64,000 bases of DNA, taken from contig NZ_WSZK01000015.1 of assembly GCF_009791395.1 (NCBI RefSeq), positions 248,001 through 312,000 on the forward strand, written 5' to 3'. The stretch comes from Halomarina oriensis. GTDB lineage: Archaea > Halobacteriota > Halobacteria > Halobacteriales > Haloarculaceae. Made by a program: the position numbers and the translations under genes. Of the stretch, positions 1 through 64,000 are shown one piece after another. The notes under the pieces were generated by a model. The model ran no database searches. It was given only the letters and a program-made list of their open reading frames with translations, and was not told the DNA's origin. The first letter of the stretch is position 1; every line of letters begins with the position of its first letter.

Positions 1-2
1 AG

Positions 3-635
3 TCGTTCCTCCGAGCGGACCCGGACTACGCCATCACCCACCACCACCAGGGCATCCCCTCCGTCCCCGACACCGACCCGCTCGAACCCTCCATCATGAG
101 CGTCATGGCGGCGTTCGGCGAGGACTACCTCGATCAGGCCCCGTTCTACGACGGTGAAGGGCCCATCGAGGACAGCGTCAACCCGTTCATCGGCAAGGAG
201 ACGAGCGACCGCTCGCTGAGCCTCAACAGACTGGTCGCCGACAGACTCGCCACCGTCACCGAGCCGTGGGACGAGTTCGACACGGTGACGCGCTACGGCT
301 ACGCGACGCTGTGGGGGTCGTATCTCGACGCGCTCTGTCCGCGGACGAACGCGGCGGGGATGCTCTACGAGGTGTCGGGCCAGACCGACGCCGTGGGGTC
401 GCGTGCCTACGGGCTGAAGGTCGAAGCCTCGCGGGTGGGCTTCGAGGAGACGTTCCTGACGCTCGCGGCCGACCCCGACCTCTCGTCGGTCGACGCCGAG
501 AGCTACTTCGACCTGCCGCTGTCGGGTGAGTCGTACCCCGTCGACGACCCCGAAGGGACGGGCCGGGCGGCCGCCCGCGCCCGCCACGCGCGACCGACGC
601 CCACCCCCCCGACCGACGCGTTCCGGCAGGGCTGA
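3..635 (+). CDS. C-terminal part of an unidentified haloarchaeal protein (5' end outside window)
   Basis: The open frame runs unbroken from the left edge to a TGA at 633-635, so the gene starts upstream of the window; the ATG at 96 is probably internal because the codons before it (reading THHHQGIPSVPDTDP) look equally protein-like. The visible 210 residues are acidic and soluble with no transmembrane stretch or motif I can assign. The last 30 residues are rich in Ala, Arg, Pro and Thr and look like a disordered tail. I do not recognise the family and assign no function. Confidence 0.7.
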   Translation, partial: SFLRADPDYAITHHHQGIPSVPDTDPLEPSIMSVMAAFGEDYLDQAPFYDGEGPIEDSVNPFIGKETSDRSLSLNRLVADRLATVTEPWDEFDTVTRYGYATLWGSYLDALCPRTNAAGMLYEVSGQTDAVGSRAYGLKVEASRVGFEETFLTLAADPDLSSVDAESYFDLPLSGESYPVDDPEGTGRAAARARHARPTPTPPTDAFRQG

Positions 636-729
636 ACGGGACGCGCGGACCGACACCGAACAGGACGTCGTTCGTCGCCGCGACCACCGGGAGGCCAAGG
701 AGTAAGCGGCCGCCGCCCCTACGTCCGGT

Positions 730-1672
730 ATGCGAGTTCTCGTCACTGGAGCGAGCGGGTTCGTCGGCAGTCGCCTCGTTCCGGCACTGGTCGAGGCGGG
801 CCACGACGTGGTCACACTGGTGCGCACGCCCAGCGAGTACGACCCCCCCCGACGGCGTCACGGTGAAGCAGGGCGACCTGCTGGAGGTCGGAAGCTTCGA
901 GCACGCGCTGGCGGACGTGGAGGCGGCGTACTACCTCGTCCACTCGATGCAGGCCGGCGAGGAGTTCGAGGAGCGCGACCGGCTCGCCGCACGTCACTTC
1001 GTCGACGCCGCGAACGCGGCGGCCCTCTCGCGGGTCGTCTACCTCAGCGGTCTCGGCGACGACCGCGACCGCCTCTCGGCGCACCTCAAGTCGCGCCGCG
1101 AGGTCGAACGGGTCCTCGGCGAGGGCGAGGCCGACCTCACCGTCCTCCGGGCGGCCATCGTCGTCGGCGACGGGTCGGCGAGTTTCGAAATCGTCCGGCA
1201 GTTGGCCGAGCGCCTCCCCGTGATGGTGACGCCGAAGTGGGTCGACACCGAGTGTCAGCCCATCGCCATCGACGACGTGGTCGCGTACCTCGTCGGCGTC
1301 CTCGCCAGCGAGGCGACGGCGGACAACACCTACCAGATCGGCGGGCCGGAGGTGCTGACCTACCGTGAACTCATCGAGCGAACCGCGGAGGTGACGACCG
1401 GGCGACGACCGTTCATCGTCCCGGTTCCGGTGCTCACCCCACGGCTCTCCTCGTACTGGCTGGCGCTGACGACGGACGCGGAGATGAGCGTCGCCCGCCC
1501 GCTGGTCGACGGGATGCGCAACCCGGTGGTCGTCGACGACACCCGCATCCGGACCGTCGTCGACGTGACGCCCACCTCGTTCGACGAGGCGGTCAGACGG
1601 GCACTCGGACGGGACGAACGGGTCGGCGTCGAACACGCCACCGAACGCGCCGAACCGCGCGGAGCGGACTGA
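730..1672 (+). pseudogene. NAD(P)H-binding epimerase-like protein, interrupted by a one-base frameshift
   Basis: The start reads MRVLVTGASGFVGSRL, the glycine-rich dinucleotide-binding loop of an extended or atypical SDR (NAD(P)-binding Rossmann) protein. The frame is lost in a run of eight C at 843-850; with seven C it continues as YDPPDGVTVKQGDLLEV and stays open to 1672, giving about 313 residues. The second half (HFVDAANAAALSRVVYLSGLG, AAIVVGDGSASFEIVRQL) fits the NAD(P)H-binding family related to the complex I NDUFA9 subunit and quinone oxidoreductase-like SDRs. Its TGA directly abuts the ATG of the next gene, so the two are probably cotranscribed. Either the gene is recently broken or the C run carries a sequencing error; intact codon use on both sides favours a very recent event or an error. 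Confidence 0.8.
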
Positions 1673-2419
1673 ATGGGACGGCTCGAGTTCGGCGAGACGT
1701 GGGTCTACGAGTCCATCGTGACCGCGCTGCCGGGCATCGACGTCTCGCGGCCGTTCGCCATCGGCCTCCAGCTCGTCCTCTTCCAGGTGGGCATCACCCT
1801 GATCTGGTGGGTCTACGACTTCCCGACCGAGACGTTGCTGGCGGGGACCGCCGCCGTCGTCGTCGCCACGCTGGGGAGCGTCGAGATGCTCCGCATCTCG
1901 GACCTCGTCAGGTCCGAACGGCTCCCCGACGCCTACCAGCGACTGCTGTTCGGCTCCAGCATCGAGGTGGTGCTGGCGGTGCTGGCGTTCATCGCGCTGG
2001 TCACCTATCTCTTCACGGCCGGCACGCCCGAGACGCCGTCGCTGGTCGACCGACTCTTCGGGACCGAACCGCCGGTCGTCGCCGTCTACCTGACGCTGCT
2101 CGTCCTCTGGGACGTCTGTTACCGCATCGGCACCGCGTGGTGGGCGGCCGTCGTCGCACTGTGGCGGTCGGTCCGCTACCGGTTCGACGAGGGGACCGCG
2201 CGCGTCCTCCGGCGGGCCGACCTCGAGGTCGTCGGGTTCGCGACGGCCCAGCTCGTGCTCGTCCCGTTCGTCCGGGACCAGACCGTCATCGTCGCGGTCA
2301 TCGTCGGGCACGTCGTGGCCGTCTGGCTGGTCGCGGGCCTCTCGGCCGTGCTCGTGACGACCAGAGCCGAAGTCGACGAGGCGACGGACACCGGTGTGAA
2401 CGCGACGGCGAGGGAGTGA
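1673..2419 (+). CDS. Multi-pass membrane protein of unknown function
   Basis: 248 residues with hydrophobic segments near residues 30-48, 53-72, 95-115, 132-162 and 188-228, so about five to six membrane spans. The ATG follows the stop of the NAD(P)-binding gene with no gap (TGAATG), which implies translational coupling. The tryptophan-rich central span (DVCYRIGTAWWAAVVALW) is distinctive. I do not recognise a named family and infer only an integral membrane role, possibly working with the preceding oxidoreductase. Confidence 0.75.
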   Translation: MGRLEFGETWVYESIVTALPGIDVSRPFAIGLQLVLFQVGITLIWWVYDFPTETLLAGTAAVVVATLGSVEMLRISDLVRSERLPDAYQRLLFGSSIEVVLAVLAFIALVTYLFTAGTPETPSLVDRLFGTEPPVVAVYLTLLVLWDVCYRIGTAWWAAVVALWRSVRYRFDEGTARVLRRADLEVVGFATAQLVLVPFVRDQTVIVAVIVGHVVAVWLVAGLSAVLVTTRAEVDEATDTGVNATARE

Positions 2420-2501
2420 GACGCCGGTCGGGGACACGAGCGCCCGCCGCGAGGGACGCCGTCGCTCACCGGTCGAGGGCGTGAGAACTGTCGACTCCGA
2501 G

Positions 2502-2675
2502 TTACTGGGACTTCATCCGCTTGAACTGGTCGAGCAACGCTTCCGCGGATTCGCCGGAGTCGTACTCCAGCGTGCCGCGATACTCGACGCGTTCGTCGTC
2601 GAAATCCGCGTCGACCGACGCCGTCTTCGCCTCACGGCGCTCGTGTTCGTCTTCGTCATAGGCTCCCATTGACAT
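2502..2675 (-). CDS. DUF5786 family small acidic protein
   Basis: A 57-residue protein starting MSMGAYDEDEHERREAK and ending DQFKRMKSQ. The N-terminal signature and the final LLDQFK motif are those of the haloarchaeal DUF5786 family as I remember it. About a third of residues are Asp or Glu, with no Cys and no membrane segment. Its function is unknown. It is monocistronic on the minus strand, with an AT-rich region just upstream (2680-2725) that also lies in front of the divergent DUF5784 gene. Confidence 0.8.
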   Translation of the reverse strand: MSMGAYDEDEHERREAKTASVDADFDDERVEYRGTLEYDSGESAEALLDQFKRMKSQ

Positions 2676-2839
2676 GGTATACCTACCCTTGCGAACTACT
2701 GAGTATCAATGTAACGGATAATTTCGTGAAACATCGACTGTGGAAATCAGAGGACAGTGAGTCCTTCCAGTGGTAACGGTGGCGTCCGGTACGGCGGGTG
2801 TGTCGGAACTGCTAACCGGCCTCGGGCGAACCGACGCAC

Positions 2840-3889
2840 GTGGCAGGTCCACTGCGATTCCGTCGGTCGACCGAAGCGTGGTCCGAGCGGCGGGTCCGTC
2901 AGGTGCTCCTCTCGCCGCTCGACGAACGGTTCGGAGCGACGTTCGGGACGACACGTGCGCCGCCGCCCGACCGGTTCTCGGGGGGTCGCCTCGACATGGA
3001 CAACGGCGACGTGGCGCTGTTCGCGTGGTACACCGAGGAGGGTGAACGCCCCGAGGCGTACTGGCTCGGCAACACCGAGACCCCCGAGGTGCTCTGGCGG
3101 ACCGACAAGGTCGGCTGGGACGAGGCCCCCTACGGCGTCGCCCGGTGGGCACAGCGCGAACTGCTCGCCGACCTCGCCGAACAGGACCCCTGGCTCGCCG
3201 AACGTCGCCACCTCGCGTGGTACTTCCTCCCGGTGTTCTTCTCGAAGGACGGCCGCGAGAGCACGCGGTCGTTCTTCCGTGACCACGCCGCGGGGTTCCC
3301 CGACGCCGACCGCGACCGGGTGTTGCGGTTCTACGAGTCGCTGTTCGCCGCCGGCACGCTCGACGCCGACCGGGAGGTGATGGCCGGGAAACTCGGCACC
3401 AGCCCACGGGTCGACCTCACGCGGATGAGCGCGGCGATGGCGGAGTTCCACGCCGCGAAACTGCTCGCCGACTCGGACAACGAGTTCGTCCCCGAAATCG
3501 ACCTGCAGAGCGGCCACGCGCTGGATTTCGTCGTCGGCGACGGCGTCCGCGACGTGCCGCGACACGAGCTCCCGCGCCGTACCGACACGCTCGTCGAGGT
3601 GACGCGTCCTCGACCACCCTCCCGTCGTGTCGCCGACACGCCTATCGCGGCGTTGCGGGCGACGGCCGACGCGAAGACCGACGACCAGCTCGACGCCCAC
3701 CCCGAGGCGCTGCTGTGTATCGACTGCTCGTCGTTCCGCGACGACCAGTGGAACACCATCCGCGCGGAGAAACCGCCGCTCCCGCACAGCCCCGCCGTCG
3801 TCTACCGGATGCGTCCGAACGGCTCCGTCGAGGCGTACCGACACGGCGACACGCCTATCGACCTGAGCGGCGCCGTCCGCTGGGTCTGA
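2840..3889 (+). CDS. DUF5784 family protein, possible PD-(D/E)XK nuclease fold
   Basis: 349 residues from a GTG start; the N-terminus (AGPLRFRRSTEAWSERRVR), DMDNGDVALFAWY, YWLGNTETPEVLWRTDKV and CSSFRDDQWNTIR match my memory of the haloarchaeal DUF5784 family. Function unknown. The segment from about residue 215 (EIDLQSGHALDFVV, then TLVEVTRP) has the spacing of a nuclease-like core, an Asp on one strand and Glu-x-Thr on the next, followed by an alpha/beta tail (LLCIDCSSF). This copy seems to carry about 15 extra residues (GVRDVPRHELPRR) between those two strands. The nuclease idea is inference only. Confidence 0.75.
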   Translation: MAGPLRFRRSTEAWSERRVRQVLLSPLDERFGATFGTTRAPPPDRFSGGRLDMDNGDVALFAWYTEEGERPEAYWLGNTETPEVLWRTDKVGWDEAPYGVARWAQRELLADLAEQDPWLAERRHLAWYFLPVFFSKDGRESTRSFFRDHAAGFPDADRDRVLRFYESLFAAGTLDADREVMAGKLGTSPRVDLTRMSAAMAEFHAAKLLADSDNEFVPEIDLQSGHALDFVVGDGVRDVPRHELPRRTDTLVEVTRPRPPSRRVADTPIAALRATADAKTDDQLDAHPEALLCIDCSSFRDDQWNTIRAEKPPLPHSPAVVYRMRPNGSVEAYRHGDTPIDLSGAVRWV

Positions 3890-3897
3890 CCGGGACG

Positions 3898-4116
3898 CTA
3901 CAGGTTCAACTCGACGACCGTCTCGGTCGCACAGTCCGGACACGTGAGGTGGTAGCGCAGATGCCCCGAGCGTGGTGCTCGGTCGGCTCTCGCCCGCCAC
4001 TCACCGTGGAGCAGGGCGTCGGTGAACCCACACTCGCAGGCGACGACGGTCCGTTCCAGTCGGTCGCTCAGTACCCTCCCGCCACGCTCGCGTGAGTCGG
4101 CCAGTCCGCTCGACAT
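3898..4116 (-). CDS. Small zinc-ribbon-like protein
   Basis: 72 residues, MSSGLADSRERGG to ETVVELNL. Two cysteine pairs, CEC at residues 27-29 and CPDC at 59-62, are spaced like a zinc ribbon, flanking a basic helix-like region (HGEWRARADRAPR). The ATG at 4116 was preferred over upstream in-frame codons because the residues before it are not protein-like and an AT-rich tract (TACTATCCC side) lies just upstream. It converges with the DUF5784 gene, 8 bases between stops. No specific role can be assigned. Confidence 0.65.
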   Translation of the reverse strand: MSSGLADSRERGGRVLSDRLERTVVACECGFTDALLHGEWRARADRAPRSGHLRYHLTCPDCATETVVELNL

Positions 4117-4337
4117 ACTATCCCTTGCTAACACTGCACAATAGCTCCGTCGCCGCCGGTCCGACAGAACGACAGTCATCGCGTACGAGTGGTGTCGACA
4201 CTCGCCGCCGAACGGGTGCGTCGTCACGTGGTGTGACGACGGGAGGAGTCGACGCAGTGTGACGATGGCTCTCGGGACGCGAGACGAGCGGGCAGAACCC
4301 CGACCAGAGCCGTCGAACTGCTCGTTCGGGACCCGAG

Positions 4338-4625
4338 TTAGAAGCTCACCTGGTCGGGACCGGTCTCACCCACCACCGTCGGGTCGCGGTCGGAGTAGAA
4401 CCGGCGGCCGATAGCCTTGCTGGACACCGAACTGTACAGCGCGAGACGGGCGGATTCGGCGTCCTGGAACGTCGTCGCCTCCATCGGTGCGAGCGCCTCG
4501 GCGACCGTCTCGGAGCCGTTCGGGAGGTCGAGGACCATCTCGCCGTACTCCTCGATGAGGTCCTGAGCCGTCGCCGGATAGCTGTGAGCGTCGAAGCGGT
4601 TGGTCGCGTCTGTGAATGGACGCAT
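4338..4625 (-). CDS. DUF5789-like small protein
   Basis: 95 residues beginning MRPFTDATNRFDAHSYPATA and ending GETGPDQVSF. The layout (LIEEYGEMVLDLPNGSETV, then ARLALYSSVSSKAIGRR) resembles a family of about 95-residue haloarchaeal proteins that I associate with DUF5789; the name is less certain than the homology. A TATA-like box sits 28 bases before this ATG, which supports it over the upstream ATG at 4652 and implies a leaderless mRNA. Function unknown; related small proteins are often compared with DUF2795, a DNA-binding-like fold. Confidence 0.7.
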   Translation of the reverse strand: MRPFTDATNRFDAHSYPATAQDLIEEYGEMVLDLPNGSETVAEALAPMEATTFQDAESARLALYSSVSSKAIGRRFYSDRDPTVVGETGPDQVSF

Positions 4626-4649
4626 ACTCCAGGACACCACGACGACCAT

Positions 4650-4656
4650 CATAAAC
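4650..4656 (-). promoter_or_regulatory. TATA-like box for the DUF5789-like gene
   Basis: On the minus strand the sequence reads CGTTTATG, centred about 28 bases before the ATG at 4625. This is the spacing that puts the transcript start at the start codon. Confidence 0.5.
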
Positions 4657-4779
4657 GTTCACCATAAATCATGGTCGATAGTACTAGGACCTAGAGGTCG
4701 TCGTGCGGACGGACCCCTCGGATGCGTCCCGAGCGCGACGAGTCGGTGGCGTGAAGACGCCGCTTCGCCGACACGGCGT

Positions 4780-5559
4780 ATGGTCGTCGCAGACCTCCAC
4801 ACCCACACCACGAACTCCGACGGGCAGTTCACGCTGGAGACGCTGGTCGCCGCCGCCCGCGAGTACGACGTTCGTGTCGTCGCCGTCACCGACCACGACC
4901 GAACGCATCCGGACCTGAACACACCGGTCACGCACGTCGACGGCGTCACCGTCGTCCACGGTATCGAACTACGTGTCGACGCGGGCGACCAGGAGGTCGA
5001 CCTGCTGGGCTACGCGGTCACCGACACCGCGTCGCTCGGAGCGGAGACCGACCGCATCCAGGCCGACCGAATCGAGCGCGCCCGAAAGACCGTCGCACTC
5101 GTCGAGGCGGAGACGGGCGTGGACCTGGACGTCGCCTTCGAGCCCGGCGTCGGCCGCCCCCACGTCGCCCGCGCCGTCGCCGAGAGCGACGCCCCCTACG
5201 ACTACGAGGGCGCGTTCGACCACCTCATCGGCGACGACGGCCCCTGTTACGTCGCCCGCGCCGTCCCCTCCTTCGAGCGTGGCGTCGACCTGCTCTCGGA
5301 GGCGTGTGGACTGGTCGGGCTGGCTCACCCGCTCCGCTACGGCGACCCCGAGGCCGCGCTCGCGCTCTGTGACCGTCTCGACGCCGTGGAGTACCACTAC
5401 GACTACGGCCGCGAGGTCGACCTGCGTCCCGTCGAGCGGGCCATCGAGGAGTACGGCCTCACCGTCACCGGCGGCAGCGACGCCCACGACGAGGTGCTCG
5501 GCCGAGCCGGCCTCGACCGCGACGAGTACCGCGCCTTTCGGAACGCGGTCTCGCTGTGA
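4780..5559 (+). CDS. PHP-domain metal-dependent phosphoesterase
   Basis: 259 residues. The N-terminus VVADLHTHTTNSDGQ contains the DxHxH motif of the PHP (polymerase and histidinol phosphatase) superfamily. Other metal-site blocks follow in order: VTDHDRTHPD, HGIELRVD, GLVGLAHPLRYG and TGGSDAHDE. Close relatives hydrolyse small phosphate monoesters or nucleotide 3',5'-phosphates (YciV/RNase AM and trpH type), so a cytoplasmic phosphatase or short-RNA nuclease is likely; the substrate is not determined. The ATG at 4780 starts exactly at the beta strand leading into the first metal motif, so the longer reading back to 4600 is rejected. Confidence 0.85.
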   Translation: MVVADLHTHTTNSDGQFTLETLVAAAREYDVRVVAVTDHDRTHPDLNTPVTHVDGVTVVHGIELRVDAGDQEVDLLGYAVTDTASLGAETDRIQADRIERARKTVALVEAETGVDLDVAFEPGVGRPHVARAVAESDAPYDYEGAFDHLIGDDGPCYVARAVPSFERGVDLLSEACGLVGLAHPLRYGDPEAALALCDRLDAVEYHYDYGREVDLRPVERAIEEYGLTVTGGSDAHDEVLGRAGLDRDEYRAFRNAVSL

Positions 5560-5634
5560 CTACATCCGTCCGTCGACAGCGGCGATAGTCCCCCCACCCG
5601 CAACTCTTCAGTAGCTTCCGCTCGTAGCGAGCGT

Positions 5635-5802
5635 ATGCAGTGCCACTACTGCGACGACCCCGCAGACATCTCCGTCGAGCGCGGCGGTGTCAAAGTCGGC
5701 CTCTGTGGTTCACACTTCCGGAGACGAATGGACGAACTGAAAAACGACGGGTGGCTCGACGACCTCAAGGACGATCTCCAGACCGACCGACTCGATAGAT
5801 AG
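5635..5802 (+). CDS. DUF6757 family small zinc-finger protein
   Basis: 55 residues: MQCHYCDDPADISVERG, then VKVGLCGSHFRRRM and a charged helix ending TDRLDR. The CxxC at residues 3-6 plus Cys and His at 24-27 (CGSH) would bind one zinc ion. This is the pattern of the haloarchaeal DUF6757 family. Function unknown; a nucleic-acid or protein-binding finger is plausible. It converges with the ferredoxin gene across the structured intergenic region 5803-6179. Confidence 0.8.
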   Translation: MQCHYCDDPADISVERGGVKVGLCGSHFRRRMDELKNDGWLDDLKDDLQTDRLDR

Positions 5803-5828
5803 ACGCCCACGTTTTGCTGCAGTCGCGT

Positions 5829-5851
5829 GCTGCCGGCCACTGGCCGGCAGC
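5829..5851. terminator. Strong palindromic hairpin after the DUF6757 gene
   Basis: Perfect 10-bp arms GCTGCCGGCC and GGCCGGCAGC around a 3-base loop, 27 bases after the stop codon. It may stop or stabilise the 3' end of the DUF6757 transcript. Archaeal termination usually relies on T-runs rather than hairpins, so the role is inferred from position only. Confidence 0.4.
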
Positions 5852-5890
5852 GGCTCCCTGGTAGACCCTGGACGGAAAGCACTTTCTCAT

Positions 5891-5947
5891 CATCAGAACG
5901 GCAGAGCCGTTCCGGTTAGCAGCCAGAAATCGAAGGTTTCTGGCGAC
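5891..5947 (-). repeat. Dispersed structured element, copy A
   Basis: Read on the minus strand the segment goes TGTCGCCAGA..., then CTGGCTGCTAACCG, then a hairpin GAACGGC-TCT-GCCGTTC, then TGATGATG. Copy B at 32145-32204 shares TGTCGCCAGA and CTGGCTGCTAACC and the trailing GATG, while its hairpin arms are different but still complementary. Both copies lie between convergent genes, each downstream of and reading away from or towards an iron-sulfur gene. This conservation of structure over sequence marks it as a functional RNA or DNA element rather than chance. Confidence 0.6.
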
Positions 5948-6179
5948 ACCTCCCTTCGGAGGTTCAGCCGGCCCGCTCGCTCGACGCTTCGCGTCTCGTC
6001 ACCGGCGGTGAAGCCGCCGGTTCCCAGCGGGGCCTCCGGTCCCGACGAGTGAAACGAGTCGGGAGGCAGGGAGCGACAGCGACCACGGTCCCGCACGGCT
6101 CGCGGTACGACGCAGACCGCGGAACCGTTACGCCACCACAACCCAACCGCCACAGCGACGCCACCGCAGAACGGCCGTC

Positions 6180-6518
6180 TCAGCCCCGCGAGCCGTCCAC
6201 GTCGATGGCGTCGACGGGGCAGATGTCGACACAGAGCATGCAGTCGATACACTGACTCTCGTTGACGGGCGCGGCCTTCCGGTCGCTGGTCGGGTGACCG
6301 GGCGTGTCGGCCCACCCGAACACGTCGACGGGGCAGTTCTCCAGACACGGCCCGGAGCCGTCACAGATGTCGAAGTCGACGGCGACGTGCGTGCCGTGGA
6401 TACCCAGCCGTTCGGGTTGGTCGACCTCCCCCCAGACGTCGTAGTCGGCGTCGATGTCCAGCCAGTCGCCGACCGAGGAGCGTTCGCGCGACTCGGCGAA
6501 GTTCGGGTCGATAGCCAT
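6180..6518 (-). CDS. 4Fe-4S dicluster-type ferredoxin
   Basis: 112 residues. The N-terminal half (MAIDPNFAESRERS... HGTHVAVDFDICDGSG) resembles the long N-terminal extension of archaeal zinc-type or 7Fe ferredoxins. The second cluster motif is complete, C90-x2-C93-x2-C96-x3-C100-P. The first has only C52, C58 and C62-P, spaced x5 and x3, so it may hold a 3Fe-4S or an atypical 4Fe-4S cluster. Cytoplasmic low-potential electron carrier, for example for 2-oxoacid oxidoreductases. Start chosen at 6518 because the box CTTAAG lies 27 bases upstream. Confidence 0.85.
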   Translation of the reverse strand: MAIDPNFAESRERSSVGDWLDIDADYDVWGEVDQPERLGIHGTHVAVDFDICDGSGPCLENCPVDVFGWADTPGHPTSDRKAAPVNESQCIDCMLCVDICPVDAIDVDGSRG

Positions 6519-6542
6519 TGCCGGCGTTTGGTCGGTAGCACA

Positions 6543-6548
6543 CTTAAG
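6543..6548 (-). promoter_or_regulatory. TATA-like box for the ferredoxin gene
   Basis: CTTAAG centred 27-28 bases before the ferredoxin ATG at 6518, inside an otherwise GC-rich tract, indicating a leaderless transcript. Confidence 0.5.
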
Positions 6549-6672
6549 GCCCTCGTGGTGAGCGAGACGCAGGGGGGAACGGACGGTAGTGAGTGAGCGA
6601 GACTCCCGACGGGTGGACGACCGGGCCATCGTCGTGGAAAACGCTATCCCGGCGCACTCCGACGGGCGGTGT

Positions 6673-7149
6673 ATGAAGCACGTCCGAACCGAGGAGGTAG
6701 ACTCGTGGATGAGTCCCGCGAGCGTCCGCCGCCCGCTGGGCGAGGAACTTGGTACCGAGGACATGGCGCTCAACTACTACGAACTCGCGCCCGGCGAGTC
6801 GTTCGCGTTCGGCTACCACCGCCACGCCGGCCAGGAGGAGGTGTTCTTCGTCGTCTCGGGCGAGGCGACGTTCGAGACGGAAGACGGCGAGACGGTCGTC
6901 CGCGAGGGTGAGGCCGTCCGTTTCGAGCCGAACGAGTACCAGCAGGGCTGGAACCGCGGAGAGGAGCGAGTCGTCGCACTCGCACTCGGTGCGCCCGCCG
7001 AATCGGGCGAGACGGAGGTGCTCCGAGCGTGTGAGAACTGCGGCGGGCGGACCCCACAGGGTATCGAACCGACCGAGGAGAAGGACGCACTGGTGACCGT
7101 CTGTGAGGGCTGTGGGGCCGAGACCGGACGGTTCACGAGCGGGCCGTGA
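6673..7149 (+). CDS. Cupin-domain protein with C-terminal zinc ribbon
   Basis: 158 residues. Residues 25-105 form a cupin barrel: first motif FGYHRHAGQEEVFFVVSGEA with the metal-binding HxH and Glu, second motif near RFEPNEYQQGWNRG, where the usual His is a Gln. The last 45 residues hold CENCGG and CEGCG, a zinc ribbon joined to the barrel. Cupins bind metal or small ligands as enzymes or sensors; the substrate is unknown. The ATG at 6673 was chosen because the residues upstream (from 6589) are low-quality; an AT-richer region precedes it. Divergent from the ferredoxin gene. Confidence 0.8.
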   Translation: MKHVRTEEVDSWMSPASVRRPLGEELGTEDMALNYYELAPGESFAFGYHRHAGQEEVFFVVSGEATFETEDGETVVREGEAVRFEPNEYQQGWNRGEERVVALALGAPAESGETEVLRACENCGGRTPQGIEPTEEKDALVTVCEGCGAETGRFTSGP

Positions 7150-7218
7150 GCCACGCGCCGCTCCGTCGGTGACGCCCTCGGCGGTGGGTTTTCGAGCGAC
7201 CGGGACGTAACGACGGGT

Positions 7219-7590
7219 GTGAACGACCGCCGTCGCACCCCGAAAATCGTCTACGACGACGACTGTGGGTTCTGCACGTGGTGTGCTCGCTGGGCCGTCC
7301 GCGTCGCCCCCGTCGAGGCCGTCGGCTTCTCCGACCTCACCGACGACCAGCGGGCGCTCCTCCCCGGCGACTGGGAGGCGTGTGCCCACCTCGTCGTCGG
7401 TCGGACCGTCTACTCCTGTGGCGAGGCCATCGAGCAGACGCTCGCCCGCTCGAACGTCCCGACGAGCGTCGCGGTGGGGACGCTCCGGAGTCTCCCCGGC
7501 TACGACGAGGCCCGCGAACGCGGCTACCGGTGGGCGGCGGACCGACGCGACCGGTGGGGCCGGTTCAGACGCGCCGAGTCCGTCGAGTGA
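7219..7590 (+). CDS. DCC-family (DUF393) thiol-disulfide oxidoreductase-like protein
   Basis: 123 residues from a GTG start. PKIVYDDDCGFCTWCARWAVR is the family signature, an Asp-rich loop followed by a DCGFC motif as in DUF393/DCC proteins, which have a thioredoxin-like fold. A second Cys lies in VVGRTVYSCGEAIEQTL. A disulfide-exchange role is predicted for the family but rarely proven. It converges with the following phosphotransferase gene with a single base between the two stop codons. Confidence 0.85.
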   Translation: MNDRRRTPKIVYDDDCGFCTWCARWAVRVAPVEAVGFSDLTDDQRALLPGDWEACAHLVVGRTVYSCGEAIEQTLARSNVPTSVAVGTLRSLPGYDEARERGYRWAADRRDRWGRFRRAESVE

Positions 7591-7591
7591 G

Positions 7592-8539
7592 TCAGTCCAC
7601 CCGCTCGCGCAAGGCCCCCAGCGTCGCGTGGACGTGCCCGGCGAAGCGCTCGGCGTGGCGTGCCGTCGCCGCTGCGTCGTGCTGGTCCTGGAGATACAGC
7701 GACCGGAAGTACGAGACGAAGTTCAACAGCGAGAACGTCGGCGCACGCTCCTCGAACCGATCGGCGAGCGGCCGGACGGACTCGTAGCCTTCGCGGAACG
7801 CCTCGAAGCGGTGGTCGAGTCCGCCCTCGCCACCGAACACGGGGAGTGCGACCCGCCAGACGTCGAACGCGGGCGGGGCGACCAGCGCGTGCTCGAAGTC
7901 GACGACACCGGTCACCCGCCCGTCGTCGACACCGACGTGGTCGGGGAGCCAGTTGCCGTGACAGCACACCGGGTCGGCAGGCGTCTCGAACACCTCGGGG
8001 TGGTCGCGGGCGAAGACGAGCGCTTCCTCGGCGACGGTCGCCGCCTCGTCGTAGCCGTTCTCGACGAGGTAGCGCCGTTCACGGTCGAGGAACAGCGCCG
8101 CCGTCTCGGGCCACGAGGCCCCGGCACCGACGAGTGCGAGCCCCCGGCCGGATACCCCGGTCGCTACCGGGAAGCCGAATCGGTCGAACCGGCCGGCGGT
8201 ATCGTCGTGGAGTCGGGCCAACCCGGCACCGGCGAGGCGTGCCCACGCCTCGTCCTCGCGGACCGGGCCGGGGAGGCCGTCACACCACCCCGCGACGAAG
8301 TGGTCCTCGCCGGTCCACAGGACTTCGGGAACCGGGAGAGCGGTGTGTTCGGCGACGAACCGTAGTACGGCGGCCTCCGTCGCGGGGTCGCCCGACTCGT
8401 GGGTCGCGCGTTTACAGACCGCGCGCCGGCCCTCGACGGTCACCGCGTGCGTGACGTGCGGTGGGACGCGGTGGAGTTGCCGGTCGACGGTGAACTGGTC
8501 GGTGTGCTGTGCGAGCGCATCGGAGACGTCTCGTGTCAT
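7592..8539 (-). CDS. Aminoglycoside phosphotransferase-fold kinase
   Basis: 315 residues. The protein-kinase-like fold of the APH/choline kinase family is visible: nucleotide-contact Lys in RRAVCKRATHE, catalytic loop CCHGNWLPDHVGVDDG (HxNxxxxH variant with HGN) and metal-binding VTGVVDFEHALVAPPAFD. Family members phosphorylate small hydroxyl compounds such as sugars, choline or antibiotics; the true substrate is unknown and resistance should not be assumed. MTRDVSDALAQH at 8539 is preferred to the in-frame ATG nine codons upstream, where MPPASGEST is not family-like. Confidence 0.8.
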   Translation of the reverse strand: MTRDVSDALAQHTDQFTVDRQLHRVPPHVTHAVTVEGRRAVCKRATHESGDPATEAAVLRFVAEHTALPVPEVLWTGEDHFVAGWCDGLPGPVREDEAWARLAGAGLARLHDDTAGRFDRFGFPVATGVSGRGLALVGAGASWPETAALFLDRERRYLVENGYDEAATVAEEALVFARDHPEVFETPADPVCCHGNWLPDHVGVDDGRVTGVVDFEHALVAPPAFDVWRVALPVFGGEGGLDHRFEAFREGYESVRPLADRFEERAPTFSLLNFVSYFRSLYLQDQHDAAATARHAERFAGHVHATLGALRERVD

Positions 8540-8764
8540 GGTCGATTCCCCTGACGCGGGGGGCACGGTCGGAGGCTGACCGGCGCGGCCGCTCCGACCG
8601 CGGAAGGACGACCGAACCGACGACCGTCCGGCACTTATCTCGTTCGGAGTCGGGTCGGCCGTAGCTACTGTCCGCTCCAGAGACCTATCGAGGAGAAAGG
8701 GTGTCGTTTCGACTGGAACCGTGCCCGGAGTCGGGCTTTTGCGGGTGCAGTCCGGAGGGCGTGT

Positions 8765-8980
8765 ATGGGACTCGACCGTAACGTCGGCGGCATCGACCGC
8801 ATCGGACGCGCCGTCCTCGCCACCGTGTTGGCCGTGTCGACGCTCGGCGCGGTTCTGCGCGGACGTCGTGGACTCGCGACGCTGACGCTCCTCGCCAGTG
8901 CGGGACTCGCGTTCAACGCCGTGACCTGCTTCTGTGGGTTGAACGCGGCGCTGGGACTGGATACGTCCAACGAGGGCTGA
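8765..8980 (+). CDS. DUF2892 (YgaP-type) membrane protein
   Basis: 71 residues, MGLDRNVGGIDRIGRAVLATV opening with the NVG-xxDRxxR motif typical of DUF2892 proteins. Two membrane spans, roughly residues 14-30 and 37-62, the second ending with CFCGLNAALGL. In bacteria this domain is often fused to rhodanese (YgaP); here it stands alone. Role unknown. An upstream tract containing ACTTATC (about 8631) and the near GC-poor stretch 8690-8710 are possible promoters, none clear. Confidence 0.85.
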   Translation: MGLDRNVGGIDRIGRAVLATVLAVSTLGAVLRGRRGLATLTLLASAGLAFNAVTCFCGLNAALGLDTSNEG

Positions 8981-9000
8981 GAAACGAACCGGAAAACCCG

Positions 9001-9124
9001 CATTCCCGAGTGGAGCGAGGGAGTTCTCGGACGAGAGAGCGCAGCGAACGAGCGTCCGACCTCGTTAGCGTAGCTTTCTGCGTCGAGTGGTCACGCGAAG
9101 CGTGACCCGAGGCGTAAAGCGGTA
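9001..9124. other. Convergent intergenic region with hairpins
   Basis: Lies between the stops of the DUF2892 gene and the acyl-CoA dehydrogenase gene. It contains the dyad GGTCACGC-GAA-GCGTGACC at 9089-9107 and GAGCGAGGGAG-type repeats like those beside the structured elements at 5.9 and 32.1 kb, but lacks their CTGGCTGCTAACC core. Probably a bidirectional terminator region. Confidence 0.4.
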
Positions 9125-10288
9125 CTATTCGAACGCGGCGATACCGGTCAGGTCCTGCCCGAGGACGAGCGTGTGGATGTCGTGGGTGCCCTCGTAGGTG
9201 TAGACCGTCTCCAGGTTCGCCATGTGGCGCATCGGCGAGTAGTCGGCCGTGATGCCGTTGCCGCCGAGCATCTCGCGGGCGATGCGCGACTGGTCGCGGG
9301 CCATCCGGACGTTGTTACGCTTGGCCATCGAGACGTGCTGTGGCGTCATCTCGCCGCGCTCTTTCAGTTCGGCGAGCCGGTAGGCGAGCAGTTGGGCGGT
9401 CGTAATCTGGGTCGCCATCTCGGCGAGTTTCCGCTGTTGGAGCTGGAATCGTGCGATGGGGCCGCCGAACTGCTCGCGGTCGGTGGCGTACTGGCGGGCC
9501 GTCTCGAAGCAGTCACGCGCCGCGCCGATAGCGCCCCACGCGATGCCGTAGCGCGCCTGCGTGAGACACGACAGCGGCCCCTTCATCCCCGACACCTCGG
9601 GCAGGACGTTCTCCGCGGGGACGTAGACGTCGTTCAGCCCGATTTCGCCCGTGATTGAGGCTCGCAACGACAGCTTCTCGTCTATCTTGTTCGTCGAGAC
9701 GCCGTCGCGGTCGGTCTCGACGAGGAACCCGCGTACCGGGTCGTCGTCGGCCGAGCGGTCGCGTGCCCAGACGATAGCGACGTCGGCGATGGGGGAGTTG
9801 GTGATCCACGTCTTCGAGCCGTTGAGCAGGTAGCCCTCGTCCTCCGCCTCGGCGTGGGTCGCCATGCCGGAGGGGTCCGACCCGTGTTCGGGTTCGGTGA
9901 GGCCGAAACAGCCGACGGCCTCGCCCGTGCCGAGTTTCGGCAGCCACTGCTCTTTCTGTTCGTCGCTGCCGAACGCGTGAATGGGGTACATCACGAGCGC
10001 ACCCTGGACGCTCGCCATCGACCGCAGTCCCGAGTCACACGCTTCGAGTTCCTGCATCAGGATGCCGTAGGCCGTCTCGGAGACGCCGGGCAGGCCGTAG
10101 CCCTCCAGATTGGGTGCGTAGAAGCCCAGTTCACCCATCTCCTCGATGAGGTCCGTCGGGAAGGTGCCCTCTATCCAGTGCTGGCCCACGTCCGGGCGCA
10201 CCTCGTCGTCGACGAACTCGCGTGCGGTGTCGCGGATCATCCGCTCTTCGGCGTCGAGGTCCGATTCCAGTCCCACGTAGTCGAGCAT
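9125..10288 (-). CDS. Acyl-CoA dehydrogenase, glutaryl-CoA dehydrogenase-like
   Basis: 387 residues, the usual length of the family. Oxidises an acyl-CoA thioester to the 2-enoyl-CoA with FAD, passing electrons to ETF. Seen: GCFGLTEPEHGSDPSGM (substrate and flavin loop), KTWITNSPIADVAIVWA, the FAD-contact RDQSRIAREMLGGNG, and catalytic Glu in TYEGTHDIHTLVLG, a C-terminal form close to glutaryl-CoA dehydrogenases. Specificity cannot be read with certainty. The membrane iron-sulfur protein at 60259-62466 is a plausible downstream electron acceptor system. The ATG at 10288 has a box 26 bases upstream; the longer reading to 10810 lies opposite the HPP gene and is rejected. Confidence 0.92.
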   Translation of the reverse strand: MLDYVGLESDLDAEERMIRDTAREFVDDEVRPDVGQHWIEGTFPTDLIEEMGELGFYAPNLEGYGLPGVSETAYGILMQELEACDSGLRSMASVQGALVMYPIHAFGSDEQKEQWLPKLGTGEAVGCFGLTEPEHGSDPSGMATHAEAEDEGYLLNGSKTWITNSPIADVAIVWARDRSADDDPVRGFLVETDRDGVSTNKIDEKLSLRASITGEIGLNDVYVPAENVLPEVSGMKGPLSCLTQARYGIAWGAIGAARDCFETARQYATDREQFGGPIARFQLQQRKLAEMATQITTAQLLAYRLAELKERGEMTPQHVSMAKRNNVRMARDQSRIAREMLGGNGITADYSPMRHMANLETVYTYEGTHDIHTLVLGQDLTGIAAFE

Positions 10289-10310
10289 AGTCGTGTTGAG
10301 GGTTGCGTCG

Positions 10311-10318
10311 GTAAAAGC
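10311..10318 (-). promoter_or_regulatory. TATA-like box for the acyl-CoA dehydrogenase gene
   Basis: Minus-strand GCTTTTAC centred about 26 bases before the ATG at 10288. Confidence 0.45.
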
Positions 10319-10373
10319 GCTCGTACCCGACCAGTTCCACCGCGCATTTGTCGGTCGCGCGTGTCGTCCGTGT

Positions 10374-10916
10374 ATGTACCAGCGGACCGGTGACCACCGG
10401 GAAGCGTTCCGGACGAGCGTCCTCGCCGCCGGTCTACTCGCCGTGCTGGGCGTCCTGACGTGGGTGAGCGGCGCGAGCGCGCTGTTCCCCAGTCTCGGCC
10501 CGTCGGCGTACGTCCTCGCGCTCAGACCCGACGCCGAGGAGTGTCGGCCCGACCGACTCGTCGGCGGGCACGCCATCGGCGTCGGCGCGGGACTGTTCTC
10601 GTACCACGCGCTGGCCGCCGGGCACGTCGTCGTCACCGACCAGCCACCGCTGTCGGGAGCGGCGCTCGCCCTCGCCGGGGCCGGGGTCGTCTCGCTGGCG
10701 CTCACCGTCGCGCTGATGGTCTGGACGGACCTCCGGCACGCACCGGCGTGTGCGACGACACTCATCGTCTCGCTGGGCCTGCTGTCGACGCTCGCAGACG
10801 GCCTCGTCATCGTCGCGGCCGTGGTCGTCCTCCTCGGGACCCAGCGGACGCTCGCCCTCGCCGAGCACAGGTGGCTCTACCCGACGTTCCGTCGGCTTCG
10901 GAACCGGACGGTCTGA
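10374..10916 (+). CDS. HPP family integral membrane protein
   Basis: 180 residues with four to five membrane spans. LFPSLGPSAYVLALRP, DRLVGGHAIGVGAG and DLRHAPACATTLIVSLG match conserved blocks of the HPP family, which has been linked to nitrite transport in plant chloroplasts and cyanobacteria; the archaeal role is unknown. The ATG at 10374 is used since MYQRTGDHREAF is a normal cytoplasmic lead into the first helix. Its end nearly touches the convergent amidotransferase gene (6 bases). Confidence 0.8.
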   Translation: MYQRTGDHREAFRTSVLAAGLLAVLGVLTWVSGASALFPSLGPSAYVLALRPDAEECRPDRLVGGHAIGVGAGLFSYHALAAGHVVVTDQPPLSGAALALAGAGVVSLALTVALMVWTDLRHAPACATTLIVSLGLLSTLADGLVIVAAVVVLLGTQRTLALAEHRWLYPTFRRLRNRTV

Positions 10917-10922
10917 GCGGCG

Positions 10923-11663
10923 TCACCCCGGGTCCGCGGCCGCATCGACTCGAACCTCGCGCACGTAGTCGGTGAAGTTCTCGAACAGTCGTTTCGCCTC
11001 ACAGGCCGCGGCGTAGTTCTCGGACGTGATGCCCGCGAGGACGCGCTCGATACGTTCCTCGCCGAGGAACCCCTTGCCCTCGGTCACCTCGCGGGCGGTC
11101 GCCTCGTCGTACTCGGGGTGGAACTGGACCCCGAAGGCGTGGCCGACCCGGAAGCCGTGGACGCCGTACTCGTTCTCGGCGAACACCTCGGCCCCCGGTG
11201 GCAGTTCGGCGACCACGTCGCCGTGCGTGGTGAAGACGGTGAACTCGTCGGCCAGTCCGGCGAGCAGCGGCGTCTCGGCGGTTCGCTCGACGGTCCGGTA
11301 GCCGATTTCGAAGCCGGCCTCGGTGTCACGCTCGCCCATCGCCTCGACGGTCCCGCCGAGCGCATTAGCGAGCAACTGGTGGCCGAAACAGACCCCGAGG
11401 ATAGGGAGATCGCGGTCGTGGGCCGCCGCGACCCACTCGCGGGCGTCGTGAATCCACTGCTCGTCGTCGTACGCCGACGCCTTCGACCCCGTGACGACGA
11501 CACCGTCGTAGGGGACGGGACCGTCGGCGGGCGATTCGGGCGGGAGTTGACCGTCGGGCAGGGAGAACTCCGTCAGGTCGGCGTCCAGTTCCCGACGGAA
11601 GTTACGACGGGTGCTCTCGCCGGCGAACGCGGCGTTCAACAGCGCGAGACGTGGCCGTTCCAT
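10923..11663 (-). CDS. Class I glutamine amidotransferase (GMP-synthase-like)
   Basis: 246 residues. A stand-alone class I amidotransferase domain: nucleophile Cys in LGVCFGHQLLANALGG, catalytic His and Glu in FGVQFHPEYDEAT, and an N-terminal Rossmann strand RPRLALLNAAF. Members release ammonia from glutamine or act as gamma-glutamyl hydrolases; many are annotated GMP synthase subunit-like. No partner synthetase lies nearby, so the acceptor is unknown. Start at 11663 (MERPRLALLN) is chosen; the 16 upstream codons are not conserved-looking. Confidence 0.85.
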   Translation of the reverse strand: MERPRLALLNAAFAGESTRRNFRRELDADLTEFSLPDGQLPPESPADGPVPYDGVVVTGSKASAYDDEQWIHDAREWVAAAHDRDLPILGVCFGHQLLANALGGTVEAMGERDTEAGFEIGYRTVERTAETPLLAGLADEFTVFTTHGDVVAELPPGAEVFAENEYGVHGFRVGHAFGVQFHPEYDEATAREVTEGKGFLGEERIERVLAGITSENYAAACEAKRLFENFTDYVREVRVDAAADPG

Positions 11664-11779
11664 CGCGTAAGCGTAGGCTACGGCGTGGTTAGTGCGTTGT
11701 GTTCCGACCACGAGCGACCGCCGTCGCTGGTCGGCCGAGCGCGAAAGAAAGGGGAGTACGGATCGTCGCTGTCCGCCGT

Positions 11780-13852
11780 TCAGGCTTCCGACTCGCCGTC
11801 GAGGTCGATGACGACGGTGCCGGAGTCACCGGCGTCGAGCGTCACCGTCTCGTAGGCGACGAGTTCCTGACCGTCCGCGTTGGCGCGGACGAACGTGGTG
11901 TCGTCGCCGGGCAGTTCGTAGCCCGCGAGCGTCAGCGTGACACCCTCACAGTCGGCGTCGTCCGAGACGCTGACCGTCAGAGTCACTTCACCGCTCTCGC
12001 CGTCGTAGCTGACGGGCGTGTAGCTGACGTGACAGCCCGCGAGGGACTTCGTCACGTTCTCACCGGGCACCATGTGGCTCCCAGTGACCGTGCCGTCCGC
12101 GAGGACGGTCTGGGCCTGGAGCAGGCGACCCTGCGTGCCGTAGAAGTCGGGCGCGTCGTCCTCGTCGTCGCCGTCGACGCCGAGCGTCTCGATGACGTCA
12201 CCGGCCGCGACGTCGATCTGGTAGGCGGGCATGTCCTCACCGTCGCCCACGTCGCCGTCCTGACCGTCGTCCTGGCCGTCGTCGCCGTCGTCCATCCCGT
12301 CGTCGGAGTCGTCGGAGTCGTCACCGTCGTCCATCCCGTCGTCACCGTCGTCCGCTTCGCAGTCGATGACGACCGTCTCCTCACCGACGACCGTCCCGTC
12401 GACGAGCGTCGTCACGTTGTACTCGCCGTTGGCGACGTTCTCGAACGAGACGGTGCCGCCGGCTTCGATGGTTCGGTTCAGCGACGCGTCACCGGTCACT
12501 TCGATGGTGACCGGGACGTCGTTGTCGTTCGTGACGGTCGCGTCCGCACCGTCGACGCTGCAGGTGTACTCGATGCTGACACCGGCAGGGTTCTCCATGC
12601 CGAGGTCGCAGTCGCTCTGCGTGTTCGAGGCCTTCACGTCGATCTGTTCGTCCTCGTAGAACAGACGAACGGTCGCCGACCCGTCGTCGGCCGTCGGGAC
12701 GGTGAAGAACGCCGTCGAGTTCGCGTCGACCGAGAGCGTGCCGTTCACGTCCGTGCCGTAGATGTCGTAGGAGACGTCCACGGCGACGTCGTTCTCGTTC
12801 GTGACCCGGTACTTCGCCAGGTCGTCCTCGGTGTCCGTACAGATGGCGGTGAGCGTGATGTCCTCGGTGTCCACGTTGGGTTCGCCGAGGTCACACTCGC
12901 TGACCGTGTTGGCGTTCTTCGTCTCGACGTTCTCGCCCTCGTACATGAGGACGACCGTCGTCGGACCGCTCGTGTTCACGTTGAAGAACACGTCCTCGCC
13001 GGCGACGGCTTCGACCGTACCGGTCTCGTCGGAGCCAGCCACGCGGTAGTCGAGCGTGACGTTCTGGTCGAGGCTACTGCGGACGCGCATCTGCGAGAGG
13101 CCGTCCTCGCTGTCCGAGCAGATACCCGTCAGCAGGATGCCGTCGTTGACCTCGTCGAGCGTCGGCGGGTTCTCCTCGCCGAGGTCACACTCGCTGACCG
13201 TGTTGGCGTTCTTCGTCTCGACGTTCTGCCCGTCGTACATCAGCACGACCGTCGTCGGGCCGTCCTCGTTCGTCTCGACGTTGAAGAACACGTCCTCACC
13301 GGCGACGGCTTCGACCGTACCGGTCTCGTCGGAGCCAGCCACGCGGTAGTCGAGCGTGACGTTCTGGTCGAGACTGCTGCGGACGCGCATCTGCGAGAGA
13401 CCGTCCTCGCTGTCCGAGCAGATACCCGTCAGCAGGATACCGTCGTCGACGGTGCCGACGTTCAGTTCACCGAGGTCCTTCTCGCTCTGCGTGTTGGCGT
13501 TCTTCGTCTCGACGTTCTGACCGTCGTACATCAGCACGACCGTCGTCGGACCGCTCGTCTCGACGTTGAAGAACGTATCCTGACCAGCCTTCGCGGTGAC
13601 GGTGCCGGTCTCGTCGGAGCCGGCCACGCGGTAGCTGAGCGTCACGTCCTCGTCGAGCGTGCTCCGAACACGCATCTGTGAGAGACCGTCTTCACTGTCC
13701 GATGCGATACCGGTCAGCAGGATACCGTCGTCGACCTCGTCGAACGACAGGTCGTCGTCGTCCTGCATCGCGGGTGCGCCGATGACCATCGCGGCCCCCG
13801 CGGCCGACGTGACCAACAGCGCGGTCATGAGTACGGCGAGTAGCCGCCTCAT
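11780..13852 (-). CDS. Secreted protein with tandem 100-residue beta repeats and an Asp-rich linker
   Basis: 690 residues. The N-terminus MRRLLAVLMTALLVTSAAGA is a Sec signal peptide. From about residue 40 come three near-identical repeats (DDGILLTGICSDSEDGLSQM, VTLDYRVAGSDETGTV, PTTVVLMYDGQNVETKNANT), followed by two diverged ones (to about residue 510). An acidic linker built from DDG, DDS and DGQ units (about 515-550) leads to a C-terminal domain of about 145 residues with two Cys. Repeats have paired Cys (GICSD, ECDLG), which could form disulfides outside the cell. No catalytic motif is seen; an adhesin, S-layer-associated or cell-surface structural role is inferred. It has no obvious C-terminal anchor. 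DNA identity between repeats shows recent duplication. Confidence 0.8.
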   Translation of the reverse strand: MRRLLAVLMTALLVTSAAGAAMVIGAPAMQDDDDLSFDEVDDGILLTGIASDSEDGLSQMRVRSTLDEDVTLSYRVAGSDETGTVTAKAGQDTFFNVETSGPTTVVLMYDGQNVETKNANTQSEKDLGELNVGTVDDGILLTGICSDSEDGLSQMRVRSSLDQNVTLDYRVAGSDETGTVEAVAGEDVFFNVETNEDGPTTVVLMYDGQNVETKNANTVSECDLGEENPPTLDEVNDGILLTGICSDSEDGLSQMRVRSSLDQNVTLDYRVAGSDETGTVEAVAGEDVFFNVNTSGPTTVVLMYEGENVETKNANTVSECDLGEPNVDTEDITLTAICTDTEDDLAKYRVTNENDVAVDVSYDIYGTDVNGTLSVDANSTAFFTVPTADDGSATVRLFYEDEQIDVKASNTQSDCDLGMENPAGVSIEYTCSVDGADATVTNDNDVPVTIEVTGDASLNRTIEAGGTVSFENVANGEYNVTTLVDGTVVGEETVVIDCEADDGDDGMDDGDDSDDSDDGMDDGDDGQDDGQDGDVGDGEDMPAYQIDVAAGDVIETLGVDGDDEDDAPDFYGTQGRLLQAQTVLADGTVTGSHMVPGENVTKSLAGCHVSYTPVSYDGESGEVTLTVSVSDDADCEGVTLTLAGYELPGDDTTFVRANADGQELVAYETVTLDAGDSGTVVIDLDGESEA
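12999..13372 (-). repeat. Exact 300-bp-spaced coding repeat in the secreted repeat protein
   Basis: Bases 12999-13072 and 13299-13372 are identical over 74 bases at an offset of exactly 300, that is one 100-residue repeat unit. A third, more diverged unit lies at about 13590-13670. Third codon positions are identical too, which points to recent duplication or gene conversion. Confidence 0.75.
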
Positions 13853-14187
13853 CGATACACCTCTGGGATAGCGGGTCGGGACGACCCACCTGTGATGGTT
13901 TCCGAGTCCATGCACTTCGTCGCACAACATATCGACTGTTAGTTACACGTCGACTGAGAGAGATTATCGCCCCGCTATCAGTTCGAGCCGAGCCGAGCAG
14001 CAAATCGCCAGACTGCAGCCCGTTATGTTCGAGGATACTGTCAGAAATATCCGTATAACACCGGTTCGGCACAGTCTCTTTCAATAGGATGTCGGTGGAC
14101 GAAAACGTACCGGACCGTCTCGGATCGTGTGTGAGCGCCTCACGTCGTCGACCGCTACGAGGACCGATGGACGGACCCGTGGGGCGG
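13853..14187. other. Upstream region of the secreted repeat protein
   Basis: 335 bases without a gene. The part at 13915-14100 is unusually AT-rich for this chromosome (ACATATCG, GTTAGTTACACG, AAATATCCGTATAACACC, CTTTCAATAGG) and likely holds the promoter and a leader for the minus-strand gene. No convincing small ORF or RNA gene is seen. Confidence 0.45.
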
Positions 14188-14973
14188 TCACCGTCCGAGG
14201 AACCCGACGAGTTCGTCGTTGGCGACCCGCGAGGACTCGACGTGCGCGAGGTGCCGACCCGGTAACGAGACGAACTCCCCGTTCGGCAGGGCGTCGGCGA
14301 GGGCACGACCCGCCTCCTGCGGGACGACCGGGTCGGCCGCGCCGTGACAGACCAGCGTCGGGAGCGTCAGTTCGTACGGCGTGTCGCAGTCGTACGCTCG
14401 GAGCGCGGCGACCTGCGCGTCCCGGACCGCGTCGGGAGCGTCGTCGTCGCGCCACTTCTCGACGCCCACGACGACCTCACGCTGGCGCTCGAAGAACGCC
14501 TCGGAGAAACACGGCGCGAGCGAGTCGGGACCACGGTTCCCGAGCACCGACAGCATCCCCTCGTCGAAGGCGTCACCGGAGAGCGCCGACCCGAAGACGA
14601 CGAGACTCCGGACACGCCCCGACTCGCGGGCACACTCCAGGGCGACCATCGCACCGAGTCCGGCACCGACGAGGTGGACCCGCCGTGCGCCGTGGTCGGC
14701 GAGCACTGCGGCGAGGTCGGCCGCGAGCGTCGCCACGTCGAACGACTCGGCCGTCGTCTCGGAGCGACCGCTCCCCCGGAGGTCGGTGACGACGGCCTCG
14801 AACGGACCGGCGACCGCCGCGTACTGCCACGACCACTGCCAGGCGGCGTAGCCCGCCTCACCGACGAACACGACCGGTCCGGCGTCCGGGACAGCCTCGC
14901 TCTCCGAGGCAGCGGCCCCGCTCTCACCGACTTCGTAGTACAGCCTCGCGTCCTCGCGTTCGACGACTGGCAT
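14188..14973 (-). CDS. Alpha/beta-hydrolase-fold protein lacking the usual nucleophile serine
   Basis: 261 residues with the family layout: VVFVGEAGYAAWQW (oxyanion strand), VVTDLRGSGRSETT, a nucleophile-elbow position, LVCHGAADPVVP with the acid, and a C-terminal GRHLAHVESS with the His. At the elbow the sequence is VGAGLGAMVALECARE, so GxSxG is GAGLG and the serine is Gly. It may be a non-hydrolytic member such as a binding protein, cofactor-independent dioxygenase or haloperoxidase-like protein, or use another residue. MPVVEREDARLYYEVG at 14973 is the natural start; the longer reading is an alaS shadow. Confidence 0.8.
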   Translation of the reverse strand: MPVVEREDARLYYEVGESGAAASESEAVPDAGPVVFVGEAGYAAWQWSWQYAAVAGPFEAVVTDLRGSGRSETTAESFDVATLAADLAAVLADHGARRVHLVGAGLGAMVALECARESGRVRSLVVFGSALSGDAFDEGMLSVLGNRGPDSLAPCFSEAFFERQREVVVGVEKWRDDDAPDAVRDAQVAALRAYDCDTPYELTLPTLVCHGAADPVVPQEAGRALADALPNGEFVSLPGRHLAHVESSRVANDELVGFLGR

Positions 14974-15064
14974 ACCGGACAGTGCGTGAGGCGGTGCTTT
15001 CGGCGTTACGTTCGCCGTGCGAGTGAGCGAGACGACGGGACGGAAGAGGCGAGAGCCGACGCCG

Positions 15065-17836
15065 TCAGGCGTCGAGTTTCTGTTCGAGGATGGCCGGCGC
15101 GGCTTCGAGGGCGTCGTCCAGCGCGTCGACGTCCGGTCCGCCACCGTCCGCGAAGTCGGGCGCACCACCGCCGCCACCACCGACGCGACCGGCCAGTTCG
15201 CCGACGACCTCACCGGCGTTGACGCCGACGCCGTCGGGGACGGCGACGACGAACCGAGCGTTCTCCACGCCGGACGCGACGACGGCGACCTTGCCGTCCT
15301 CGGCCAGCGCGTGTGCCGTCGCCCGCAGTTCGTCGTCACCGACGTCGAGGCGCTGGACGACGGCGGTCACGTCGCCGAGGTCCACCTCCGTGCCCTCGCT
15401 CGCCGCGGCACGTGCCTCCGCGAGTTCGGTGGTCAGGTCCTCTATCTCCTTGCCGCGAGCCTTCCACTCCTCGAAGAACCGCTCGGCGGTGTCGGGTACC
15501 TCCGCGGGCGAGACGTCGAGGGCCTCGGCGGCGGCGTACAGCGAGTCCTCGGTCCGCTGGGTCGCCTCGATGGCGGCCTCGCCCGCGGCGAACGTGATTC
15601 GCTCGACACCGTCCTGGATGCGCTCGGTCGAGAGTATCTTGATCGTCCCGATGTCGCCCGTGCGCGTGACGTGCGTCCCGGCGCAGGCCTGCACGTCGTC
15701 GCCGACGTGGATGAGGCGGATGTTCGTCCCCGGTGGGATACCACCCTGGTAGAGGTCGAAGCCGTACTCGGCCTCGGCGTCGTGGCGGTCGGGCCACTCC
15801 TGCGTGACGCTGGTGTTCTCGGTGACGACCCGGTTTGCGACCCGCTCGATCGCTTTCACGTCCTCGCGGGCGAGACGCTCGTAGTGCTGGACGTCGATAC
15901 GCGAGGAGTCGACGCCCTTCTGCGCACCGGCCTGGCGGATGTGCGTGCCGAGCACCTGCCGGGCCGCGTAGCCGACGACGTGGGTCGCAGTGTGGTGGGC
16001 CATCAGCCGACGGCGACGGGTCGTGTCGAGACGCCCGGTGACGAACTCCCCCTTCCCGATGGACTCCTCGACGCGGTGGAGGACCACGCCGTTCTCGGCC
16101 TGCGTGTCGACGACGTCGACGGTCGTGTCGTCGCTCGACAGCGTCCCGTGGTCGGCGGGTTGGCCACCGCCTTCGGGGTAGAACATCGTCTGGTCGAGCA
16201 CGACGTCGTAGCCCGCCTCGCGCTCGATGACGTCGAGGACGACCGCCTCGAACTCCGAGCCGTCGGGGTCGTCGTAGAACAGGCGCTCGGTGTCCGGGAG
16301 GTCGGCGACCCGTTCGTCCGTCTCGTCTGCGACCTGCGCGAGGTCACCGCCGCCGTGGCGGGCCGCGACCTGTCCGTAGAAGTCGTCGGGAATCGTCACC
16401 GACGCGCCACGCTCTGCGGCGATCTCCTCGACCATGTCCGGCTGGATGCCGTGGGAGTCGTACAGTTCGACGACCTCCTCTAAGGGGATCTCCTCGTCGC
16501 GCTCGGCGTACTCGTCGGCGAGTTGCTGGACGCGACGACCGCCGCGTTCGAGCGTCTCGCGGTACTTCTCCATCTCGGTGCGGACCATGTCACGGACGGT
16601 GTCGCGGTTCTCGTAGCCCAGTCGTTCGGCCTGCATGTCGACGAGTTCGTCGAGCGGCGCGTCCACGCCCACGTCGTCGACGAGGCGCTTGGTCCGACGA
16701 AGCACGAGGCGGGCGAGATAGCCCGTTCCGGCGCTGGAGGGGACGATGCCGTCACCGAGCATGTACGCCAGCGTCCGCGAGTGGTCGGCGATGGCGTAGA
16801 TGGTCTCCAGTGGCTCCATCAACTGTTCGAGGTACGCCCGCTCGACACCGAGTTCGGCGGCGATGTCCGCGCGGGCCGCCATCATGTCCTCGGCCTCGTC
16901 GATGTCGAGGTTACCCGCGAGTTTGGCAGCCTCGTGGACGAGTTCGGCGTCCTCGTCGCTCAACTCGACGCCGGCGTTCTCCTTGAGGAACGCGGTCATC
17001 TCGGGGTAGACCGCCTCGTACACCGTCGGCGTCCCCTGGCTCATCCAGGTCCACCGTTCGAGACCGTAGCCGGTGTCGACGATGTAGGTGTCCATCGGCG
17101 AGTAGCGGTTGCCGTCTTTCATCTCGTACTCGCCGTCGGGGTCCTGCTCCATCGACATGAAGACGAGCGTGGCGAGTTCGGCACCGCGATAGATGACCTC
17201 GATGGCAGGACCGGCGTTGCCGCCGCCGACCCACGGGTCCTCGATGTAGACGATGTCCTCGATGTCCGCACCCATCGACTCGAAGAACTCGTCGCAGTAC
17301 TGGACCGTCTCGTCCTTCCAGTAGACCTCTCCCTCGTAGGCGTACTGCTCGGGGTCCTCCAAGTCCTCGCGGGCGTTGAACGCGTGGTGGGCCATCATCT
17401 CGAAGGCCATCGTGTGACGGCCCGTCTTCCCGACGTTGTCGATGTCCTGCATCCGGATACAGGGCTGGGAGATGGTCAACGGGTTCGCGGGTGGCGGGGT
17501 CTGACCCGAGGTGACCAGCGGCTGGAAGTCGTAGATAGACGCCTGCGTTAGGAGCACGTCGTCCCGCCAGCGGTTCGCAGCGACCGGGTACGGGTCGATG
17601 CGCTGGTGGTCGTGGTCCTCGAAAAACGAGAGGAACGCCTCGCGCATCTCTTCGAGCGTGTACTGCTCGTCGAACGCGGGTTCGCCGATGAACGCGTACT
17701 GCGCACACGGTGGCTCACCGCACGTCTCACGGGAGACACGACTCCAGAAGTGGGCACCACAGGACGAACACTCCTGGCGGGTGAACCCCTCCTCCTCGAA
17801 GTACGAAAGCTGGTACTCCTCGTCGAGTTCGCTCAT
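15065..17836 (-). CDS. alaS: Alanine--tRNA ligase
   Basis: 923 residues; charges tRNA-Ala in the cytoplasm. An archaeal N-terminal zinc-binding extension is present ([22 protein letters not shown] region, residues 19-40). It is followed by the class II catalytic core (FVSFFED-like [18 protein letters not shown] region, [12 protein letters not shown] analogue). The editing domain has [14 protein letters not shown], and [13 protein letters not shown] supplies the zinc-site Cys and His. The C-terminal domain has a glycine run ([16 protein letters not shown]) typical of the tRNA-binding C-Ala domain. Full length for an archaeal enzyme. A box GTTTTACC lies 28 bases upstream of the ATG. Confidence 0.97.
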
Positions 17837-17860
17837 TACCCCTGTTTTGGCCGAGCGGCG

Positions 17861-17868
17861 GGTAAAAC
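17861..17868 (-). promoter_or_regulatory. TATA-like box for alaS
   Basis: Minus-strand GTTTTACC, centred about 28 bases before the alaS ATG at 17836, so transcription probably begins at the start codon. Confidence 0.5.
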
Positions 17869-18004
17869 TGTTCCGAACCCCCGAACGCTTCGACTCGCGT
17901 GGTGGTCAGCGACCCCCATCAGTGAAGCAGTCGTGTCACTCCCGATTCGAGAAGTTCGACGAAAGTCATCAGTAAACATATTTTGTTTTTACCAATCCAT
18001 GCCA

Positions 18005-18018
18005 CACGTTTAAACGTG
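18005..18018 (+). promoter_or_regulatory. Palindromic TATA box / possible operator of the propeller gene
   Basis: CACGTTTAAACGTG is a perfect 14-bp palindrome whose TTTAAA core is centred 27 bases before the ATG at 18039. It thus sits where the TATA box belongs, and a dimeric repressor bound here would block TBP. A second AT-rich stretch at about 17969-17993 (GTAAA...TTTAC inverted arms) may be part of the same control region. Confidence 0.5.
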
Positions 18019-18038
18019 AATCCGGTGTTTTCTGCCCA

Positions 18039-21000
18039 ATGTCTCAGAAGACACGGGAGACTCGGCGGACGTTCTTGAAGCTGACAGGCGTCGCGGCGGC
18101 GGGGGCGACGCTCGTGAACCCCGTCGAGGCGGCGGCAAACGGGTGGCAGGTCGTCGAGTCGGGGGTAGGGGTGACGCTGTACGACGCCGCGATGACCAGC
18201 GAGGGACCGTACGCCGTCGGTGCGGGCGGACTGGTGCTCTCCCGACGAAAGGACGGCTGGCAACCGGTGCTCGAACGCGGGCCGACCGTCGAGTCGAACC
18301 CGCTCCGTGGCTGTGACGTGACCGACGACGGTCGGAACGTCTGGTTCTGTGGCGGGTCGGGCGTCGTCGGCCAGTACGACGTCGTCGACGAGCAACTCAC
18401 CGACTACTCCGCCCCGATGGGCAAGACGTCGACGTGGCTCAACGTCGCCGTCCGCGGTGACGCCGGCAGCGAGACGGTCTACCTCGTCAACGGGTCGGGC
18501 GAGTTCCTCGCCGGGACGAAGACTAGCGCGGGGGGCATGGACTGGGGGGACGTCGTCAAACCCGGTGGCGGGTCGAGCGCACCGGGCATCGACTTCTGGA
18601 CCGACGACGCCGGCTACGTCTCTGACACGACGGGGAAGGTGTACCGCACCGAGGACGGCGGGCGGACGTGGACGACGGTCGGCATCAACGGCGCGAGCGT
18701 CAACCTGAACGACGTGGCCGTCCGCAACGAGGGTGACATCGACGTCGCCGGTGGCAACGGCACCATCTACCGCCTCAACGACGGCGACGGCAAGGGGTGG
18801 AAACGGAAGAACGTCGGTGAAGAGACCGTCCTCGCGGTCTACCGGACGGGCGCGGAGGGTGGTCTCGGCTGTGGGACAGGCGGCTACGTCTACGACCGCA
18901 AGAAGAACAAGTGGGATCGCGTGGAGACGCCGACGACGAACACGCTCCGCGGGGTCGCCACGGGGGACTCGGGACAGTACCCGCAGGTCGCCGTCGGGGA
19001 TTCGGGCACCATCGTCGAACGCGGTGAGTACACCGCCGACCTGCCGAACACCGTCTCGCTCTCGGCCGATTCCTCGCTGGAGTACCGCCTCGACGTCGAC
19101 GGTGCCGTCGAGCAGGCCGGCGACGTGGAGTCGAGTGACACCGTCACCAACCGCACGAGTCGGTTCAGCGTCGACACCGTGACGGGGACGCTCACGAGCG
19201 GCGACACCGACACGTACGACTACTCCGGGGAGATCGTCGACCTCGAAGTGACCAGCGGCGACCCGGCGGCACTCACCGTCACGGTCAACGGGAGCGAGTC
19301 GAGCCTCTCGCAACTCGCCAGCGAACCGTGGACCGAAGCGGCCTCGCCGACGGGCCAGACGCTCAATGGGGTCGTCCAGACCGTCGAAGGCCCCTACGCG
19401 GTCGGTAACGGGGGCGAGGTCCTCGCTCGGCGGGCCGACGGCTGGGAGTTCGTCCTCGAATCCGGGCCGACGACGGCGTCGAACCCGCTGACCGGCGCGG
19501 CGGTCAGCGACGACGGTCGGAACGTCTGGTTCTGTGGCGGGTCGGGCGTCGTCGGCCAGTACGACGTCGTCGACGAGCAGGTGACCGACTACTCCGCACC
19601 GGGCGGCAAGACGTCGACGTGGGAGGACCTCGCGGTCACGGGCGCGGCAGGCTCCGAGACGGTCCACCTCGTCAACGGCTCCGGGGAGTACCTGAAGGGG
19701 ACCAAGACCAGCGCGGGTGGCATGAACTGGGGGACGGCGTTCAAACCCGGTGGTGGCTCCTCGATGAAAGCCGTGACGTTCGTCGACAGCACGACGGGCT
19801 ACGCCGTCGACACCAACGCGAAGGTGTACGAGACCACGAACGGCGGCGACTCGTTCACCGTCGTCGGCATCGACGGTGGGTCGGTCGGTCTCTACGGTGT
19901 GGACGCCACCGCGACGGACGACGTCGTCGCGGCGGGCGGCGACGGGTCGTTGTTCCGGTACAACGGTGCGGTCTGGACGAAGCTCTACGCCGGTGGGAAC
20001 CAACTCGGCGACGTCTCGCTCGACGGACCCGACGGTCTGACCTGCGGGGCGGGCGGCACCGTCTGGGAACTGTCGCTCGACGGCTGGGAACCCGTCGAGA
20101 CGCCCGTGACCGCGACGCTCGCGGGCGTCTCGCTCGGCACCACGGGAACGTACCCGGACGTGGCTGTCGGCTCGTCGGGGACCATCCTCGAACGCGGCGA
20201 CTACACCGCGACGCCGAGCGACATCCTGACGATTTCGAGTACCGACGGCAGCGACGTGAGCTACCGGGTCGAAGTCGACGGCGTCGTTCAGAAAGCCGAC
20301 CGCGCCGACGGCGACGACAGCGTCTCCGGCAGTACCGTCGAGGGCAGCGTCGGCGGTGTCAACCTCGAAGACAGCTACCGGTTCTCGGGGACCATCACCG
20401 ACTTCGTCGTCACGAGCGGCGATGCCGCCGCCCTCGCCATCGAGGTGAACGACGAGTCCCAGAGCGTCGGGCAACTCTCGGCGGCCGGGTGGACCGAGGT
20501 CACCTCGCCGACCGGCAACGGTCTCAACGGCGCGGCCATCGGCGCGGACGGCCCCTACGCCGTCAGCGGCGGTGGCGAGGTGCTCGCCCGCCGCGACAGC
20601 GGGTGGACCGTCGTGACGACGTTCCCCGGCGGCGGCAACACGTTCGCACTCACCTGCGCCGACGCGTCCAGCGACGGCGGCAACGTCTGGTTCGCCGGTG
20701 CGTCGGGGGCGGTCGGGCGCTACGACACGTCGACCGGGACGATCAGCGACTACTCCGCGCCGAAGGGCAAGACCTCGACGTGGGAGTCGGTCGCCGTCGC
20801 GGGGCCGGCGGGGGCGGAGACGCTCTACCTCGCCAACGGCTCCGGCGAGGTGCTGAAGGGCACCAACAGCGCCGGCGTCGTCACCTGGAGCGACGTGCAG
20901 AAGCCCGGTGGCGGGTCGTCCATCAAGGGCGGCACCGCGCTCGACGCCTCGACGGCGTACTTCGTCGACACCAACGCGAAGGTGTACGAGACCACCGACG

Positions 21001-21356
21001 GCGGCGAGTCGTGGTCGACCGTCGGAATCCCGGGAGGCACCGTCGGCCTCTACGGCGTCGGCGCGGGGAGCACCGAGGACATCTCCGTCGCGGGCGGCGA
21101 CGGCTCCATCCTGCGGTACAACGGGGCGGTTTGGACCCGCCTCGACGTGGCCGACGGCGGGTTCACCGCGCTCGTCCGCGACAGGGAGAACGCCCTCGCC
21201 GTGGGCGGGAGCGGTCGCGTCTACCGCCGGACGTGGGACGGTTGGGAACGGGAAGAGACGCCCGCCGCCGTCACGCTCGGCGGCGTCGCGCTCGGCGGGG
21301 AGTTCCCGGACGTCACCGTCGGCTCTTCGGGCACCATCTTCGAACGACGACTGTAG
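18039..21356 (+). CDS. Tat-exported protein with three beta-propeller modules
   Basis: 1105 residues. The N-terminus MSQKTRETRRTFLKLTG is a twin-arginine signal followed by a hydrophobic stretch ending AEA-AAN, so the folded protein is exported. Three homologous modules start near residues 42, 438 and 824. Each has blade-like repeats such as EGPYAVGAGGLVLSRR, NVWFCGGSGVVGQYD, GYVSDTTGKVYRTEDGGRTW and VAVGDSGTIVERG, resembling the BNR/YCF48 (photosystem II assembly factor) propeller class. Modules one and two are each followed by a small beta domain of about 90 residues (YDYSGEIVDLEVTSGDPAAL); the third ends at the propeller. A scaffold or ligand-binding surface role is inferred; no catalytic residues are evident. 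Confidence 0.85.
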   Translation: MSQKTRETRRTFLKLTGVAAAGATLVNPVEAAANGWQVVESGVGVTLYDAAMTSEGPYAVGAGGLVLSRRKDGWQPVLERGPTVESNPLRGCDVTDDGRNVWFCGGSGVVGQYDVVDEQLTDYSAPMGKTSTWLNVAVRGDAGSETVYLVNGSGEFLAGTKTSAGGMDWGDVVKPGGGSSAPGIDFWTDDAGYVSDTTGKVYRTEDGGRTWTTVGINGASVNLNDVAVRNEGDIDVAGGNGTIYRLNDGDGKGWKRKNVGEETVLAVYRTGAEGGLGCGTGGYVYDRKKNKWDRVETPTTNTLRGVATGDSGQYPQVAVGDSGTIVERGEYTADLPNTVSLSADSSLEYRLDVDGAVEQAGDVESSDTVTNRTSRFSVDTVTGTLTSGDTDTYDYSGEIVDLEVTSGDPAALTVTVNGSESSLSQLASEPWTEAASPTGQTLNGVVQTVEGPYAVGNGGEVLARRADGWEFVLESGPTTASNPLTGAAVSDDGRNVWFCGGSGVVGQYDVVDEQVTDYSAPGGKTSTWEDLAVTGAAGSETVHLVNGSGEYLKGTKTSAGGMNWGTAFKPGGGSSMKAVTFVDSTTGYAVDTNAKVYETTNGGDSFTVVGIDGGSVGLYGVDATATDDVVAAGGDGSLFRYNGAVWTKLYAGGNQLGDVSLDGPDGLTCGAGGTVWELSLDGWEPVETPVTATLAGVSLGTTGTYPDVAVGSSGTILERGDYTATPSDILTISSTDGSDVSYRVEVDGVVQKADRADGDDSVSGSTVEGSVGGVNLEDSYRFSGTITDFVVTSGDAAALAIEVNDESQSVGQLSAAGWTEVTSPTGNGLNGAAIGADGPYAVSGGGEVLARRDSGWTVVTTFPGGGNTFALTCADASSDGGNVWFAGASGAVGRYDTSTGTISDYSAPKGKTSTWESVAVAGPAGAETLYLANGSGEVLKGTNSAGVVTWSDVQKPGGGSSIKGGTALDASTAYFVDTNAKVYETTDGGESWSTVGIPGGTVGLYGVGAGSTEDISVAGGDGSILRYNGAVWTRLDVADGGFTALVRDRENALAVGGSGRVYRRTWDGWEREETPAAVTLGGVALGGEFPDVTVGSSGTIFERRL
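18324..19579 (+). repeat. Identical 71-bp stretches in modules 1 and 2 of the propeller gene
   Basis: 18324-18394 and 19509-19579 are identical over 71 bases, at an offset of 1185 bases (395 codons). The third module (about 20680-20740) has the same protein pattern but diverged DNA. Modules 1 and 2 therefore share a more recent duplication or gene conversion. Confidence 0.8.
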
Positions 21357-21446
21357 TCGGGCGACCCACCCGGCTCGCCGCGTCGTCTCGTTCGACCCGG
21401 TGTGGGCGCGAGAAACGATTTGGTCCTGCCTCGCGTAGTTCTGTGC

Positions 21447-21947
21447 ATGGAGACCGCCAGCCAGTCACGACTTCCCCGCGAGCGACCGCTGCTGACGCTC
21501 GGAGCCGCCGTCTTGCTCTGTGAACTCGTCGGCATCACCGGCGCGCTGTTCACCGCGACGGGCGTCGAGTCGTGGTACGCGACGCTGAACCAACCGGAAC
21601 TCGCACCGCCGAACTGGGTGTTCGGCCCCGTCTGGACGACACTGTACGCGCTGATGGGGGCCGCCGCGTGGCTCGTCTGGCGTGAAGGGAGCGGACGGTC
21701 ACAGCAGGTCGCACTCGGACTGTTCGGGGTCCAGCTCGCGCTCAACTTCGCGTGGTCGTTCGTCTTCTTCGGCGCGGAGGCCATCCTCCCCGCACTCGCC
21801 GTCATCCTCGTCCTGTTGTTCTTCATCGGGACCACCGCGACGGCGTTCTGGCGTATCGACCGCCGAGCGGCGCTCTTGCTGGTGCCGTACCTCGCGTGGG
21901 TGAGCTTCGCCACGTACCTCAGCTACGGGTTCTGGCAGTTGAACTGA
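21447..21947 (+). CDS. tspO: TspO/MBR family membrane protein
   Basis: 166 residues, five predicted membrane helices. The family signature is clear: SWYATLNQPELAPPNWVFGPVWTTLYALMG (tryptophan- and proline-rich first loop), LNFAWSFVFFG and YLAWVSFATYLSYGFWQLN at the C-terminus. TspO binds porphyrins and sterol-like ligands and affects stress and pigment responses in other organisms. Genes for tetrapyrrole synthesis lie in this window but 30 kb away. Start MEANING the ATG at 21447 leaves a normal short cytoplasmic lead (METASQSRLPRERPLL). Confidence 0.9.
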   Translation: METASQSRLPRERPLLTLGAAVLLCELVGITGALFTATGVESWYATLNQPELAPPNWVFGPVWTTLYALMGAAAWLVWREGSGRSQQVALGLFGVQLALNFAWSFVFFGAEAILPALAVILVLLFFIGTTATAFWRIDRRAALLLVPYLAWVSFATYLSYGFWQLN

Positions 21948-21964
21948 GGAACAGTGGTCGGCGC

Positions 21965-22324
21965 TCAGAACAGTTCGAGGTCGAGTGCCGACACTCGTTC
22001 GAAGTCGTCGTCACGAGTGACGAGCGTCAGGTTCCGGTTCAGTGCGGACCCCGCGATGAGGGTGTCCACCTCGCTCAGCAACGCTCCCCGGTCGTGGAGT
22101 TCACGATACAGTCGGCCCGCTTCGGCCGCGTCCGCCGGTGAGAGGTCGAACACGGTCTTCCGAGCGAGGAGTTCGGGCGCTTCCTCGAAGAACTTCGCCA
22201 GTTCGTAGACGCTCGTGGTGGTTGTCGCCGCGTCCCCGGCGATATCTGCGTGTCCTCGCACGGCTTGCTCGTCCTCGTAGATGAGGTCGACGAGAACGCT
22301 CGTATCGAGGAGGAACTCAGTCAC
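21965..22324 (-). CDS. vapC: PIN-domain ribonuclease toxin (VapC family)
   Basis: 119 residues. Acidic active-site residues of the PIN fold are in place: first Asp in TEFLLDTSVLVDLIY, Glu in TTSVYELAKFFEE, Asp in LLSEVDTLIAGSAL and the last in LVTRDDDFERV. VapC toxins cleave specific RNAs such as initiator tRNA or 23S rRNA; the target here is unknown. The start is a GTG at 22324 that overlaps the end of the antitoxin gene by 8 bases (GTGACTGA), the usual translational coupling; the longer ATG reading would intrude deep into the antitoxin. Confidence 0.85.
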   Translation of the reverse strand: MTEFLLDTSVLVDLIYEDEQAVRGHADIAGDAATTTTSVYELAKFFEEAPELLARKTVFDLSPADAAEAGRLYRELHDRGALLSEVDTLIAGSALNRNLTLVTRDDDFERVSALDLELF

Positions 22325-22565
22325 GGTGCCTCTCGATACGTTCACGGAGTCGCCGCTCTCGTCGCTCGTCGGCGTCGGTTCGACCATCGGGGACCTCCTC
22401 CGGAGAAAGTGCCAGCGTGACGTCCGCGCCGACGAGGTTCGAGAAGTCGCCGGGGTCGTCGGCAGTCAGTCGAAGAACGACGTCGCTGAAGCTCTCTCCC
22501 TCGCGTTTCTGCGCGGCGAGTCGCTCGTAGGCGTCCTCACGGAGCGAGATGTTCTTCGAGGACAT
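22317..22565 (-). CDS. vapB: VapB-type antitoxin
   Basis: 82 residues: MSSKNISLREDAYERLAAQKREGESFSDVV is a ribbon-helix-helix (swapped-hairpin-like) DNA-binding N-terminus common to archaeal VapB proteins; the acidic then basic tail (SPEEVPDGRTDADERRERR) would wrap the toxin. The gene precedes and overlaps vapC, as usual for the family. The ATG at 22565 is directly preceded by the inverted repeat at 22566-22579, which suggests autoregulation. Confidence 0.82.
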   Translation of the reverse strand: MSSKNISLREDAYERLAAQKREGESFSDVVLRLTADDPGDFSNLVGADVTLALSPEEVPDGRTDADERRERRLRERIERHRD

Positions 22566-22579
22566 GTGTACGTGTACAC
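22566..22579 (-). promoter_or_regulatory. Inverted repeat, candidate VapB operator
   Basis: GTGTAC-GT-GTACAC, 6-bp arms around 2 bases, ending one base before the vapB ATG. Only 36 bases separate this ATG from the stop of the upstream rfcS gene, so the promoter must overlap the repeat. Binding by the VapB or VapBC complex would repress the operon. Confidence 0.5.
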
Positions 22580-22601
22580 GGAGCAAAAACCGTTGCGCCG
22601 A

Positions 22602-23594
22602 CTACTCCTCGGGTTCCAGCGCCAACGACGCCAACAGCGCCTCCAACTGGACCTGCTCGTTCGCGCCGACGGTGATGCGGTAGTCCGCCTCGCCGATGCG
22701 GTCCATCACGCGCACCGCCTCGCGGTCCGCCAGTCCGAACTCCCACACCGAGCGGTGGAGCTGGTCGATGATGTCCCCGCCGGCGATACCCTCCTCGGTG
22801 ATGAGAGTGTCCAACTGCGACCGGGCGGCGGTGAAGTCGCCGTCCAGCGCCTTGCGGACCATCTCCTGGACCGTCTCCGGACGGGCGGTCGAGGTGATGG
22901 CGTAGACGGCCTCCTCGTCGACGGTGTCGCCGGTCGTGCTGGCGGCCTGGAGGCCGTTGATGGCCTTTCGCATGTCGCCGGCGGCGGCGTAGACGAGCGC
23001 GTCGACGCCGTCGTCGGTGACCTCGATACCCTCGTTGGCCGCGATGGCCCGAATCTGGTCCTCGACGGCGTCGTCCGACAACGGCGCGAACCGGAACACC
23101 GCACACCGCGACTGGATGGGGTCGATGATCTGCGAGGAGTAGTTACACGAGAGGATGAAGCGGGTGTTGTTCGAGAACTGCTCCATCGTCCGGCGCAGCG
23201 CGGACTGGGCGTCGCTCGTGAGTGCGTCGGCCTCGTCGAGGAAGATGACGCGGTAGTCGAAGCCGCCGAACGAGACCCGCGCGAAGTTCTTGATGCGGTC
23301 GCGGACCACGTCGATACCGCGTTCGTCCGAAGCGTTGAGTTCGAGGAAGTTCTCGCGCCACTCGTCGCCGTACACCTCCTTGGCGATGGCCGTCGCACAC
23401 GTCGTCTTCCCGACGCCGGCCGGCCCCGCGAACAGCAGGTGCGGCAGGTCGTCCTTGGCGATGTAGCTCTCCAGTCGCTCGACGATGTGCTCCTGGCCGA
23501 ACACGTCGTCGAGCGTCTGCGGACGGTACTTCTCTATCCACACCTCGCGCCCGCGTGGGCGGGAGTCTCCCTCGGCCGCCTCGCTCTCGCTCAT
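22602..23594 (-). CDS. rfcS: Replication factor C small subunit
   Basis: 330 residues; AAA+ clamp loader subunit that opens PCNA at primer-template ends. Motifs: [19 protein letters not shown] (RFC box), Walker [10 protein letters not shown], Walker B VIFLDEAD, sensor 1 ILSCNYSS and the SRC motif QSRCAVFRF containing the arginine finger. The C-terminal collar domain is complete. The start [15 protein letters not shown] at 23594 has a TATA-like box 27 bases upstream; eight more codons upstream are possible but would lie over that box. Confidence 0.96.
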
Positions 23595-23617
23595 AGTCAC
23601 ACCAGTCTCGCGCCTCA

Positions 23618-23625
23618 CTTAACTA
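23618..23625 (-). promoter_or_regulatory. TATA-like box for rfcS
   Basis: Minus-strand TAGTTAAG centred 27 bases before the ATG at 23594; supports that start and a leaderless mRNA. Confidence 0.5.
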
Positions 23626-23721
23626 CCGCGAGAGCGGGTTCGCCGGGACCTCGGCGCGACGCCTCCGGGCCGAACGGCTCGAACGCGACAGCCTGAAATC
23701 GCCGCTCTCCCGAACACGTCC

Positions 23722-23919
23722 ATGCACGTCACCGTCCACGTCGTCGGCGAGGACGCCCACGAGGTCGACCTCCCCGACCCGACCTACGGCGACCTCGTCG
23801 CCGCCGTCGACCTCAGCCCCCACGAGGCGACGGTGCTGGTCGACGGCCGCCCCGTCCCCGAGGACGCACCGGTCGAGGCCAGCGAGGTGCGGGTGTTGCG
23901 ACTCATCAAGGGTGGGTAG
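23722..23919 (+). CDS. samp2: Ubiquitin-like small archaeal modifier protein SAMP2
   Basis: 65 residues with a beta-grasp pattern and the diglycine end VLRLIKGG. It resembles the SAMP2 protein of Haloferax (DLSPHEATVLVDGRPVPED is characteristic). In that organism SAMP2 is activated by the E1-like UbaA, is conjugated to lysines of target proteins, and supplies sulfur for thiolation of wobble-uridine tRNAs. No E1 gene is in this window. The next gene, a GNAT acetyltransferase, begins next to its stop codon, so the two are cotranscribed. Confidence 0.9.
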   Translation: MHVTVHVVGEDAHEVDLPDPTYGDLVAAVDLSPHEATVLVDGRPVPEDAPVEASEVRVLRLIKGG

Positions 23920-23920
23920 C

Positions 23921-24379
23921 GTGCGCGAGGACGTGCCGGTCCGTCGCGCGACTCCCGACGACCACGTCCCGGCGATGCGCGTCCTGGAGGGTGCGCTGCT
24001 GGAGGTGGACGCCGCCACCGTCCGCGAGCGCATCGAGCGGGGGGCGGTGTGGGTCGCGGTGGTCGGCGAGCGGGAGGACTCGTCGGAGCGGGTCGTCGGT
24101 GCCCTCCTCCTCGACACGCCCGACCGCGAGGGTGTCGCGCCGCGTCCCGAGGAGGTTCGGCCGGACCGACGACACGTCGAGGCCGTCGCCGTGACCCACC
24201 AGCGTCGGGGTCGGGGCATCGGACGGGCGCTCGTCGAGGGCTGTGTCGAGGAGACGGGCTGTGACCGCCTGACGGCCGAGTTCCGCGCCGAGGTGGAACC
24301 GTTCTACGAGGCGCTGGGGTTCGACGTGGACGAACTGGACGAGGGGCGGCGCTGGGGAGAACTGCGGGTCGGGCGCTGA
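23921..24379 (+). CDS. GNAT family N-acetyltransferase
   Basis: 152 residues from a GTG one base after the samp2 stop; another in-frame GTG at 23912 would overlap samp2 by 8 bases and is equally possible. The acetyl-CoA loop HQRRGRGIGRALVEGC matches motif A (Q/RxxGxG/A), preceded by HVEAVAVTHQ, and YEALGFDVDEL is the typical motif B end. Substrate unknown. Its link to samp2 raises the possibility of acting on the modifier pathway or on its targets, but that is position-based only. Confidence 0.85.
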   Translation: MREDVPVRRATPDDHVPAMRVLEGALLEVDAATVRERIERGAVWVAVVGEREDSSERVVGALLLDTPDREGVAPRPEEVRPDRRHVEAVAVTHQRRGRGIGRALVEGCVEETGCDRLTAEFRAEVEPFYEALGFDVDELDEGRRWGELRVGR

Positions 24380-24442
24380 GGAGTCGGCGAACGCTGCCGA
24401 GGACACGCAAGACTAAAACGAGACCGGTCCAAGCGCCGAGCG

Positions 24443-24658
24443 ATGCAACTGCTCTGGGTGCTCGTGGGACTGGTGAGTGTCGCTGGAGGGGTGTGGTCCG
24501 CTCGGAACCCGATGCAGGCGCGAAGCTGGGCGTCAGCCGAACGCTGGCAGTCCGACCCCGACTCAGCAGCGCGCGACCAGCGACGCACGGCCCGAACGAT
24601 GGGCGGGTTTCTCGTCGCCTTCGGCGTTGCAGTCGTCGTCTGGGGAGTGCTGGCCTGA
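24443..24658 (+). CDS. Small two-span membrane protein
   Basis: 71 residues: a hydrophobic N-terminus MQLLWVLVGLVSVAGGVWSA, a polar loop with Arg and Trp (ARSWASAERWQSDPDSAARDQ), and a second span TMGGFLVAFGVAVVVWGVL. Arrangement is like small DUF6199-type membrane proteins, but the match is not strong enough to name. Stops 7 bases before the convergent phosphohexomutase. Confidence 0.7.
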   Translation: MQLLWVLVGLVSVAGGVWSARNPMQARSWASAERWQSDPDSAARDQRRTARTMGGFLVAFGVAVVVWGVLA

Positions 24659-24664
24659 GCCGGC

Positions 24665-26032
24665 TCAGATACGCGGTTCGAGCAGTGTTCGGCCGGCCAC
24701 GAGGAGTTCGTCGACGCGCTCACCGTCGTTCGCCTCCGCGTAGACCCGGAGTTTCGGTTCGGTCCCGCTCGGGCGAATCAGGAGCCACGTGCCGTCCGCG
24801 AGGAATATCTTGAACCCGTCTTTCGTGCCGACCCGGTCGACCGCTTGGCCGGCGACGGTGTCGGGGAGGTCACCGTCCAGCGAGTCGAGCACGGCCGCCT
24901 TCCGGTCGTCGGGGCAGTCGACGCTGACCCGACCCTGGTGGATCTCGCCGTACTCCGCTTCGATGGCGTCCGCGCGCTCGTCGAGCGGGCGCTCGGCGTG
25001 GGCCTGCGCGACGACGAGCGCGAGACAGACGCCGTCCTTGTTCCGGAGGTGCTCGGTGATGCCGAACCCGCCGGACTCCTCGCCGCCACAGAGCGCGTCG
25101 GCGTCGGCCATCCCCCGGGCGACCCACTTGAACCCGACGGGGACCTCGACGGCCTCCTCGCCGTGGTCCGCGGCGATGCGGTCGATGAGCGCCGTCGTCG
25201 AGACGGTGCGGACGGCCGCTCCCGACCCCGATTCGAGCAGGTAGTCGTAGAGGACGGCGAACAGCAGGTTCGGGTCGAGATATCCCCGCTGGGGCGTGAC
25301 GACGGCCATCCGGTCGGCGTCGCCGTCGTTGGCGAACCCCAACTCGGCGTCGCCCGACGTGACCGCACTCACGAGGTCACCGAGTTTCGCGGCGCTCGGT
25401 TCCGGCGATCCACCGCCGAACGCCGGGTCGAGGTCGGTCCGGAGGCTCTCGACGGACGCGCCCGCCGCGTCGAGTAGACGGTCGGTCACGTCGCGGCCGC
25501 TGCCGTGCATCGCGTCGTAGGCGACGTGCAGACCGTCGAGGTCCGCCCCCGAGAACGCCAGTGCGTGCTGGCCGTAACTCGTGGTGAACGTGTCCTCGCG
25601 GACGGTGCCACGCTGTTCGGTCGCCGTCGGTTCGGCGAGTCGGCTCACCACGTCGTCGGTCACGTCGGGCGTCGCGGGTGCGCCGTCGCCGGGGAGGAAC
25701 TTGATGCCGTTGTACTCCGGCGGGTTGTGGCTGGCCGTTATCATCACGCCGCCCGCCAGTCGGCGGTCCTTGACCGTCCACGCGAGGACGGGCGTCGGGC
25801 AGTCGCGTTCGGAGAGCAGCACCTCGAAGCCGTTGGCGGCGAGCGTCTCGCTCACGGCGTCGGCGAACCCACGCGAGTGTTCGCGGGCGTCGTAGCCGAC
25901 GGCGACCGTCTCACCCGCCTCGGCCGCCCGGAGGTGGTCGGCGACGGCCTGCGCGACGATGCGGACGCGGTCCTCGGTGAAGGTGTCGAGGGTCGCGCGC
26001 CAGCCGTCGGTGCCGAAGGAGATGGCGTCCAT
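24665..26032 (-). CDS. Phosphohexomutase (phosphoglucomutase/phosphomannomutase), paralogue 1
   Basis: 455 residues, the standard four-domain alpha-D-phosphohexomutase. Phosphoserine loop TASHNPPEYNGIKF, metal loop ANDGDADRMAVV, sugar loop CGGEESGGFG, and phosphate-binding end LIRPSGTEPKLRVYAE. It interconverts hexose 1- and 6-phosphates, supplying precursors for nucleotide sugars. Sugar preference among glucose, mannose and glucosamine is not readable; the GEESGG loop fits glucose or mannose. The ATG at 26032 is used; a GTG three codons upstream is the alternative. A second paralogue is at 29444-30739. Confidence 0.92.
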   Translation of the reverse strand: MDAISFGTDGWRATLDTFTEDRVRIVAQAVADHLRAAEAGETVAVGYDAREHSRGFADAVSETLAANGFEVLLSERDCPTPVLAWTVKDRRLAGGVMITASHNPPEYNGIKFLPGDGAPATPDVTDDVVSRLAEPTATEQRGTVREDTFTTSYGQHALAFSGADLDGLHVAYDAMHGSGRDVTDRLLDAAGASVESLRTDLDPAFGGGSPEPSAAKLGDLVSAVTSGDAELGFANDGDADRMAVVTPQRGYLDPNLLFAVLYDYLLESGSGAAVRTVSTTALIDRIAADHGEEAVEVPVGFKWVARGMADADALCGGEESGGFGITEHLRNKDGVCLALVVAQAHAERPLDERADAIEAEYGEIHQGRVSVDCPDDRKAAVLDSLDGDLPDTVAGQAVDRVGTKDGFKIFLADGTWLLIRPSGTEPKLRVYAEANDGERVDELLVAGRTLLEPRI

Positions 26033-26115
26033 ATCGGCCACTCGCCGTCCCGTCGCAAAAACCCACCTGCCACAGTGCGACGGCGTTTTGCGTCGCGCTC
26101 GCGTATCGACGGTAA

Positions 26116-26676
26116 ATGGTACGTGTCGTCGCCGTCAGCGGCAGTCGCCGCGAGGCTAGCACCACACGACTCGCGCTCGAACACGCCCTCGCGGCCGCAG
26201 AGGACGCCGGGGCCGAGACGGAACTGCTCCACCTCGGAGACGTCGACCTCCCGCTGTACCACCCGAGCATCGACGAACAGGGCGACAGCGAGGAACTGAC
26301 ACGACTCGTCCGCGAGGCCGACGGCGTCGTCCTCGGGTCGCCGGTCTACCACGGGTCGTACTCCTCGACGTTCCGCAACTTCCACGACTACTGTAGCTTC
26401 GACGAGTACAGGGACACCGTCGTCGGTCTGCTGGCGACGGCGGGCGGTGGCTCCTACGGCGCGACGCTCGAACACATGCGTAGCACCGTCCGCGGCGTCC
26501 ACGGCTGGGTGGTTCCCCACCAGGTCGGCATCCGCGGGGCGTCCCGCGAGTTCGACGACGACGGGGCGTTCGTCGACCCGAACCTCGCCGACCGGGTGGA
26601 GAAACTCGGTCGCGTCGTCGCGGAGGAAGCGGAGATGCGGGCGGCCGCCACGGCACGGGCGAACGCCGACGACTGA
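26116..26676 (+). CDS. NADPH-dependent FMN reductase family protein
   Basis: 186 residues with a flavodoxin-like fold: VRVVAVSGSRREASTTRLAL is the FMN phosphate loop, VVLGSPVYHGSYSSTFRNF the second FMN contact, and LLATAGGGSYGATL the third. Family members reduce FMN, quinones, azo dyes or chromate with NAD(P)H. It diverges from the phosphohexomutase gene over 83 bases. The physiological substrate is unknown. Confidence 0.88.
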   Translation: MVRVVAVSGSRREASTTRLALEHALAAAEDAGAETELLHLGDVDLPLYHPSIDEQGDSEELTRLVREADGVVLGSPVYHGSYSSTFRNFHDYCSFDEYRDTVVGLLATAGGGSYGATLEHMRSTVRGVHGWVVPHQVGIRGASREFDDDGAFVDPNLADRVEKLGRVVAEEAEMRAAATARANADD

Positions 26677-26694
26677 GGGTACGGCCGGAACCGG

Positions 26695-26973
26695 TCACTG
26701 GGGGGCCGAGTCGTCCTCGCCGGCACCGTCGGCACCGTCCAGCAGTCGCTCCTTGTGCACGCGCGAGAACTGTTTTATCTCGTACTCACGGGACATCGCC
26801 GCCGACTGCGACCCGTAGGTCTCGACGTAGACGAGTTCGAGGGGCCCGCGCCCGCGGGTGTACTTCGCGCCAGTCCCTTGGCGGTGTTCGCGGAGGCGAC
26901 GCTCGACGTCGGTGCTGTAACCGGTGTAGAGCGAGTCGTCGCCACACCGCAGGATGTAGACGTAGTGGGTCAC
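26695..26973 (-). CDS. GIY-YIG nuclease-like protein (YhbQ/UPF0213 type)
   Basis: 92 residues from a GTG start. THYVYILRCGDDSLYTGYSTDVERRLREH holds the GIY-YIG motif (here VYI and YTG), the catalytic Arg, and Glu lies in KQFSRVHKERLL region or YEIKQF. The short form is like YhbQ/URI family proteins, some of which cleave nicked or single-stranded DNA. The last 15 residues are an acidic tail. It converges with the flavin reductase gene. Confidence 0.88.
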   Translation of the reverse strand: MTHYVYILRCGDDSLYTGYSTDVERRLREHRQGTGAKYTRGRGPLELVYVETYGSQSAAMSREYEIKQFSRVHKERLLDGADGAGEDDSAPQ

Positions 26974-27001
26974 GCGCGTCAGGTCACTGCAAAGGGCTTC
27001 A

Positions 27002-27019
27002 CGTGGTGGTCACACCACG
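27002..27019. terminator. Hairpin after the small zinc-finger gene
   Basis: CGTGGTG-GTCA-CACCACG, 7-bp perfect stem, 20 bases beyond the stop of the gene at 27039-27188 and 29 bases before the GIY-YIG start. It may separate the two minus-strand transcripts. Confidence 0.35.
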
Positions 27020-27038
27020 GTTCGATGGTCCGTCGCCA

Positions 27039-27188
27039 TCAGTTTTCACGTGCGCGGTCTCGAGAGACTTCTGCGATGCCTGCGTTCGCCGAACAGCTCG
27101 GGCAGGCGTGTATTCGACCGGTTTGGTCGGCGAATACTCGCGCAAAGCGCTCCGAGACGTGCGCGTTGCAGTGGTCGCACTTGGCCAT
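27039..27188 (-). CDS. Small zinc-finger protein (DUF7563-like)
   Basis: 49 residues: MAKCDHCNAHVSERFARVFA, then IHACPSCSANAGIAEVSRDR. Two CxxC pairs (residues 4-7 and 29-32) form one zinc site. The same architecture occurs in the gene at 30745-30903. This is the pattern of very small haloarchaeal zinc-finger proteins that I associate with DUF7563. Function unknown; nucleic-acid binding is plausible. The short leader contains an inverted repeat (27194-27211). Confidence 0.75.
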   Translation of the reverse strand: MAKCDHCNAHVSERFARVFADQTGRIHACPSCSANAGIAEVSRDRAREN

Positions 27189-27193
27189 GGTAC

Positions 27194-27211
27194 GCCGGCT
27201 GGAATGCCGGC
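27194..27211 (-). promoter_or_regulatory. Inverted repeat in the leader of the small zinc-finger gene
   Basis: GCCGGC-TGGAAT-GCCGGC begins 6 bases before the ATG at 27188. A TATA-like CTATATG lies at about 27233-27239, which would place the transcript start near 27210, so the dyad would be in the mRNA leader or act as an operator at the start site. Confidence 0.35.
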
Positions 27212-27280
27212 ACGAGTAGTTGCCGCCCGAGACTCATATAGTCTTCTTGTATTCAGTTGACTTTTCGGCGACAAGAATGG

Positions 27281-28050
27281 TCAGTCATCGGTCCGGGCCG
27301 CGTCGAGTCGGCGGGCGATCAGCCCCGCCTGTACCCCCGCTGCGTAGCCGGCGTCGACGTTGACGACGGTGACCGGCGCACACGACTGGAGCATCCCCGA
27401 GAGTGCTGCCTCTCCGTCACCGCCGTGGCCGTACCCCGAGGCGACCGGCAGTGCGATGAGCGGGAGGTCCACCAACCCCGCGAGCACCGTCGGGAGCGCC
27501 CCTTCGCGGCCGGCGGCGACGACCAGCACGTCGAACTCCCGGAGGTCGTCGAGCACGTCGAGCAACCGGTGGAGGCCCGCGACCCCCACGTCCGAGACGC
27601 GGTGGACCCGCACGCCCATCTCTTCGAGCGTCACGGCCGCCTCGCCGGCGACGGCGCGTCCGCGGTCCCAGCCGCGACGACTCCCACGTCGGCGTCCAGG
27701 GCGGGGCGCTCGAACGCCGGCGCGTGGGCGACGAGCGTCCGGGCGCGTCGGTCGTCGCAGACCGACGCATCGGGGTGCGTCTCGTCGATGTGAGCCCGAA
27801 TCGCGTCGGCGCTGGCCGAGTCGACGCGGGTACACAGCGCCCGACCGGTCGTCTCGACGGCCGTGGCGGCGAGGTCGGCGGCCTCGGTCGGCGTCTTCCC
27901 GTCGACGAGAATCGCCTCGGGGACACCGGTCCGTCGCTCACGGGCCGCGTCGAACCGACCCGAGTCGGTGGTCGCGTACCCGCGCAGTCGTGCTTCCGCT
28001 TGGGCCGCCGACAGGTCTCCCGCGGCGACCGCGTCGAGGATGTCACGCAT
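27281..28050 (-). pseudogene. larB: LarB-like AIR-carboxylase-domain protein with a one-base frameshift
   Basis: Begins [40 protein letters not shown] and later [20 protein letters not shown] and [20 protein letters not shown] are signatures of LarB, a PurE-like enzyme that carboxylates nicotinic acid adenine dinucleotide in nickel-pincer cofactor synthesis. The frame shifts near 27655: adding one G in GCGCCG joins [11 protein letters not shown] to [15 protein letters not shown] without loss. Total about 257 residues, near normal for the family. No larC or larE is nearby. Either a recent loss or a sequencing error in a GC-rich stretch. Confidence 0.8.
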
Positions 28051-28202
28051 ACCACCGCCTGCGCGCGCGAGAGCAACGAACCCGTCGAATTCGACTCTCG
28101 GCCACAAGAAATATCGTACTTCACATGCGAATCAGTTTCTATCATTTCTATCGAACCTGTACAAAGCGGGGAGCACCGGCGAGAGGCCCCATATTTGGGA
28201 AA

Positions 28203-28210
28203 GTTTATAA
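28203..28210 (+). promoter_or_regulatory. TATA box of the DUF1931 histone-fold gene
   Basis: GTTTATAA centred 29 bases before the ATG at 28236, with purine-rich GGGAAA just upstream as a possible BRE. It is one of the clearest promoters in the window and implies a leaderless, well-expressed mRNA. Confidence 0.6.
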
Positions 28211-28235
28211 CGGACCTCCGAGAACGGCCGACTGC

Positions 28236-28403
28236 ATGGCAGACCTAATCGTCAAAGCGGCCGTCAAGGATGCGCTCGATGAGATGAACGTGGCGTCGGA
28301 CTTCTACGACGCACTCGACGAGGAAGTGCAGGAGCTGCTCGACGACGCAGCCCGACGCGCCTCCGAGAACGACCGCAAGACGGTCCAGCCCCGCGACCTG
28401 TAA
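28236..28403 (+). CDS. DUF1931 family histone-fold protein
   Basis: 55 residues: MADLIVKAAVKDALDEMNVASDFYDALDEEV... NDRKTVQPRDL. The helix-strand-helix pattern and the final KTVQPRDL (loop followed by a short strand) are typical of single histone-fold DUF1931 proteins. Some bind DNA weakly as dimers; their cell role is not settled. A strong promoter precedes it and it stands alone. Confidence 0.82.
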   Translation: MADLIVKAAVKDALDEMNVASDFYDALDEEVQELLDDAARRASENDRKTVQPRDL

Positions 28404-28475
28404 GTCGGTTCACGGACCAGCTTTCTCCATTTATTCCGCCGCCCAGAGCCATCGCCGTCCCGGACGACGCGACGG

Positions 28476-29162
28476 TCAGTACCGCTCGACGGTGACCTCC
28501 TCGTCGGCCCCGCCCACGTAGACGGCGTCGGCGAGGCCGACGAACAGGCCGTGTTCGACACAGCCCGGAACCGCCGACAGTCCTCCGGCGAGGTCCGTGG
28601 GGCTGTCGACGGCCCCGAACGCGCAGTCGAGCACGACGTTGCCGTTGTCGGTGACGACGGGGCCGTCCTTCCGCGTCGCCACCCGAAGCGTCGGGTCCCC
28701 GCCGAGGTCACGAACCGCCGCCTCGACGGTCGGGGCAGCGTCCGGGAGTACCTCGACGGGAACCGGGTGGTCGAGTCGGGCGGCGCGTTTCGACTCGTCG
28801 GCGACGACGAGAAGGCGGTCGGCGCTCGCGTCGACCACCTTCTCGCGGGCGTGGGCCGCACCGCCTCCCTTGACCAGGTCGCCCGCCGCGAACTGGTCGG
28901 CCCCGTCGATTGCGACGTCCGGTGTCGCGTCGTCGAGCGTCGTCAGCGGGATACCCACCTCGCGTGCGAGCGACCGCGACTGGTACGAGGTGGGGATGCC
29001 ACGAACGTCCAGGCCGGCGTCGACCGCACGGCCCAGTTCGCGGATAGCGTACGCCGTCGTGCTCCCGGTGCCGAGGCCGACGACCATGCCGTCGACTACC
29101 TCCTTCGTGGCCGCCTCGGCGGCCCGCCGCTTGGCCGCCTCACTCCCGTCGGTCGACTTCAT
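28476..29162 (-). CDS. rpiA: Ribose-5-phosphate isomerase A
   Basis: 228 residues. Interconverts ribose 5-phosphate and ribulose 5-phosphate, for nucleotide synthesis in haloarchaea. Motifs: VVGLGTGSTTAYAIREL (phosphate loop), AIDGADQFAAGDLVKGGGAAHAREK with catalytic Asp, Lys and Glu, and DESKRAARL. The ATG at 29162 has CTTTTTGC 28 bases upstream; the longer reading back to 29219 lies over that promoter. Confidence 0.95.
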   Translation of the reverse strand: MKSTDGSEAAKRRAAEAATKEVVDGMVVGLGTGSTTAYAIRELGRAVDAGLDVRGIPTSYQSRSLAREVGIPLTTLDDATPDVAIDGADQFAAGDLVKGGGAAHAREKVVDASADRLLVVADESKRAARLDHPVPVEVLPDAAPTVEAAVRDLGGDPTLRVATRKDGPVVTDNGNVVLDCAFGAVDSPTDLAGGLSAVPGCVEHGLFVGLADAVYVGGADEEVTVERY

Positions 29163-29184
29163 ACCGGCCGTTCTCGCGGTCCGA

Positions 29185-29192
29185 GCAAAAAG
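29185..29192 (-). promoter_or_regulatory. TATA-like box for rpiA
   Basis: Minus-strand CTTTTTGC, centred about 27 bases before the rpiA ATG at 29162. Confidence 0.4.
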
Positions 29193-29200
29193 ACACCCGC

Positions 29201-29414
29201 TCGACCGTCGTCGGCCCACGACTGGGCGACGCGCTCGCTCGGGCGTTCGCCCGCGAGGGCTGGCAGGTCGGTCTCCTCGCTCGGACGACCGACCACACCG
29301 ACCCGCTCGCGGCGACCATCGACGCCGAGACGCCCGGCGACGCCCTCGCCGACCGGTTCGTTCGACTCCTCGACGGCCCCGCCGGTCACCGAACTCGACG
29401 TTCGGGCGCAGTAG
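29201..29414 (+). pseudogene. Remnant of a short-chain dehydrogenase (internal deletion)
   Basis: Read from 29204 the frame gives TVVGPRLGDALARAFAREG, then WQVGLLART and TIDAETPGDALADRFVRLL. The first parts look like the N-terminal Rossmann region of a haloarchaeal SDR (GPxLGxALAxxFAxxG, VGLLAR). The following residues resemble its extreme C-terminus, and a +1 shift then gives APPVTELDVRAQ and a stop at 29412-29414. About 150 central residues, with the catalytic Ser-Tyr-Lys, are missing. No start codon is left. The interpretation rests on my memory of SDR sequences and needs an alignment. Confidence 0.45.
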
Positions 29415-29443
29415 CTATGTAGCGCCCTCGTGTCCCCTCGGAC

Positions 29444-30739
29444 ATGTTCGGAACAAGTGGCATCCGCGGCCCCGTGGGGGAGGTGGTGACCGCCGACCTC
29501 GCGCTCACGGTCGGGCGGGCGGTGGGTGTCGAGACGGACCGCGTCGTCGTCGGGCGCGACCCGCGTGCCAGCGGGCGACTGCTCGTCGACGCACTGACCG
29601 CCGGCCTGCGTGAACTGGGCACCGACGTCGTCGACCTGGGCGAAGCGTCGACCCCCACCGTCGCACGGGCCGTCGCGTGGGAGGACTGCGACGCCGGCGT
29701 CTCCGTGACGGCGAGTCACAACCCGGCCGAGGACAACGGTATCAAACTCTGGCAACCCAGCGGACAGGCCTACGACGAGGCGGGACGCGAACGTATCGAG
29801 GACCGTATCCGGACGCGCGAGTTCGACCTCGAAGCGTGGGACGGCCTCGGCGAGCGGACTCGCTCGGACGCCGACGAGCGTCACGTCGCCGCGCTCGTCG
29901 ACAGCGTCAGCGTCGAGGGAATTCCGGAGGTCGTCGTCGACCTCGGGAACGGCGCGGGCACGGTGAGCGTCGAAGCCCTCCAGCGTCTCGGCTGTCACGT
30001 CGAGACGCTCAACGGCCAACCGGACGGCCGGTTCCCCGGCCGTCCCAGCGAACCGAACGCCGAGACGCTCACCTCGCTGTGTGAACTCGTCGGTGCGGGC
30101 GACGCGAGCCTCGGCATCGCCCACGACGGCGACGCCGACCGGATGATGGCCGTCGACGAACACGGCGAGTTCGTCCCGAAAGACGCCCTGCTCGCCATCC
30201 TCGCCGCCGAGTCGACCGAGGCGGGCGAACGAGTCGCGGTCCCCGTCGACACCAGCCTCGCGGTGACGGACTTCCTCGCCGAGCGTGACGTCGCGGTCGA
30301 ACACACCCCCGTCGGCGACGTCTACGTCGCCGAGGCGCTCGGCGGGGACGTCACCTTCGGGGGCGAACCGTCGGGAGCGTGGATCTGGCCCGACCAGACG
30401 CTCTGTCCGGACGGTCCGCTCGCGGCCTGTCGTCTCGTCGAACTGGCCGCCGACCGACCGCTCTCGGACCGTATCGCCGAGGTGCCGGACTACCCGATTC
30501 GCCGGGCGAACGTCGAGGTGGCGGACAAGGAGGCCGTGATGGCCGCCGTCGTCGAACAGGCGACCGAGCAGTACGACGAGCGCGACATCTCGACCATCGA
30601 CGGGGTGCGCGTCGACCGAGGCGACGCGTGGTTCCTCGTCCGGGCCAGCGGGACCCAACCGCTGGTCCGAGTCACGGCCGAAGCGAGGGACGCAGACAGG
30701 GCAGAAACAGTACTCGCGGAAGCGCGGTCGCTACTGTAA
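29444..30739 (+). CDS. glmM: Phosphoglucosamine mutase-like phosphohexomutase, paralogue 2
   Basis: 431 residues, all four domains. Loops: FGTSGIRGPVGEVV at the N-terminus, TASHNPAEDNGIKLW with the phosphoserine, AHDGDADRMMAVDEHG for the metal, GGEPSGAWIWPD for sugar binding (GEPSG is common in archaeal glucosamine mutases), and RASGTQPLVRVTAEA for phosphate. Converts glucosamine 6-phosphate to the 1-phosphate for UDP-GlcNAc, used in glycoprotein glycans. Preceded by the SDR remnant; the ATG at 29444 directly opens the conserved N-terminus. Confidence 0.9.
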   Translation: MFGTSGIRGPVGEVVTADLALTVGRAVGVETDRVVVGRDPRASGRLLVDALTAGLRELGTDVVDLGEASTPTVARAVAWEDCDAGVSVTASHNPAEDNGIKLWQPSGQAYDEAGRERIEDRIRTREFDLEAWDGLGERTRSDADERHVAALVDSVSVEGIPEVVVDLGNGAGTVSVEALQRLGCHVETLNGQPDGRFPGRPSEPNAETLTSLCELVGAGDASLGIAHDGDADRMMAVDEHGEFVPKDALLAILAAESTEAGERVAVPVDTSLAVTDFLAERDVAVEHTPVGDVYVAEALGGDVTFGGEPSGAWIWPDQTLCPDGPLAACRLVELAADRPLSDRIAEVPDYPIRRANVEVADKEAVMAAVVEQATEQYDERDISTIDGVRVDRGDAWFLVRASGTQPLVRVTAEARDADRAETVLAEARSLL

Positions 30740-30744
30740 GTCGG

Positions 30745-30903
30745 TTAGATACGACGCGTCGAGCGTGCCTCGCGGACGCTCGCACCATCACGAATCTTGT
30801 CCTCGCAGTTCGGACAGACTCGGGGACTCTCCACGTTATCCGGTGTAAAGACCCGTGCGTACGCCACCGTGACGAAGGAACCGCAGTTCTGGCATTCAGG
30901 CAT
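30745..30903 (-). CDS. Small zinc-finger protein (DUF7563-like)
   Basis: 52 residues: MPECQNCGSFVTVAYARVFTPDNVESPRVCPNCEDKIRDG. Two CxxC pairs (residues 4-7 and 30-33), the same layout as the 49-residue protein at 27039-27188, with AR-VF shared in the middle. The ATG at 30903 is fixed by the TATA-like box 28 bases upstream; the longer reading crosses the promoter. Function unknown. Converges with glmM, 5 bases between stops. Confidence 0.75.
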   Translation of the reverse strand: MPECQNCGSFVTVAYARVFTPDNVESPRVCPNCEDKIRDGASVREARSTRRI

Positions 30904-30928
30904 ACGCTCAGAAGCTACAGTTTCATAG

Positions 30929-30936
30929 ACTATAAT
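30929..30936 (-). promoter_or_regulatory. TATA box of the small zinc-finger gene
   Basis: Minus-strand ATTATAGT centred about 29 bases before the ATG at 30903, in a locally AT-rich tract (30905-30945). Confidence 0.5.
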
Positions 30937-31012
30937 GGTGACCTTCCCAGCAACCTCGAAACGGCCGCTGACAGGACTTTTCGGCATTTTCGACGGTCAG
31001 AAAGCGATAGTT

Positions 31013-31054
31013 GTTCACACGACTGATGTGAACGTTACCACGGTGAGAGTCACC
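31013..31054. promoter_or_regulatory. Two dyads upstream of the ketopantoate reductase gene
   Basis: GTTCACA-CGACTGA-TGTGAAC (31013-31033) and GGTGA-GAG-TCACC (31042-31054) lie 77-118 bases before the ATG at 31131. The first is a 7-bp perfect dyad typical of a binding site for a dimeric regulator. No regulator gene is adjacent. Confidence 0.35.
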
Positions 31055-31130
31055 ACGTAGCACTGTCGGTCGTCGTCCGTGGCGGTCGACCGGACGGAAC
31101 ACTCAGGTGGACGCTCGACGGAGACGACGT

Positions 31131-32012
31131 ATGGACGTGGTCGTCGTCGGGGCGGGCAGTCTCGGGAGCCTGCTGGGGGGGTTGCTCGCACGCGCTCACG
31201 ACGTGACGCTGGTCGGCCGAGCGCCACACGTCGAGCGCGTCCGCGAACGCGGCCTCCGCGTGACGGGTACCGTCGAGACGACCGTCTTCCCGGACGCTCG
31301 AACCGCCGTCCCCGCGAGCGCGGACCTCGCGCTCGTCACCGTCAAGGCCTACGACACCGGAGCGGCCGCCGCCGCACTCGCCGAGACGGCCCTCGACGCT
31401 GTGTGTTCGCTCCAGAACGGCCTCGGGAACGAGCGAACGCTCGCCGACGCCCTCGACGCGGCGGTGCTCGCCGGCACCTGTACCTACGGTGCTCGACTCG
31501 TCGCTCCCGGCGAGGTGGCCTGCACCGGCGTCGGGGAGGTCGTCCTCGGCGCACGCGAGGGCGGCCCCTCCGAGACCGCCGACCGCGTCGGCCGGGCGTT
31601 CGCCGACGCGGACCTCGTCACCAGTGTCGCCGAGGACATGCCGCGGCGACTCTGGGAGAAACTCGCGGTCAACGCGGGCATCAACGCGCCGACCGCACTC
31701 GCTCGCATCCACAACGGGGCGCTCCTCGACGACGAGGCCGGGACCGTGATGCGAACCGCCACGCGGGAAGTCGCGGCCGCCGCCCGCAGCGAAGGGTTCG
31801 ACCTGAGCGACGACACCGCGGTTCGGGCCGTCGAGTCGGTCGCCAGCGCCACCGCCGACAACCGTTCGTCGATGCTGCAGGACGTCGAGAAGAGTCGCCG
31901 CACCGAAGTCGACAGCATCAACGGCGTCGTGGCGGGGCCGGACGCCCCGGTGAATTCGACGTTGACTGCGTTACTCCGTGCGTGGGAACGCGAACAGGGG
32001 TTGCGGGAGTAA
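31131..32012 (+). CDS. panE: 2-dehydropantoate 2-reductase (ketopantoate reductase)
   Basis: 293 residues. Reduces ketopantoate to pantoate with NADPH in coenzyme A synthesis. The N-terminal Rossmann motif VVGAGSLGSLLGGLLARA opens the protein; QNGLGNERTLADAL, KLAVNAGINAPTALARIHNG with the catalytic Lys and Asn, and RRTEVDSINGVVAG near the C-terminus are family blocks. Slightly short but complete. The ATG at 31131 starts exactly at the first strand. Confidence 0.9.
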   Translation: MDVVVVGAGSLGSLLGGLLARAHDVTLVGRAPHVERVRERGLRVTGTVETTVFPDARTAVPASADLALVTVKAYDTGAAAAALAETALDAVCSLQNGLGNERTLADALDAAVLAGTCTYGARLVAPGEVACTGVGEVVLGAREGGPSETADRVGRAFADADLVTSVAEDMPRRLWEKLAVNAGINAPTALARIHNGALLDDEAGTVMRTATREVAAAARSEGFDLSDDTAVRAVESVASATADNRSSMLQDVEKSRRTEVDSINGVVAGPDAPVNSTLTALLRAWEREQGLRE

Positions 32013-32144
32013 CGAAGGGTGTGGAGCGGTGCTGTGCGGTAGGTTCGTGTGTTGTACCGCGAGTGAGTGGCAGCGAACGAGCGGGGTGACGAGCGAACGG
32101 AGCCACGGCTTGCCGTGGCGAAGTGAGTGAGTGAGGAATCCTTT

Positions 32145-32204
32145 TGTCGCCAGACATCTCCGATCACTGGCTGCTAACCGAAAGCCTCCGGCTTTCGGTG
32201 ATGG
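32145..32204 (+). repeat. Dispersed structured element, copy B
   Basis: Reads TGTCGCCAGACATC, CTGGCTGCTAACC, then hairpin GAAAGCC-TCC-GGCTTTC, then GGTGATGG. It matches copy A (5891-5947, opposite strand) outside the hairpin arms, which differ but remain complementary in each copy. Just upstream another hairpin, GCCACGGC-TT-GCCGTGGC (32102-32119), is followed by GTGAGTGAGTGAGG. Region 32013-32272 lies between convergent genes and has no coding potential. Confidence 0.6.
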
Positions 32205-32272
32205 TCCAGCTTTTGCCCTCCGGAGGTGAGTGACCAGAGGGAACGAACCCCCGGTCGGGTACAGAAGGTGGT

Positions 32273-32638
32273 TTAGAAGGGTGCGGCCGGGCCTTCGTCG
32301 TCGTCGGAGTCGATGTCGCCACCGCGGGACTCGCCGGGGAACGACGGGGACATGCCGTCGCCGCCGCCGTGCCCAGCGGCCATGCCGGTGTCGGCGTGGA
32401 CCTGCGTGATCTCGGGAATCTCCTTCGTCATGCGGGACTTGATGGCCTGGATGGTCATCGGCGAGATGCCACAACCCGAGCAGGCACCGCCGAGACGCAG
32501 CGACACCGAACCGTCCTCCACGTCGAGGTTGGTGATGGCGGCGCTCCCACCGTGCATCTGAATCTGCGGGAAGTTGCGACGGAGGAAGTTGGTCACGTCT
32601 TCGCGGAGTTCGTCCTCCGAACGCGCTTCGGTGCTCAT
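32273..32638 (-). CDS. NifU-like iron-sulfur scaffold domain protein
   Basis: 121 residues. The NifU C-terminal domain occupies residues 8-85, with the cluster-binding GGACSGCGISPMTIQAIK (CxxC). Such proteins assemble or carry Fe-S clusters to target enzymes. The last 35 residues (GHGGGDGMSPSFPG, then DSDDDEGPAAPF) form a flexible acidic tail, commonly seen in haloarchaeal homologues. Stop codon 273 bases from the convergent panE gene, across the structured element. Confidence 0.92.
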   Translation of the reverse strand: MSTEARSEDELREDVTNFLRRNFPQIQMHGGSAAITNLDVEDGSVSLRLGGACSGCGISPMTIQAIKSRMTKEIPEITQVHADTGMAAGHGGGDGMSPSFPGESRGGDIDSDDDEGPAAPF

Positions 32639-32680
32639 AGACGACGGTAGCGGACGAGGACGCTTAGATGTTGTGTGTAC

Positions 32681-33016
32681 TCACTCGGTTCGTGGCTCGG
32701 CGGGGAGGTCGAACACCCCTCGAAGCTGGCGTTTCAACTCCTCGACGTAGCGTTCCACGACGGCGTCGAACCGGTCGCGCTCGACCTCGACACCCTGGAG
32801 GCGCTCGTAGGCGTTCTCCGGGAGATCGATGCGGAACCCGCCGTCCTCGTAGACCGGTTCGCTCTCGTTGAGCACCATCTGGTCGATGCCGTGGATCAGC
32901 CCGGAGTCGTACTCGCTGTTCATGACGTCGAACGCCTGCTTGTACGCCTGCTGGAGTTCGGTGAAGTGCTCGACGTACTTCTCCTCCTCGAAGGTCTCGG
33001 GGTCGAAACCGGCCAT
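32681..33016 (-). CDS. DUF5783 family protein
   Basis: 111 residues: MAGFDPETFEEEKYVEHFTELQQAYKQAF, then SGLIHGIDQMVLNESEPVYE and PENAYERLQGV. The sequence matches my memory of the haloarchaeal DUF5783 family over its length. Mostly helical, acidic, soluble, no cofactor motif. It lies 43 bases upstream of the NifU-like gene on the same strand and may be cotranscribed, hinting at a link with Fe-S metabolism. Confidence 0.8.
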   Translation of the reverse strand: MAGFDPETFEEEKYVEHFTELQQAYKQAFDVMNSEYDSGLIHGIDQMVLNESEPVYEDGGFRIDLPENAYERLQGVEVERDRFDAVVERYVEELKRQLRGVFDLPAEPRTE

Positions 33017-33165
33017 ACCCGACTCTCACGGTCCCACGGTAAAAGCCGGGCGGTCGCTGGCGCGTCACCCAGCGACGGTCGAGGGGCGACGGCCGAGTGG
33101 TCGAACGGGCGGACAGTAACGATTGTGAACACGAGCCACCCCCTCGCCGGATGGTGATTCCGAAC

Positions 33166-33174
33166 CCTTAATTT
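33166..33174 (+). promoter_or_regulatory. TATA-like box for the sugar transferase gene
   Basis: CCTTAATTT centred 27 bases before the ATG at 33197; first promoter of the glycan locus. Confidence 0.5.
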
Positions 33175-33196
33175 CATCCGAGTATCAGCACGGACG

Positions 33197-34600
33197 ATGA
33201 CCGACTCCGTCCGGCACCGACTGATGGGCGTCGGCGGCGTCTTCGCCCTCACGGCGCTGGCGGTGGTGCTGGTCAACAACCCCGCCGTCCAGTCGTTCGC
33301 CACCTCCATCCCCGTCCTCCGCCGTCTCTCGCCGGACCCACCGGGCACCGCCGAGTTCCTCATCGAACTGCTCGTGACGGTCTGTGTCTTCCTCCTCGCG
33401 TTCCTCCCGCTCTATCGCCCCCGGCCACGCCGGATTCTGGACGTGCTCGTCCAGAGCGTCGAACGCGTCGTCCTCGCCGGCCTCGTCCTCGCCAGTATCG
33501 GCTACTTCGACTACACCTACCGCCTCCCGCGGTTCACCCTCCTCGTCGTCGTTCCGTTCCTCGGCGTCGCACTCCCCCTCTGGTTCGTCTGGATTCGCCG
33601 CCGCCCCGCTCGCGGGACGAACCGCGCCGTCGTCATCGGCGACGACCCGCGCGGCATCGAACGCGACATCGAGGAGTCGGACGTCCCCCTGCTCGGCTAC
33701 CTCTGCCCGTCGAGTCGCTTCCGGTCCGAAGGCGAGTCAGTCCAGGCGCTCGCCGACGGGGGCGTCAGCGCCGACGGTCTGGAGCGACTCGGTGGGCTGT
33801 CGCGCATCGAGGACGTGCTCGTCTCCTACGACGTCGATACGGCCGTGCTGGCGTTCGAGCAGGCCGACCGCGCGGAGTTCTTCGGCGCACTCGACGCCTG
33901 CCATCGGAACGGCGTGGACGCGAAGGTGCATCGGGAGCACGCCGACTCGGTACTGACCAGCGAGGACCCGGCCGGGCCGCTCGTCAACGTGGAGGTCGAA
34001 CCGTGGGACGTCGAGGACTACCTGCTCAAGCGCACGTTCGACGTGGCGTTCTCGCTGGTCGGGCTGGTGGTGCTCGCTCCGGTCATCTGTCTCATCGCGC
34101 TCGCGGTGAAACTCGACGACGGCGGGCCGGTGCTCTACCGCCAAGCGCGGACGGCGGTGTTCGGCGACACCTTCGACGTGTACAAGTTCCGGACGATGAC
34201 TCCAGCAGGGGAGTCGGAGACGCCGGTCGAGGACGCCGAGAACGACCGAATCACCGACGTGGGACGCTGGCTCCGCAGGACGCACCTCGACGAGGTGCCA
34301 CAGTTGTGGTCGATTCTGAAGGGTGACATGAGCGTCGTCGGCCCCCGTGCGGTGTGGACCGCCGAAGAGGACATCCTCGAAGCTGAATCCGAGACGTGGC
34401 GCAAGCGCTGGTTCATCAAGCCGGGGCTAACCGGGTTGGCACAGATTCACGACGCCAAGAGCACCGACCCGACGGCGAAACACTACCACGACATGCGGTA
34501 CGTCGCCGAACAGTCGTTCTGGCTGGACGTGAAGATCATCACAAGGCAGGTGTGGGGGGTGTGTGAGGACGTCTGGGGGATGCTGTTCACCCGGCAGTGA
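33197..34600 (+). CDS. Polyprenyl-phosphate glycosyl-1-phosphate transferase
   Basis: 467 residues. N-terminal membrane helices (about residues 10-27, 55-73, 88-104, 112-133), a CoA-binding-like soluble domain (AVVIGDDPRGIERDIEES), a reentrant or fifth helix at about 278-298, and the catalytic domain of the bacterial sugar transferase family: KRTFDVAFSLVGLVVLAP, RQARTAVFGDTFDVYKFRTM, HLDEVPQLWSILKGDMSVVG and KPGLTGLAQI. It moves a sugar-1-phosphate from a nucleotide sugar to a lipid phosphate carrier, the first step of glycan assembly. Head of the glycan locus. Confidence 0.92.
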   Translation: MTDSVRHRLMGVGGVFALTALAVVLVNNPAVQSFATSIPVLRRLSPDPPGTAEFLIELLVTVCVFLLAFLPLYRPRPRRILDVLVQSVERVVLAGLVLASIGYFDYTYRLPRFTLLVVVPFLGVALPLWFVWIRRRPARGTNRAVVIGDDPRGIERDIEESDVPLLGYLCPSSRFRSEGESVQALADGGVSADGLERLGGLSRIEDVLVSYDVDTAVLAFEQADRAEFFGALDACHRNGVDAKVHREHADSVLTSEDPAGPLVNVEVEPWDVEDYLLKRTFDVAFSLVGLVVLAPVICLIALAVKLDDGGPVLYRQARTAVFGDTFDVYKFRTMTPAGESETPVEDAENDRITDVGRWLRRTHLDEVPQLWSILKGDMSVVGPRAVWTAEEDILEAESETWRKRWFIKPGLTGLAQIHDAKSTDPTAKHYHDMRYVAEQSFWLDVKIITRQVWGVCEDVWGMLFTRQ

Positions 34601-34767
34601 GTAAACCGTTCGACTCGCTCCGTCGGTCGGGGCGGTCGTACTCCCTCCGACGTTTCGGTACTCGGACCGTCGCGGCCACCCTCTCCTCGACATCGGTCGC
34701 TCATCGCACGCACCTCTCGTCGAGTGCGACCAGTATCTTCTTCATGAGTCTCCGGAAATCACCGTGT

Positions 34768-35865
34768 ATGAGGGTCCTGAGAGTCGCGCAGAAGCTCTAT
34801 CCAGAAGTCCCCGGTGGTGGTCCGTACCACGTTCACGCGATGTCTCGTGACCAGGCCGCGATGGGCCACGACGTGACCGTTCTCACGGTGTCCGACGACG
34901 AACGATTGCCGACGCGAGAAGAGCGAGACGGATACACGGTGGTCCGACGTCCATCCTCGGTCGAGATGCTGGGTAACGAGGTTTCCGCGGGTGTCGCTCG
35001 CTTCCTTCGTCGCGCGGAACGGTTCGACGTCGTCCACGCCCACTCACACCTGTACTTCTCGACGAATCTCGCGGCGCTCTCACGGCGAGTCGGCGACGTT
35101 CCACTGGCCATTACGAACCACGGGCTGTACAGCCAGAACGCTCCCGAGTGGCTGTTCGACCTCTATCTACGTACCGTGGGTCGGTGGACGTTCAATCAGG
35201 CAGATATCGTGTTCTGCTACACTGACGAAGACGAAGAGCGGGTCCGAAAGTTCGGTGTAGACTCACCAATCGAAGTCGTCGCCAACGGCGTCGATACGGC
35301 CCGATTCACACCCGAAGGGCCGACGAGTGACCGCATCGACCACGACGGTCCGGTCGTACTGTTCGTGGGTCGGCTGGTCGAGGGGAAACGACCACAGGAC
35401 GCGGTGCGTGCAGTGGAGCAACTCCGTGAGACTCGACCCGATTCGGAACTGTATCTCTGCGGGGAGGGGCCGCTGCAAGAGGAGTTAGCGGCACTCGCTG
35501 CAGAAATCGGTGTCAATGATGCGACTCATTTTCTGGGACACCTAGCCTACGACGAGATGGCGAGCGTGTATCGGGCGGGAGATGTCCTGATACTGCCGAG
35601 TCGAGCAGAGGGGATGCCGCGCACTGTTATCGAGGCGATGGCCTCGGGCGTACCGGTGGTGGCCAGTGACCTGAAGCAGGTCACCCCAGTCGTCGAACAT
35701 GCTGGCGAAGCTGTCCCAATCGGAGATATCGAAGGATTCAGCACCGCGCTCAACGCGACACTCGGTGAAGCGCACGGTCCACGAGCAGTTGCCAAGGAGG
35801 GATTCGACTGGACAGAAACCGTCGAGCAGACGACGGTCGCGTTGGAGAACCTCTGCTTTCGGTAG
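34768..35865 (+). CDS. GT4-family glycosyltransferase
   Basis: 365 residues, GT-B fold. LYPEVPGGGPYHVHAMSRDQA is the donor-loop N-terminus, VLFVGRLVEGKRPQDAVRA the C-terminal domain entry, and PSRAEGMPRTVIEAMASGVPVVASD the nucleotide-sugar-binding E-x7-E motif. Adds a sugar to the growing lipid-linked glycan; donor unknown. The ATG at 34768 is favoured; ATG 34744 would add eight residues. Codon use is more AT-tolerant (AAT, GAT, TTA) than in flanking housekeeping genes. Confidence 0.92.
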   Translation: MRVLRVAQKLYPEVPGGGPYHVHAMSRDQAAMGHDVTVLTVSDDERLPTREERDGYTVVRRPSSVEMLGNEVSAGVARFLRRAERFDVVHAHSHLYFSTNLAALSRRVGDVPLAITNHGLYSQNAPEWLFDLYLRTVGRWTFNQADIVFCYTDEDEERVRKFGVDSPIEVVANGVDTARFTPEGPTSDRIDHDGPVVLFVGRLVEGKRPQDAVRAVEQLRETRPDSELYLCGEGPLQEELAALAAEIGVNDATHFLGHLAYDEMASVYRAGDVLILPSRAEGMPRTVIEAMASGVPVVASDLKQVTPVVEHAGEAVPIGDIEGFSTALNATLGEAHGPRAVAKEGFDWTETVEQTTVALENLCFR

Positions 35866-35955
35866 GTTCCCTCACCAGGGACACCCCATGCTACCTCGTC
35901 GTCGTGAGAGCAAATAAGACAGAACTGTTTTCCCACCGACTTGCCAACCCGGACT

Positions 35956-36009
35956 ATGTCCAGTAGCAGTGCATTTGACGAGACGACGGCCGCAGGCACT
36001 CACGGCTGA
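35956..36009 (+). CDS. Possible 17-residue leader peptide before the second GT4 gene
   Basis: An ORF reading MSSSSAFDETTAAGTHG ends with TGA one base before the ATG of the glycosyltransferase gene at 36011. Such spacing would allow a ribosome to reinitiate. It could equally be chance in the 145-base spacer, or a remnant of an alternative N-terminus in another frame. Confidence 0.25.
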   Translation: MSSSSAFDETTAAGTHG

Positions 36010-36010
36010 G

Positions 36011-37180
36011 ATGGACGACATCGTGTTCGCAGCCGGCTACTACGACGCGTTCACCGGCTCTCAACAGTCGATGTATCCGCTTTTAGTCGAGACAACTGCC
36101 TTCGATTCGACACTCCTGCTTCCTGAGTGGGGGGAGTGTGCGGAAGTCTTCGACGCTGCGGGGGTGACGGTAGACGTACTCAGATATCCCGAGCGACTGG
36201 ATAAGTTCGGTGGTCAACTGCTTGCTGGCGGCGTCGGTGAGAAAGGAGTGACAGGCATTTGGTTGCTCAGCTATTATTTGGATGTCGTTCGGTACTTTCG
36301 GTCGAACTCGTTCGACGCACTCTACTGCAACGACGTGCGTTCGCTGCTCCTGTTCGCACCGCCCGCGAAGGTGCTTGGGATACCAATTATCTGGTACGTC
36401 CGTATCGACACACCTATCGACAGAATCGACCACGTCGGCGTCCGACTGGCAGACCACATCCTGACCATCTCAGATGGGGTCCGGGAGCGATTCACTGACG
36501 AGGAACTCAGCACGTACGGGTCGAAGTTCACGACACTCTACACGGGTGTCGACCTCGAACGGTTCACGCCTATCGAGGAGGACGAACAGCATAAGACTGA
36601 GACGAACGAGAGCGTCACGTTCGTCGAAGTGGCGTCTATCCAGTCTCGGAAGGGTCAGCGCGAACTCGTCGAAGCGCTCGAACCGGTGTTGCGAGCGAAC
36701 GAACACGCACGCCTCGTCTTCGCTGGAGACCATGCCGAGGGAGAAGCCGCGTACCGACGCGACGTCAAACGACACGTCTCAGAGGCTGGTATCGACGACA
36801 GCGTCGAGTTTCTGGGCTGGGTCGACGACGTTCCGAGTGTGCTCCGGGAGGCAGACGTGTTCGTCCTCCCTTCGGAGAACGAAGGCTTTCCCCGTAGCAT
36901 CCTCGAAGCGTTCGCGGCCGGTCTGCCGGTCGTCGCGACTGATGCTGGTGGAACCGACGAACTCGTCACCGATGGTACGAACGGCTTCGTGGTCCCGGTT
37001 GGCGACACGGAGGCGCTCAGGGCGCGACTCATGAAACTAGCGGAGGATGCGGCATTACGCGACGAGATGGGCGCGGCAGGCCGCCGAACTGTCGAGCGAG
37101 AGTTCAGCATGATGCGATACACCGAGATGTTCGAGCAGTTCGTCTGCCGTCACGTGTTCAACAACGAGAGGAAAGCGTAA
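36011..37180 (+). CDS. GT4-family glycosyltransferase
   Basis: 389 residues, GT-B fold. DDIVFAAGYYDAFTGSQQSM opens the protein; VTFVEVASIQSRKGQRELVEAL starts the second domain; and PSENEGFPRSILEAFAAGLPVVATDAGGTDEL is the donor-binding E-x7-E motif. The start at 36011 is preferred over the in-frame ATG at 35969, whose extra residues (HLTRRRPQALTAE) lack family character. Followed 9 bases later by the AP-superfamily gene, so they form an operon. Lower GC than the flanks. Confidence 0.92.
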   Translation: MDDIVFAAGYYDAFTGSQQSMYPLLVETTAFDSTLLLPEWGECAEVFDAAGVTVDVLRYPERLDKFGGQLLAGGVGEKGVTGIWLLSYYLDVVRYFRSNSFDALYCNDVRSLLLFAPPAKVLGIPIIWYVRIDTPIDRIDHVGVRLADHILTISDGVRERFTDEELSTYGSKFTTLYTGVDLERFTPIEEDEQHKTETNESVTFVEVASIQSRKGQRELVEALEPVLRANEHARLVFAGDHAEGEAAYRRDVKRHVSEAGIDDSVEFLGWVDDVPSVLREADVFVLPSENEGFPRSILEAFAAGLPVVATDAGGTDELVTDGTNGFVVPVGDTEALRARLMKLAEDAALRDEMGAAGRRTVEREFSMMRYTEMFEQFVCRHVFNNERKA

Positions 37181-37189
37181 ACCACAATC

Positions 37190-38518
37190 ATGACCCCAAT
37201 ACGAAACCCGAACAACGTGCTTGTTCTCACTGTGGACTGCCTCCGAGCAGACATCTCCCAAACGATGCAGTGGGATTCGTTCTTGGAGCCGTTCGACACT
37301 ATTGAGTTCACAGACTGCATCGCGACCGGGTCCGGAACGTCGACTTCGTTTCCAGGTATCCTGACGAGTACCTACCCACTGGAGTTCGACGGCTACGGTT
37401 CGGTGGGCAGTGATCGAACGACGCTCGCGGGACTGTTCTCCTCGAACGGGTTCGCCACAGGAGGGTTCCACTCGAACCCACTCATCGGCGAGGATTTCGG
37501 GTACGGAGATGGGTTCGACGAATTTTACGACTCCGTCGGTGGGAAGCGGCGGCTCAACAGCGTCCTTCGACGAGCGCTACCGAAACCACTCCACGAGTTC
37601 ATCAAGAAGGCCTACTTCAAGAGCACAGACTACAACGACCTGCCCTACGAACGTGCCAATGAGGTGAATATCCGCGCGGAGCAATGGATTCGATCCGCCG
37701 ACAGTCCGTGGTTCTGCTGGATACACTACATGGAACCACATCATCCGTACAAACCCCCTGCAGACTACACGGATGTCGATGAGGCGGTCCAGAACGACCT
37801 CTGGATGCGGATGAACGAAGACCCCGAAAGCATCACCGACGAGGAAGTAGACGTGCTTCGTTCGCTGTACGAGGCAGAAATCGAGTATCTATCGACACAG
37901 TTGACGAATCTCGTCGATTCGCTCTCGGAAGACGGGCTGTTGGACGACACGCTCATCGTAGTTCTCGCAGATCACGGCGAGGAGTTCCGTGACCACGGTG
38001 GACTCGCACACCGACCAGTACTGTACGAAGAACTGGTCCACGTCCCACTCCTCTTTTCAGGTGACGTCGTCGAAGCGGACAGGACCGACGAGCGTCTGGT
38101 CTCAACGCTCGATGTCGCAACGACTGTCGCTCATGCGTCCGGAATCAGTCCTGCCGACTCGTACAGAGGGGCTGACTTGCTCTCGGTCGACGAACAGCCT
38201 CGCGAGCGGTGCTTCAGTGAACTCTCGCACACATCCGGCGGTGGCGGCGAGGTCGTCGAAGACCAGCTCAAAGTCAGTTGTCGAACGGTAGAATGGTCGT
38301 TTATCCACGACCGTCAACAGGGGGATGATTTCCTATTCAACAGGCAGACCGACTTTCGAGAGCAAAACGACGTGAGTAGCGACCACCCCGCCGTGGTAGA
38401 GGAGTTCAGAGACGAAGTGCTGGCCCACCTCGATGTGGTGCTCTCCGGAGCTTCGAACCGGCGCGAGGAGGTCGGCGAAGAGGTTGAGGACCGACTCCGC
38501 GAACTGGGCTACAGGTAG
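37190..38518 (+). CDS. Sulfatase/alkaline-phosphatase superfamily enzyme
   Basis: 442 residues. VLVLTVDCLRADIS supplies the first metal Asp. The nucleophile region TGSGTSTSFPGILTSTYPLE has Thr or Ser where sulfatases have Cys in CxPSR, so a phosphotransferase or phosphatase is more likely than a sulfatase; the Thr form is seen in phosphoglycerol transferases. HYMEPHHPYKPP, VVLADHGEEFRDHGG and GLAHRPVLYEELVHVPLL complete the metal site. No membrane segment, so it acts in the cytoplasm or needs an unseen export route. Probably decorates the glycan or lipid carrier. Confidence 0.85.
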   Translation: MTPIRNPNNVLVLTVDCLRADISQTMQWDSFLEPFDTIEFTDCIATGSGTSTSFPGILTSTYPLEFDGYGSVGSDRTTLAGLFSSNGFATGGFHSNPLIGEDFGYGDGFDEFYDSVGGKRRLNSVLRRALPKPLHEFIKKAYFKSTDYNDLPYERANEVNIRAEQWIRSADSPWFCWIHYMEPHHPYKPPADYTDVDEAVQNDLWMRMNEDPESITDEEVDVLRSLYEAEIEYLSTQLTNLVDSLSEDGLLDDTLIVVLADHGEEFRDHGGLAHRPVLYEELVHVPLLFSGDVVEADRTDERLVSTLDVATTVAHASGISPADSYRGADLLSVDEQPRERCFSELSHTSGGGGEVVEDQLKVSCRTVEWSFIHDRQQGDDFLFNRQTDFREQNDVSSDHPAVVEEFRDEVLAHLDVVLSGASNRREEVGEEVEDRLRELGYR

Positions 38519-38524
38519 TCTGGA

Positions 38525-39322
38525 TTAGCGTCGGTCGGTGAGGAGTCGGGTCGTCGAGAGCAGGAGTGCGGCGACCGTCTTCAGTCTCACGTCGAACGCG
38601 AGTGACGTCCGAAACGAGTCGACCGCGGCCCGGTACTGGCCATCGAAGTGCCGTCGCCGCCCCTGTCCATAGTGTAACGACCCGTAGAACACATCCAGAT
38701 GTTGTTCTGTCTGTGGGACCCGTTCGGTGGCTAGTTCGGCAAACTGGACGTTCGAGTCGAAGTGCAGTTTTCTCGATGTCTTGGCCGACAGTCCGCCCTC
38801 ATGCTTTCGGACGTCGACGAGATTCGGGCAGAAACAGACACCACCCTGTGTCGCTGCCTCAAGCAAGAGCAGGTGGTCCTCACGGCGTGAGAGCGACTCT
38901 TCGAACGTCACAGTCACCTGGTCGGTATCGACGAGTATGGAAGAAGTGAGCGAGTCGAGTCGACCGGAGAAGACATCGCGTACGAAGTCTTCGGTCGTCC
39001 GTGACGTCCCCTCGACACAGAGCCCTGCACCCGTCGCAGCCATCCGGTCGAGCTGTCGCTCCAACTTATCTGTCGTCCACAGGTCGTCGGCGTCAAGGAA
39101 GGCGACATACCGTGTCTCGGCCCTATTTAGTCCCTCATTACGAGCCCACGCGGGACCACGTTGATTCTTGTCGGCGACTGTCACAATGTCGACGGGGATG
39201 GTCTGGTTGCGGGCAGACTCCTCCGCCTCTCGGAGCATCGACTTCGGGGTGTGTTCCGGACTGTACGGAATCACGACCGAAACGACCGGGTCCTCGTCTG
39301 ATCGTGTCTGCGGGGGAGCCAT
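38525..39322 (-). CDS. GT2-family glycosyltransferase
   Basis: 265 residues. PVVSVVIPYSPEHTPKSMLREAEESARNQT is the GT-A N-terminus, followed by NEGLNRAETRYVAFLDADDLW with the DxD metal motif. The C-terminal third is helical (GRRRHFDGQYRAAVDSFRTSLAF), a TPR-like segment rather than membrane. Start MAPPQTRSDED at 39322, with GCTTATAC centred 32 bases upstream. It faces the GT4/AP operon tail to tail (6 bases between stops). Confidence 0.88.
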   Translation of the reverse strand: MAPPQTRSDEDPVVSVVIPYSPEHTPKSMLREAEESARNQTIPVDIVTVADKNQRGPAWARNEGLNRAETRYVAFLDADDLWTTDKLERQLDRMAATGAGLCVEGTSRTTEDFVRDVFSGRLDSLTSSILVDTDQVTVTFEESLSRREDHLLLLEAATQGGVCFCPNLVDVRKHEGGLSAKTSRKLHFDSNVQFAELATERVPQTEQHLDVFYGSLHYGQGRRRHFDGQYRAAVDSFRTSLAFDVRLKTVAALLLSTTRLLTDRR

Positions 39323-39350
39323 CGCGTTGCCGGAGAGTGCGACGGCGCAG

Positions 39351-39358
39351 GTATAAGC
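39351..39358 (-). promoter_or_regulatory. TATA-like box for the GT2 gene
   Basis: Minus-strand GCTTATAC centred about 32 bases before the ATG at 39322; it would give a leader of a few bases. Confidence 0.45.
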
Positions 39359-39416
39359 CACGCGACTCGTCTGGAATCGAAGCGACCAAACAGCACGCTG
39401 CTAATCAGACGGACGA

Positions 39417-40364
39417 ATGCTTCCCGACCGGTACTCGCTCGCGAACCTTCGGCGAGCGCTCTCGGACCCGAATCTGCTGCTTCGAGAGCCGAGACGATTC
39501 GCCCACTCTCTGTCTTACCGGATTAACGAGTTCTTCTACAGTCGGCAGTCCCGTGAGGAAGTCGTACTCGCCGAGGAGGACTGGGACGTGCTCGTCATCC
39601 TCGATGGGTGTCGGTACGACCTCTTCGCGGGTCAGACCGTCGTCGACGGGACGCTCTCGAAGCGCTACTCCTCGGCGAGCGAGAGTTGGGAGTACATGCA
39701 GGATAACTTCGTCGGCCGGACGTTCCACGACACGGTCTACATCACGGCAAATCCGCACTGGTACAAACTGGCCGACGACGTGTTCCACGATGTCGTCGAT
39801 ATGCTCGAACTGGACTGGGACGACGACCTCCACACTGTCCACCCCGCCGACGTCGTCGAACGGGCGAAGCGAGTCGACCGAGAGTACCCCGACAAGCGAC
39901 TCGTCGTCCACTTCATGCAGCCACACTTCCCCTTCATCGGTCCCGCCAGCGAGAATATCTCGCACAAAGGGCTCAGTCGGGAGCTCGGTGTGAACGAAAC
40001 GGGAGAGATGAACATCTGGCGGAACCTCGAACTGACCGACGACCACGACCCCGCGGCTGTCGTCGAGGCGTACGAGGAGAACCTCGAACTGACGTTGCCG
40101 CACGTGAGAGAGTTGTGCGAGTCGATTACCGGTCGCACCGTCGTCACGGCAGACCACGGTAATCTCGTCGGCGAACGCCTGTGGCCCATCCCCATCCGTG
40201 GCTACGGCCATCCACGGGACCTTCACGCGCCGGGACTGGTGACCGTTCCGTGGCTCGTTTGTGAGGACGAGCGTCGAGCGGTTCGGAGCGACCCGCCTGA
40301 GGCAGTTGAACGGCAAGACGACGGGACTATCGAAGAGCGCCTATCCGCTCTCGGATACGTCTGA
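39417..40364 (+). CDS. Alkaline-phosphatase-superfamily protein, second type
   Basis: 315 residues. DWDVLVILDGCRYDLFAG gives the first metal Asp, ASESWEYMQDNFVGR the likely nucleophile region (Ser), HFMQPHFPFIGPAS and VVTADHGNLVGERLW the other metal ligands, and GYGHPRDLHAPGLVTVPWLV the last His. Only distantly similar to the enzyme at 37190. This short form is common in haloarchaeal glycosylation clusters; substrate unknown. Its end overlaps the convergent Wzy-like gene by 38 bases. Confidence 0.8.
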   Translation: MLPDRYSLANLRRALSDPNLLLREPRRFAHSLSYRINEFFYSRQSREEVVLAEEDWDVLVILDGCRYDLFAGQTVVDGTLSKRYSSASESWEYMQDNFVGRTFHDTVYITANPHWYKLADDVFHDVVDMLELDWDDDLHTVHPADVVERAKRVDREYPDKRLVVHFMQPHFPFIGPASENISHKGLSRELGVNETGEMNIWRNLELTDDHDPAAVVEAYEENLELTLPHVRELCESITGRTVVTADHGNLVGERLWPIPIRGYGHPRDLHAPGLVTVPWLVCEDERRAVRSDPPEAVERQDDGTIEERLSALGYV

Positions 40365-42045
40365 ATCGAGGACTCGGTTCACACGTCGCCGCGTACTCGC
40401 CCGCGATGGCGGCGGCGAACGCCCAAAAGATGGCGTAGACCGTCGACCCGTGATAGAGACTCACCCAGAAGTTGAATGCGTGAAACGTGAGCAGTCCGGC
40501 GAGTACCATCATCCACATCTCTCGGTCGGTCCGTTGCTCCAGAGCGAGACGGAGTGTAGCGTAGTACGTGTACCCCACAGCAGACATGAAGAGAACGAAC
40601 CCAGGAAGGCCGAATTCGACCAAGACCGAGAGGTAGGTGTTGTGCGCAGTCAGTCCGAACTCCAAACCGAGTTCTCTGGTGAGCAACTGGAAATTACCAC
40701 CACCGAGTCCGAACAGTGGGTACTGCAGGGCGACCTCCAGTGCGGTGAAAGCCAACCACACCCTGATTCCGAGGTTCTCTACGACGAACGATAGAAGCAG
40801 TTCGGAGACCCCCGAACCGATCGGTGGCGTCGTCGTCTCCTGACCTCCGGTCGATTCGGTCGGTGACGGCGTCGTTCCCTGACCACCGGTCGGTTCGGTC
40901 GGTGACGGTGTTTCTCGGCCGTCCGTCGCCTCTCCGGGCGGTGTCTGCCCGACGGAGGACTCGTCCGGCGGCGTGTCCGCGGAACTGGTCTCTGCTTGGT
41001 CTTCCGAGAACCGTCTGAAGTTGAGCAGCAGGAGGCCGCCCAAAACCGAGACGCCGGTGGCCACGAGGGACCCGCTGGGGCCGAGGGGTGTAGCGCGTGC
41101 GAACAGTCCGTAGCCGCCAACGAGAACGAGCAACAGCAGGAACGCACCAAGGCCAGAAGCAGTGTCAGCGAGGAGGAGAACGAGTGTCGTCGGGAGGAGT
41201 ATCAGAAGCCACCAGCGGGCGGTCCCCGTGTACTTATCGGAGAGAACGACTGCCGTGACAGGGGCGAGCAGGAACAGTACCGCCAACAACGAGCGGGAGG
41301 TTCCGATGAATCCCCCCGGAAAGAGACCGGTGGCGTAACTGATTCCGAACATCGTCTTACTCGCGATGAGATCACCGGTCTTGTCCCCGAGGACCGTGAA
41401 CCCGAACGCCGCACCGCGCAGTCCCTCCGCGAGCGCGACGGCAGCGTGGACAGCCAACGGCGGTACGAACGCGAGGACGACATCTTTGAAGCCGTAGATG
41501 GTCGTGATTGCGAACACCGCGAGCAGCACCGCGAGCATCCGTACTCGACCGACCGTGAAGAAGACCGCCGCACTCTGAGAGGGACCGTTTCCGACGAGCG
41601 CCGATACTGCTGTCCACCCGATGAACCCTGCGAGGAGTAGTGGCAAGAACGTGAGCCGGGTCAGTCGCTGTACCTGCCCGAACGAGTACAGGACTGCGAG
41701 TAGTCCCAACGCGGCGACAAGTACCGGGTCGACGAGCAGTAGTTCGAGGTCGTTGCTTCTCGACCCTTCTACGATTGGAACTTCGGCGGAGAACGTCGAC
41801 AGCACGAACAGTCCCGCGAATATCCCTTCCGGAACGCTGTCCATCCAGACGACGAAGCCGAGATAGCAAACGCCGGTGAGACCGAGTGTCGCCAGAACTG
41901 GGACGGAGAGAATCACAGAGAGGACCGGCGAGAGCACACCGACGAGAAGAGAGACGACAAGGGAACAGACCAGCAGTGCTCGCGGGGAAGACGGAGAGAG
42001 GGAGTTACGGTTGGAAATCCGAGAGAGCCGACTGACGACGGACAT
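40327..42045 (-). CDS. O-antigen ligase / Wzy-like membrane polymerase
   Basis: 572 residues, about twelve membrane helices. The region after the Thr/Pro-rich loop (QYPLFGLGGGNFQLLTRELG, LTAHNTYLSVLVEFGLPGF) is the O-antigen ligase/polymerase signature with the conserved His in AHNTYL. The outward loop at about residues 352-410 is a low-complexity insert of repeated PSPTEPTGGQ-type units that may be O-glycosylated. Likely polymerises or transfers lipid-linked glycans on the outer face. MSVVSRLSRISNRN at 42045 is taken as the start. Confidence 0.85.
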   Translation of the reverse strand: MSVVSRLSRISNRNSLSPSSPRALLVCSLVVSLLVGVLSPVLSVILSVPVLATLGLTGVCYLGFVVWMDSVPEGIFAGLFVLSTFSAEVPIVEGSRSNDLELLLVDPVLVAALGLLAVLYSFGQVQRLTRLTFLPLLLAGFIGWTAVSALVGNGPSQSAAVFFTVGRVRMLAVLLAVFAITTIYGFKDVVLAFVPPLAVHAAVALAEGLRGAAFGFTVLGDKTGDLIASKTMFGISYATGLFPGGFIGTSRSLLAVLFLLAPVTAVVLSDKYTGTARWWLLILLPTTLVLLLADTASGLGAFLLLLVLVGGYGLFARATPLGPSGSLVATGVSVLGGLLLLNFRRFSEDQAETSSADTPPDESSVGQTPPGEATDGRETPSPTEPTGGQGTTPSPTESTGGQETTTPPIGSGVSELLLSFVVENLGIRVWLAFTALEVALQYPLFGLGGGNFQLLTRELGLEFGLTAHNTYLSVLVEFGLPGFVLFMSAVGYTYYATLRLALEQRTDREMWMMVLAGLLTFHAFNFWVSLYHGSTVYAIFWAFAAAIAGEYAATCEPSPRFRRIRERIGALR

Positions 42046-42117
42046 TTGAGTGAAACGAACGAGCACCGACGTAAAAACCCGTTGAGACGTTTCGACGGCG
42101 GTCGAGACCGTCGTCGT

Positions 42118-43593
42118 TCACCCGAGATACTCTCGGGCGAAATCGACGTCATCCGGTTCGACGCCCATCGTTACGAGGAGTCCGAGGTAGACCACCCCAC
42201 CGAGTGCGCCACCGCCGACGACGAGTGCGAGTCCGTCGAGGAACTGTCGACAGCCGATGACGACGCCACCGGCCACCGCGATCGCGACGAGCGGTTTCAC
42301 GAAGCGACGGGAGTACGGCACCATCCGTTCGTAGTGCCAGACCTCGACGAGTCGAACGACGTTGAGCGTGCCGAGAATCGCGGCCGTGGCCGCAGCCGCA
42401 CCGACCATACCGAACTCGACGATGAAGAAGTAGTTCAGAATGAGGTTGAGTACACCGAACGTCGTCTGATTGAGCGAGACGAGATACTGGTGGTCGGTCA
42501 TCAACAGAAGGTAGCCGCTCGGTCCGACAGCGGCGTTCAACAGCTGGCCGAGCAAGAAGAACGCGAGGACGAGTTCACCCGTCGAGAACCCCGAACCGAA
42601 CACCGCGAGCACCTCGCTACCGAGGACGATACCGAACACAGCGATGGGAAGCGACGCGGTCAGCCCCCACCGAGTGACCGTGGCATAAATCGACTCCAGT
42701 TCGGTTCGTTGGCCCGCTTCGTGGAGTCGGGACGCGACGCTCGGGAAGATACGGTTCAACGCGGACAGCGGAAGGACGACGACCGTCGCCAAGAGGACGG
42801 AGACGTTGTAGATACCGACGGCACTCGACGTGAGAAAGTAACCGACCATTAGTACGTCGGCACGGGTGTACAAGAACGACCCAGCGTCTTTGACCGTCAA
42901 CGGGAGCGAGAACCGCGTGTACTCGACGATATCGCCCCGGGGGACACGACCAAAGACATGGATGTCGGTCTTCTTGCCGAGGAAGGCGAGCCCGATGACC
43001 AGTACGAGGAGCGAGGAGATGGCGATGGCAGTGACAGCACCGACAAGTTGGTAGCCGAACTGGAACGCCACAGCGACGGCGAGCAGTCCGACGAGGGGCC
43101 GGGCGATCTGCTGGACGAGGACGTCGTACTCCGGAAGGTCGAGCGCGCGGAAGGCACTACTCAACACCTTGAGCAGCGCACGGGCGACGAGTAGACCCGC
43201 GAGAATTCGAATCGTCGGGACTAGCGCGGGGTCTTCGAGCGTGTACTGTGTGAGGAGTGGTGCGAAGACCCAGAGCAACGTCGCGGCCGTGAAACTCCCG
43301 AAAAGCGAGAGGGCGAGCGCGAAGACGAGGATGCCACGGCGTTCCACATCCGTTTCGAGGGCCGGAAGGTAGCGAAGAACGGCCTTGTCGGATCCGAGGG
43401 TGGTGACGGTGATAGCGGCACCGACGACGGTGTTCGCGAACGCGTAGATGCCGTACAGTTCGACGCCGAGTCCGCGAGTGAGAACGAAGTTGAAGAGGAA
43501 CCGAAGAACGTTGTAGAGCACTTTTCCCGCGGCGAAGAACCCTGCTCCACGGAAGATAGAGCCGAGAGACGAGACCTGCAGACTCCGGTCCAT
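42118..43593 (-). CDS. Wzx-like lipid-linked oligosaccharide flippase
   Basis: 491 residues, about fourteen helices, MATE/MOP fold. GAGFFAAGKVLYNVLRFLFNFV with GLGVELYGIYAFANTVVGA is the N-terminal polysaccharide-biosynthesis signature; FSLPLTVKDAGSFLYTRADVLMVGYFL and SVLLATVVVLPLSALNRIF lie in the middle. It would turn the lipid-linked glycan to the outer membrane face. The start at 43593 (MDRSLQVSS) is chosen because CTTTTTATG is 26 bases upstream; the ATG at 43617 lies inside that box. Confidence 0.9.
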   Translation of the reverse strand: MDRSLQVSSLGSIFRGAGFFAAGKVLYNVLRFLFNFVLTRGLGVELYGIYAFANTVVGAAITVTTLGSDKAVLRYLPALETDVERRGILVFALALSLFGSFTAATLLWVFAPLLTQYTLEDPALVPTIRILAGLLVARALLKVLSSAFRALDLPEYDVLVQQIARPLVGLLAVAVAFQFGYQLVGAVTAIAISSLLVLVIGLAFLGKKTDIHVFGRVPRGDIVEYTRFSLPLTVKDAGSFLYTRADVLMVGYFLTSSAVGIYNVSVLLATVVVLPLSALNRIFPSVASRLHEAGQRTELESIYATVTRWGLTASLPIAVFGIVLGSEVLAVFGSGFSTGELVLAFFLLGQLLNAAVGPSGYLLLMTDHQYLVSLNQTTFGVLNLILNYFFIVEFGMVGAAAATAAILGTLNVVRLVEVWHYERMVPYSRRFVKPLVAIAVAGGVVIGCRQFLDGLALVVGGGALGGVVYLGLLVTMGVEPDDVDFAREYLG

Positions 43594-43614
43594 ACACCGA
43601 GTCGCGTCGTCCTG

Positions 43615-43623
43615 CATAAAAAG
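43615..43623 (-). promoter_or_regulatory. TATA box for the flippase gene
   Basis: Minus-strand CTTTTTATG, centred 26 bases before the ATG at 43593. It contains the ATG of the longer alternative start, which is therefore probably not translated. Confidence 0.5.
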
Positions 43624-43677
43624 AGCCAGATTCGGGTTGGAGAGCGGCCAAGAAACGACAGTTCACGGGACGCCGGT

Positions 43678-44664
43678 TCAGGAGTTCAGGACGAGCGGTT
43701 CGTACCAGTCACGGTCGTTGCGGTACCACTCGGTGAACTTCCAGACACCCTCCCGGATGGTCGTCGTCGGTTCGTAGCCGATGAGATCATTCGCCTTCGA
43801 GATGTCCGCGTGCGTGTGGTCGGCGTCGGCGTCGTGGCGTTCCTCGTACTCCAGCGTCAGGTCGGGGGCCAACTGGTCCCGAATCTCCTCGGCCAGCGTT
43901 CTGATTTCGATGTTGTCGGTCGACCCGACGTTGACGGCTTCGCCGTCGGCGGCGTCTTCTGCCAGCAACGTGACGTTCGCTTCGACTACGTCTTCGACGT
44001 ACGTGAAGTCACGCGTCTGCGTGCCGTCGCCGTACACGACCGGCGATTCTGCGTCGAGACACCGCGAGACGAAGTTCGAGATCGCCATGTTCGGGCGCAT
44101 TCGTGGGCCGTACACCGTGAAGTAGCGCAGTGCGACCGCCGGCAGGTCGTAGACCTCGCTGTAGGAGCACGCGTACCGTTCGGCCGCCAGTTTCGACGCT
44201 CCGTATGGGCTCACGGGCGTCGTCGGATGGTCCTCGTCGTACGGGAGGTACCGTGGCTTGCCGTAGACCGACGACGAGGAGGCGAGGACGACCCGTTCGA
44301 TGCCCGTATCACGGGCCGCGTCGAGGACGTTCAGCGTTCCGTCGACGTTGACGTCGTCGTACTTCCGGGGGTCCTCGACGCTCGGACGCACGCCTGCCTG
44401 CGCGGCCTGATGATAGACGTAGTCGACCTCCTCGACCAGTTCGGCCACGACGTCGGCATCTCGAACGTCCCCCTCGACGAGTCGGTAGGAGCCGTCGCCT
44501 CCGGCAGCGCGTTCGCGGCACCTCTCGACAGTGTGCGCTTTGATTCGAGTGTCGTAGAACGGGTCGAAGTTATCCAGCACGACGACGTCGTGTCCATCGA
44601 TGACGAACCGCTCTGCGAGGTGGCCGCCGATGAACCCCGCACCGCCGGTGACGAGTATTCGCAT
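43678..44664 (-). CDS. NAD-dependent nucleotide-sugar epimerase/dehydratase (GalE-like)
   Basis: 328 residues, extended [23 protein letters not shown] binds [26 protein letters not shown] and [14 protein letters not shown] give the Ser-Tyr-Lys triad; [19 protein letters not shown] and [18 protein letters not shown] line the sugar site. Fits UDP-glucose 4-epimerase or UDP-glucuronate epimerase types; the exact reaction is uncertain. Supplies a sugar donor to the neighbouring glycosyltransferases. Confidence 0.92.
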
Positions 44665-44687
44665 TTCTGACCTTTTAAAAAGTCGAA

Positions 44688-44695
44688 GATAAAAG
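44688..44695 (-). promoter_or_regulatory. TATA-like box for the epimerase gene
   Basis: Minus-strand CTTTTATC, centred 28 bases before the ATG at 44664. A second AT-rich core, CTTTTTAAAAGG (44671-44683), lies between it and the start codon and is too close to serve as the TATA box. Confidence 0.45.
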
Positions 44696-44881
44696 GCTGC
44701 TGTATCTGCACCGTCCGACCGAACGGTCCGGGGTGCCGACCAGTGCCCTGTTCGTCTCGTCGGGTTCCGCGAGAAACGAGTACGGGTCCGCCGAGCGTCG
44801 TGCGAGCGACACTCACCGTGTCGTCGACCCTACCCCACCCCGATGCGACGCCTTCTTTACTCGACTCGAACGTGAGACGGT

Positions 44882-47233
44882 ATGGTTACAGCCGGCGACG
44901 TTCGCGCCCTCCTCGACGACCGGCCCGAGTTGCAGTCGGCGACCGAGGCCGTCCTGTCCGCCGACGAACCGTTCACGTTCGGCGACCTGCCGATAGACTC
45001 GGGGCAGTTCGGCGAACTCGTCGCCGGCGGTGTCGTAGAGAAGACCGAGGGCGGAAACTACCGGGTCGCCGACCGGAACGCCGTTCGAGACGGACTCGAC
45101 GCGGCACGCGACGGTGAGCCGGGCACCGAGACCGGCTCCGCATCGACGACCGGTCGCTCGATGCCGTCGCTCTCGACGCTCGGCTCGTTCGACCGGAGCG
45201 ACCGACTCGCCGCTGCCTGTCTGCTGGTGGCCCTCGCGTTCGTCGTCGCCTTCCGGCTCACCTCGTGGAGTGCCGTCTTCCGTCCGGATCACGTCGTCCT
45301 CTCCGGGAACGACCCGTACTACTACCGGTATCTGGTCGAGCAGCTGCTCACCGACCCCGAACTGAGCGTCTCGAACCTCCCGCTGAGCTCCGAGAACGGC
45401 GAACCGCTGACGATAGCGATACTCTGGCTGGTCGCCAGCCTCCTCGGCGGTGTCGGTGCTGTCGGCGGCGTCCTCGCGTGGTACCCGGTCGTCGCGGCCG
45501 TCGTCACCGCCGTACTCGTCTACAGTATCGCAGCCCTCGTCACCGACGACCGACGGGTTGCACTCGCCGCCGTCCTGATGCTCGCCGTGTTGCCGGGCCA
45601 CGCGATGCGGACGAGTCTGGGGTTCGCCGATCACCACGCGTTCGACTACGTCTGGCTGACGCTGACGCTCCTGGGCGTCGTGCTCGTGACCGTCGCCGCC
45701 CACCGTGCTGACGGCGACGTCCTGCCGCGACCGGACCTCGCGGCGGTCGGCATCGTGACCGTCGCCCTCGGTGTGGCCGGTCAGGTGCTCGCGTGGGAGG
45801 CCGGCCCGCTGCTCGTCGTCCCGCTCGGCCTCTTCCTGGTGGCCGACGGCCTCAGAGCGGTCGCCCGCGAGGAGTCGCCGCTCCCCACGAGCGGCCCGGT
45901 CGTCCTCGGTGTCGGTCTCGCGGCCGGCCTCACGTGGCTCGTTCACGGGACACTGGGCTGGCACACGACGCCGGTGGTCGTCGCGCCCGCACTGCTCGCT
46001 GTCGGTGGCCTGGGAGTTCTGGTCGCCGGAGCGGCCGCCCGTCGCGTCGGCCTGCCGGCGTGGGCGCTCGCGGTCGGTGAACTCGTCGGGAGCGTCGTGG
46101 CGGTCCTCGCGTTTCGAGTGCTCTTCCCGGAGTTCTGGACGGAGTTCACCACCGCGGCCACGGACCGACTGTTCGGTTACCGCGCCATCGCCGAGGTCCA
46201 GAGCCTGTTCAGCCAGTCGCTCGGGTGGCTGTTGCTGTTCGGTCTGCTCCTCCTCGTCGCCCTACCGTACCTCGTCTGGAGTCTCTCACGCGCCCGCGAG
46301 GACGCCCGGTGGCTGCCGCTGGGCGTCTACGGCGCGTACTTCCTGGTGCTCGCCGTCGTCCAGGTCCGGTTCGTCGGGGAGCTGTCACCGCTCGTCGCCG
46401 TCTTCGCGGGTCTCGCGTTCGTCCACGTCGCCGCGTGGGTGGACGTCGTCGCCCCGCCGGCACCGTTCGGGGACGGTACTGCCTCAACGCTCGCCCTCCC
46501 CGACCGCTCGACCGCACAGGCGCTCGTCCTCATCTTCGTGTTGCTCGCCGGCCTGAGCATCGTCCAGGTCCCGCTCAAGACCAGTTTACTCACGACCGAC
46601 AGCGACGACTACGAGACGGCGGTCGCTATCGACGCCTACAGCGAGTCACAGGGCCTCGAATACCCCGAGAACTACGTCCTGACCGAGTGGGGCGAGAACC
46701 GGATGTACAACTACTTCGTCAACGGCGAGGCGTTCTCCTACAGTTACGCCCAGAACAACTACGCCCCGTTCGTCGCCGGCACGAACGGGTCGGAGTGGTA
46801 CGACCGACTCGACCGACGGGGGTTCGTCGTGACGAGCGACGGGGTGGTGTCCGGCGTCGTGTCGAGTGACGCACTCGGAACGCGCCTCCACCTCGACAAC
46901 GGGAGCCGCGACGGTGACACGCCCGGTCTCGGCCACTACCGACTCGTCGCCACGAACGACGGTGGGAGCTACAAGGCGTTCCAGTTGGTCCCCGGTGCCG
47001 TCCTGCGCGGGACGGCCGACCACTCGTCGACGGTGACCGTCGAGACGCGGGTCGAGGTGGAGGACACGACGTTCGTCTACACGCGACAGGCAACGACGAA
47101 CGCGGACGGGCAGTACACCGTCCGGGTCGCCTACCCCGGAACGTACACGGTGAACGGGAGCGGCGGCGGGACGGCGGTGACGGTGAACGAGTCCGCGGTC
47201 GGGGACGGGTCGACGGTTCCGACGGGGACCTGA
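44882..47233 (+). CDS. STT3/AglB-like oligosaccharyltransferase paralogue with an N-terminal winged-helix-like domain
   Basis: 783 residues. Residues 1-75 (FTFGDLPIDSGQFGELVAGG, GGNYRVADRNAVRDGL) look like a small winged-helix domain, unusual for STT3. Residues 108-570 hold about eleven to thirteen helices with SGNDPYYYRYLVEQLL (first acidic loop, about 143) and GHAMRTSLGFADHHAFDY (second acidic motif, about 239). The extracellular part has VLTEWGENRMYNYFVNG near residue 598, where catalytic family members have WWDYG. The C-terminus ends in a beta domain resembling carboxypeptidase-regulatory repeats. Likely transfers or handles glycans on the outer surface; loss of the sequon-binding motif makes protein N-glycosylation uncertain. 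Confidence 0.82.
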   Translation: MVTAGDVRALLDDRPELQSATEAVLSADEPFTFGDLPIDSGQFGELVAGGVVEKTEGGNYRVADRNAVRDGLDAARDGEPGTETGSASTTGRSMPSLSTLGSFDRSDRLAAACLLVALAFVVAFRLTSWSAVFRPDHVVLSGNDPYYYRYLVEQLLTDPELSVSNLPLSSENGEPLTIAILWLVASLLGGVGAVGGVLAWYPVVAAVVTAVLVYSIAALVTDDRRVALAAVLMLAVLPGHAMRTSLGFADHHAFDYVWLTLTLLGVVLVTVAAHRADGDVLPRPDLAAVGIVTVALGVAGQVLAWEAGPLLVVPLGLFLVADGLRAVAREESPLPTSGPVVLGVGLAAGLTWLVHGTLGWHTTPVVVAPALLAVGGLGVLVAGAAARRVGLPAWALAVGELVGSVVAVLAFRVLFPEFWTEFTTAATDRLFGYRAIAEVQSLFSQSLGWLLLFGLLLLVALPYLVWSLSRAREDARWLPLGVYGAYFLVLAVVQVRFVGELSPLVAVFAGLAFVHVAAWVDVVAPPAPFGDGTASTLALPDRSTAQALVLIFVLLAGLSIVQVPLKTSLLTTDSDDYETAVAIDAYSESQGLEYPENYVLTEWGENRMYNYFVNGEAFSYSYAQNNYAPFVAGTNGSEWYDRLDRRGFVVTSDGVVSGVVSSDALGTRLHLDNGSRDGDTPGLGHYRLVATNDGGSYKAFQLVPGAVLRGTADHSSTVTVETRVEVEDTTFVYTRQATTNADGQYTVRVAYPGTYTVNGSGGGTAVTVNESAVGDGSTVPTGT

Positions 47234-47271
47234 GGGCGAGCGCATCGTGGCGACGAGCGGGTGCCGAACGC

Positions 47272-48081
47272 TCAGAGGACGAGCGCGCCACCGAGCATCG
47301 CCACCGCACCCAGTCCGAGACAGACCAGCCAGAACGGGACGCGTTCGACGACCCGGAGGAGCGCGTCGATGGTCGCGTAGCCGACGAGGAAGGCGGTGAG
47401 CAGTGCGATAGCGGCGGCCGTCGGCGTCACCTCGCCGAGGCCCGTATCGACGTACGCGATGGCCGCGCCGCCGAGCGCCGCGGGGATGGAGAGGAGAAAC
47501 GAGAAGCGGAACGCCGAGGAGCCGTCGTAGCCACGCAGGAGCAACGTCCCGGTGGTCATCCCCGACCGGGAGACGCCGGGGAGGATGGCGACGCCCTGAG
47601 CGGCCCCGACGAGGACGGCGTCGAGGAGGTCCGGGTCACGCTCGGTGCTCGCGCGTCCCGCCGTGAACTTCTGGAAGAGGCCGGTCACCACGAGGAGGAC
47701 ACCGACGAGGACGACGACGGTCCCGCCGGTCAGTTCGTTCACCACCTCGTCGAGCGTCGCGTAGGCCGCGATACCGACGAGTCCGGAGACGAGCGTGCCG
47801 ACAGCGAGGAACGTCACCGGGGCCTGTTCGCCCACGAACGCGCGTTTCGGTCGCCAGTCGGGGAGGCGACCGAGCAGTTCGGCGACCTCCTCGCGGTAGT
47901 AGACGCTGGCCGAACCCGCCGTCCCGAGGTGGAGAAAGAGGCTGAAGGCGACGGCCGCCTCCGCCGGCCGGCCGAGCGCCGTGAGGACGACGGTGAGGTT
48001 CCCCTCACTGGAGATGGGGAGCCACTCGAAGATACCCTGGAGGACGCCGGCGAGCAGCGCGACGAGGAGCGACCGGTCCAT
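47272..48081 (-). CDS. uppP: Undecaprenyl-diphosphate phosphatase (UppP/BacA) family
   Basis: 269 residues, eight helices. LLAGVLQGIFEWLPISSEGN is the first signature (E-x-x-P-x-S), and GAAQGVAILPGVSRSGMTTGTLL the second (PGxSRSG). Removes a phosphate from the polyprenyl pyrophosphate carrier left after glycan transfer; in archaea the carrier would be dolichol-type. Position after the STT3-like gene fits carrier recycling. The two are convergent, not in one operon. Confidence 0.92.
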   Translation of the reverse strand: MDRSLLVALLAGVLQGIFEWLPISSEGNLTVVLTALGRPAEAAVAFSLFLHLGTAGSASVYYREEVAELLGRLPDWRPKRAFVGEQAPVTFLAVGTLVSGLVGIAAYATLDEVVNELTGGTVVVLVGVLLVVTGLFQKFTAGRASTERDPDLLDAVLVGAAQGVAILPGVSRSGMTTGTLLLRGYDGSSAFRFSFLLSIPAALGGAAIAYVDTGLGEVTPTAAAIALLTAFLVGYATIDALLRVVERVPFWLVCLGLGAVAMLGGALVL

Positions 48082-48183
48082 ACCACATCGGTCGAAGCCG
48101 CGAGTAAAGGGGTTGCTGTTCGGGGATTCGGGCGGTGAGCGCACGACGAAACACTGAGACACCTCCACGACGACCGAACGACC

Positions 48184-48474
48184 GTGACCGACGACCCCAC
48201 CCGACGGCTGGCCGACCACCTCGTCGCCACCGGCGAACGACCTATCGACAGTCGAACGAACGCGTGGCTGGGCGAGGCGGAGGCGCTCGCGCTCGACATG
48301 GCCGAGTCCGACCTCGACCCAGCCGTCGAGCGCGAACGTGCCGGCCACGTCGTCGAACTGCTCTCGAACGTCGACGGGACGGGCGACGAGCAGGCGGACG
48401 AACACGTCACGGCCGCACGCACGCTCGCCGAGCGGTTGGCCGGCGACTCCAGTCGGTCCGCACCGCACGACTGA
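48184..48474 (+). CDS. Small helical protein of unknown function
   Basis: 96 residues from a GTG start: TDDPTRRLADHLVATGERPIDSRTNAWLGEAEALALDM, then ERAGHVVELLSNVDGTGDEQADEHV. All-helical, acidic and soluble, no motif. Similar unnamed proteins occur in haloarchaea as I recall. It diverges from uppP over 102 bases. Confidence 0.65.
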   Translation: MTDDPTRRLADHLVATGERPIDSRTNAWLGEAEALALDMAESDLDPAVERERAGHVVELLSNVDGTGDEQADEHVTAARTLAERLAGDSSRSAPHD

Positions 48475-48632
48475 GCGACGGACCGACCCGGAACGTCGGC
48501 TTCGAGGTGAACGCGGTCACCGGAGTCGGTCGGCCGAACCCACAGTCGTCGAAGTGGGCGGACCCGTGTCGGCTTCACCTGCCGGTTACCGAGGCCGTCG
48601 CCTTCTTGCGGGTCCGACTCGTCTCTACGCAC

Positions 48633-48797
48633 ATGTCGAAGGTGACCCGCCTACTGACGGTACTGCTCGGACTGTTCGTCGTCGCGTCGGTCGTCCACTA
48701 CGCGCTGTTCGGTGCGCTGCCGTTCGGGAAGCCCCAACTGCTGGCGGACGCCCAGAGCGAGTACGACGGGGACGCGACGGTCGAAGTCGTCGAGTGA
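48633..48797 (+). CDS. Small single-span membrane protein
   Basis: 54 residues: MSKVTRLLTVLLGLFVVASVVHYALFGALPFG, one membrane span near residues 7-30, then an acidic outside or inside tail QLLADAQSEYDGDATVEVVE. The sequence is coding-like in codon use and ends at a TGA. No family recognised. Confidence 0.65.
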   Translation: MSKVTRLLTVLLGLFVVASVVHYALFGALPFGKPQLLADAQSEYDGDATVEVVE

Positions 48798-48945
48798 GCG
48801 ACTGAACACCCCTCTCTTCGACGGTTCCGCACGCTCTGAGTGTTCGCCATCGCGGTCGTTTTCGTATCGTGGCTGACGGTGTATCGGCCGGACGCGACGG
48901 CGACCGCTCGTCTGCGAGAGCACGGTCGACTCGGCCGAGATCCGG

Positions 48946-50370
48946 CTATCCGAGCTGTTCGCCGACGATGGCGTCCGCTCGCTCGACGAACGCTCGCTCC
49001 TGACCTGCGGGAATCGTCGCACCGGCGGCGACGTCGTGGCCGCCACCCTTCCCGCCGACGGCCGCCGACGCCTCGCCCATCACCGCAGAGAGGTCCAGTC
49101 CCGAGCGAACGAGCGCGTGGGTACCCCGCGCACTCACCTTCGTCTCCTCGTCGCTCTTCGAGGCGAACGCGAGGATGGGGACGTCGCGGTCCACGCCGTC
49201 GCTGCCGACCGCCATCCCGGCGACGATGCCGACGATGGTCTCGCGGATGTGGGTGCCCGCGTCGAACCACTGGACGTGCTCCTCGCGGGTGACACCCTCG
49301 TTCTGCACCCAGCGCAAGCCTTCGGAGAGGTTCCGGCGGTGGTTCGTCAGCAGGTCGCGCGCCCGGTCGAGCGCGCCGTCGCGGTCCCCGAGACAGACCG
49401 CGAGGCCGACGTCCGCCCGCTCGTAGCGTGCGGTGGCGTTGAGGAGCGTCGAGAACTCGCTGGCGTCGCGGAGTTCCGTCCCCTCCGGTTCGTCGAGGAG
49501 CGTGTACGTCGTGGCGACCAACCCGTCTATCTTGTGCGCGGGGACGCCCCGCTGGATGGCTCGCTGGACCAGCGCGCTGGCGACCGTCTGGCGTTCGTCG
49601 CCCGAGAGGTCGACCCACGTCCGCCACTCTCCACCCGATTTGAGGTCCACGTCGAGGGCCGAGAGGAAGCCGACCGCACCGGACTGGCTGTTGGAGATGC
49701 CGGGGATGTAGACGTCACTGGAGTACTCCAACAGTTTCGGGAGCGGTCGCGTCTGACGACCGTAGAGTGCGAGGTCGGTCGCCTCGCCGAGAACGCCCGC
49801 CTCGACGCCCTCGGCGACGATACCGGCGTTCGCCCCGTGGAGTTCACCACTCGACGCCTGCATGTCGCCCACCGCGCCGACGACGGCGAGGCCCGCGAGG
49901 TCGGTGTTCGCCGCGTCGTCGCCCGTCGTCGCCCGCCCGAGTTCCCGCCCGAGGACGTACGCCGCGCCGGCCCCGGAGAGTTCGCTCGCGCCGTCGAGGC
50001 CGAACAGGAGGGGGTTGAGGTGGAACTCGGTCTCTTCGTCGGCGGGCCTGTGGTGGTCGGCGACGACCGGCGTGAAGTCGCCCTCGCGTTCGTGACGCGC
50101 GATGTCGTCGAGTTGGCCGCTCCCGAAGTCGGTGAACAGGACGGTGTCGTAGTCGGCCGCGGCGATGGTCGCTATCTCGTGTGCGTCCAGTTGCTTCTTG
50201 AACACCGCCTCGAACTCGATACCCGCCCGTTCGAGCGCCGTCGAAGCCACTGCCGCGCTCGTCAGTCCGTCGGCGTCGATGTGAGAGGCCAGCAACACCT
50301 CGTCGGCGGCGAGCAACCGGTCGGCACAGTCCGCGGCGTGGTCGGCGAGTTCGGGGACGGGTGGCGTCAT
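48946..50370 (-). CDS. RecJ-like single-stranded nucleic acid exonuclease (DHH family)
   Basis: 474 residues. Motif I SHIDADGLTSAAVAS, motif II near FTDFGSGQ, motif III VADHHRPAD, and GGKGGGHDVAAGATI in the DHHA1 domain (GGHxxAAG) are all present. Archaeal members (GAN-type or RecJ1) degrade 5' or 3' single strands and associate with the replication GINS complex. Complete, cytoplasmic. ATG 50370 starts at a normal N-terminus, with no closer alternative. Confidence 0.9.
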   Translation of the reverse strand: MTPPVPELADHAADCADRLLAADEVLLASHIDADGLTSAAVASTALERAGIEFEAVFKKQLDAHEIATIAAADYDTVLFTDFGSGQLDDIARHEREGDFTPVVADHHRPADEETEFHLNPLLFGLDGASELSGAGAAYVLGRELGRATTGDDAANTDLAGLAVVGAVGDMQASSGELHGANAGIVAEGVEAGVLGEATDLALYGRQTRPLPKLLEYSSDVYIPGISNSQSGAVGFLSALDVDLKSGGEWRTWVDLSGDERQTVASALVQRAIQRGVPAHKIDGLVATTYTLLDEPEGTELRDASEFSTLLNATARYERADVGLAVCLGDRDGALDRARDLLTNHRRNLSEGLRWVQNEGVTREEHVQWFDAGTHIRETIVGIVAGMAVGSDGVDRDVPILAFASKSDEETKVSARGTHALVRSGLDLSAVMGEASAAVGGKGGGHDVAAGATIPAGQERAFVERADAIVGEQLG

Positions 50371-50480
50371 CTGCGAGCGAGTAGTTCGTTCTGCGGTATA
50401 AACTGCTGGCCCTCACCGACGGGACGTTCCGGCGACGGGGAGACACCCCGTTCGGACACTTCCTGTATTCTGAGTAACAG

Positions 50481-50487
50481 CTATTAT
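50481..50487 (+). promoter_or_regulatory. TATA-like box for the polysaccharide deacetylase gene
   Basis: CTATTAT; with the usual spacing transcription would start near 50510, downstream of the ATG at 50499 but upstream of that at 50517, which supports the later start. Confidence 0.4.
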
Positions 50488-50516
50488 CCGAGACGACGAT
50501 GCCGAGAGCGACAGCG

Positions 50517-51374
50517 ATGGACCGAACCGAGGAGAACTGGCATCCGCTCCGGCAGTGGGCGAATCGAGCGGCCGTCGACGCCATCGACGGTGTCGACAGG
50601 GTACTCGGGAGCGCGGACGCCCGGATGCGGTTCTCACGACTCTGGTCGAGTCGGCAGAACGCGGTGTTGATGTACCACTCCGTCGGGGGGATACCGGGCT
50701 ACGTCGGGAGCCTCCCGGTCGAACGGTTCGTGGCCGACCTCGAAGCGCTCGTCGAACGCTACGACGTCGTTGACCTCCCGGCGGTGCTGGACCCGACCGA
50801 GACCCGACCGAAGCGGGTCGCCCTGACCTTCGACGACGGGTTCGTCGACTTCTCGACGACCGTCCTCCCGTTGCTGCGCGAGTTCGACGTCCCGGCGACG
50901 GTGTTCGTCTCCAGTGCGTTCGTCGACGACGAGAGCAGGGCACTCGCCTACGAGCGCCACGAACTGGAACCGTCGGACGACCGTCTCCTGATGACCGAGG
51001 CGGAGTTGGCCGAACTCGTCGAGGAGGACCTCGTCACCATCGGCAACCACACGCGGACACACCCGAGGCTCTCGACGCTGGACACGGCGACGAAACGCGA
51101 GGAGATACTGGGTGCGAAGTCCGACCTCGAATCCCGGTTCGGCGTCACCGTCGACCGGTTCTGTTACCCGTACGGCGACTTCGACGGCGAAGCGGTCGAC
51201 ATCGCGGCGAGCGCACACGACCTGTCGGTCACCATCGACCGTGGTCTCGTCGCCCCGTCGACCGACCCCCACCGAATCCCCCGCATCGACGGGAACGACC
51301 CGCGAGCGGAGATGTGGTGGCGACTCACCGACCTGCGGTACGTGCCGGCGACGGTCCTCGGTCGGACGCTCTGA
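50517..51374 (+). CDS. Polysaccharide deacetylase family protein (NodB homology)
   Basis: 285 residues. RVALTFDDGFVDFSTTVLPLLREF holds the NodB Asp-Asp pair, TIGNHTRTHPRLSTL the zinc His pair (H-x3-H), and RFCYPYGDFDGEAVDIAAS motif 3. Removes N-acetyl groups from amino sugars or acts on related acyl groups. No signal peptide, suggesting action on cytoplasmic lipid-linked precursors; a link with the glycan locus 5 kb away is plausible. An in-frame ATG at 50499 would add six residues. Confidence 0.88.
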   Translation: MDRTEENWHPLRQWANRAAVDAIDGVDRVLGSADARMRFSRLWSSRQNAVLMYHSVGGIPGYVGSLPVERFVADLEALVERYDVVDLPAVLDPTETRPKRVALTFDDGFVDFSTTVLPLLREFDVPATVFVSSAFVDDESRALAYERHELEPSDDRLLMTEAELAELVEEDLVTIGNHTRTHPRLSTLDTATKREEILGAKSDLESRFGVTVDRFCYPYGDFDGEAVDIAASAHDLSVTIDRGLVAPSTDPHRIPRIDGNDPRAEMWWRLTDLRYVPATVLGRTL

Positions 51375-51431
51375 GCGCCGCCCCGTCGGAGTGAGTCGCG
51401 CGGACGGGCAGGACCCGGCCCCCGACCGGAC

Positions 51432-52214
51432 TCACGCGTTCGGCGACGCTCCCGAGAGCGTGGCGACGGCGGCCCGCGCGAGCGCCTCGAAGTCGGCCGT
51501 CTCGGGGACGAGGTCCACGTCGATGCCGGCGGCTTCGGCCGTCTCACGGGTCGGCGCACCGATGGTGGCGACGACGGCGTCACCGAGTCCGACGAGTGCC
51601 TCGTCGTGGACACCCCGTTCTGCGGCCGCGTCGAGGAAGTGCTGGACGGTCAACGAGGAGGTGAACAACGCCGCGTCGAGGTCACCCGACGCCGCGAAAT
51701 CCGCCGAGACCCCCGACTCGGGGGGTCGAGTCAGGCGGTACAGCGTGGTCTCGTGGACGAACGCGCCCGCGTCGTTGAGACCGTCGGTCAGGACCGCGGA
51801 GCCGTGGTCGCTTCGGGCCACCTCGACACGAGTCCCGCCGACGCGGTCGGCCAGCGCCGCGACCAGTCCCGACGAGGAGAACTCCTCGGGCACCACGTCG
51901 ACCGTGTAACCGTGCTCGCGGAGGACGCCGGCCGTCGCCTCGCCGATGGCACACAGCGTCGTCCCCTCGGGAGTCCACCCGGCGTCGGCGACGAGTTCGA
52001 CGCCCGTCTTGCTCGTCAGGACGGCGAAATCGGCGTCTTCGCGGGGAGTCTCGCCCGTCGGGTCGACGGCGAGCATCGGGTCACCGACTGGAGTGACGCC
52101 CAGCGAGTCGAGCAGGTCGACGGCACGCGCCAGTCGCTCGTCGTCGGGGCGGAAGACGGCGACTCGGGGGCGCCCCTCGCTGCCGGTGCCTGCTGTGCCG
52201 GTGTCGTCGCTCAC
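51432..52214 (-). CDS. hemD: Uroporphyrinogen-III synthase
   Basis: 260 residues from a GTG that overlaps the cobA stop by 2 bases (GTGA). Low sequence conservation is normal for this enzyme; recognised by PRVAVFRPDDERLARAVDLL, FAVLTSKTGVELVADAG, LCAIGEATAGVLREHG and ALFTSSLTVQHFLDAA with VATIGAPTRETAEAAG. Cyclises hydroxymethylbilane with ring D inversion. Third gene of the hemC-cobA-hemD operon, which strongly supports the call. Confidence 0.88.
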   Translation of the reverse strand: MSDDTGTAGTGSEGRPRVAVFRPDDERLARAVDLLDSLGVTPVGDPMLAVDPTGETPREDADFAVLTSKTGVELVADAGWTPEGTTLCAIGEATAGVLREHGYTVDVVPEEFSSSGLVAALADRVGGTRVEVARSDHGSAVLTDGLNDAGAFVHETTLYRLTRPPESGVSADFAASGDLDAALFTSSLTVQHFLDAAAERGVHDEALVGLGDAVVATIGAPTRETAEAAGIDVDLVPETADFEALARAAVATLSGASPNA

Positions 52215-53014
52215 TCCTCTCCGACCTCCGTGGCGTCGAACGCCTCGTCGGTCCCGTTTCGCAGGAACGCCGCGAGCGTCTCGCGGGTCGCCGCCACGTC
52301 GCCGACGACGGTGATGGCCGGCGGGGAGATGTCCTCGCGGTCACGGACCTCGACGATGTCCGCGAGCGTCCCCGTCGCCACACGCTGGTCGGGCCACGTC
52401 GCGCGCTCGACCAGCGCGACGGGCGTCTCCCCGGACATCCCCGCCTCGCGGAGTTCGGCAGTGTAGTCGGGGAGTTTCCCGACGCCCATCAGGACGACGA
52501 GCGTCCCGCCCGTCGCCGCCAGCGCGTGCCAGTCGACCGCCGACTCCTCCTTGGTGGGGTCCTCGTGACCCGTCACGAACGTGACGCTGGAGGCGTGGTC
52601 GCGGTGGGTCACCGGGATGCCCGCGACGGCGGGACCCGCGACCGCGCTCGTGACGCCGGGGACGACTTCGAAGGGCACGTCGTTGGCCGCGAGGTGTTCG
52701 GCCTCCTCGCCGCCCCGACCGAAGACGAACGGGTCGCCACCCTTCAGACGGACGACGACGTTCCCCTCGTGGGCGAGTTCGACCAACCGGTCGTTGGTGT
52801 ACTCCTGGCTCGTCCGGTCGCCGCCGGCACGCTTGCCGACGTCCTCGCGCTTCTCGTCGGGGATCAGCCCGAGAATCTCGGGACCGGGCAGTTTGTCGTG
52901 GAGGACCACGTCCGCCTCCGTCAGCAGACGGTGGGCCTTGACCGTCAGCAGGTCCGGGTCGCCGGGACCGCTCCCGACGAGGTAGACGACGCCGTCCGCG
53001 TCGGACTCGGCCAT
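52211..53014 (-). CDS. cobA: Uroporphyrinogen-III C-methyltransferase
   Basis: 267 residues. VYLVGSGPGDPDLLTVKA, VVLHDKLPGPEILGLIP, VRLKGGDPFVFGRGGEEAE and GTLVVLMGVGKLPDYTAEL are family motifs. Transfers two methyl groups from S-adenosylmethionine to make precorrin-2, leading to siroheme, cobalamin or, in archaea, heme by the siroheme route. One base after the hemC stop; overlaps hemD start by 3 bases. Translation of the three genes is coupled. Confidence 0.95.
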   Translation of the reverse strand: MAESDADGVVYLVGSGPGDPDLLTVKAHRLLTEADVVLHDKLPGPEILGLIPDEKREDVGKRAGGDRTSQEYTNDRLVELAHEGNVVVRLKGGDPFVFGRGGEEAEHLAANDVPFEVVPGVTSAVAGPAVAGIPVTHRDHASSVTFVTGHEDPTKEESAVDWHALAATGGTLVVLMGVGKLPDYTAELREAGMSGETPVALVERATWPDQRVATGTLADIVEVRDREDISPPAITVVGDVAATRETLAAFLRNGTDEAFDATEVGEE

Positions 53015-53015
53015 C

Positions 53016-54368
53016 TCACTCCTCCCCGTCGTCGCTCCCAACGGTCGGCCACGGGGTGCTGGGGGTGTGGTCGCTCGTCGAGTCGTCGGACCCGTCCGCC
53101 TCGGGGGCCGACTCGTCTTCGACGTCGTCGGAGTCCACCTCGCGTTCGTCGGCGGTCGTCTCCGACGCCACAGCGGGCGTCTCCTCGTCCGTCGACTCCA
53201 CGGCGGTCTCGGAGGGTCCCTCGGCGTCGGTGTCGGCGTCGGTGTCGGTGGCCGACTCCTCGGCGTCCTCGCGTGCGCCGCGGTCGGGTTGGCTCTCGCG
53301 GCGGGCACGCTCGATGAGGTCCGCCGCACCGCGGTCGGCCAGGGCCTGGGCGAACTCGCGGGCGGCCTGCGGGTGGCGCTCGACGGGGAGGTCACGGTTC
53401 TCGCGTATCTCCTCGGTGCCGTCCTGCGAGAGGACGCGGACGGCGACGTTCACCTTCGAGCCCTGCAGTTTCGCGTAGATGCCGACCGGCGCGACACAGC
53501 CACCGCCGAGTTCGGCGAGGATGGTCCGTTCGACCGTCGCGCGAACGCGCGTCGGCGGGTGGTCGACCGCGGAGTGAATCCGCTCTGCCACCTCGTCGTC
53601 GCGGGACGTGACGGCGATGGAACCCTGTCCCGGCGCGGGGACGAACCGCGACGGCGAGAGGCGCTGATACTGCAGCGAGTGGGCGAGTCCCGAGCGGTCG
53701 AGACCGGCTTCCGCGAGGACGATGGCGTCGTACTCCGTCTCCACGTCGCGTTCGAGCGCGCGGCGCTGGAGTTCGCTCAGGCCGTTGAACCACGTGTCGA
53801 GGTCCTCGTCGAACGACTCGGTGGTGGCGTCGTCGTCCGCCCCGTCCGTCTCCTCCGCATCGAGACGGCGCTCGTGTTCGCGCTGGAGACCCGGCGCGAG
53901 CAGTTTCTCGGCACGGGTGTCGACGTTCCCCCGGAGCGGCTGGACGTCGAGGTCCGGGCGCTCGGCGAGCAACTGGGCCTTCCGGCGGAGGCTGGAGGTG
54001 CCGACCGTCGCGCCGCTGGGGAGGTCCTCCAGCGGGCGGCCGTCGACGGTGACGAGGACGTCGGTGGCGCTGGCACGCTCGGGGACGCCCGCGACGACGA
54101 GGTCGTCGGGCATCTCGGTGGGCATGTCCTTCATCGAGTGGACGGCGGCGTCGACGTCGCCCGAGAGGACCTGTTCGTCGAGTGCGCGGACGAACGCGCC
54201 GGTCTTCCCGAGGCGATGGATGAGTTCGTCGGTGATGCGGTCGCCGCGGGTCTCCACCTCGACGAGGTCGACCGGCCGACGCCGGGTCGCCAGCACCTCG
54301 CGCACCGACTCGGCCTGTCGGAGCGCCAGCGCCGACCCGCGCGTCGCCAGCCGTAGCGTATCGCTCAT
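53016..54368 (-). CDS. hemC: Hydroxymethylbilane synthase with an acidic C-terminal extension
   Basis: 450 residues versus about 310-380 in typical enzymes. LRLATRGSALALRQAESV starts domain 1; AAVHSMKDMPTEMPDD, VGTSSLRRKAQLLAERPDL and PLRGNVDTRAEKL follow; GGGCVAPVGIYAK contains the Cys that holds the dipyrromethane cofactor. An acidic insert (DAEETDGADDDATTESFDED, about 168-188) and a final stretch of about 90 residues rich in Asp, Glu, Ser and Thr are unusual additions, probably disordered. First gene of the hemC-cobA-hemD operon. Confidence 0.95.
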   Translation of the reverse strand: MSDTLRLATRGSALALRQAESVREVLATRRRPVDLVEVETRGDRITDELIHRLGKTGAFVRALDEQVLSGDVDAAVHSMKDMPTEMPDDLVVAGVPERASATDVLVTVDGRPLEDLPSGATVGTSSLRRKAQLLAERPDLDVQPLRGNVDTRAEKLLAPGLQREHERRLDAEETDGADDDATTESFDEDLDTWFNGLSELQRRALERDVETEYDAIVLAEAGLDRSGLAHSLQYQRLSPSRFVPAPGQGSIAVTSRDDEVAERIHSAVDHPPTRVRATVERTILAELGGGCVAPVGIYAKLQGSKVNVAVRVLSQDGTEEIRENRDLPVERHPQAAREFAQALADRGAADLIERARRESQPDRGAREDAEESATDTDADTDAEGPSETAVESTDEETPAVASETTADEREVDSDDVEDESAPEADGSDDSTSDHTPSTPWPTVGSDDGEE

Positions 54369-54402
54369 ACACGGACTGGACGGCGAACGCTGAAAAGACG
54401 TT

Positions 54403-54843
54403 CTATGGCGTCCCGACCGCCTGTCGACGCTTGTAGAGGTAGTAGAACGCGACCGCCGGCTGGACGATCTGGACGAACAGGCCGAGAGCGGCCACGCCGG
54501 CGAACAGCGTCGGGTCCGGCCGCCAGCCGACGTTCGCCTCGGTCACCGCCTGCGCGTCGAAGTAGAGCGCGACCGGAAGGAGCAGACTCAAGACGAGACC
54601 GACGAGCGCCAACAGCACGAACACGAGGAAGGCGAGCCCGAATCCGACACCCAACAGCCCGGCCGGATCACCGAGGCCGATGACTGCGGGCACGAACACG
54701 GTGAGGAACAGTAACAACCCGACGACGTACGCGAAGACGAAGAACGCCCCCGCCAGCGCGATGGCTTTCCACCACTCGGAGTCGACGTATCGGTCGGTCG
54801 TGTGACTCGCGGTGGCCGTGCGAGTCGTGGAGGGTGACGACAT
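54403..54843 (-). CDS. Membrane protein of unknown function
   Basis: 146 residues, MSSPSTTRTATASHTTDRYV and then WWKAIALAGAFFVFAYVVGL. Four hydrophobic segments (about 32-52, 58-80, 85-108, 118-138) and a basic end YKRRQAVGTP. Hydrophobicity and Trp-Trp near the first span resemble small bactofilin-free membrane proteins of haloarchaea, but I do not recognise the family. The ATG at 54843 is used. Upstream of hemC, same strand, 34-base gap. Confidence 0.7.
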   Translation of the reverse strand: MSSPSTTRTATASHTTDRYVDSEWWKAIALAGAFFVFAYVVGLLLFLTVFVPAVIGLGDPAGLLGVGFGLAFLVFVLLALVGLVLSLLLPVALYFDAQAVTEANVGWRPDPTLFAGVAALGLFVQIVQPAVAFYYLYKRRQAVGTP

Positions 54844-54923
54844 ACGCGACACCACAGTGTCACGCGGCATAAACGTTCAGGGGAGTGTGGTCGCTCGGGA
54901 GCGTGGAACCGACGACTGCCGAC

Positions 54924-56269
54924 CTACGAGAAGAACGCCTCGTACGCGTCCAGCGTCTCCTCGACGTCCGCTTCGGTGTGGGCGTAGCTGACGAACTGGC
55001 TCTCCATCTGGTTCGCGGGGAGCAAAATCCCCTGTTCTTCCATGAACGGTCGGAACAGGCGGTCCCAGCGCTGGTCTCGGCGTTCGCCACGTCCGCGCCC
55101 GTCTTCGGACAGTCGCCGTAGCGCTCGCAGGTCGGGTCCTGCGTACACCCGGCGGAACAGCAGTCGCTCTGTGGGCCGGTCGCGCTCCGGCCGAACACCA
55201 CCTTGAACATCGAGTCCGTCCCGACGACGGTGTACTCGGGGGCGCGGTCGGCGACGATGTCGGTCAGGCCCTCCCGCAACTGCTCGCCGAGTGCGTTCAC
55301 GTGCTCGTAGACGTCCTGCTCGGCGCAGAACTCCAGCGTGGCGAGACCGGCCGCCATCGTCACCGGGTGTCCCGAGAACGTCCCCGACTGGAAGACGTCG
55401 CCCGACGGCGAGAACTGCTCGATTATCTCGCTCTTGCCGCCGATAGCGCCGACGGGGAACCCGCCGCCGACGATCTTGCCGAACGTCGTCACGTCGGGCG
55501 TGACGCCGAACTTCGACTGCGCACAGCCCAACCCGCCGACGCGGAAACCCGTGATGACCTCGTCGAGGACGTAGAGCGCACCGTGGTCGTCACAGAGGTC
55601 CCGAATCGTCTCGTGGGAGCCCTCCTCGGGCATCACGATACCCGAGTTGCCGAGGATGGGTTCGGTGAGGACGCAGGCGATGTCCTCGCCGTGTGCCTCG
55701 AACACGTCGCGGAGCGCGTCCTCGTCGTTGAACGGCACGGGCAGGGTGTGCTCGGCGAACGACTGGGGAATCCCGCTCGTGGAGGGACGAGGGTGCTCGA
55801 CGTCGCCCTCGACGAGCGTGGACTCCTGCGCGCCGTGGTAGCCCCCTTGCATGACGACGATCTTGTTCCGACCCGTGTAGCCACGGGCGAGGCGGACGGC
55901 CGACACCGTGGCCTCCGTGCCGGAGTTGACGAAACGAATCATCTCCACGCTCGGGACGTGCCGGACGACGAACTCCGCGAGGTCCACCTCGACTTCGGTG
56001 GGTGCGCCGTACATCGGCCCCTCGCTGGCGGCACGCTGGACCGCGGCGGCGACGGACTCGGGCATGTCGTGACCGAGCAAGAGCGGTCCGTAGCCCATCA
56101 CGTAGTCGACGTAGCGGTTGCCGTCCTGGTCGATGACGTGTGCACCGTCGCCCTTCCGGACGAACGTGGGGTACGGTTGGGTCGCCCGGACCGAGGAGTT
56201 GACACCGGCGGGCATGACCGACAGCGCCCGGTCGTACAGCGCCCGAGAGTTCTCGCGGTTGCGAGTCAT
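54924..56269 (-). pseudogene. hemL: Glutamate-1-semialdehyde 2,1-aminomutase, interrupted by a one-base frameshift
   Basis: About 448 residues after repair. [21 protein letters not shown] start; [48 protein letters not shown], and [17 protein letters not shown] with the pyridoxal-phosphate Lys. A cysteine-rich stretch ([20 protein letters not shown]) typical of haloarchaeal HemL follows. Within 55068-55072 one base is missing; adding it joins ADVANAET to [13 protein letters not shown] and the normal end LDAYEAFFS. This enzyme makes 5-aminolevulinate and is normally required, so a sequencing error is likely. Operates with hemB, hemC and hemD here. Confidence 0.9.
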
Positions 56270-56326
56270 GGCGGCGCTTCTCGCGGGTGCAGTAAGGAGG
56301 TTACTGCATCGGTGGTCGAGACGAGG

Positions 56327-56821
56327 TCACGCGGACCGAGCGGCCCGGACGCCCGCGAGGAACTGCCGACGGGCGTAGGCAGCGGTCCCGCCGACGACGG
56401 CCGAGCCGAGCGCGAGCAGTGGGACCCCGGCGAGCGCGCCGACGAGGACGGCCGCTGCGAAGCCGGCCACGGTTCCAGGGTCGAGGAACACCCACGGGAG
56501 GGCCGTCGACCCGAACGGGACGCTCGCAACCGTGAGGACGACGAGACTCGCCAACCCGGCGAGGACGCTGTCGTCGAGGACCGCGCGTCCCCCACGCTCG
56601 AACAGGCCGACGACTACGCCCGGCGCGAACAGGGCCACGGAGGCGACGCCCGCACCGAGGACGTTCGAGAACGCGAGGACGCCGAGGCACAGCGCCACGA
56701 GAACGCCGAGCGTGACCGCTCGCCAGTCGACGCTGTCCGTCGGACGCGGTGGGTCGTCGGTCACCCGAGGGACTCGACTCCGGAGCGCGGCCAACCGCAC
56801 CCACATCCGACGGCCCTTCAT
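56327..56821 (-). CDS. Small four-span membrane protein
   Basis: 164 residues, Gly/Ala/Val-rich, with spans at about 35-55, 57-75, 85-105 and 120-145; ends in AYARRQFLAGVRAARSA. The overall look is that of DUF5518-type haloarchaeal membrane proteins, not strong enough to name. CATATAAC at 56846-56853 (minus strand GTTATATG) is 28 bases before the ATG, a good promoter for it. Confidence 0.7.
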   Translation of the reverse strand: MKGRRMWVRLAALRSRVPRVTDDPPRPTDSVDWRAVTLGVLVALCLGVLAFSNVLGAGVASVALFAPGVVVGLFERGGRAVLDDSVLAGLASLVVLTVASVPFGSTALPWVFLDPGTVAGFAAAVLVGALAGVPLLALGSAVVGGTAAYARRQFLAGVRAARSA

Positions 56822-56845
56822 ACACTACAATGAGATAGTCTCTTT

Positions 56846-56853
56846 CATATAAC
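56846..56853 (-). promoter_or_regulatory. TATA box for the small membrane protein gene
   Basis: Minus-strand GTTATATG centred about 28 bases before the ATG at 56821, in an AT-rich island (56825-56860). Confidence 0.5.
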
Positions 56854-56934
56854 TGTTCGGCTCGTGGGACGAACGTCGGCCGACCCAGAGCGAGCGAGGG
56901 ACGGGAGGCGAACGCCTCGACCGATACGAGCGGT

Positions 56935-58626
56935 TCAGACCGCCTCGATGCCCTCCGTACCGGTGCGAATCTGCCGGGCGTACTCGACGGGCAGGACGAA
57001 CACCTTCCCGTCGCCCTTCTCGCCGGTCTTCGCGGCCGACGCGATGGCCTCGACGACGTCCTGTGCCGGCGTCTCGGCGACGACGCACTCCACCTTCACC
57101 TTCTGGTGGAGGTCCACGACGTACTCCTCGCCGCGCCACTGGCCCTTCTTCGCGGGCTGTGAGCCGCGACCGGAGACGTTCGTCACCGAGATAGACGGTG
57201 CGCCGGCCTCGACGAGCGACTGCTTGACCGCGCCGAGCCTGTCCGGTCGGACGTACGCGACGACCATCTTGATACCACCGTCGTTCGGGCGGCCGTCGTC
57301 GCCGACCGAGCCGCCGTCGGTGCGGACGCCGCCGTCGGTCGTGACGACGGGGTCGTCACCGAGGTTGAACTCAGGGTAGGTCTCGACGCCGTGTTCGGAG
57401 ATGTCGAGGCCCTCCAGTTCGTGTTCGCGGGTGACGCGGGCCTGGCCGAGCGCCTTCAGACCGCCGAAGACGACGGCCGTGGCGAGGACGGTCCAGCCGG
57501 CGATGACCGCGACGCCGACGAACTGCGGGACGACGAGGTCGGTGCTGACGACCCAGCCACCACCCTCACCCACCGTGAAGAACGGCAGGAGGAGCGCACC
57601 GAGCACCCCGGCACTGCCGTGAACGGGGAACACCGCACAGACGTCGTCGATGTGGAGGCGTTTCTCGACGAACTCGAACACCACGGGGAGCTGTGCGCCC
57701 GCGAGGAAGCCGATAACGGGCGCGGCCCACCAGACGATGGCGTCGGTGTTCGACGTGATGCCGACGAGACCTGCGAGCATCCCGTTGGCGACGTACAGCG
57801 TGTCGACCTTGCCAGTCTTCGCCAGCGAGACGGCGCTCGCGCCGATGGCTCCGGCGGCCATCCCGAGCGTCGTCGTCAGCGCGACGCGGCCGAGTGCCCC
57901 ACCCATGAACTCGCCCGTCTCGGGGTCGAGGATGGTCGCCTGTGTCCCGACGTTGAAGCCGTACCAGCCGAAACAGAGCAAGAGCGTCCCCAACACGGCG
58001 AACGTGATGGAGTGGCCGGGGATGACGTTGACCGAGCCGTCGCCGTCGAAGCGGTTGAGCCGTGGGCCGAGAATCCAGGCCGCGGTCAGGCCGGCGATGC
58101 CACCCATCCCGTGGACGATCATGCCGCCCGCAAAGTCGCTGAAGCCGACGCCGAACCCGAGTGCGCCGTCCGCCGAGAGCAGGCCCGACCCGGCCCACGT
58201 GAACCCGAGGACGACGGGGTAGACGAGCGCGGCGAGCGCGACGGTGTAGACGACGTACGCGCGGAGCTTCGCACGGCCCGCCACCGCCCCGGAGACGATG
58301 GTGGCGGCCGTCATGGCGAACACCGCGCCGAACAGCCAGCCGACCCAGGCGTTCGGGTCGTCGACGTAGCCGAAGGGTGCGGCGTTCCCGCCGACGACGT
58401 TCCCGATGCCCTGTCCGACGAGGAAGAAGGCCGTCACGCCGACGCTCCAGGTCAGCATGTTCTTCGTCAACTGGTTGGCGACGTTCTTCGAGCGCACCTG
58501 CCCCGCCTCCAGCATGGCGAAGCCGGCGTGCATGAAGAAGATGAGGAACGTGACCGTCAGCACCCAGACGGTGTTGATGCTCTCGGCGACGGCCGCGAGG
58601 TCGGAACCCGCCTGCACGAGCGTCAT
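56935..58626 (-). CDS. amt: Ammonium transporter fused to a PII (GlnK) regulatory domain
   Basis: 563 residues in one frame. Residues 1-410 are an Amt channel with eleven helices; [18 protein letters not shown] and [12 protein letters not shown] carry the twin pore His residues. A linker of about 40 residues ([28 protein letters not shown]) leads to a full PII domain at 452-563: [20 protein letters not shown]-loop [20 protein letters not shown] with the modifiable Tyr position, and [20 protein letters not shown]. Normally Amt and GlnK are separate neighbouring genes; here the inhibitor is tethered to its channel. Confidence 0.95.
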
Positions 58627-59031
58627 CCGCGTACCCCCCTACTGCGACGTTCGTCCATCCATACTCCGAATACCGTGACGTTGTGCGTGTAACTCACGGA
58701 ACCATGTCACGAAACACACCTACAAAAGAGTTCGCTCGTGCATTTCAATATTTTCGCCGGTCAAGACGACGTTCGTGCGAAATGAGGTACAGTATTACGG
58801 ATATAAGGTCGTACTTCGTCCGCTTATCGGACGTTCGACCGCTCCGGAACCGACCGTTCGTCCACGCAAACGTTGCCGTGAGTGGCACTGACACCCGGTA
58901 CGCGCGGACGGGGACCGTGCGCTGGCGGTGGGGACTCGTGTCCATCGATGCCGACGGTTCGGCGCACGCATCCGACGACGCCCGGTCGCTCGGTCGAGCG
59001 ACGACGCCACGCTCTCTGCAAGAGCGTCGGA
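58627..59031. other. Intergenic region between amt and hemB
   Basis: 405 bases. Its left third (58627-58830) is AT-rich and is the control region of amt (GTGTAACTCACGG, TTCAATATTTTCGCC, GTATTACGGATATAAGG). The right third (58980-59031) contains a decayed copy of the end of hemB (see repeat). No small ORF with convincing codon use and no RNA gene was seen. Confidence 0.5.
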
Positions 59032-59077
59032 CTACGGCTGGCTGGTCGCCGAAAGCGACGACGCGACGCTTTCGGCG
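58997..59077 (-). repeat. In-frame partial duplication at the 3' end of hemB
   Basis: Bases 59054-59077 code for part of the HemB C-terminus, AESVASSLS. Bases 58997-59022, just past the stop and in the same frame, read [11 protein letters not shown]. The offset is 57 bases (19 codons). This looks like an old local duplication that put a stop codon between two copies. Confidence 0.5.
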
Positions 59078-60081
59078 AAGTACGTCAGGATCAGGTCCGC
59101 ACCGGCGCGTTTGATGGAGAGCAGCGACTCGTGGGCCGCGGCGTCGAGGTCCAGCCACCCCTTCTCGGCGGCGGCGTGGAGCATCGCGTACTCACCCGAG
59201 ACGTTGTACGCGGCGACGGGGTAGTCGGACGCCTCGCGGACGTCCCGGACGACGTCGAGGTACGGGAGTGCGGGTTTCACCATCAGCACGTCCGCGCCCT
59301 GTTCGACGTCCAACTGGACCTCGCGCCGCGCCTCGCGGGCGTTCGCGGGGTCCATCTGGTAGTGCCGGCGGTCACCGAACGCGGGCGCACCGTCGGCGGC
59401 GTCACGGAACGGCCCGTAGAACGACGACTCGAACTTCGCGGCGTAGCTCATGATGGGCACGTCCGTGTGCCCCGCCGAATCGAGCGCCTCGCGGATCGCG
59501 CCGACCATCCCGTCGGTCATGCTGGACGGTGCGACCATGTCCGCGCCCGCGTCGGCCTGCGAGACGGCGGTTCGCGCGAGCAGGTCGAGCGTCTCGTCGT
59601 TCTTCACCGTCAGGGTGGGGTCATCGGCGGCGTGGTCCTCGACGACATCGTCTCGGCGGAGCCGCTCCCAGCGCTCCTTCGCTTCGCTCTCGAGAACCCC
59701 GCAGTGCCCGTGGCTGGTGTACTCACAGAGACAGACGTCGCCGACGACGTAGGCGTCGGTCTCCTCGCTGACCGCCCGCATCGCTCGCTGGACGACGCCG
59801 TCCTCGGCGTACGCCCGCGACCCGACCGCGTCTTTCTCCTCGGGGATGCCGAACAGCATCACCGCCTGTACGCCCGTCGCCAGCACCTCCTCGACACGCT
59901 CGACGATACCCGAGACCGGCACGCGCGGATGACCGGGCATCGACCCGATTGGCACCCGTTCGTCGGTCGTCGCGTCGACGAACACGGGGGCGATGAGGTC
60001 CGAGGGCGACAGCGACGTCTCGCGGACGAGCGGTCGAATCCCGTCGGTTCTGAGCCGGCGGGGACGGTGAGTGAGGTCCAT
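59032..60081 (-). CDS. hemB: Delta-aminolevulinic acid dehydratase (porphobilinogen synthase)
   Basis: 349 residues. Condenses two 5-aminolevulinates into porphobilinogen. [19 protein letters not shown] start; zinc site [12 protein letters not shown]; Schiff-base lysines in [14 protein letters not shown] and [25 protein letters not shown] near the C-terminus. Complete. Close to, but not in an operon with, hemL and hemC-cobA-hemD. Confidence 0.96.
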
Positions 60082-60258
60082 ACCCGACAGTCGGAACGGG
60101 CGGTGAAAGCCGTTGTCGATGCGGTGGGCCGAACACCACCGAACACCCACACGACCCGACTCACGACGTCGGCATCGAGACAGCGATACGACGAGGAGAG
60201 GCGTGTTCGAGACGACCGTCGTGGCCGACGAGGAGGGAGAACGGACGGTGAACGACGG

Positions 60259-62466
60259 TCAGTCGTCAGCAGTCGTCGCCGATTCGGAGGCGGACTCCGA
60301 CGAACCGACCGTCACGTCGCGTGCCTCGATGGCCTCGGCGATGAGTTCCGAGAGGCCGACGATCTCGATGTCCTCCTCGAAGCCGCCGGTCTTGCGGCCG
60401 TCCTCGTACATCGTCAGGCACATCGGGCAGGCGACGACGAACTTCTCGACGGCCGGGCCGGCCTCGGTGTCCTCCAGCGCCTCGCGGAGGCGTTCCTCGC
60501 TCGGCTTCTCCTCCTCTTCGAGGTCCATCCAGAGGCCGCCGCCACCGCCGCCACAGCAGTAGGAGTTGGCGCGGTTGCGCGGCATCTCGTGGAGGTCACA
60601 GCCAGTGGCACGGACGAGGTCACGCGGGGCCTCGTACTCGTCGTTGAACCGACCCAGGTGACACGGGTCGTGGTAGGTGACGGTGTAGTCGAGTTCGGTC
60701 CCCGACAGCGGGAGGTTCCCGGCCTGCACGAGTTCCTGGACGACCTGCGTGTAGTGGAGGACGTCGATCTCGCCGCGCTGGTTCCAGAACCCCTCGACGT
60801 CGAACTCCATCATCGGGTCGTCCGCGAGTTCCTCGAAGTCGATCTCCGGGTACTCGTTTTTGAACGTGTTGTACGAGTGGGGGTCCGTGCAGACCAGCGT
60901 GTCGAACTCACAGGCCTCGAACGACTCGACGAGCGTGCCGGCCTGTTCGAGGAAGAGGAACTCCTCGCCGACGCGCCGGACGTCGTTGCCGTCGTACACC
61001 TCGTCGTCGTAGAGGATGCCGACGTCGACATCGGCGGCCTCGAAGATGGTGGCGAGCGAGCGAGCGACGGCCTTGTTCCGGTCGTCGAAACTCGGGTAGT
61101 CGCCGACGTACCAGAGGTAGTCGACGGGTTCCTCGCGGGCGTCGGTGACGTCGAACGAGAGGTCCTCGGTCCAGTCGGCGCGCTTGCGGTTGGGGTCGCC
61201 GAACGTGTTGCCCTTCTGCATCACGTTCTGGAACATGTCCTGGATGGAGGGTTTGAGTGCCCCCTCGTCCGTCATCTGGCGGTTCATGCGCGTGAACGAC
61301 GAGAGGTGCTCGATGTCGACCGGGCAGGCGTCCATGCAGGCCATGCAGGCCATACAGGACTCCATGGTCTCGGTGTCGATGACGCCGCTGCCGCCGTCGG
61401 CGACGATGGGTTTCGAGTCCGTCTCGCCGGCGTCGAGGCTCTCACGGTAGCTCTTCAGGTCGAGGATGACGTTCCGTGGGTCGAGCGGTCGGCCCGACGC
61501 CTTGGCGGGACAGACCGACGAACAGCGCCCGCACTTCGTACAGGCGTCCTGGTCCAGCATCTCCTTCCACGAGAAGTCGTCGACGTCCTCGGCGTTCGTG
61601 TGGTCGAGGTCCAGCGGGATGCCCGGGAGGCGCTTGCCCGCCTTGTCGTCGTTCGTGACGACGTTGGCGAAACTCGAGATCATGTGGAACGGTTTCGCCA
61701 TCGGCACGGCGACGATGAAGCCGAACGCGAGCAGTGCGTGGGACCACCACGCGGCCGGGTAGACGAACGTCGCCATCTCCGGGTTCATCCCGACGCCCTG
61801 GAAGACGAGTGCGACGAAGTAGCCGACGAACGACACCGTCTCGTGGGTCGGGAACTCCGTCCCGAGGATGCGCAGTCCCTCGACGACGTAGCCGCCGACG
61901 CCGAGCAGGAACAGCGACCAGACGAGGAAGGCGTCCTCCCAGCTGTTGTGGCGGTCCCAGAGTCGCTCCATCCGCAGTCCGTAGCGCCGATAGAGCGCCA
62001 CGCCGACGCCGACGACGAACAGCAGCCCCATCGCGTCCATCACCAGCGAGTACGAGAGGTAGAACGCGCCCGTGAAGAACGACTCCTGACCGAGCAGTTT
62101 CGTCCAGATGTCCATGTCGATGGCGAGGATGGTGGTGCCGATGAGCAGCGTCAGGAACCCCCAGAGGATGAACGCGTGCATCACGCCGCCGACGAAGTCG
62201 CGGTTGAACTGCTTCTCGTTGGTGAACACCACCTTCGCGGCGCGGGCGATGCGCCCCGGCAGATCGTCGAGTCGCGCGGCGTGGTCCGGTTTGCCGGCGC
62301 TGTAGCGTGCGAAGCGGTCGTAGACGCCCCAGAGGAACCAGACGACGGTCACGGCAGCCAGGAAGTAGAACATCGCCTCACCGACCGGCCCGATCTGCCA
62401 GAACGTCGGTCGCGTCACCTCCTGCTGGAGCACCACCTCCCCTCCCGCGAGTCCGAAGTTTGTCAT
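60259..62466 (-). CDS. Membrane iron-sulfur oxidoreductase, HdrD / ETF:menaquinone oxidoreductase type
   Basis: 735 residues. Residues 20-290 contain six or so helices of a cytochrome b (NarI-like) domain with likely haem His residues (DFVGGVMHAFILWG, AAWWSHALLAFGF). Then two 4Fe-4S motifs, CTKCGRCSSVCP (about 308) and CMACMACMDACP (about 368), and two CCG-like domains. The second is complete: CHLGRF, SYCCGGGGGG and CPMC. Known relatives (HdrDE fusions, the DUF3483 group, EMO) pass electrons between a soluble donor such as ETF and membrane quinone. Suits the acyl-CoA dehydrogenase in this window. A box at 62491-62497 fits the start. Confidence 0.88.
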   Translation of the reverse strand: MTNFGLAGGEVVLQQEVTRPTFWQIGPVGEAMFYFLAAVTVVWFLWGVYDRFARYSAGKPDHAARLDDLPGRIARAAKVVFTNEKQFNRDFVGGVMHAFILWGFLTLLIGTTILAIDMDIWTKLLGQESFFTGAFYLSYSLVMDAMGLLFVVGVGVALYRRYGLRMERLWDRHNSWEDAFLVWSLFLLGVGGYVVEGLRILGTEFPTHETVSFVGYFVALVFQGVGMNPEMATFVYPAAWWSHALLAFGFIVAVPMAKPFHMISSFANVVTNDDKAGKRLPGIPLDLDHTNAEDVDDFSWKEMLDQDACTKCGRCSSVCPAKASGRPLDPRNVILDLKSYRESLDAGETDSKPIVADGGSGVIDTETMESCMACMACMDACPVDIEHLSSFTRMNRQMTDEGALKPSIQDMFQNVMQKGNTFGDPNRKRADWTEDLSFDVTDAREEPVDYLWYVGDYPSFDDRNKAVARSLATIFEAADVDVGILYDDEVYDGNDVRRVGEEFLFLEQAGTLVESFEACEFDTLVCTDPHSYNTFKNEYPEIDFEELADDPMMEFDVEGFWNQRGEIDVLHYTQVVQELVQAGNLPLSGTELDYTVTYHDPCHLGRFNDEYEAPRDLVRATGCDLHEMPRNRANSYCCGGGGGGLWMDLEEEEKPSEERLREALEDTEAGPAVEKFVVACPMCLTMYEDGRKTGGFEEDIEIVGLSELIAEAIEARDVTVGSSESASESATTADD

Positions 62467-62490
62467 GGTTTACCAGCGAGGCGACTCGGG

Positions 62491-62497
62491 GTTAAGT
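62491..62497 (-). promoter_or_regulatory. TATA-like box for the membrane iron-sulfur oxidoreductase
   Basis: Minus-strand ACTTAAC centred 28 bases before the ATG at 62466. Confidence 0.45.
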
Positions 62498-62545
62498 GTT
62501 ATCAACGGAACGTCCGCTGTTCGGCGTTTTCTGTCGACCGACCGA

Positions 62546-63277
62546 CTACACGAGGGACGCGAGAACCGGCGCGAGGGCGGGGGTGAGTGCCCACCCGATT
62601 AGTGCCAGTGCGAGGCCGAGCGCCACCGCGTCGGCCGGACCGAACCGAAGCCGGGGGAGCGTCGGGTTCCACGACAGACAGCGTGCGCGCATCGCCAAGG
62701 CGAGTCGGTCCGACCGGTCGAACACCCGCCCCAGTCCCGCGACGGCGACGAGTCGTATCCGCTCGTGGACCGGCAACCGGTCGCCGAGTCGCGCTCGCAT
62801 CGCCGTCCGCGTCCGGCGGAGGTCCGCCCGCAACACCGTCAGGTACCGCGCCACCAGGCCGACGCAGAGTCCCAGCGCACGACCCGGTTTCCCCGGCACG
62901 AGCCACTGGAGCGCCGCCTGTGACTCGCGGGTCGGCGTCGTCCGGACGTACGCCGCGGCGACGAGCACCACGAGCAGCGTCCGGTAGCTGGCGAGCGCCG
63001 GCGCGACGGCCTGTTCGGGAGCCAGCCACGGCGGACCGAGGACGACCACCTCGACCAGCGGGCCGGCGAGCAGGAACGGAACCAGGAGTCGGAGTTCGGT
63101 GAGCGCCTCCCACGGCGCGGTTCGGGCGGCCCACAGACAGCACGCGACGACGCCCGTCCCGACCAGCAGGCCCCGAGGCGACGTGTGAGCGAACGCCGCG
63201 AGCGCGAACCCGACCTGGACGGCGAGTTTCGCCCGCGGGTCGAGGCGGTGTGCCAAGGAGGTGCCAGGGGCGTACAT
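62546..63277 (-). CDS. ecfT: ECF transporter transmembrane component (EcfT/CbiQ family)
   Basis: 243 residues, five to six helices. SLAHRLDPRAKLAVQVGF at the N-terminus and two Ala-Arg motifs in the coupling helices, RTRTAMRARLGDRL and LALAMRARCLSWN, identify the T component of an energy-coupling factor transporter. It joins the ATPase to a substrate-binding S component. The ATG overlaps the stop of the ATPase gene by one base (TGATG). Confidence 0.9.
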   Translation of the reverse strand: MYAPGTSLAHRLDPRAKLAVQVGFALAAFAHTSPRGLLVGTGVVACCLWAARTAPWEALTELRLLVPFLLAGPLVEVVVLGPPWLAPEQAVAPALASYRTLLVVLVAAAYVRTTPTRESQAALQWLVPGKPGRALGLCVGLVARYLTVLRADLRRTRTAMRARLGDRLPVHERIRLVAVAGLGRVFDRSDRLALAMRARCLSWNPTLPRLRFGPADAVALGLALALIGWALTPALAPVLASLV

Positions 63278-63981
63278 CACCGCTCCGGTGGGCGGACGCC
63301 GAACTCGGCGAGACGGTCGGCGACGGCGTCGGGCGGGCCGTCGAGTGCGACCCGTCCCTCCGAGAGGACGACGACGCGGTCGGCGGCCGTCGCCACGTCC
63401 CGCAGGTCGTGGGTGACGACCACGACGCCGGTCCCGCCCTCCTCGAGTCGACGGAGGTGGTCGAGGACCGCCTCGCGTGCCGGCCAGTCGAGGCCCGCGA
63501 ACGGTTCGTCCAGCACGAGATGTGTCGGCTCCATCGCCAGCGCACCGGCGATGGCGACGCGCGCCTGTTCACCCCCGGAGAGTTCGTCGATACGTTCGTC
63601 TTCCCGGCCATCCATCCGGACCGCTCGGAGCGCCGTCTGCCGACGCTCGGCGATGGTCTCGTGAGAGAGACCGAGGTTCGCGGGACCGAACGTCACGTCC
63701 GCACCGACCGTCGCCGCGACGAAGCACTCGCGGGGGTCCTGGAACACCATCGCTACCGACGAGCGAGCGGTGACGGGGTGGTCGGTCACGTCGTCGCCGT
63801 CGACGAGGACCGCCCCCTCGTCGGGCGTCAGCAGGCCGTTGAAGTGTCGGACCAGCGTCGTCTTACCCGACCCGTTCGGACCGGCGACGACGACGAACGC
63901 GCCGTCGTCGAGCGTCAGCGACACGTCGTCGACCGCTCGGGACTCGCCGTAGCGGTGGACCAGCCCCCGTGTCTCTATCAT
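63277..63981 (-). CDS. ecfA: ECF/ABC transporter ATP-binding component
   Basis: 234 residues. Walker A GPNGSGKTT, Q-loop VFQDPRECFVAATV, signature LSGGEQARVAIAGAL, Walker B HLVLDEPFAGLD and switch His VVTHDLRD. Short CbiO/BioM-like form. Powers uptake of a vitamin or metal by the T component and an S component, which is probably encoded just beyond the right edge: the sequence past the ATG allows an overlapping upstream frame ending ATGA. Cargo, for example biotin or cobalt, is unknown. Confidence 0.92.
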   Translation of the reverse strand: MIETRGLVHRYGESRAVDDVSLTLDDGAFVVVAGPNGSGKTTLVRHFNGLLTPDEGAVLVDGDDVTDHPVTARSSVAMVFQDPRECFVAATVGADVTFGPANLGLSHETIAERRQTALRAVRMDGREDERIDELSGGEQARVAIAGALAMEPTHLVLDEPFAGLDWPAREAVLDHLRRLEEGGTGVVVVTHDLRDVATAADRVVVLSEGRVALDGPPDAVADRLAEFGVRPPER

Positions 63982-64000
63982 CGTCGTGGCACCCGTTCAG

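What the first reader, a model, noticed from the sequence alone, without database searches (positions are those of the whole stretch)
33197..51374. Wzx/Wzy-like glycan assembly locus in an archaeon
Within 15 kb are a sugar-1-P transferase, three glycosyltransferases, an epimerase, a flippase, a Wzy/ligase-like protein, an STT3 paralogue and a UppP-like phosphatase, plus two AP-superfamily enzymes. Archaeal N-glycosylation usually lacks a Wzy-type polymerase step, so this set could make a polymerised surface polysaccharide as well as, or instead of, an N-glycan. The mixed strands and lower GC of 34.7-43 kb suggest assembly by gene transfer.
Basis: partly seen in the sequence, partly recalled or inferred. 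Interest (0 to 1): 0.6.

Follow-up and report, generated by a model that had tools for sequence, protein, structure and literature searches.

The report
Swappable archaeal glycan-polymer locus, altered STT3
A salt-loving archaeon carries an exchangeable set of genes that probably builds a long sugar polymer and passes it on with a changed version of the enzyme that normally attaches sugars to proteins, which may help explain an old puzzle about archaeal surface sugars.

Summary
A Halomarina genome carries, at 33.2-48.2 kb, a sugar-1-P transferase (PGT), two GT4 and one GT2 glycosyltransferase, an epimerase, a Wzx flippase, a Wzy/WaaL-fold protein, an STT3 paralogue and UppP. In Halomarina rubra the flanks are the same, but everything between PGT and STT3 (34,583-44,837) is replaced by a different low-GC Wzx-GT4-Wzy-GT2 set. 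This is an O-antigen-like cassette swap.

The STT3 paralogue belongs to a widespread haloarchaeal family (215 of 391 class genomes). It keeps AglB's fold and donor/metal residues, but lacks WWDYG, the +2 Ser/Thr sequon pocket (present in 0 of 28; canonical AglB 21 of 21). It carries an N-terminal domain shared with the EMC3/TMCO1-like insertase. It tracks PGT and UppP across genomes and lies near PGT (23 of 29 within 50 kb; canonical AglB 0 of 29).

Best reading: a second, lipid-pyrophosphate, Wzx/Wzy glycan pathway whose polymer is transferred by a sequon-blind STT3. Those properties match the unexplained Halobacterium salinarum Asn-2 glycan (repeating unit, dolichol pyrophosphate, independent of the sequon serine). 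H. salinarum itself could not be searched; product and acceptor are untested.

The parts
33197..34600 (+). PGT: polyisoprenyl-phosphate sugar-1-phosphate transferase (Bac_transf); conserved left flank of the cassette, only copy in this genome
   Evidence: PF02397 192 bits; one match in G000; 85% identical in H. rubra
34583..44837 (.). Exchangeable low-GC cassette: no nucleotide similarity to H. rubra here, while both sides align at 76-88%
   Evidence: blastn breakpoints and GC3
34597..35865 (+). GT4 glycosyltransferase (start uncertain; domain begins at residue 72 of this frame)
   Evidence: PF13439, PF00534
35969..37180 (+). GT4 glycosyltransferase
   Evidence: PF00534 131 bits
37190..38518 (+). 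Sulfatase-fold (AP-superfamily) enzyme, hydrolase or transferase
   Evidence: PF00884 116 bits
38525..39361 (-). GT2 glycosyltransferase, divergent
   Evidence: PF00535 51 bits, profile 61-112
39417..40364 (+). Uncharacterised protein, AP-like by motif only; recurs in other haloarchaeal loci
   Evidence: no Pfam/NCBIfam match; 18 phmmer rows in the fetched loci
40327..42066 (-). Wzy/WaaL-fold membrane glycosyltransferase, 579 aa, presumed repeat-unit polymerase
   Evidence: PF04932 31.9 bits; invariant R435 and H475 in 14 rows; model matches WaaL 7tpg_B, Z 22.0
42118..43617 (-). Wzx/MOP flippase
   Evidence: PF01943 85 bits, PF13440 71 bits
43678..44664 (-). SDR nucleotide-sugar epimerase/dehydratase
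   Evidence: PF16363, PF01370
44882..47233 (+). STT3p: STT3/AglB paralogue without WWDYG, with an N-terminal domain (about residues 3-78) shared with the EMC3/TMCO1-like insertase; conserved right flank
47272..48468 (-). UppP/BacA lipid-pyrophosphate phosphatase (start uncertain)
   Evidence: PF02673 174 bits; 82% in H. rubra
50499..51374 (+). Polysaccharide deacetylase, peripheral; absent at this place in H. rubra; membership uncertain
   Evidence: PF01522

Best explanation
The locus encodes a second glycan pathway, separate from canonical AglB N-glycosylation. PGT puts a sugar-1-phosphate on a polyisoprenyl phosphate, giving a lipid-pyrophosphate starter. The cassette's glycosyltransferases and SDR build a repeat unit, Wzx flips it, and Wzy joins units into a polymer outside the membrane. 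STT3p then transfers the polymer (or its units) from lipid-PP to an acceptor without reading the +2 Ser/Thr of a sequon. UppP recycles the released lipid-PP. The interior between PGT and STT3p is swapped between lineages, so the glycan structure changes while start and transfer stay the same. Shown: the genes and their families, the cassette swap, the linkage and phyletic coupling of STT3p, PGT and UppP, the kept donor-side and lost acceptor-side motifs, and the shared N-terminal domain. Inferred: order of reactions, that a polymer is made, that STT3p is the last step, and that its acceptor is a surface or nascent protein (suggested by the insertase-shared domain and by neighbours on three plasmids). 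The chemistry of PGT and UppP, and the lipid being dolichol, are general knowledge, not tested here.
For: Cassette swap between PGT and STT3p in H. rubra. STT3p x PGT over 391 genomes: both 202, STT3p only 13, PGT only 39, neither 137. STT3p x UppP 177/38/32/144, PGT x UppP 197/44/12/138. Within genera of the own family, concordance 75 of 85 for STT3p-PGT and for STT3p-UppP, above within-genus shuffles (62.9 and 65.7); rhodopsin as control shows none, 56 of 80 vs 57.6. PGT lies within 50 kb of STT3p in 23 of 29 genomes and of canonical AglB in 0 of 29; Wzy 13 of 29 vs 0 of 29. STT3p model pLDDT 89, best solved match A. fulgidus AglB (Z 34.7, 4.3 A, 642 residues). Alignment to AfAglB keeps the first acidic motif (D144 28/28), DHH (D250 26/28), the EL5 Glu (E438 28/28) and the Arg (R496 28/28), but WWDYG is present in 0 of 28 rows and 0 of 79 named loci, against 21 of 21 canonical AglBs. 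N-terminal domain homologous to that of the EMC3/TMCO1-like insertase (hhalign 98.1%, E 1.3e-13). Wzy model = WaaL fold with invariant Arg and His. The module is plasmid-borne with O-antigen-ligase-family, flippase, sugar-transferase and UppP genes in Haloplanus sp. GDY1, and with ligase-family, sugar-transferase and UppP genes in Salinigranum rubrum.
Against: No chemistry exists for this organism. 39 of 241 PGT genomes lack STT3p, and 32 of those 39 have Wzy_C, so the polymer pathway can exist without STT3p. 93 of 215 STT3p genomes have no Wzy_C match, and STT3p-Wzy coupling is weaker (odds ratio 4.8). Wzx is about as often near canonical AglB (within 20 kb 13 of 29) as near STT3p (15 of 29). 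In Haloarcula amylolytica the STT3p-PGT stretch held shows no match to the window's Wzx or Wzy. PGF-CTERM surface genes are not enriched near chromosomal STT3p (1 of 20 vs 1 of 20 canonical). Wzy and WaaL cannot be told apart from the fold.
Confidence: 0.58

Rival explanations
1. The locus makes a free or loosely held exopolysaccharide/capsule by a plain Wzx/Wzy route; STT3p has a side role (for example decorating a protein with a short glycan) and is not the last step.
For: H. hispanica: deleting HAH_1662 or HAH_1667, from a cluster of glycosyltransferases, a polysaccharide biosynthesis protein and an arylsulfatase-family protein, abolishes a 1.1 MDa acidic EPS (PMC5467301, passages). 39 PGT genomes lack STT3p, 32 of them with Wzy_C.
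Against: STT3p, PGT and UppP are gained and lost together within genera and STT3p sits beside PGT in many loci. Whether the H. hispanica EPS cluster holds STT3p was not tested.
Confidence: 0.25
2. STT3p is an ordinary second N-oligosaccharyltransferase that reads N-X-S/T with a rewritten pocket, and the Wzy-like protein is a ligase or not involved.
For: AglB fold, AglB_L1 domain and donor-side residues kept. Public annotation calls it an STT3 domain protein with the GO term protein glycosylation.
Against: WWDYG in 0 of 28 and 0 of 79 STT3p against 21 of 21 canonical AglBs. Its place is taken by a differently conserved W-x3-R-x2-N motif, with W, R and N in 28 of 28.
Confidence: 0.1
3. STT3p is itself a polymerase or a single-sugar glycosyltransferase acting on the growing glycan; the Wzy-like protein is the ligase.
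For: GT-C fold members include sugar transferases; ArnT and ALG enzymes appear lower in the structure list.
Against: AglB/STT3 matches stand well above these (Z 34.7 vs 25 and below). 122 genomes have both STT3p and Wzy_C.
Confidence: 0.05

Closest known systems
Wzx/Wzy-dependent O-antigen and capsule loci of bacteria
   Same: PGT start, GT set, Wzx, Wzy/WaaL-fold enzyme, UppP, low-GC cassette exchanged between conserved flanks
   Different: archaeon; the transfer-type gene in the conserved flank is an STT3 paralogue; no chain-length regulator was looked for; anchor unknown
AglB/STT3/PglB oligosaccharyltransferases (GT66)
   Same: fold, AglB_L1 domain, donor and metal-site residues
   Different: no WWDYG; extra N-terminal domain shared with the EMC3/TMCO1-like insertase; occurs beside, not instead of, canonical AglB
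Halobacterium salinarum repeating-unit N-glycan at S-layer Asn-2 (chemistry known, genes not named in the passages read)
   Same: reported as 10-20 pentasaccharide repeats on dolichol pyrophosphate, bacitracin-sensitive, and still attached when the sequon serine was mutated (PMC2952790, passages): properties this gene set predicts
   Different: H. salinarum was not searchable here; only Halobacterium sp. CBA1126 was seen to have STT3p and a PGT match
Haloarcula hispanica acidic EPS genes (HAH_1661-1667)
   Same: GTs, a polysaccharide biosynthesis protein and a sulfatase-family gene; mutants lose a large EPS (PMC5467301, passages)
   Different: the passages read name no PGT, Wzy or STT3 in that cluster
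Archaeal Wzy-like family arCOG03206 (MJ0420)
   Same: predicted archaeal Wzy homologue (PMC5898192, passages)
   Different: matched pfam14296 in that paper; ours matches PF04932

Membership tests
Wzx/Wzy-dependent polysaccharide pathway | Polyisoprenyl-phosphate hexose-1-P transferase starts the unit | tested here: met
   PF02397 192 bits
Wzx/Wzy-dependent polysaccharide pathway | MOP-family flippase Wzx | tested here: met
   PF01943, PF13440
Wzx/Wzy-dependent polysaccharide pathway | Wzy-type polymerase | tested here: inconclusive
   Wzy/WaaL superfamily by Pfam and fold, with invariant Arg and His; polymerase and ligase not distinguishable
Wzx/Wzy-dependent polysaccharide pathway | Chain-length regulator (Wzz-like) | not tested
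   no search made
Wzx/Wzy-dependent polysaccharide pathway | A repeating polymer is produced | not testable with these tools
   needs glycan chemistry
AglB/STT3 N-oligosaccharyltransferase | GT-C OST fold | tested here: met
   7e9s Z 34.7 over 642 residues
AglB/STT3 N-oligosaccharyltransferase | Donor/metal-site residues of the membrane domain | tested here: met
   D144, E438, R496 28/28; D250 26/28, aligned to AfAglB; roles of these residues recalled
AglB/STT3 N-oligosaccharyltransferase | WWDYG sequon-pocket motif | tested here: not met
   present in 0 of 28 rows and 0 of 79 named loci; 21 of 21 canonical AglBs have it
AglB/STT3 N-oligosaccharyltransferase | Curated archaeal STT3 model (TIGR04154) over cut-off | tested here: not met
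   143 bits vs 450; the genome's canonical AglB scores 812
AglB/STT3 N-oligosaccharyltransferase | Transfers glycan to Asn of N-X-S/T | not testable with these tools
   needs glycoproteomics
H. salinarum Asn-2 repeating-unit pathway | STT3p, PGT and UppP present in H. salinarum | not tested

The most novel reading that the evidence does not exclude
Haloarchaea have a second, previously unrecognised oligosaccharyl/polysaccharyl-transferase: a WWDYG-less STT3, docked to the translocon or insertase through a domain shared with the EMC3/TMCO1-like protein. It moves Wzy-polymerised, lipid-pyrophosphate-linked glycans onto surface proteins without a Ser/Thr at +2, and it is the long-missing enzyme behind the sequon-independent repeating-unit glycan of Halobacterium.
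Probability: 0.25. Interest if true: 0.9.

Novelty: new variant of a known kind. Interest (0 to 1): 0.7.

Why it matters
If right, more than half of the sampled haloarchaea carry a polymer-type glycan pathway that the model species Haloferax volcanii lacks (no PGT, Wzy_C or UppP match in that control genome), which would explain why it has stayed out of view. It gives candidate genes for an enzyme step that is chemically known but unexplained in Halobacterium. It shows an STT3 that keeps its donor machinery while dropping the sequon pocket, useful for understanding polysaccharide-protein coupling. It also shows O-antigen-like cassette swapping at an archaeal surface-glycan locus, relevant to virus-host contact.

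Tried and rejected
Rejected or weakened. (1) 'Archaea lack Wzy, so this is exceptional': Wzy_C is in 160 of 391 genomes of the class. (2) Acceptor named by neighbourhood: surface-glycoprotein genes lie beside STT3p on 3 of 6 plasmids (Haloplanus csg, Salinibaculum, Salinigranum; not near), but a PGF-CTERM pattern scan gave 1 of 20 STT3p loci vs 1 of 20 canonical AglB loci, and 7 of 73 named loci, so this is not a general rule. (3) Wzx as a linkage marker does not discriminate. (4) Defence-system reading: no PADLOC match for four of the proteins. (5) H. volcanii's AglB-independent low-salt glycan (PMC10384203, passages) is not explained by this set, since that control genome has no PGT match.

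Rows dropped. In one search I left out G011 (E 5e-32 to A1, probably canonical AglB), the sub-cut-off Wzy_C rows of G012, G053 (C21) and G039 (C5, two), and the six sub-cut-off PF13440 rows; matches on another contig counted as not near. Several of the 79 named loci are the same genomes as G handles (for example L131 = G007, L136 = G032), so those counts are not independent. The named scan used a pattern from the W-x3-R-x2-N region, so only the WWDYG absence, not the presence of that motif, is unbiased there.

Dead ends: the Agl22/Agl23 paper is not held. No paper in the held library had oligosaccharyltransferase, haloarchaea and WWDYG together, and I saw no paper describing this STT3 variant in the listings; the library lacks most subscription journals.
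Full report
What is there. The window lies at G000:C7:248001-312000. Between 33.2 and 48.5 kb are PGT, two GT4, a sulfatase-fold enzyme, a GT2, an unassigned AP-like protein, a Wzy-like protein, Wzx, an SDR, an STT3 paralogue (here STT3p) and UppP. The GC dip is real: 0.58-0.62 against 0.66-0.71 in most other 2-kb windows, and GC3 0.67-0.83 inside against 0.85-0.91 outside.

The cassette is exchangeable. Against H. rubra, nucleotide similarity (76-88%) runs through rpiA, pgm, panE, nifU, DUF5783 and PGT, stops at 34,582, and resumes at 44,838, 44 bases before STT3p, then goes on through UppP, DHH and the heme genes. Between the two points H. rubra has its own low-GC set, Wzx-GT4-Wzy-GT2 (GC 0.55-0.60), whose Wzx and Wzy share about 27% with ours. 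Other Halomarina carry STT3p and PGT in different neighbourhoods. Replacement of the structure-determining genes between conserved start and transfer genes is the pattern of bacterial O-antigen loci (general knowledge).

The Wzy-like protein. The Pfam score is marginal (31.9 vs 31.7 bits). In a 14-row alignment R435 and H475 are invariant. The AlphaFold model is of moderate quality (mean pLDDT 71.5, with a low-confidence stretch 356-430), but its best solved match is the WaaL O-antigen ligase 7tpg_B (Foldseek E 6.2e-6; Z 22.0, 4.7 A, 363 residues), above the FtsW/RodA proteins at about 12. The fold does not separate polymerase from ligase. I call it polymerase because a second transfer-type enzyme, STT3p, is present; that is inference.

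The STT3 paralogue. The genome has a canonical AglB elsewhere (C18, 812 bits to TIGR04154); STT3p scores 143 against a cut-off of 450. In 59 relatives, 56 have a canonical AglB over the cut-off, so STT3p is an addition. Its model is good (pLDDT 89.2) and matches A. fulgidus AglB (Z 34.7). The profile alignment to AfAglB keeps GND, DHH, I-A-E and R-F. In 28 family members D144, E438 and R496 are invariant and D250 is D in 26 and E in 2. That these residues form the donor/metal site is recalled from AglB/PglB structures. The C-terminal WWDYG, described as near or part of the pocket for the +2 Ser/Thr (PMC3703281, passages), is missing: none of the 28 rows, none of the 32 paralogues aligned and none of 79 named loci has it, while all 21 canonical AglBs examined do. 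In its place is W-x3-R-x2-N, with W603, R607 and N610 in 28 of 28.

An insertase-shared domain. Residues 3-78 of STT3p are homologous to the N-terminus of the haloarchaeal EMC3/TMCO1-like protein (PF01956): hhalign 98.1%, E 1.3e-13, and 242 of 336 pairwise comparisons at E below 1e-3. The genome's canonical AglB starts with a much shorter leader. The domain matches no Pfam family. A domain shared by a membrane insertase and a glycan transferase suggests a common partner at the translocon or ribosome; this is inference.

Coupling to PGT and UppP. PGT is usually single-copy. Over 391 genomes of the class: STT3p and PGT both 202, STT3p only 13, PGT only 39, neither 137 (odds ratio 55); STT3p and UppP 177/38/32/144 (21); PGT and UppP 197/44/12/138 (51); STT3p and Wzy_C 122/93/38/138 (4.8); PGT and Wzy_C 154/87/6/144 (42). 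Shared ancestry inflates these, so I shuffled labels within genera of the own family (85 genomes): STT3p-PGT concordant in 75 against 62.9 expected (p at most 5e-5), STT3p-UppP 75 against 65.7 (1.5e-4), PGT-UppP 77 against 67.6 (3e-4). The rhodopsin family as a control gave 56 of 80 against 57.6 (p 0.95); it is only mildly patchy (70 of 80 present), so the control is weak. In 29 genomes with STT3p, PGT lies within 50 kb of STT3p in 23 and of canonical AglB in 0; Wzy 13 and 0; Wzx 21 and 15. In named loci PGT is often the next gene (2.4-2.7 kb from the STT3p start, for example Halolamina and Natrialba) and UppP is often close.

Independent annotation. Six plasmids carry STT3p. Haloplanus sp. 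GDY1 holds on one plasmid an S-layer glycoprotein gene, STT3p, UppP, a sugar transferase, GTs, a flippase, a sulfatase and an O-antigen ligase family gene. Salinigranum rubrum has two PGF-CTERM proteins, STT3p, UppP, a sugar transferase, GTs and an O-antigen ligase family gene. Salinibaculum has surface-glycoprotein genes nearby. The other three have no surface-protein annotation nearby. On chromosomes a PGF-CTERM scan shows no enrichment. So a protein acceptor is a lead, not a result.

Link to an old puzzle. A review (PMC2952790, passages) reports that the H. salinarum S-layer carries at Asn-2 a repeating-unit N-glycan of 10-20 pentasaccharides, made on dolichol pyrophosphate, blocked by external bacitracin, and still added when the sequon serine was changed to Val, Leu or Asn; that no suitable explanation had been presented; and that only one oligosaccharyltransferase gene was known. 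A lipid-PP start, a polymerase and a transferase without the +2 pocket are what this gene set offers. Halobacterium sp. CBA1126 has STT3p (L167) and a PGT match 5.5 kb away. H. salinarum itself was not tested, so the link is a hypothesis.

What speaks against it. 39 genomes have PGT without STT3p, and 32 of them have Wzy_C, so polymer loci can exist without STT3p. 93 STT3p genomes lack a Wzy_C match; Wzy proteins diverge fast (general knowledge), but this could also mean non-polymer glycans. H. hispanica mutants in a related type of cluster lose a free EPS (PMC5467301, passages), which fits the EPS rival.

Verdict. The gene set, the low GC and the gene transfer are confirmed. The product as a polymer is likely but unproven. 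The main finding is a widespread WWDYG-less STT3 coupled to PGT and UppP. I rate it a new variant of known kinds (Wzx/Wzy pathway, STT3 superfamily) and do not file STT3p as an N-oligosaccharyltransferase, because a defining motif was tested and not met.

Noticed in passing
L205:2820-3725 and L206:2511-3410, with window 44882-45226: Haloarchaeal EMC3/TMCO1-like insertases carry an N-terminal domain without a Pfam model that is shared with STT3p.
   Followed up: partly
L240, L241 (NZ_CP098515.1): One 154-kb Haloplanus plasmid holds an S-layer glycoprotein gene together with a PGT/flippase/ligase-family/STT3p/UppP set.
   Followed up: partly
L245:19980-22928, L266:19980-22928; also G008, G019, G027, G029: A longer STT3p variant of about 1,000 aa, annotated as LamG-like, lies near wecB and GT4 genes in two Haladaptatus; frames of about 1,000 aa also occur in the listed genomes.
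   Followed up: no
G122:C1:2937900-2940284: A second STT3p copy with three stop codons, a likely pseudogene.
   Followed up: no
window 39417-40364: A protein family without a Pfam or NCBIfam model that recurs in other haloarchaeal loci fetched here (18 phmmer rows).
   Followed up: no
window 50499-51374: A polysaccharide deacetylase gene between DHH and hemD that is missing at this place in H. rubra.
   Followed up: no
window 30038-30130: ARAGORN reports a tRNA-Ala(CGC) on the minus strand inside the pgm gene; probably a false positive.
   Followed up: no
genus groups g5, g25, g34, g78: Genomes with PGT and usually Wzy_C and UppP but no STT3p: the polymer set without this transferase.
   Followed up: no

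Follow-up and report, generated by a model that had tools for sequence, protein, structure and literature searches.

PII proteins are usually taught as free, shuttling regulators with many targets. Ammonium transporters (Amts) with a signalling domain attached at the C-terminus are also known, in Ks-Amt5 and Sd-Amt1, where the attached domains, which we take to be a histidine kinase and a diguanylate cyclase, signal outward. The closest described counterpart of the locus considered here is the AmtB-GlnK system of E. coli and Archaea (2nuu, 2ns1; Haloferax mediterranei AmtB1-GlnK, PMC3831643), which is defined by a GlnK that is a protein of its own, binds reversibly and comes off the membrane when nitrogen is limiting. 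A review on the modification of PII states that the genes for Amt and GlnK are invariably linked in one operon (PMC4285133). The C-terminal tail of E. coli AmtB contacts GlnK (PMC3831643), and in Af-GlnK3 residues Q39 and K58 switch with 2-oxoglutarate (2-OG) or ADP, the Arg47 positions being 31 Å apart in the Amt-binding state and 46 Å apart in the 2-OG state (PMC3198391).

Here we present an analysis of a gene of Halomarina oriensis, found in a 64,000-nucleotide stretch of DNA (the window), in which Amt and PII make up one polypeptide. As in AmtB-GlnK, Amt comes first and PII second, the protein retains the Arg47 T-loop, the ATP/2-OG site and the C-terminal tail of Amt, and gating by ADP and 2-OG is presumed. 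Unlike that system, the fusion has neither a glnK start nor a Shine-Dalgarno (SD) sequence, the genome encodes no free PII, and attachment to the channel keeps the fused domain from acting on glutamine synthetase (GS) elsewhere; a separate GlnK with reversible binding is missing. Like Ks-Amt5 and Sd-Amt1, the protein carries a C-terminal domain, but one that would inhibit its own pore. We consider it likely that the product is a single-chain, cis-regulated ammonium channel with a tethered PII gate. The open-licence literature, to which our search was confined, yielded reporter-tag fusions only, and none of Amt with PII that occurs in nature. Because the architecture is presumably already contained in domain databases, and subscription papers lay outside the search, we claim it as a variant and not as unprecedented.

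The amt-PII gene and its product

The frame runs without interruption from Amt into a complete PII domain, as the preliminary description had stated (Table 1). Pfam Ammonium_transp is matched over its entire model (1-399 of 399; 313.7 bits against a cut-off of 23.2) and P-II over nearly all of its own (residues 453-556, model positions 2-101; 80.1 bits against a cut-off of 25), and NCBIfam finds the same two families in the 563-aa frame. The search for other glnK genes that the preliminary description had called for, made across the whole source genome (50 contigs, 99.6% complete), returned a single P-II match and a single Amt match, both in the amt-PII gene, and no separate PII; one GS is encoded.

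Table 1. Features of the amt-PII gene, with positions given in the window
Feature	Residues	Position	Strand	Remarks
amt-PII fusion gene		56935..58626	(-)	563 aa; ATG start; no internal stop
Amt channel domain	20-417	57376..58569	(-)	PF00909, E 2e-93; twin His H172 and H336
Amt C-terminal tail	406-420	57367..57411	(-)	conserved GLD..EHG..YPE; corresponds to the GlnK-contacting tail of E. coli AmtB
Asp/Gly-rich linker with DGGVRTDGG	418-451	57274..57375	(-)	low pLDDT in the AlphaFold2 model
PII (GlnK) domain	452-563	56938..57273	(-)	PF00543, E 1.7e-22; ligand residues all kept
T-loop	488-506	57109..57165	(-)	R47 = R498, Y51 = Y502, both conserved; flexible in the model

With I452 counted as PII residue 1, the ATP/2-OG residues Q39, K58, T83, G87, D88, G89, K90 and R103 are all present in the window domain. 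Among 110 distinct fused PII domains, Q39, K58, T83, G87, D88, G89, K90, R47 and W46 were 100% conserved, R103 was 99% conserved and Y51 91%, with Phe in the remainder, and separate haloarchaeal GlnKs showed the same pattern. This conserved set includes the ATP/2-OG switch and the pore-blocking residues described for Af-GlnK3 (PMC3198391). The substitution of Y51 need not matter, since the binding of E. coli GlnK to AmtB responds to effectors without uridylylation (PMC4274968). The bacterial-type R38 and R101 are absent from the window domain, which has S38 and Q101, and ligand affinities may therefore differ; however, since over 90% of the separate GlnKs of haloarchaea carry the latter pair too, it is a trait of the lineage, and we rejected it as an adaptation to fusion. 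Codon differences between the PII domain and its relatives fall mostly at third positions, and the domain is, as judged from its sequence, under purifying selection. The window PII is 73% identical to that of Halomarina rubra, as against 91% for the Amt part, and the domain is closest to separate GlnKs from other genera (~80%); either faster evolution or domain exchange may lie behind this divergence.

On the Amt side, the twin histidines of the pore, also recognized in the preliminary description, were invariant in 113 fused and 45 separate Amts (158 aligned). The tail residues G406, L407, D408, E411, H412, G413, Y417, P418 and E419 were likewise 100% conserved in fused and separate Amts.

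An AlphaFold2 model of modest quality (built on 16 rows; pLDDT 69) contains the 11 transmembrane helices of Amt and the ferredoxin-like beta-alpha-beta-beta-alpha-beta fold of PII, with pLDDT below 50 at residues 407-450, a disordered linker segment, and at 481-507, the flexible T-loop. The best Foldseek matches of the Amt part were Amt structures, both sensors and transporters (TM-score to target ~0.8), headed by Ks-Amt5 (6eu6, Sensor Amt Protein) and the receptor Sd-Amt1 (8qj3, 8qj4, 8qpf), and entries for AmtB-GlnK complexes were also among the fold matches. The closest solved PII is Haloferax mediterranei GlnK2 (4ozj, 4ozl, 4ozn; 71% identity in the fold match, E 1.5e-54 by sequence), which is a separate protein, and the search of sequences of solved structures found no chain with both Amt and PII.

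Linkers in other fused genes, counted from the end of the YPEF motif to the PII core, were 15-66 aa long with a median of 28, the shortest belonging to Halomarina rubra. From the PII fold, the N-terminus of the domain should lie on the side opposite the T-loop, so that the linker must run along a barrel of ~30 Å; 15 residues reach ~50 Å at most, which would leave the shortest linkers nearly taut. In several linkers (loci L231, L216, L147 and others) the unit (I/L)R(T/S/A)DGG recurs, with as many as three or four copies each, as if the linker had grown by repeat expansion.

In the window, the gene sits inside a heme-synthesis cluster (53016-60150), flanked by genes that we take, from our own reading of their translations, to be hemB on one side and hemL and hemC on the other, in the order hemB, amt-PII, hemL, hemC. 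Among the best 80 named loci, hemB was found within ~6 kb in 60, hemL in 55 and hemC in 32. The heme pathway of this neighbourhood is the glutamate-based one.

Distribution and evolutionary history of the fusion

The preliminary description had proposed that haloarchaea be surveyed for fused and separate genes. P-II matches were found in 218 of 243 Halobacteriales genomes, and the match table covers 217 of these (G107 being left out). A P-II match inside a frame of more than 500 aa, frame length serving as a proxy for fusion, was found in 145 of the 217; by this measure 131 genomes have fused Amt-PII only, 14 have both forms and 72 have separate PII only. Both domains were confirmed in one frame in 149 fetched loci, one of which (L211) is an artefact, and for the family as a whole this excludes the stop or frameshift near residues 410-450 that had been named as what would split the gene. 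The single chain is thus confirmed, as are the completeness of PII and the lack of a second PII in the genome, but the rarity that the preliminary description implied was wrong: in Halobacteriales the fused form is in the majority, and Bacillota have it too.

Among named genomes, those of Halomarina halobia and Halomarina rubra come closest (82-84% identity). Among the best 80 named matches, the fusion occurs in Natrinema, Haloterrigena, Halorussus, Natronomonas, Haladaptatus, Halobaculum, Halosegnis and others, whereas Haloferax and Halogeometricum have separate genes. In the wider phylum (295 genomes), at least one stop separated the domains in every listed match from outside Halobacteria that spanned both Amt and PII, and amt and glnK were often in frame with exactly one intervening stop. 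At four loci (L013, L017, L082, L229) a second, separate PII gene lies directly 3' of the fused one, and since free and tethered PII coexist there, these are good material for comparing the two roles. Two genomes (G031 and G058; loci L210 and L211, family f17) have only truncated P-II matches, covering 30-101 and 69-102 of 102 positions, and these are perhaps decaying PII genes.

A quick IQ-TREE analysis of 169 Amt rows, to be read with caution because of the long branch to the outgroup, resolved two haloarchaeal clades: clade II, with 126 rows of which 99 are fused, and clade I, in which the genes are mostly separate. All of the deepest branches of clade II, the window included, are fused. 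The tree points to a single ancient fusion at the root of clade II, followed by about a dozen fissions, and to two further fusions in clade I. Equal-cost parsimony gives 3 gains and 13 losses of the fusion, and the starred branches by themselves force at least nine changes; when fission is made to cost twice as much as fusion, the count shifts to 11 gains and 6 losses, so the exact history hinges on the cost assumption. The Haloferax pair in clade II seems to have arisen when an older fusion was split again. A PNDG linker relic was found in 13 of 41 separate glnKs of clade II and 5 of 40 of clade I; as proof of fission, we consider it suggestive only. Having been broken again in about a dozen lineages, the fusion is not irreplaceable.

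Outside the haloarchaea, tblastn on plasmids identified single-CDS Amt-PII proteins in Bacillota, annotated merely as "ammonium transporter" (Ruminococcus albus WP_013483901.1, Enterococcus raffinosus WP_222227351.1, Monoglobus WP_320691151.1). These share with the haloarchaeal proteins the order of domains in one CDS and the residues R47, Q39, K58 and GDGK, but they are only ~31-34% identical to them and do not keep Y51. The Bacillota Amts cluster apart from the haloarchaeal ones, which argues for an independent fusion. In Monoglobus pectinilyticus (L276, 245-4219) the fusion adjoins a glutamine synthetase III gene.

Gating, release and nitrogen sensing

In the proposed mechanism, three Amt subunits would form the trimer, each bearing a PII subunit on its flexible acidic linker, and the three tethered PII domains would trimerise beneath the same channel. 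When 2-OG is scarce or ADP abundant, conditions of nitrogen sufficiency or low energy, the T-loops would enter the pores and Arg47 would close them; Mg-ATP and 2-OG would pry the T-loops apart and cause their withdrawal, with PII remaining attached. GlnK would in this way have passed from diffusible hub to fixed gate, and what remains of nitrogen control would fall to direct sensors, GS among them. The trimer geometry, the gating and the loss of the hub role are what we infer; the tethered local gate is the best fit to the sequence data, in view of the conservation of T-loop Arg47, of the nucleotide and 2-OG residues and of the Amt tail, and of linkers with sufficient length.

In separate glnK genes the start usually overlaps the stop of amt, as TGA within ATGA, and the tail of amt contains the SD sequence GGTGA. 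A scan for an in-frame start with an SD sequence before the PII core found this signal in 82 of 99 separate genes but only 5 of 130 fused genes; it has been lost from the latter, so that a fused gene is unlikely to be translated into a free GlnK as well. Haloarchaea often use leaderless transcripts, for which the Met at PII position 3 in 77% of fused domains could serve; however, 22% of them have Leu here instead, and separate GlnKs vary just as much at this position; Met is thus not preserved for initiation. That the fusion is a precursor, from which an internal transcript or proteolysis of the linker yields free GlnK of the usual type, would also suit a disordered linker with repeated RTDGG units, but the fused genes compared revealed no conserved cleavage motif in this fast-evolving segment, and with the initiation signal gone as well we think release of PII unlikely. 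The frame might also be an artefact or a product of chance, the stop codon having vanished in a single assembly or the PII tail being functionless and in decay. Outside Halobacteria, amt and glnK of the phylum often stand in frame a single stop apart, and read-through by error would take little. The recurrence of the same frame throughout the survey rules out sequencing or assembly error, and ligand residues conserved at or near 100% led us to reject the functionless tail; such explanations deserve next to no weight.

The fate of nitrogen sensing elsewhere in the cell turns on GS. According to the part of PMC10799026 that cites Pedro-Roig 2013, Haloferax GS is activated 12-fold by 2-OG and 18-fold when separate GlnK is added, and in M. 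mazei 2-OG alone assembles the active enzyme (PMC11957540). GS was found in 39 of 40 fused-only genomes searched. In M. mazei numbering, the 2-OG residues F24, R26, R87, R172, R173 and S189 and the feedback residue R66 were present in all 21 fused-only genomes examined, and the 2-OG residues and the glutamine-feedback Arg also in all 20 GS of separate-only genomes. Since GS keeps its own sites for 2-OG and glutamine, direct sensing is available to it without PII, and it is plausible that GS may be what senses nitrogen elsewhere in fused-only cells. The stimulation of Haloferax GS by separate GlnK, the docking of the M. mazei GlnK1 T-loop into GS (PMC10651883) and the existence of Amts with attached signalling domains (8qj3, "Receptor Sd-Amt1"; 6eu6, "Sensor Amt") could also be taken to mean that the tethered PII acts chiefly as a transceptor or scaffold, recruiting GS or other targets to the channel mouth and coupling uptake to assimilation instead of plugging the pore. 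We regard this as unlikely, as the invariant R47 and the Amt tail fit pore plugging and a GS with its own 2-OG site would not need PII.

Implications for PII function

With PII tethered as a gate, a mobile nitrogen regulator has probably been turned into a fixed part of one channel. Extended to the order, the reading is held with less assurance, though we lean towards it: in most haloarchaea, the sole PII would be a covalent subunit of an Amt gated by 2-OG and ADP, with no mobile hub, GS and transcription would be free of PII control, and Haloferax would be a secondary exception that arose through re-splitting. The fusion is a natural 1:1 Amt-PII complex and could aid structural and transport work. 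Furthermore, repeated fusion and fission in haloarchaea, together with the Bacillota cases, amount to replicated natural experiments. An archaeal order in which PII occurs mostly as a domain of its channel stands against the view of PII as a free regulator, and makes it testable whether plugging Amt is the basic job of PII and its role as a hub dispensable.
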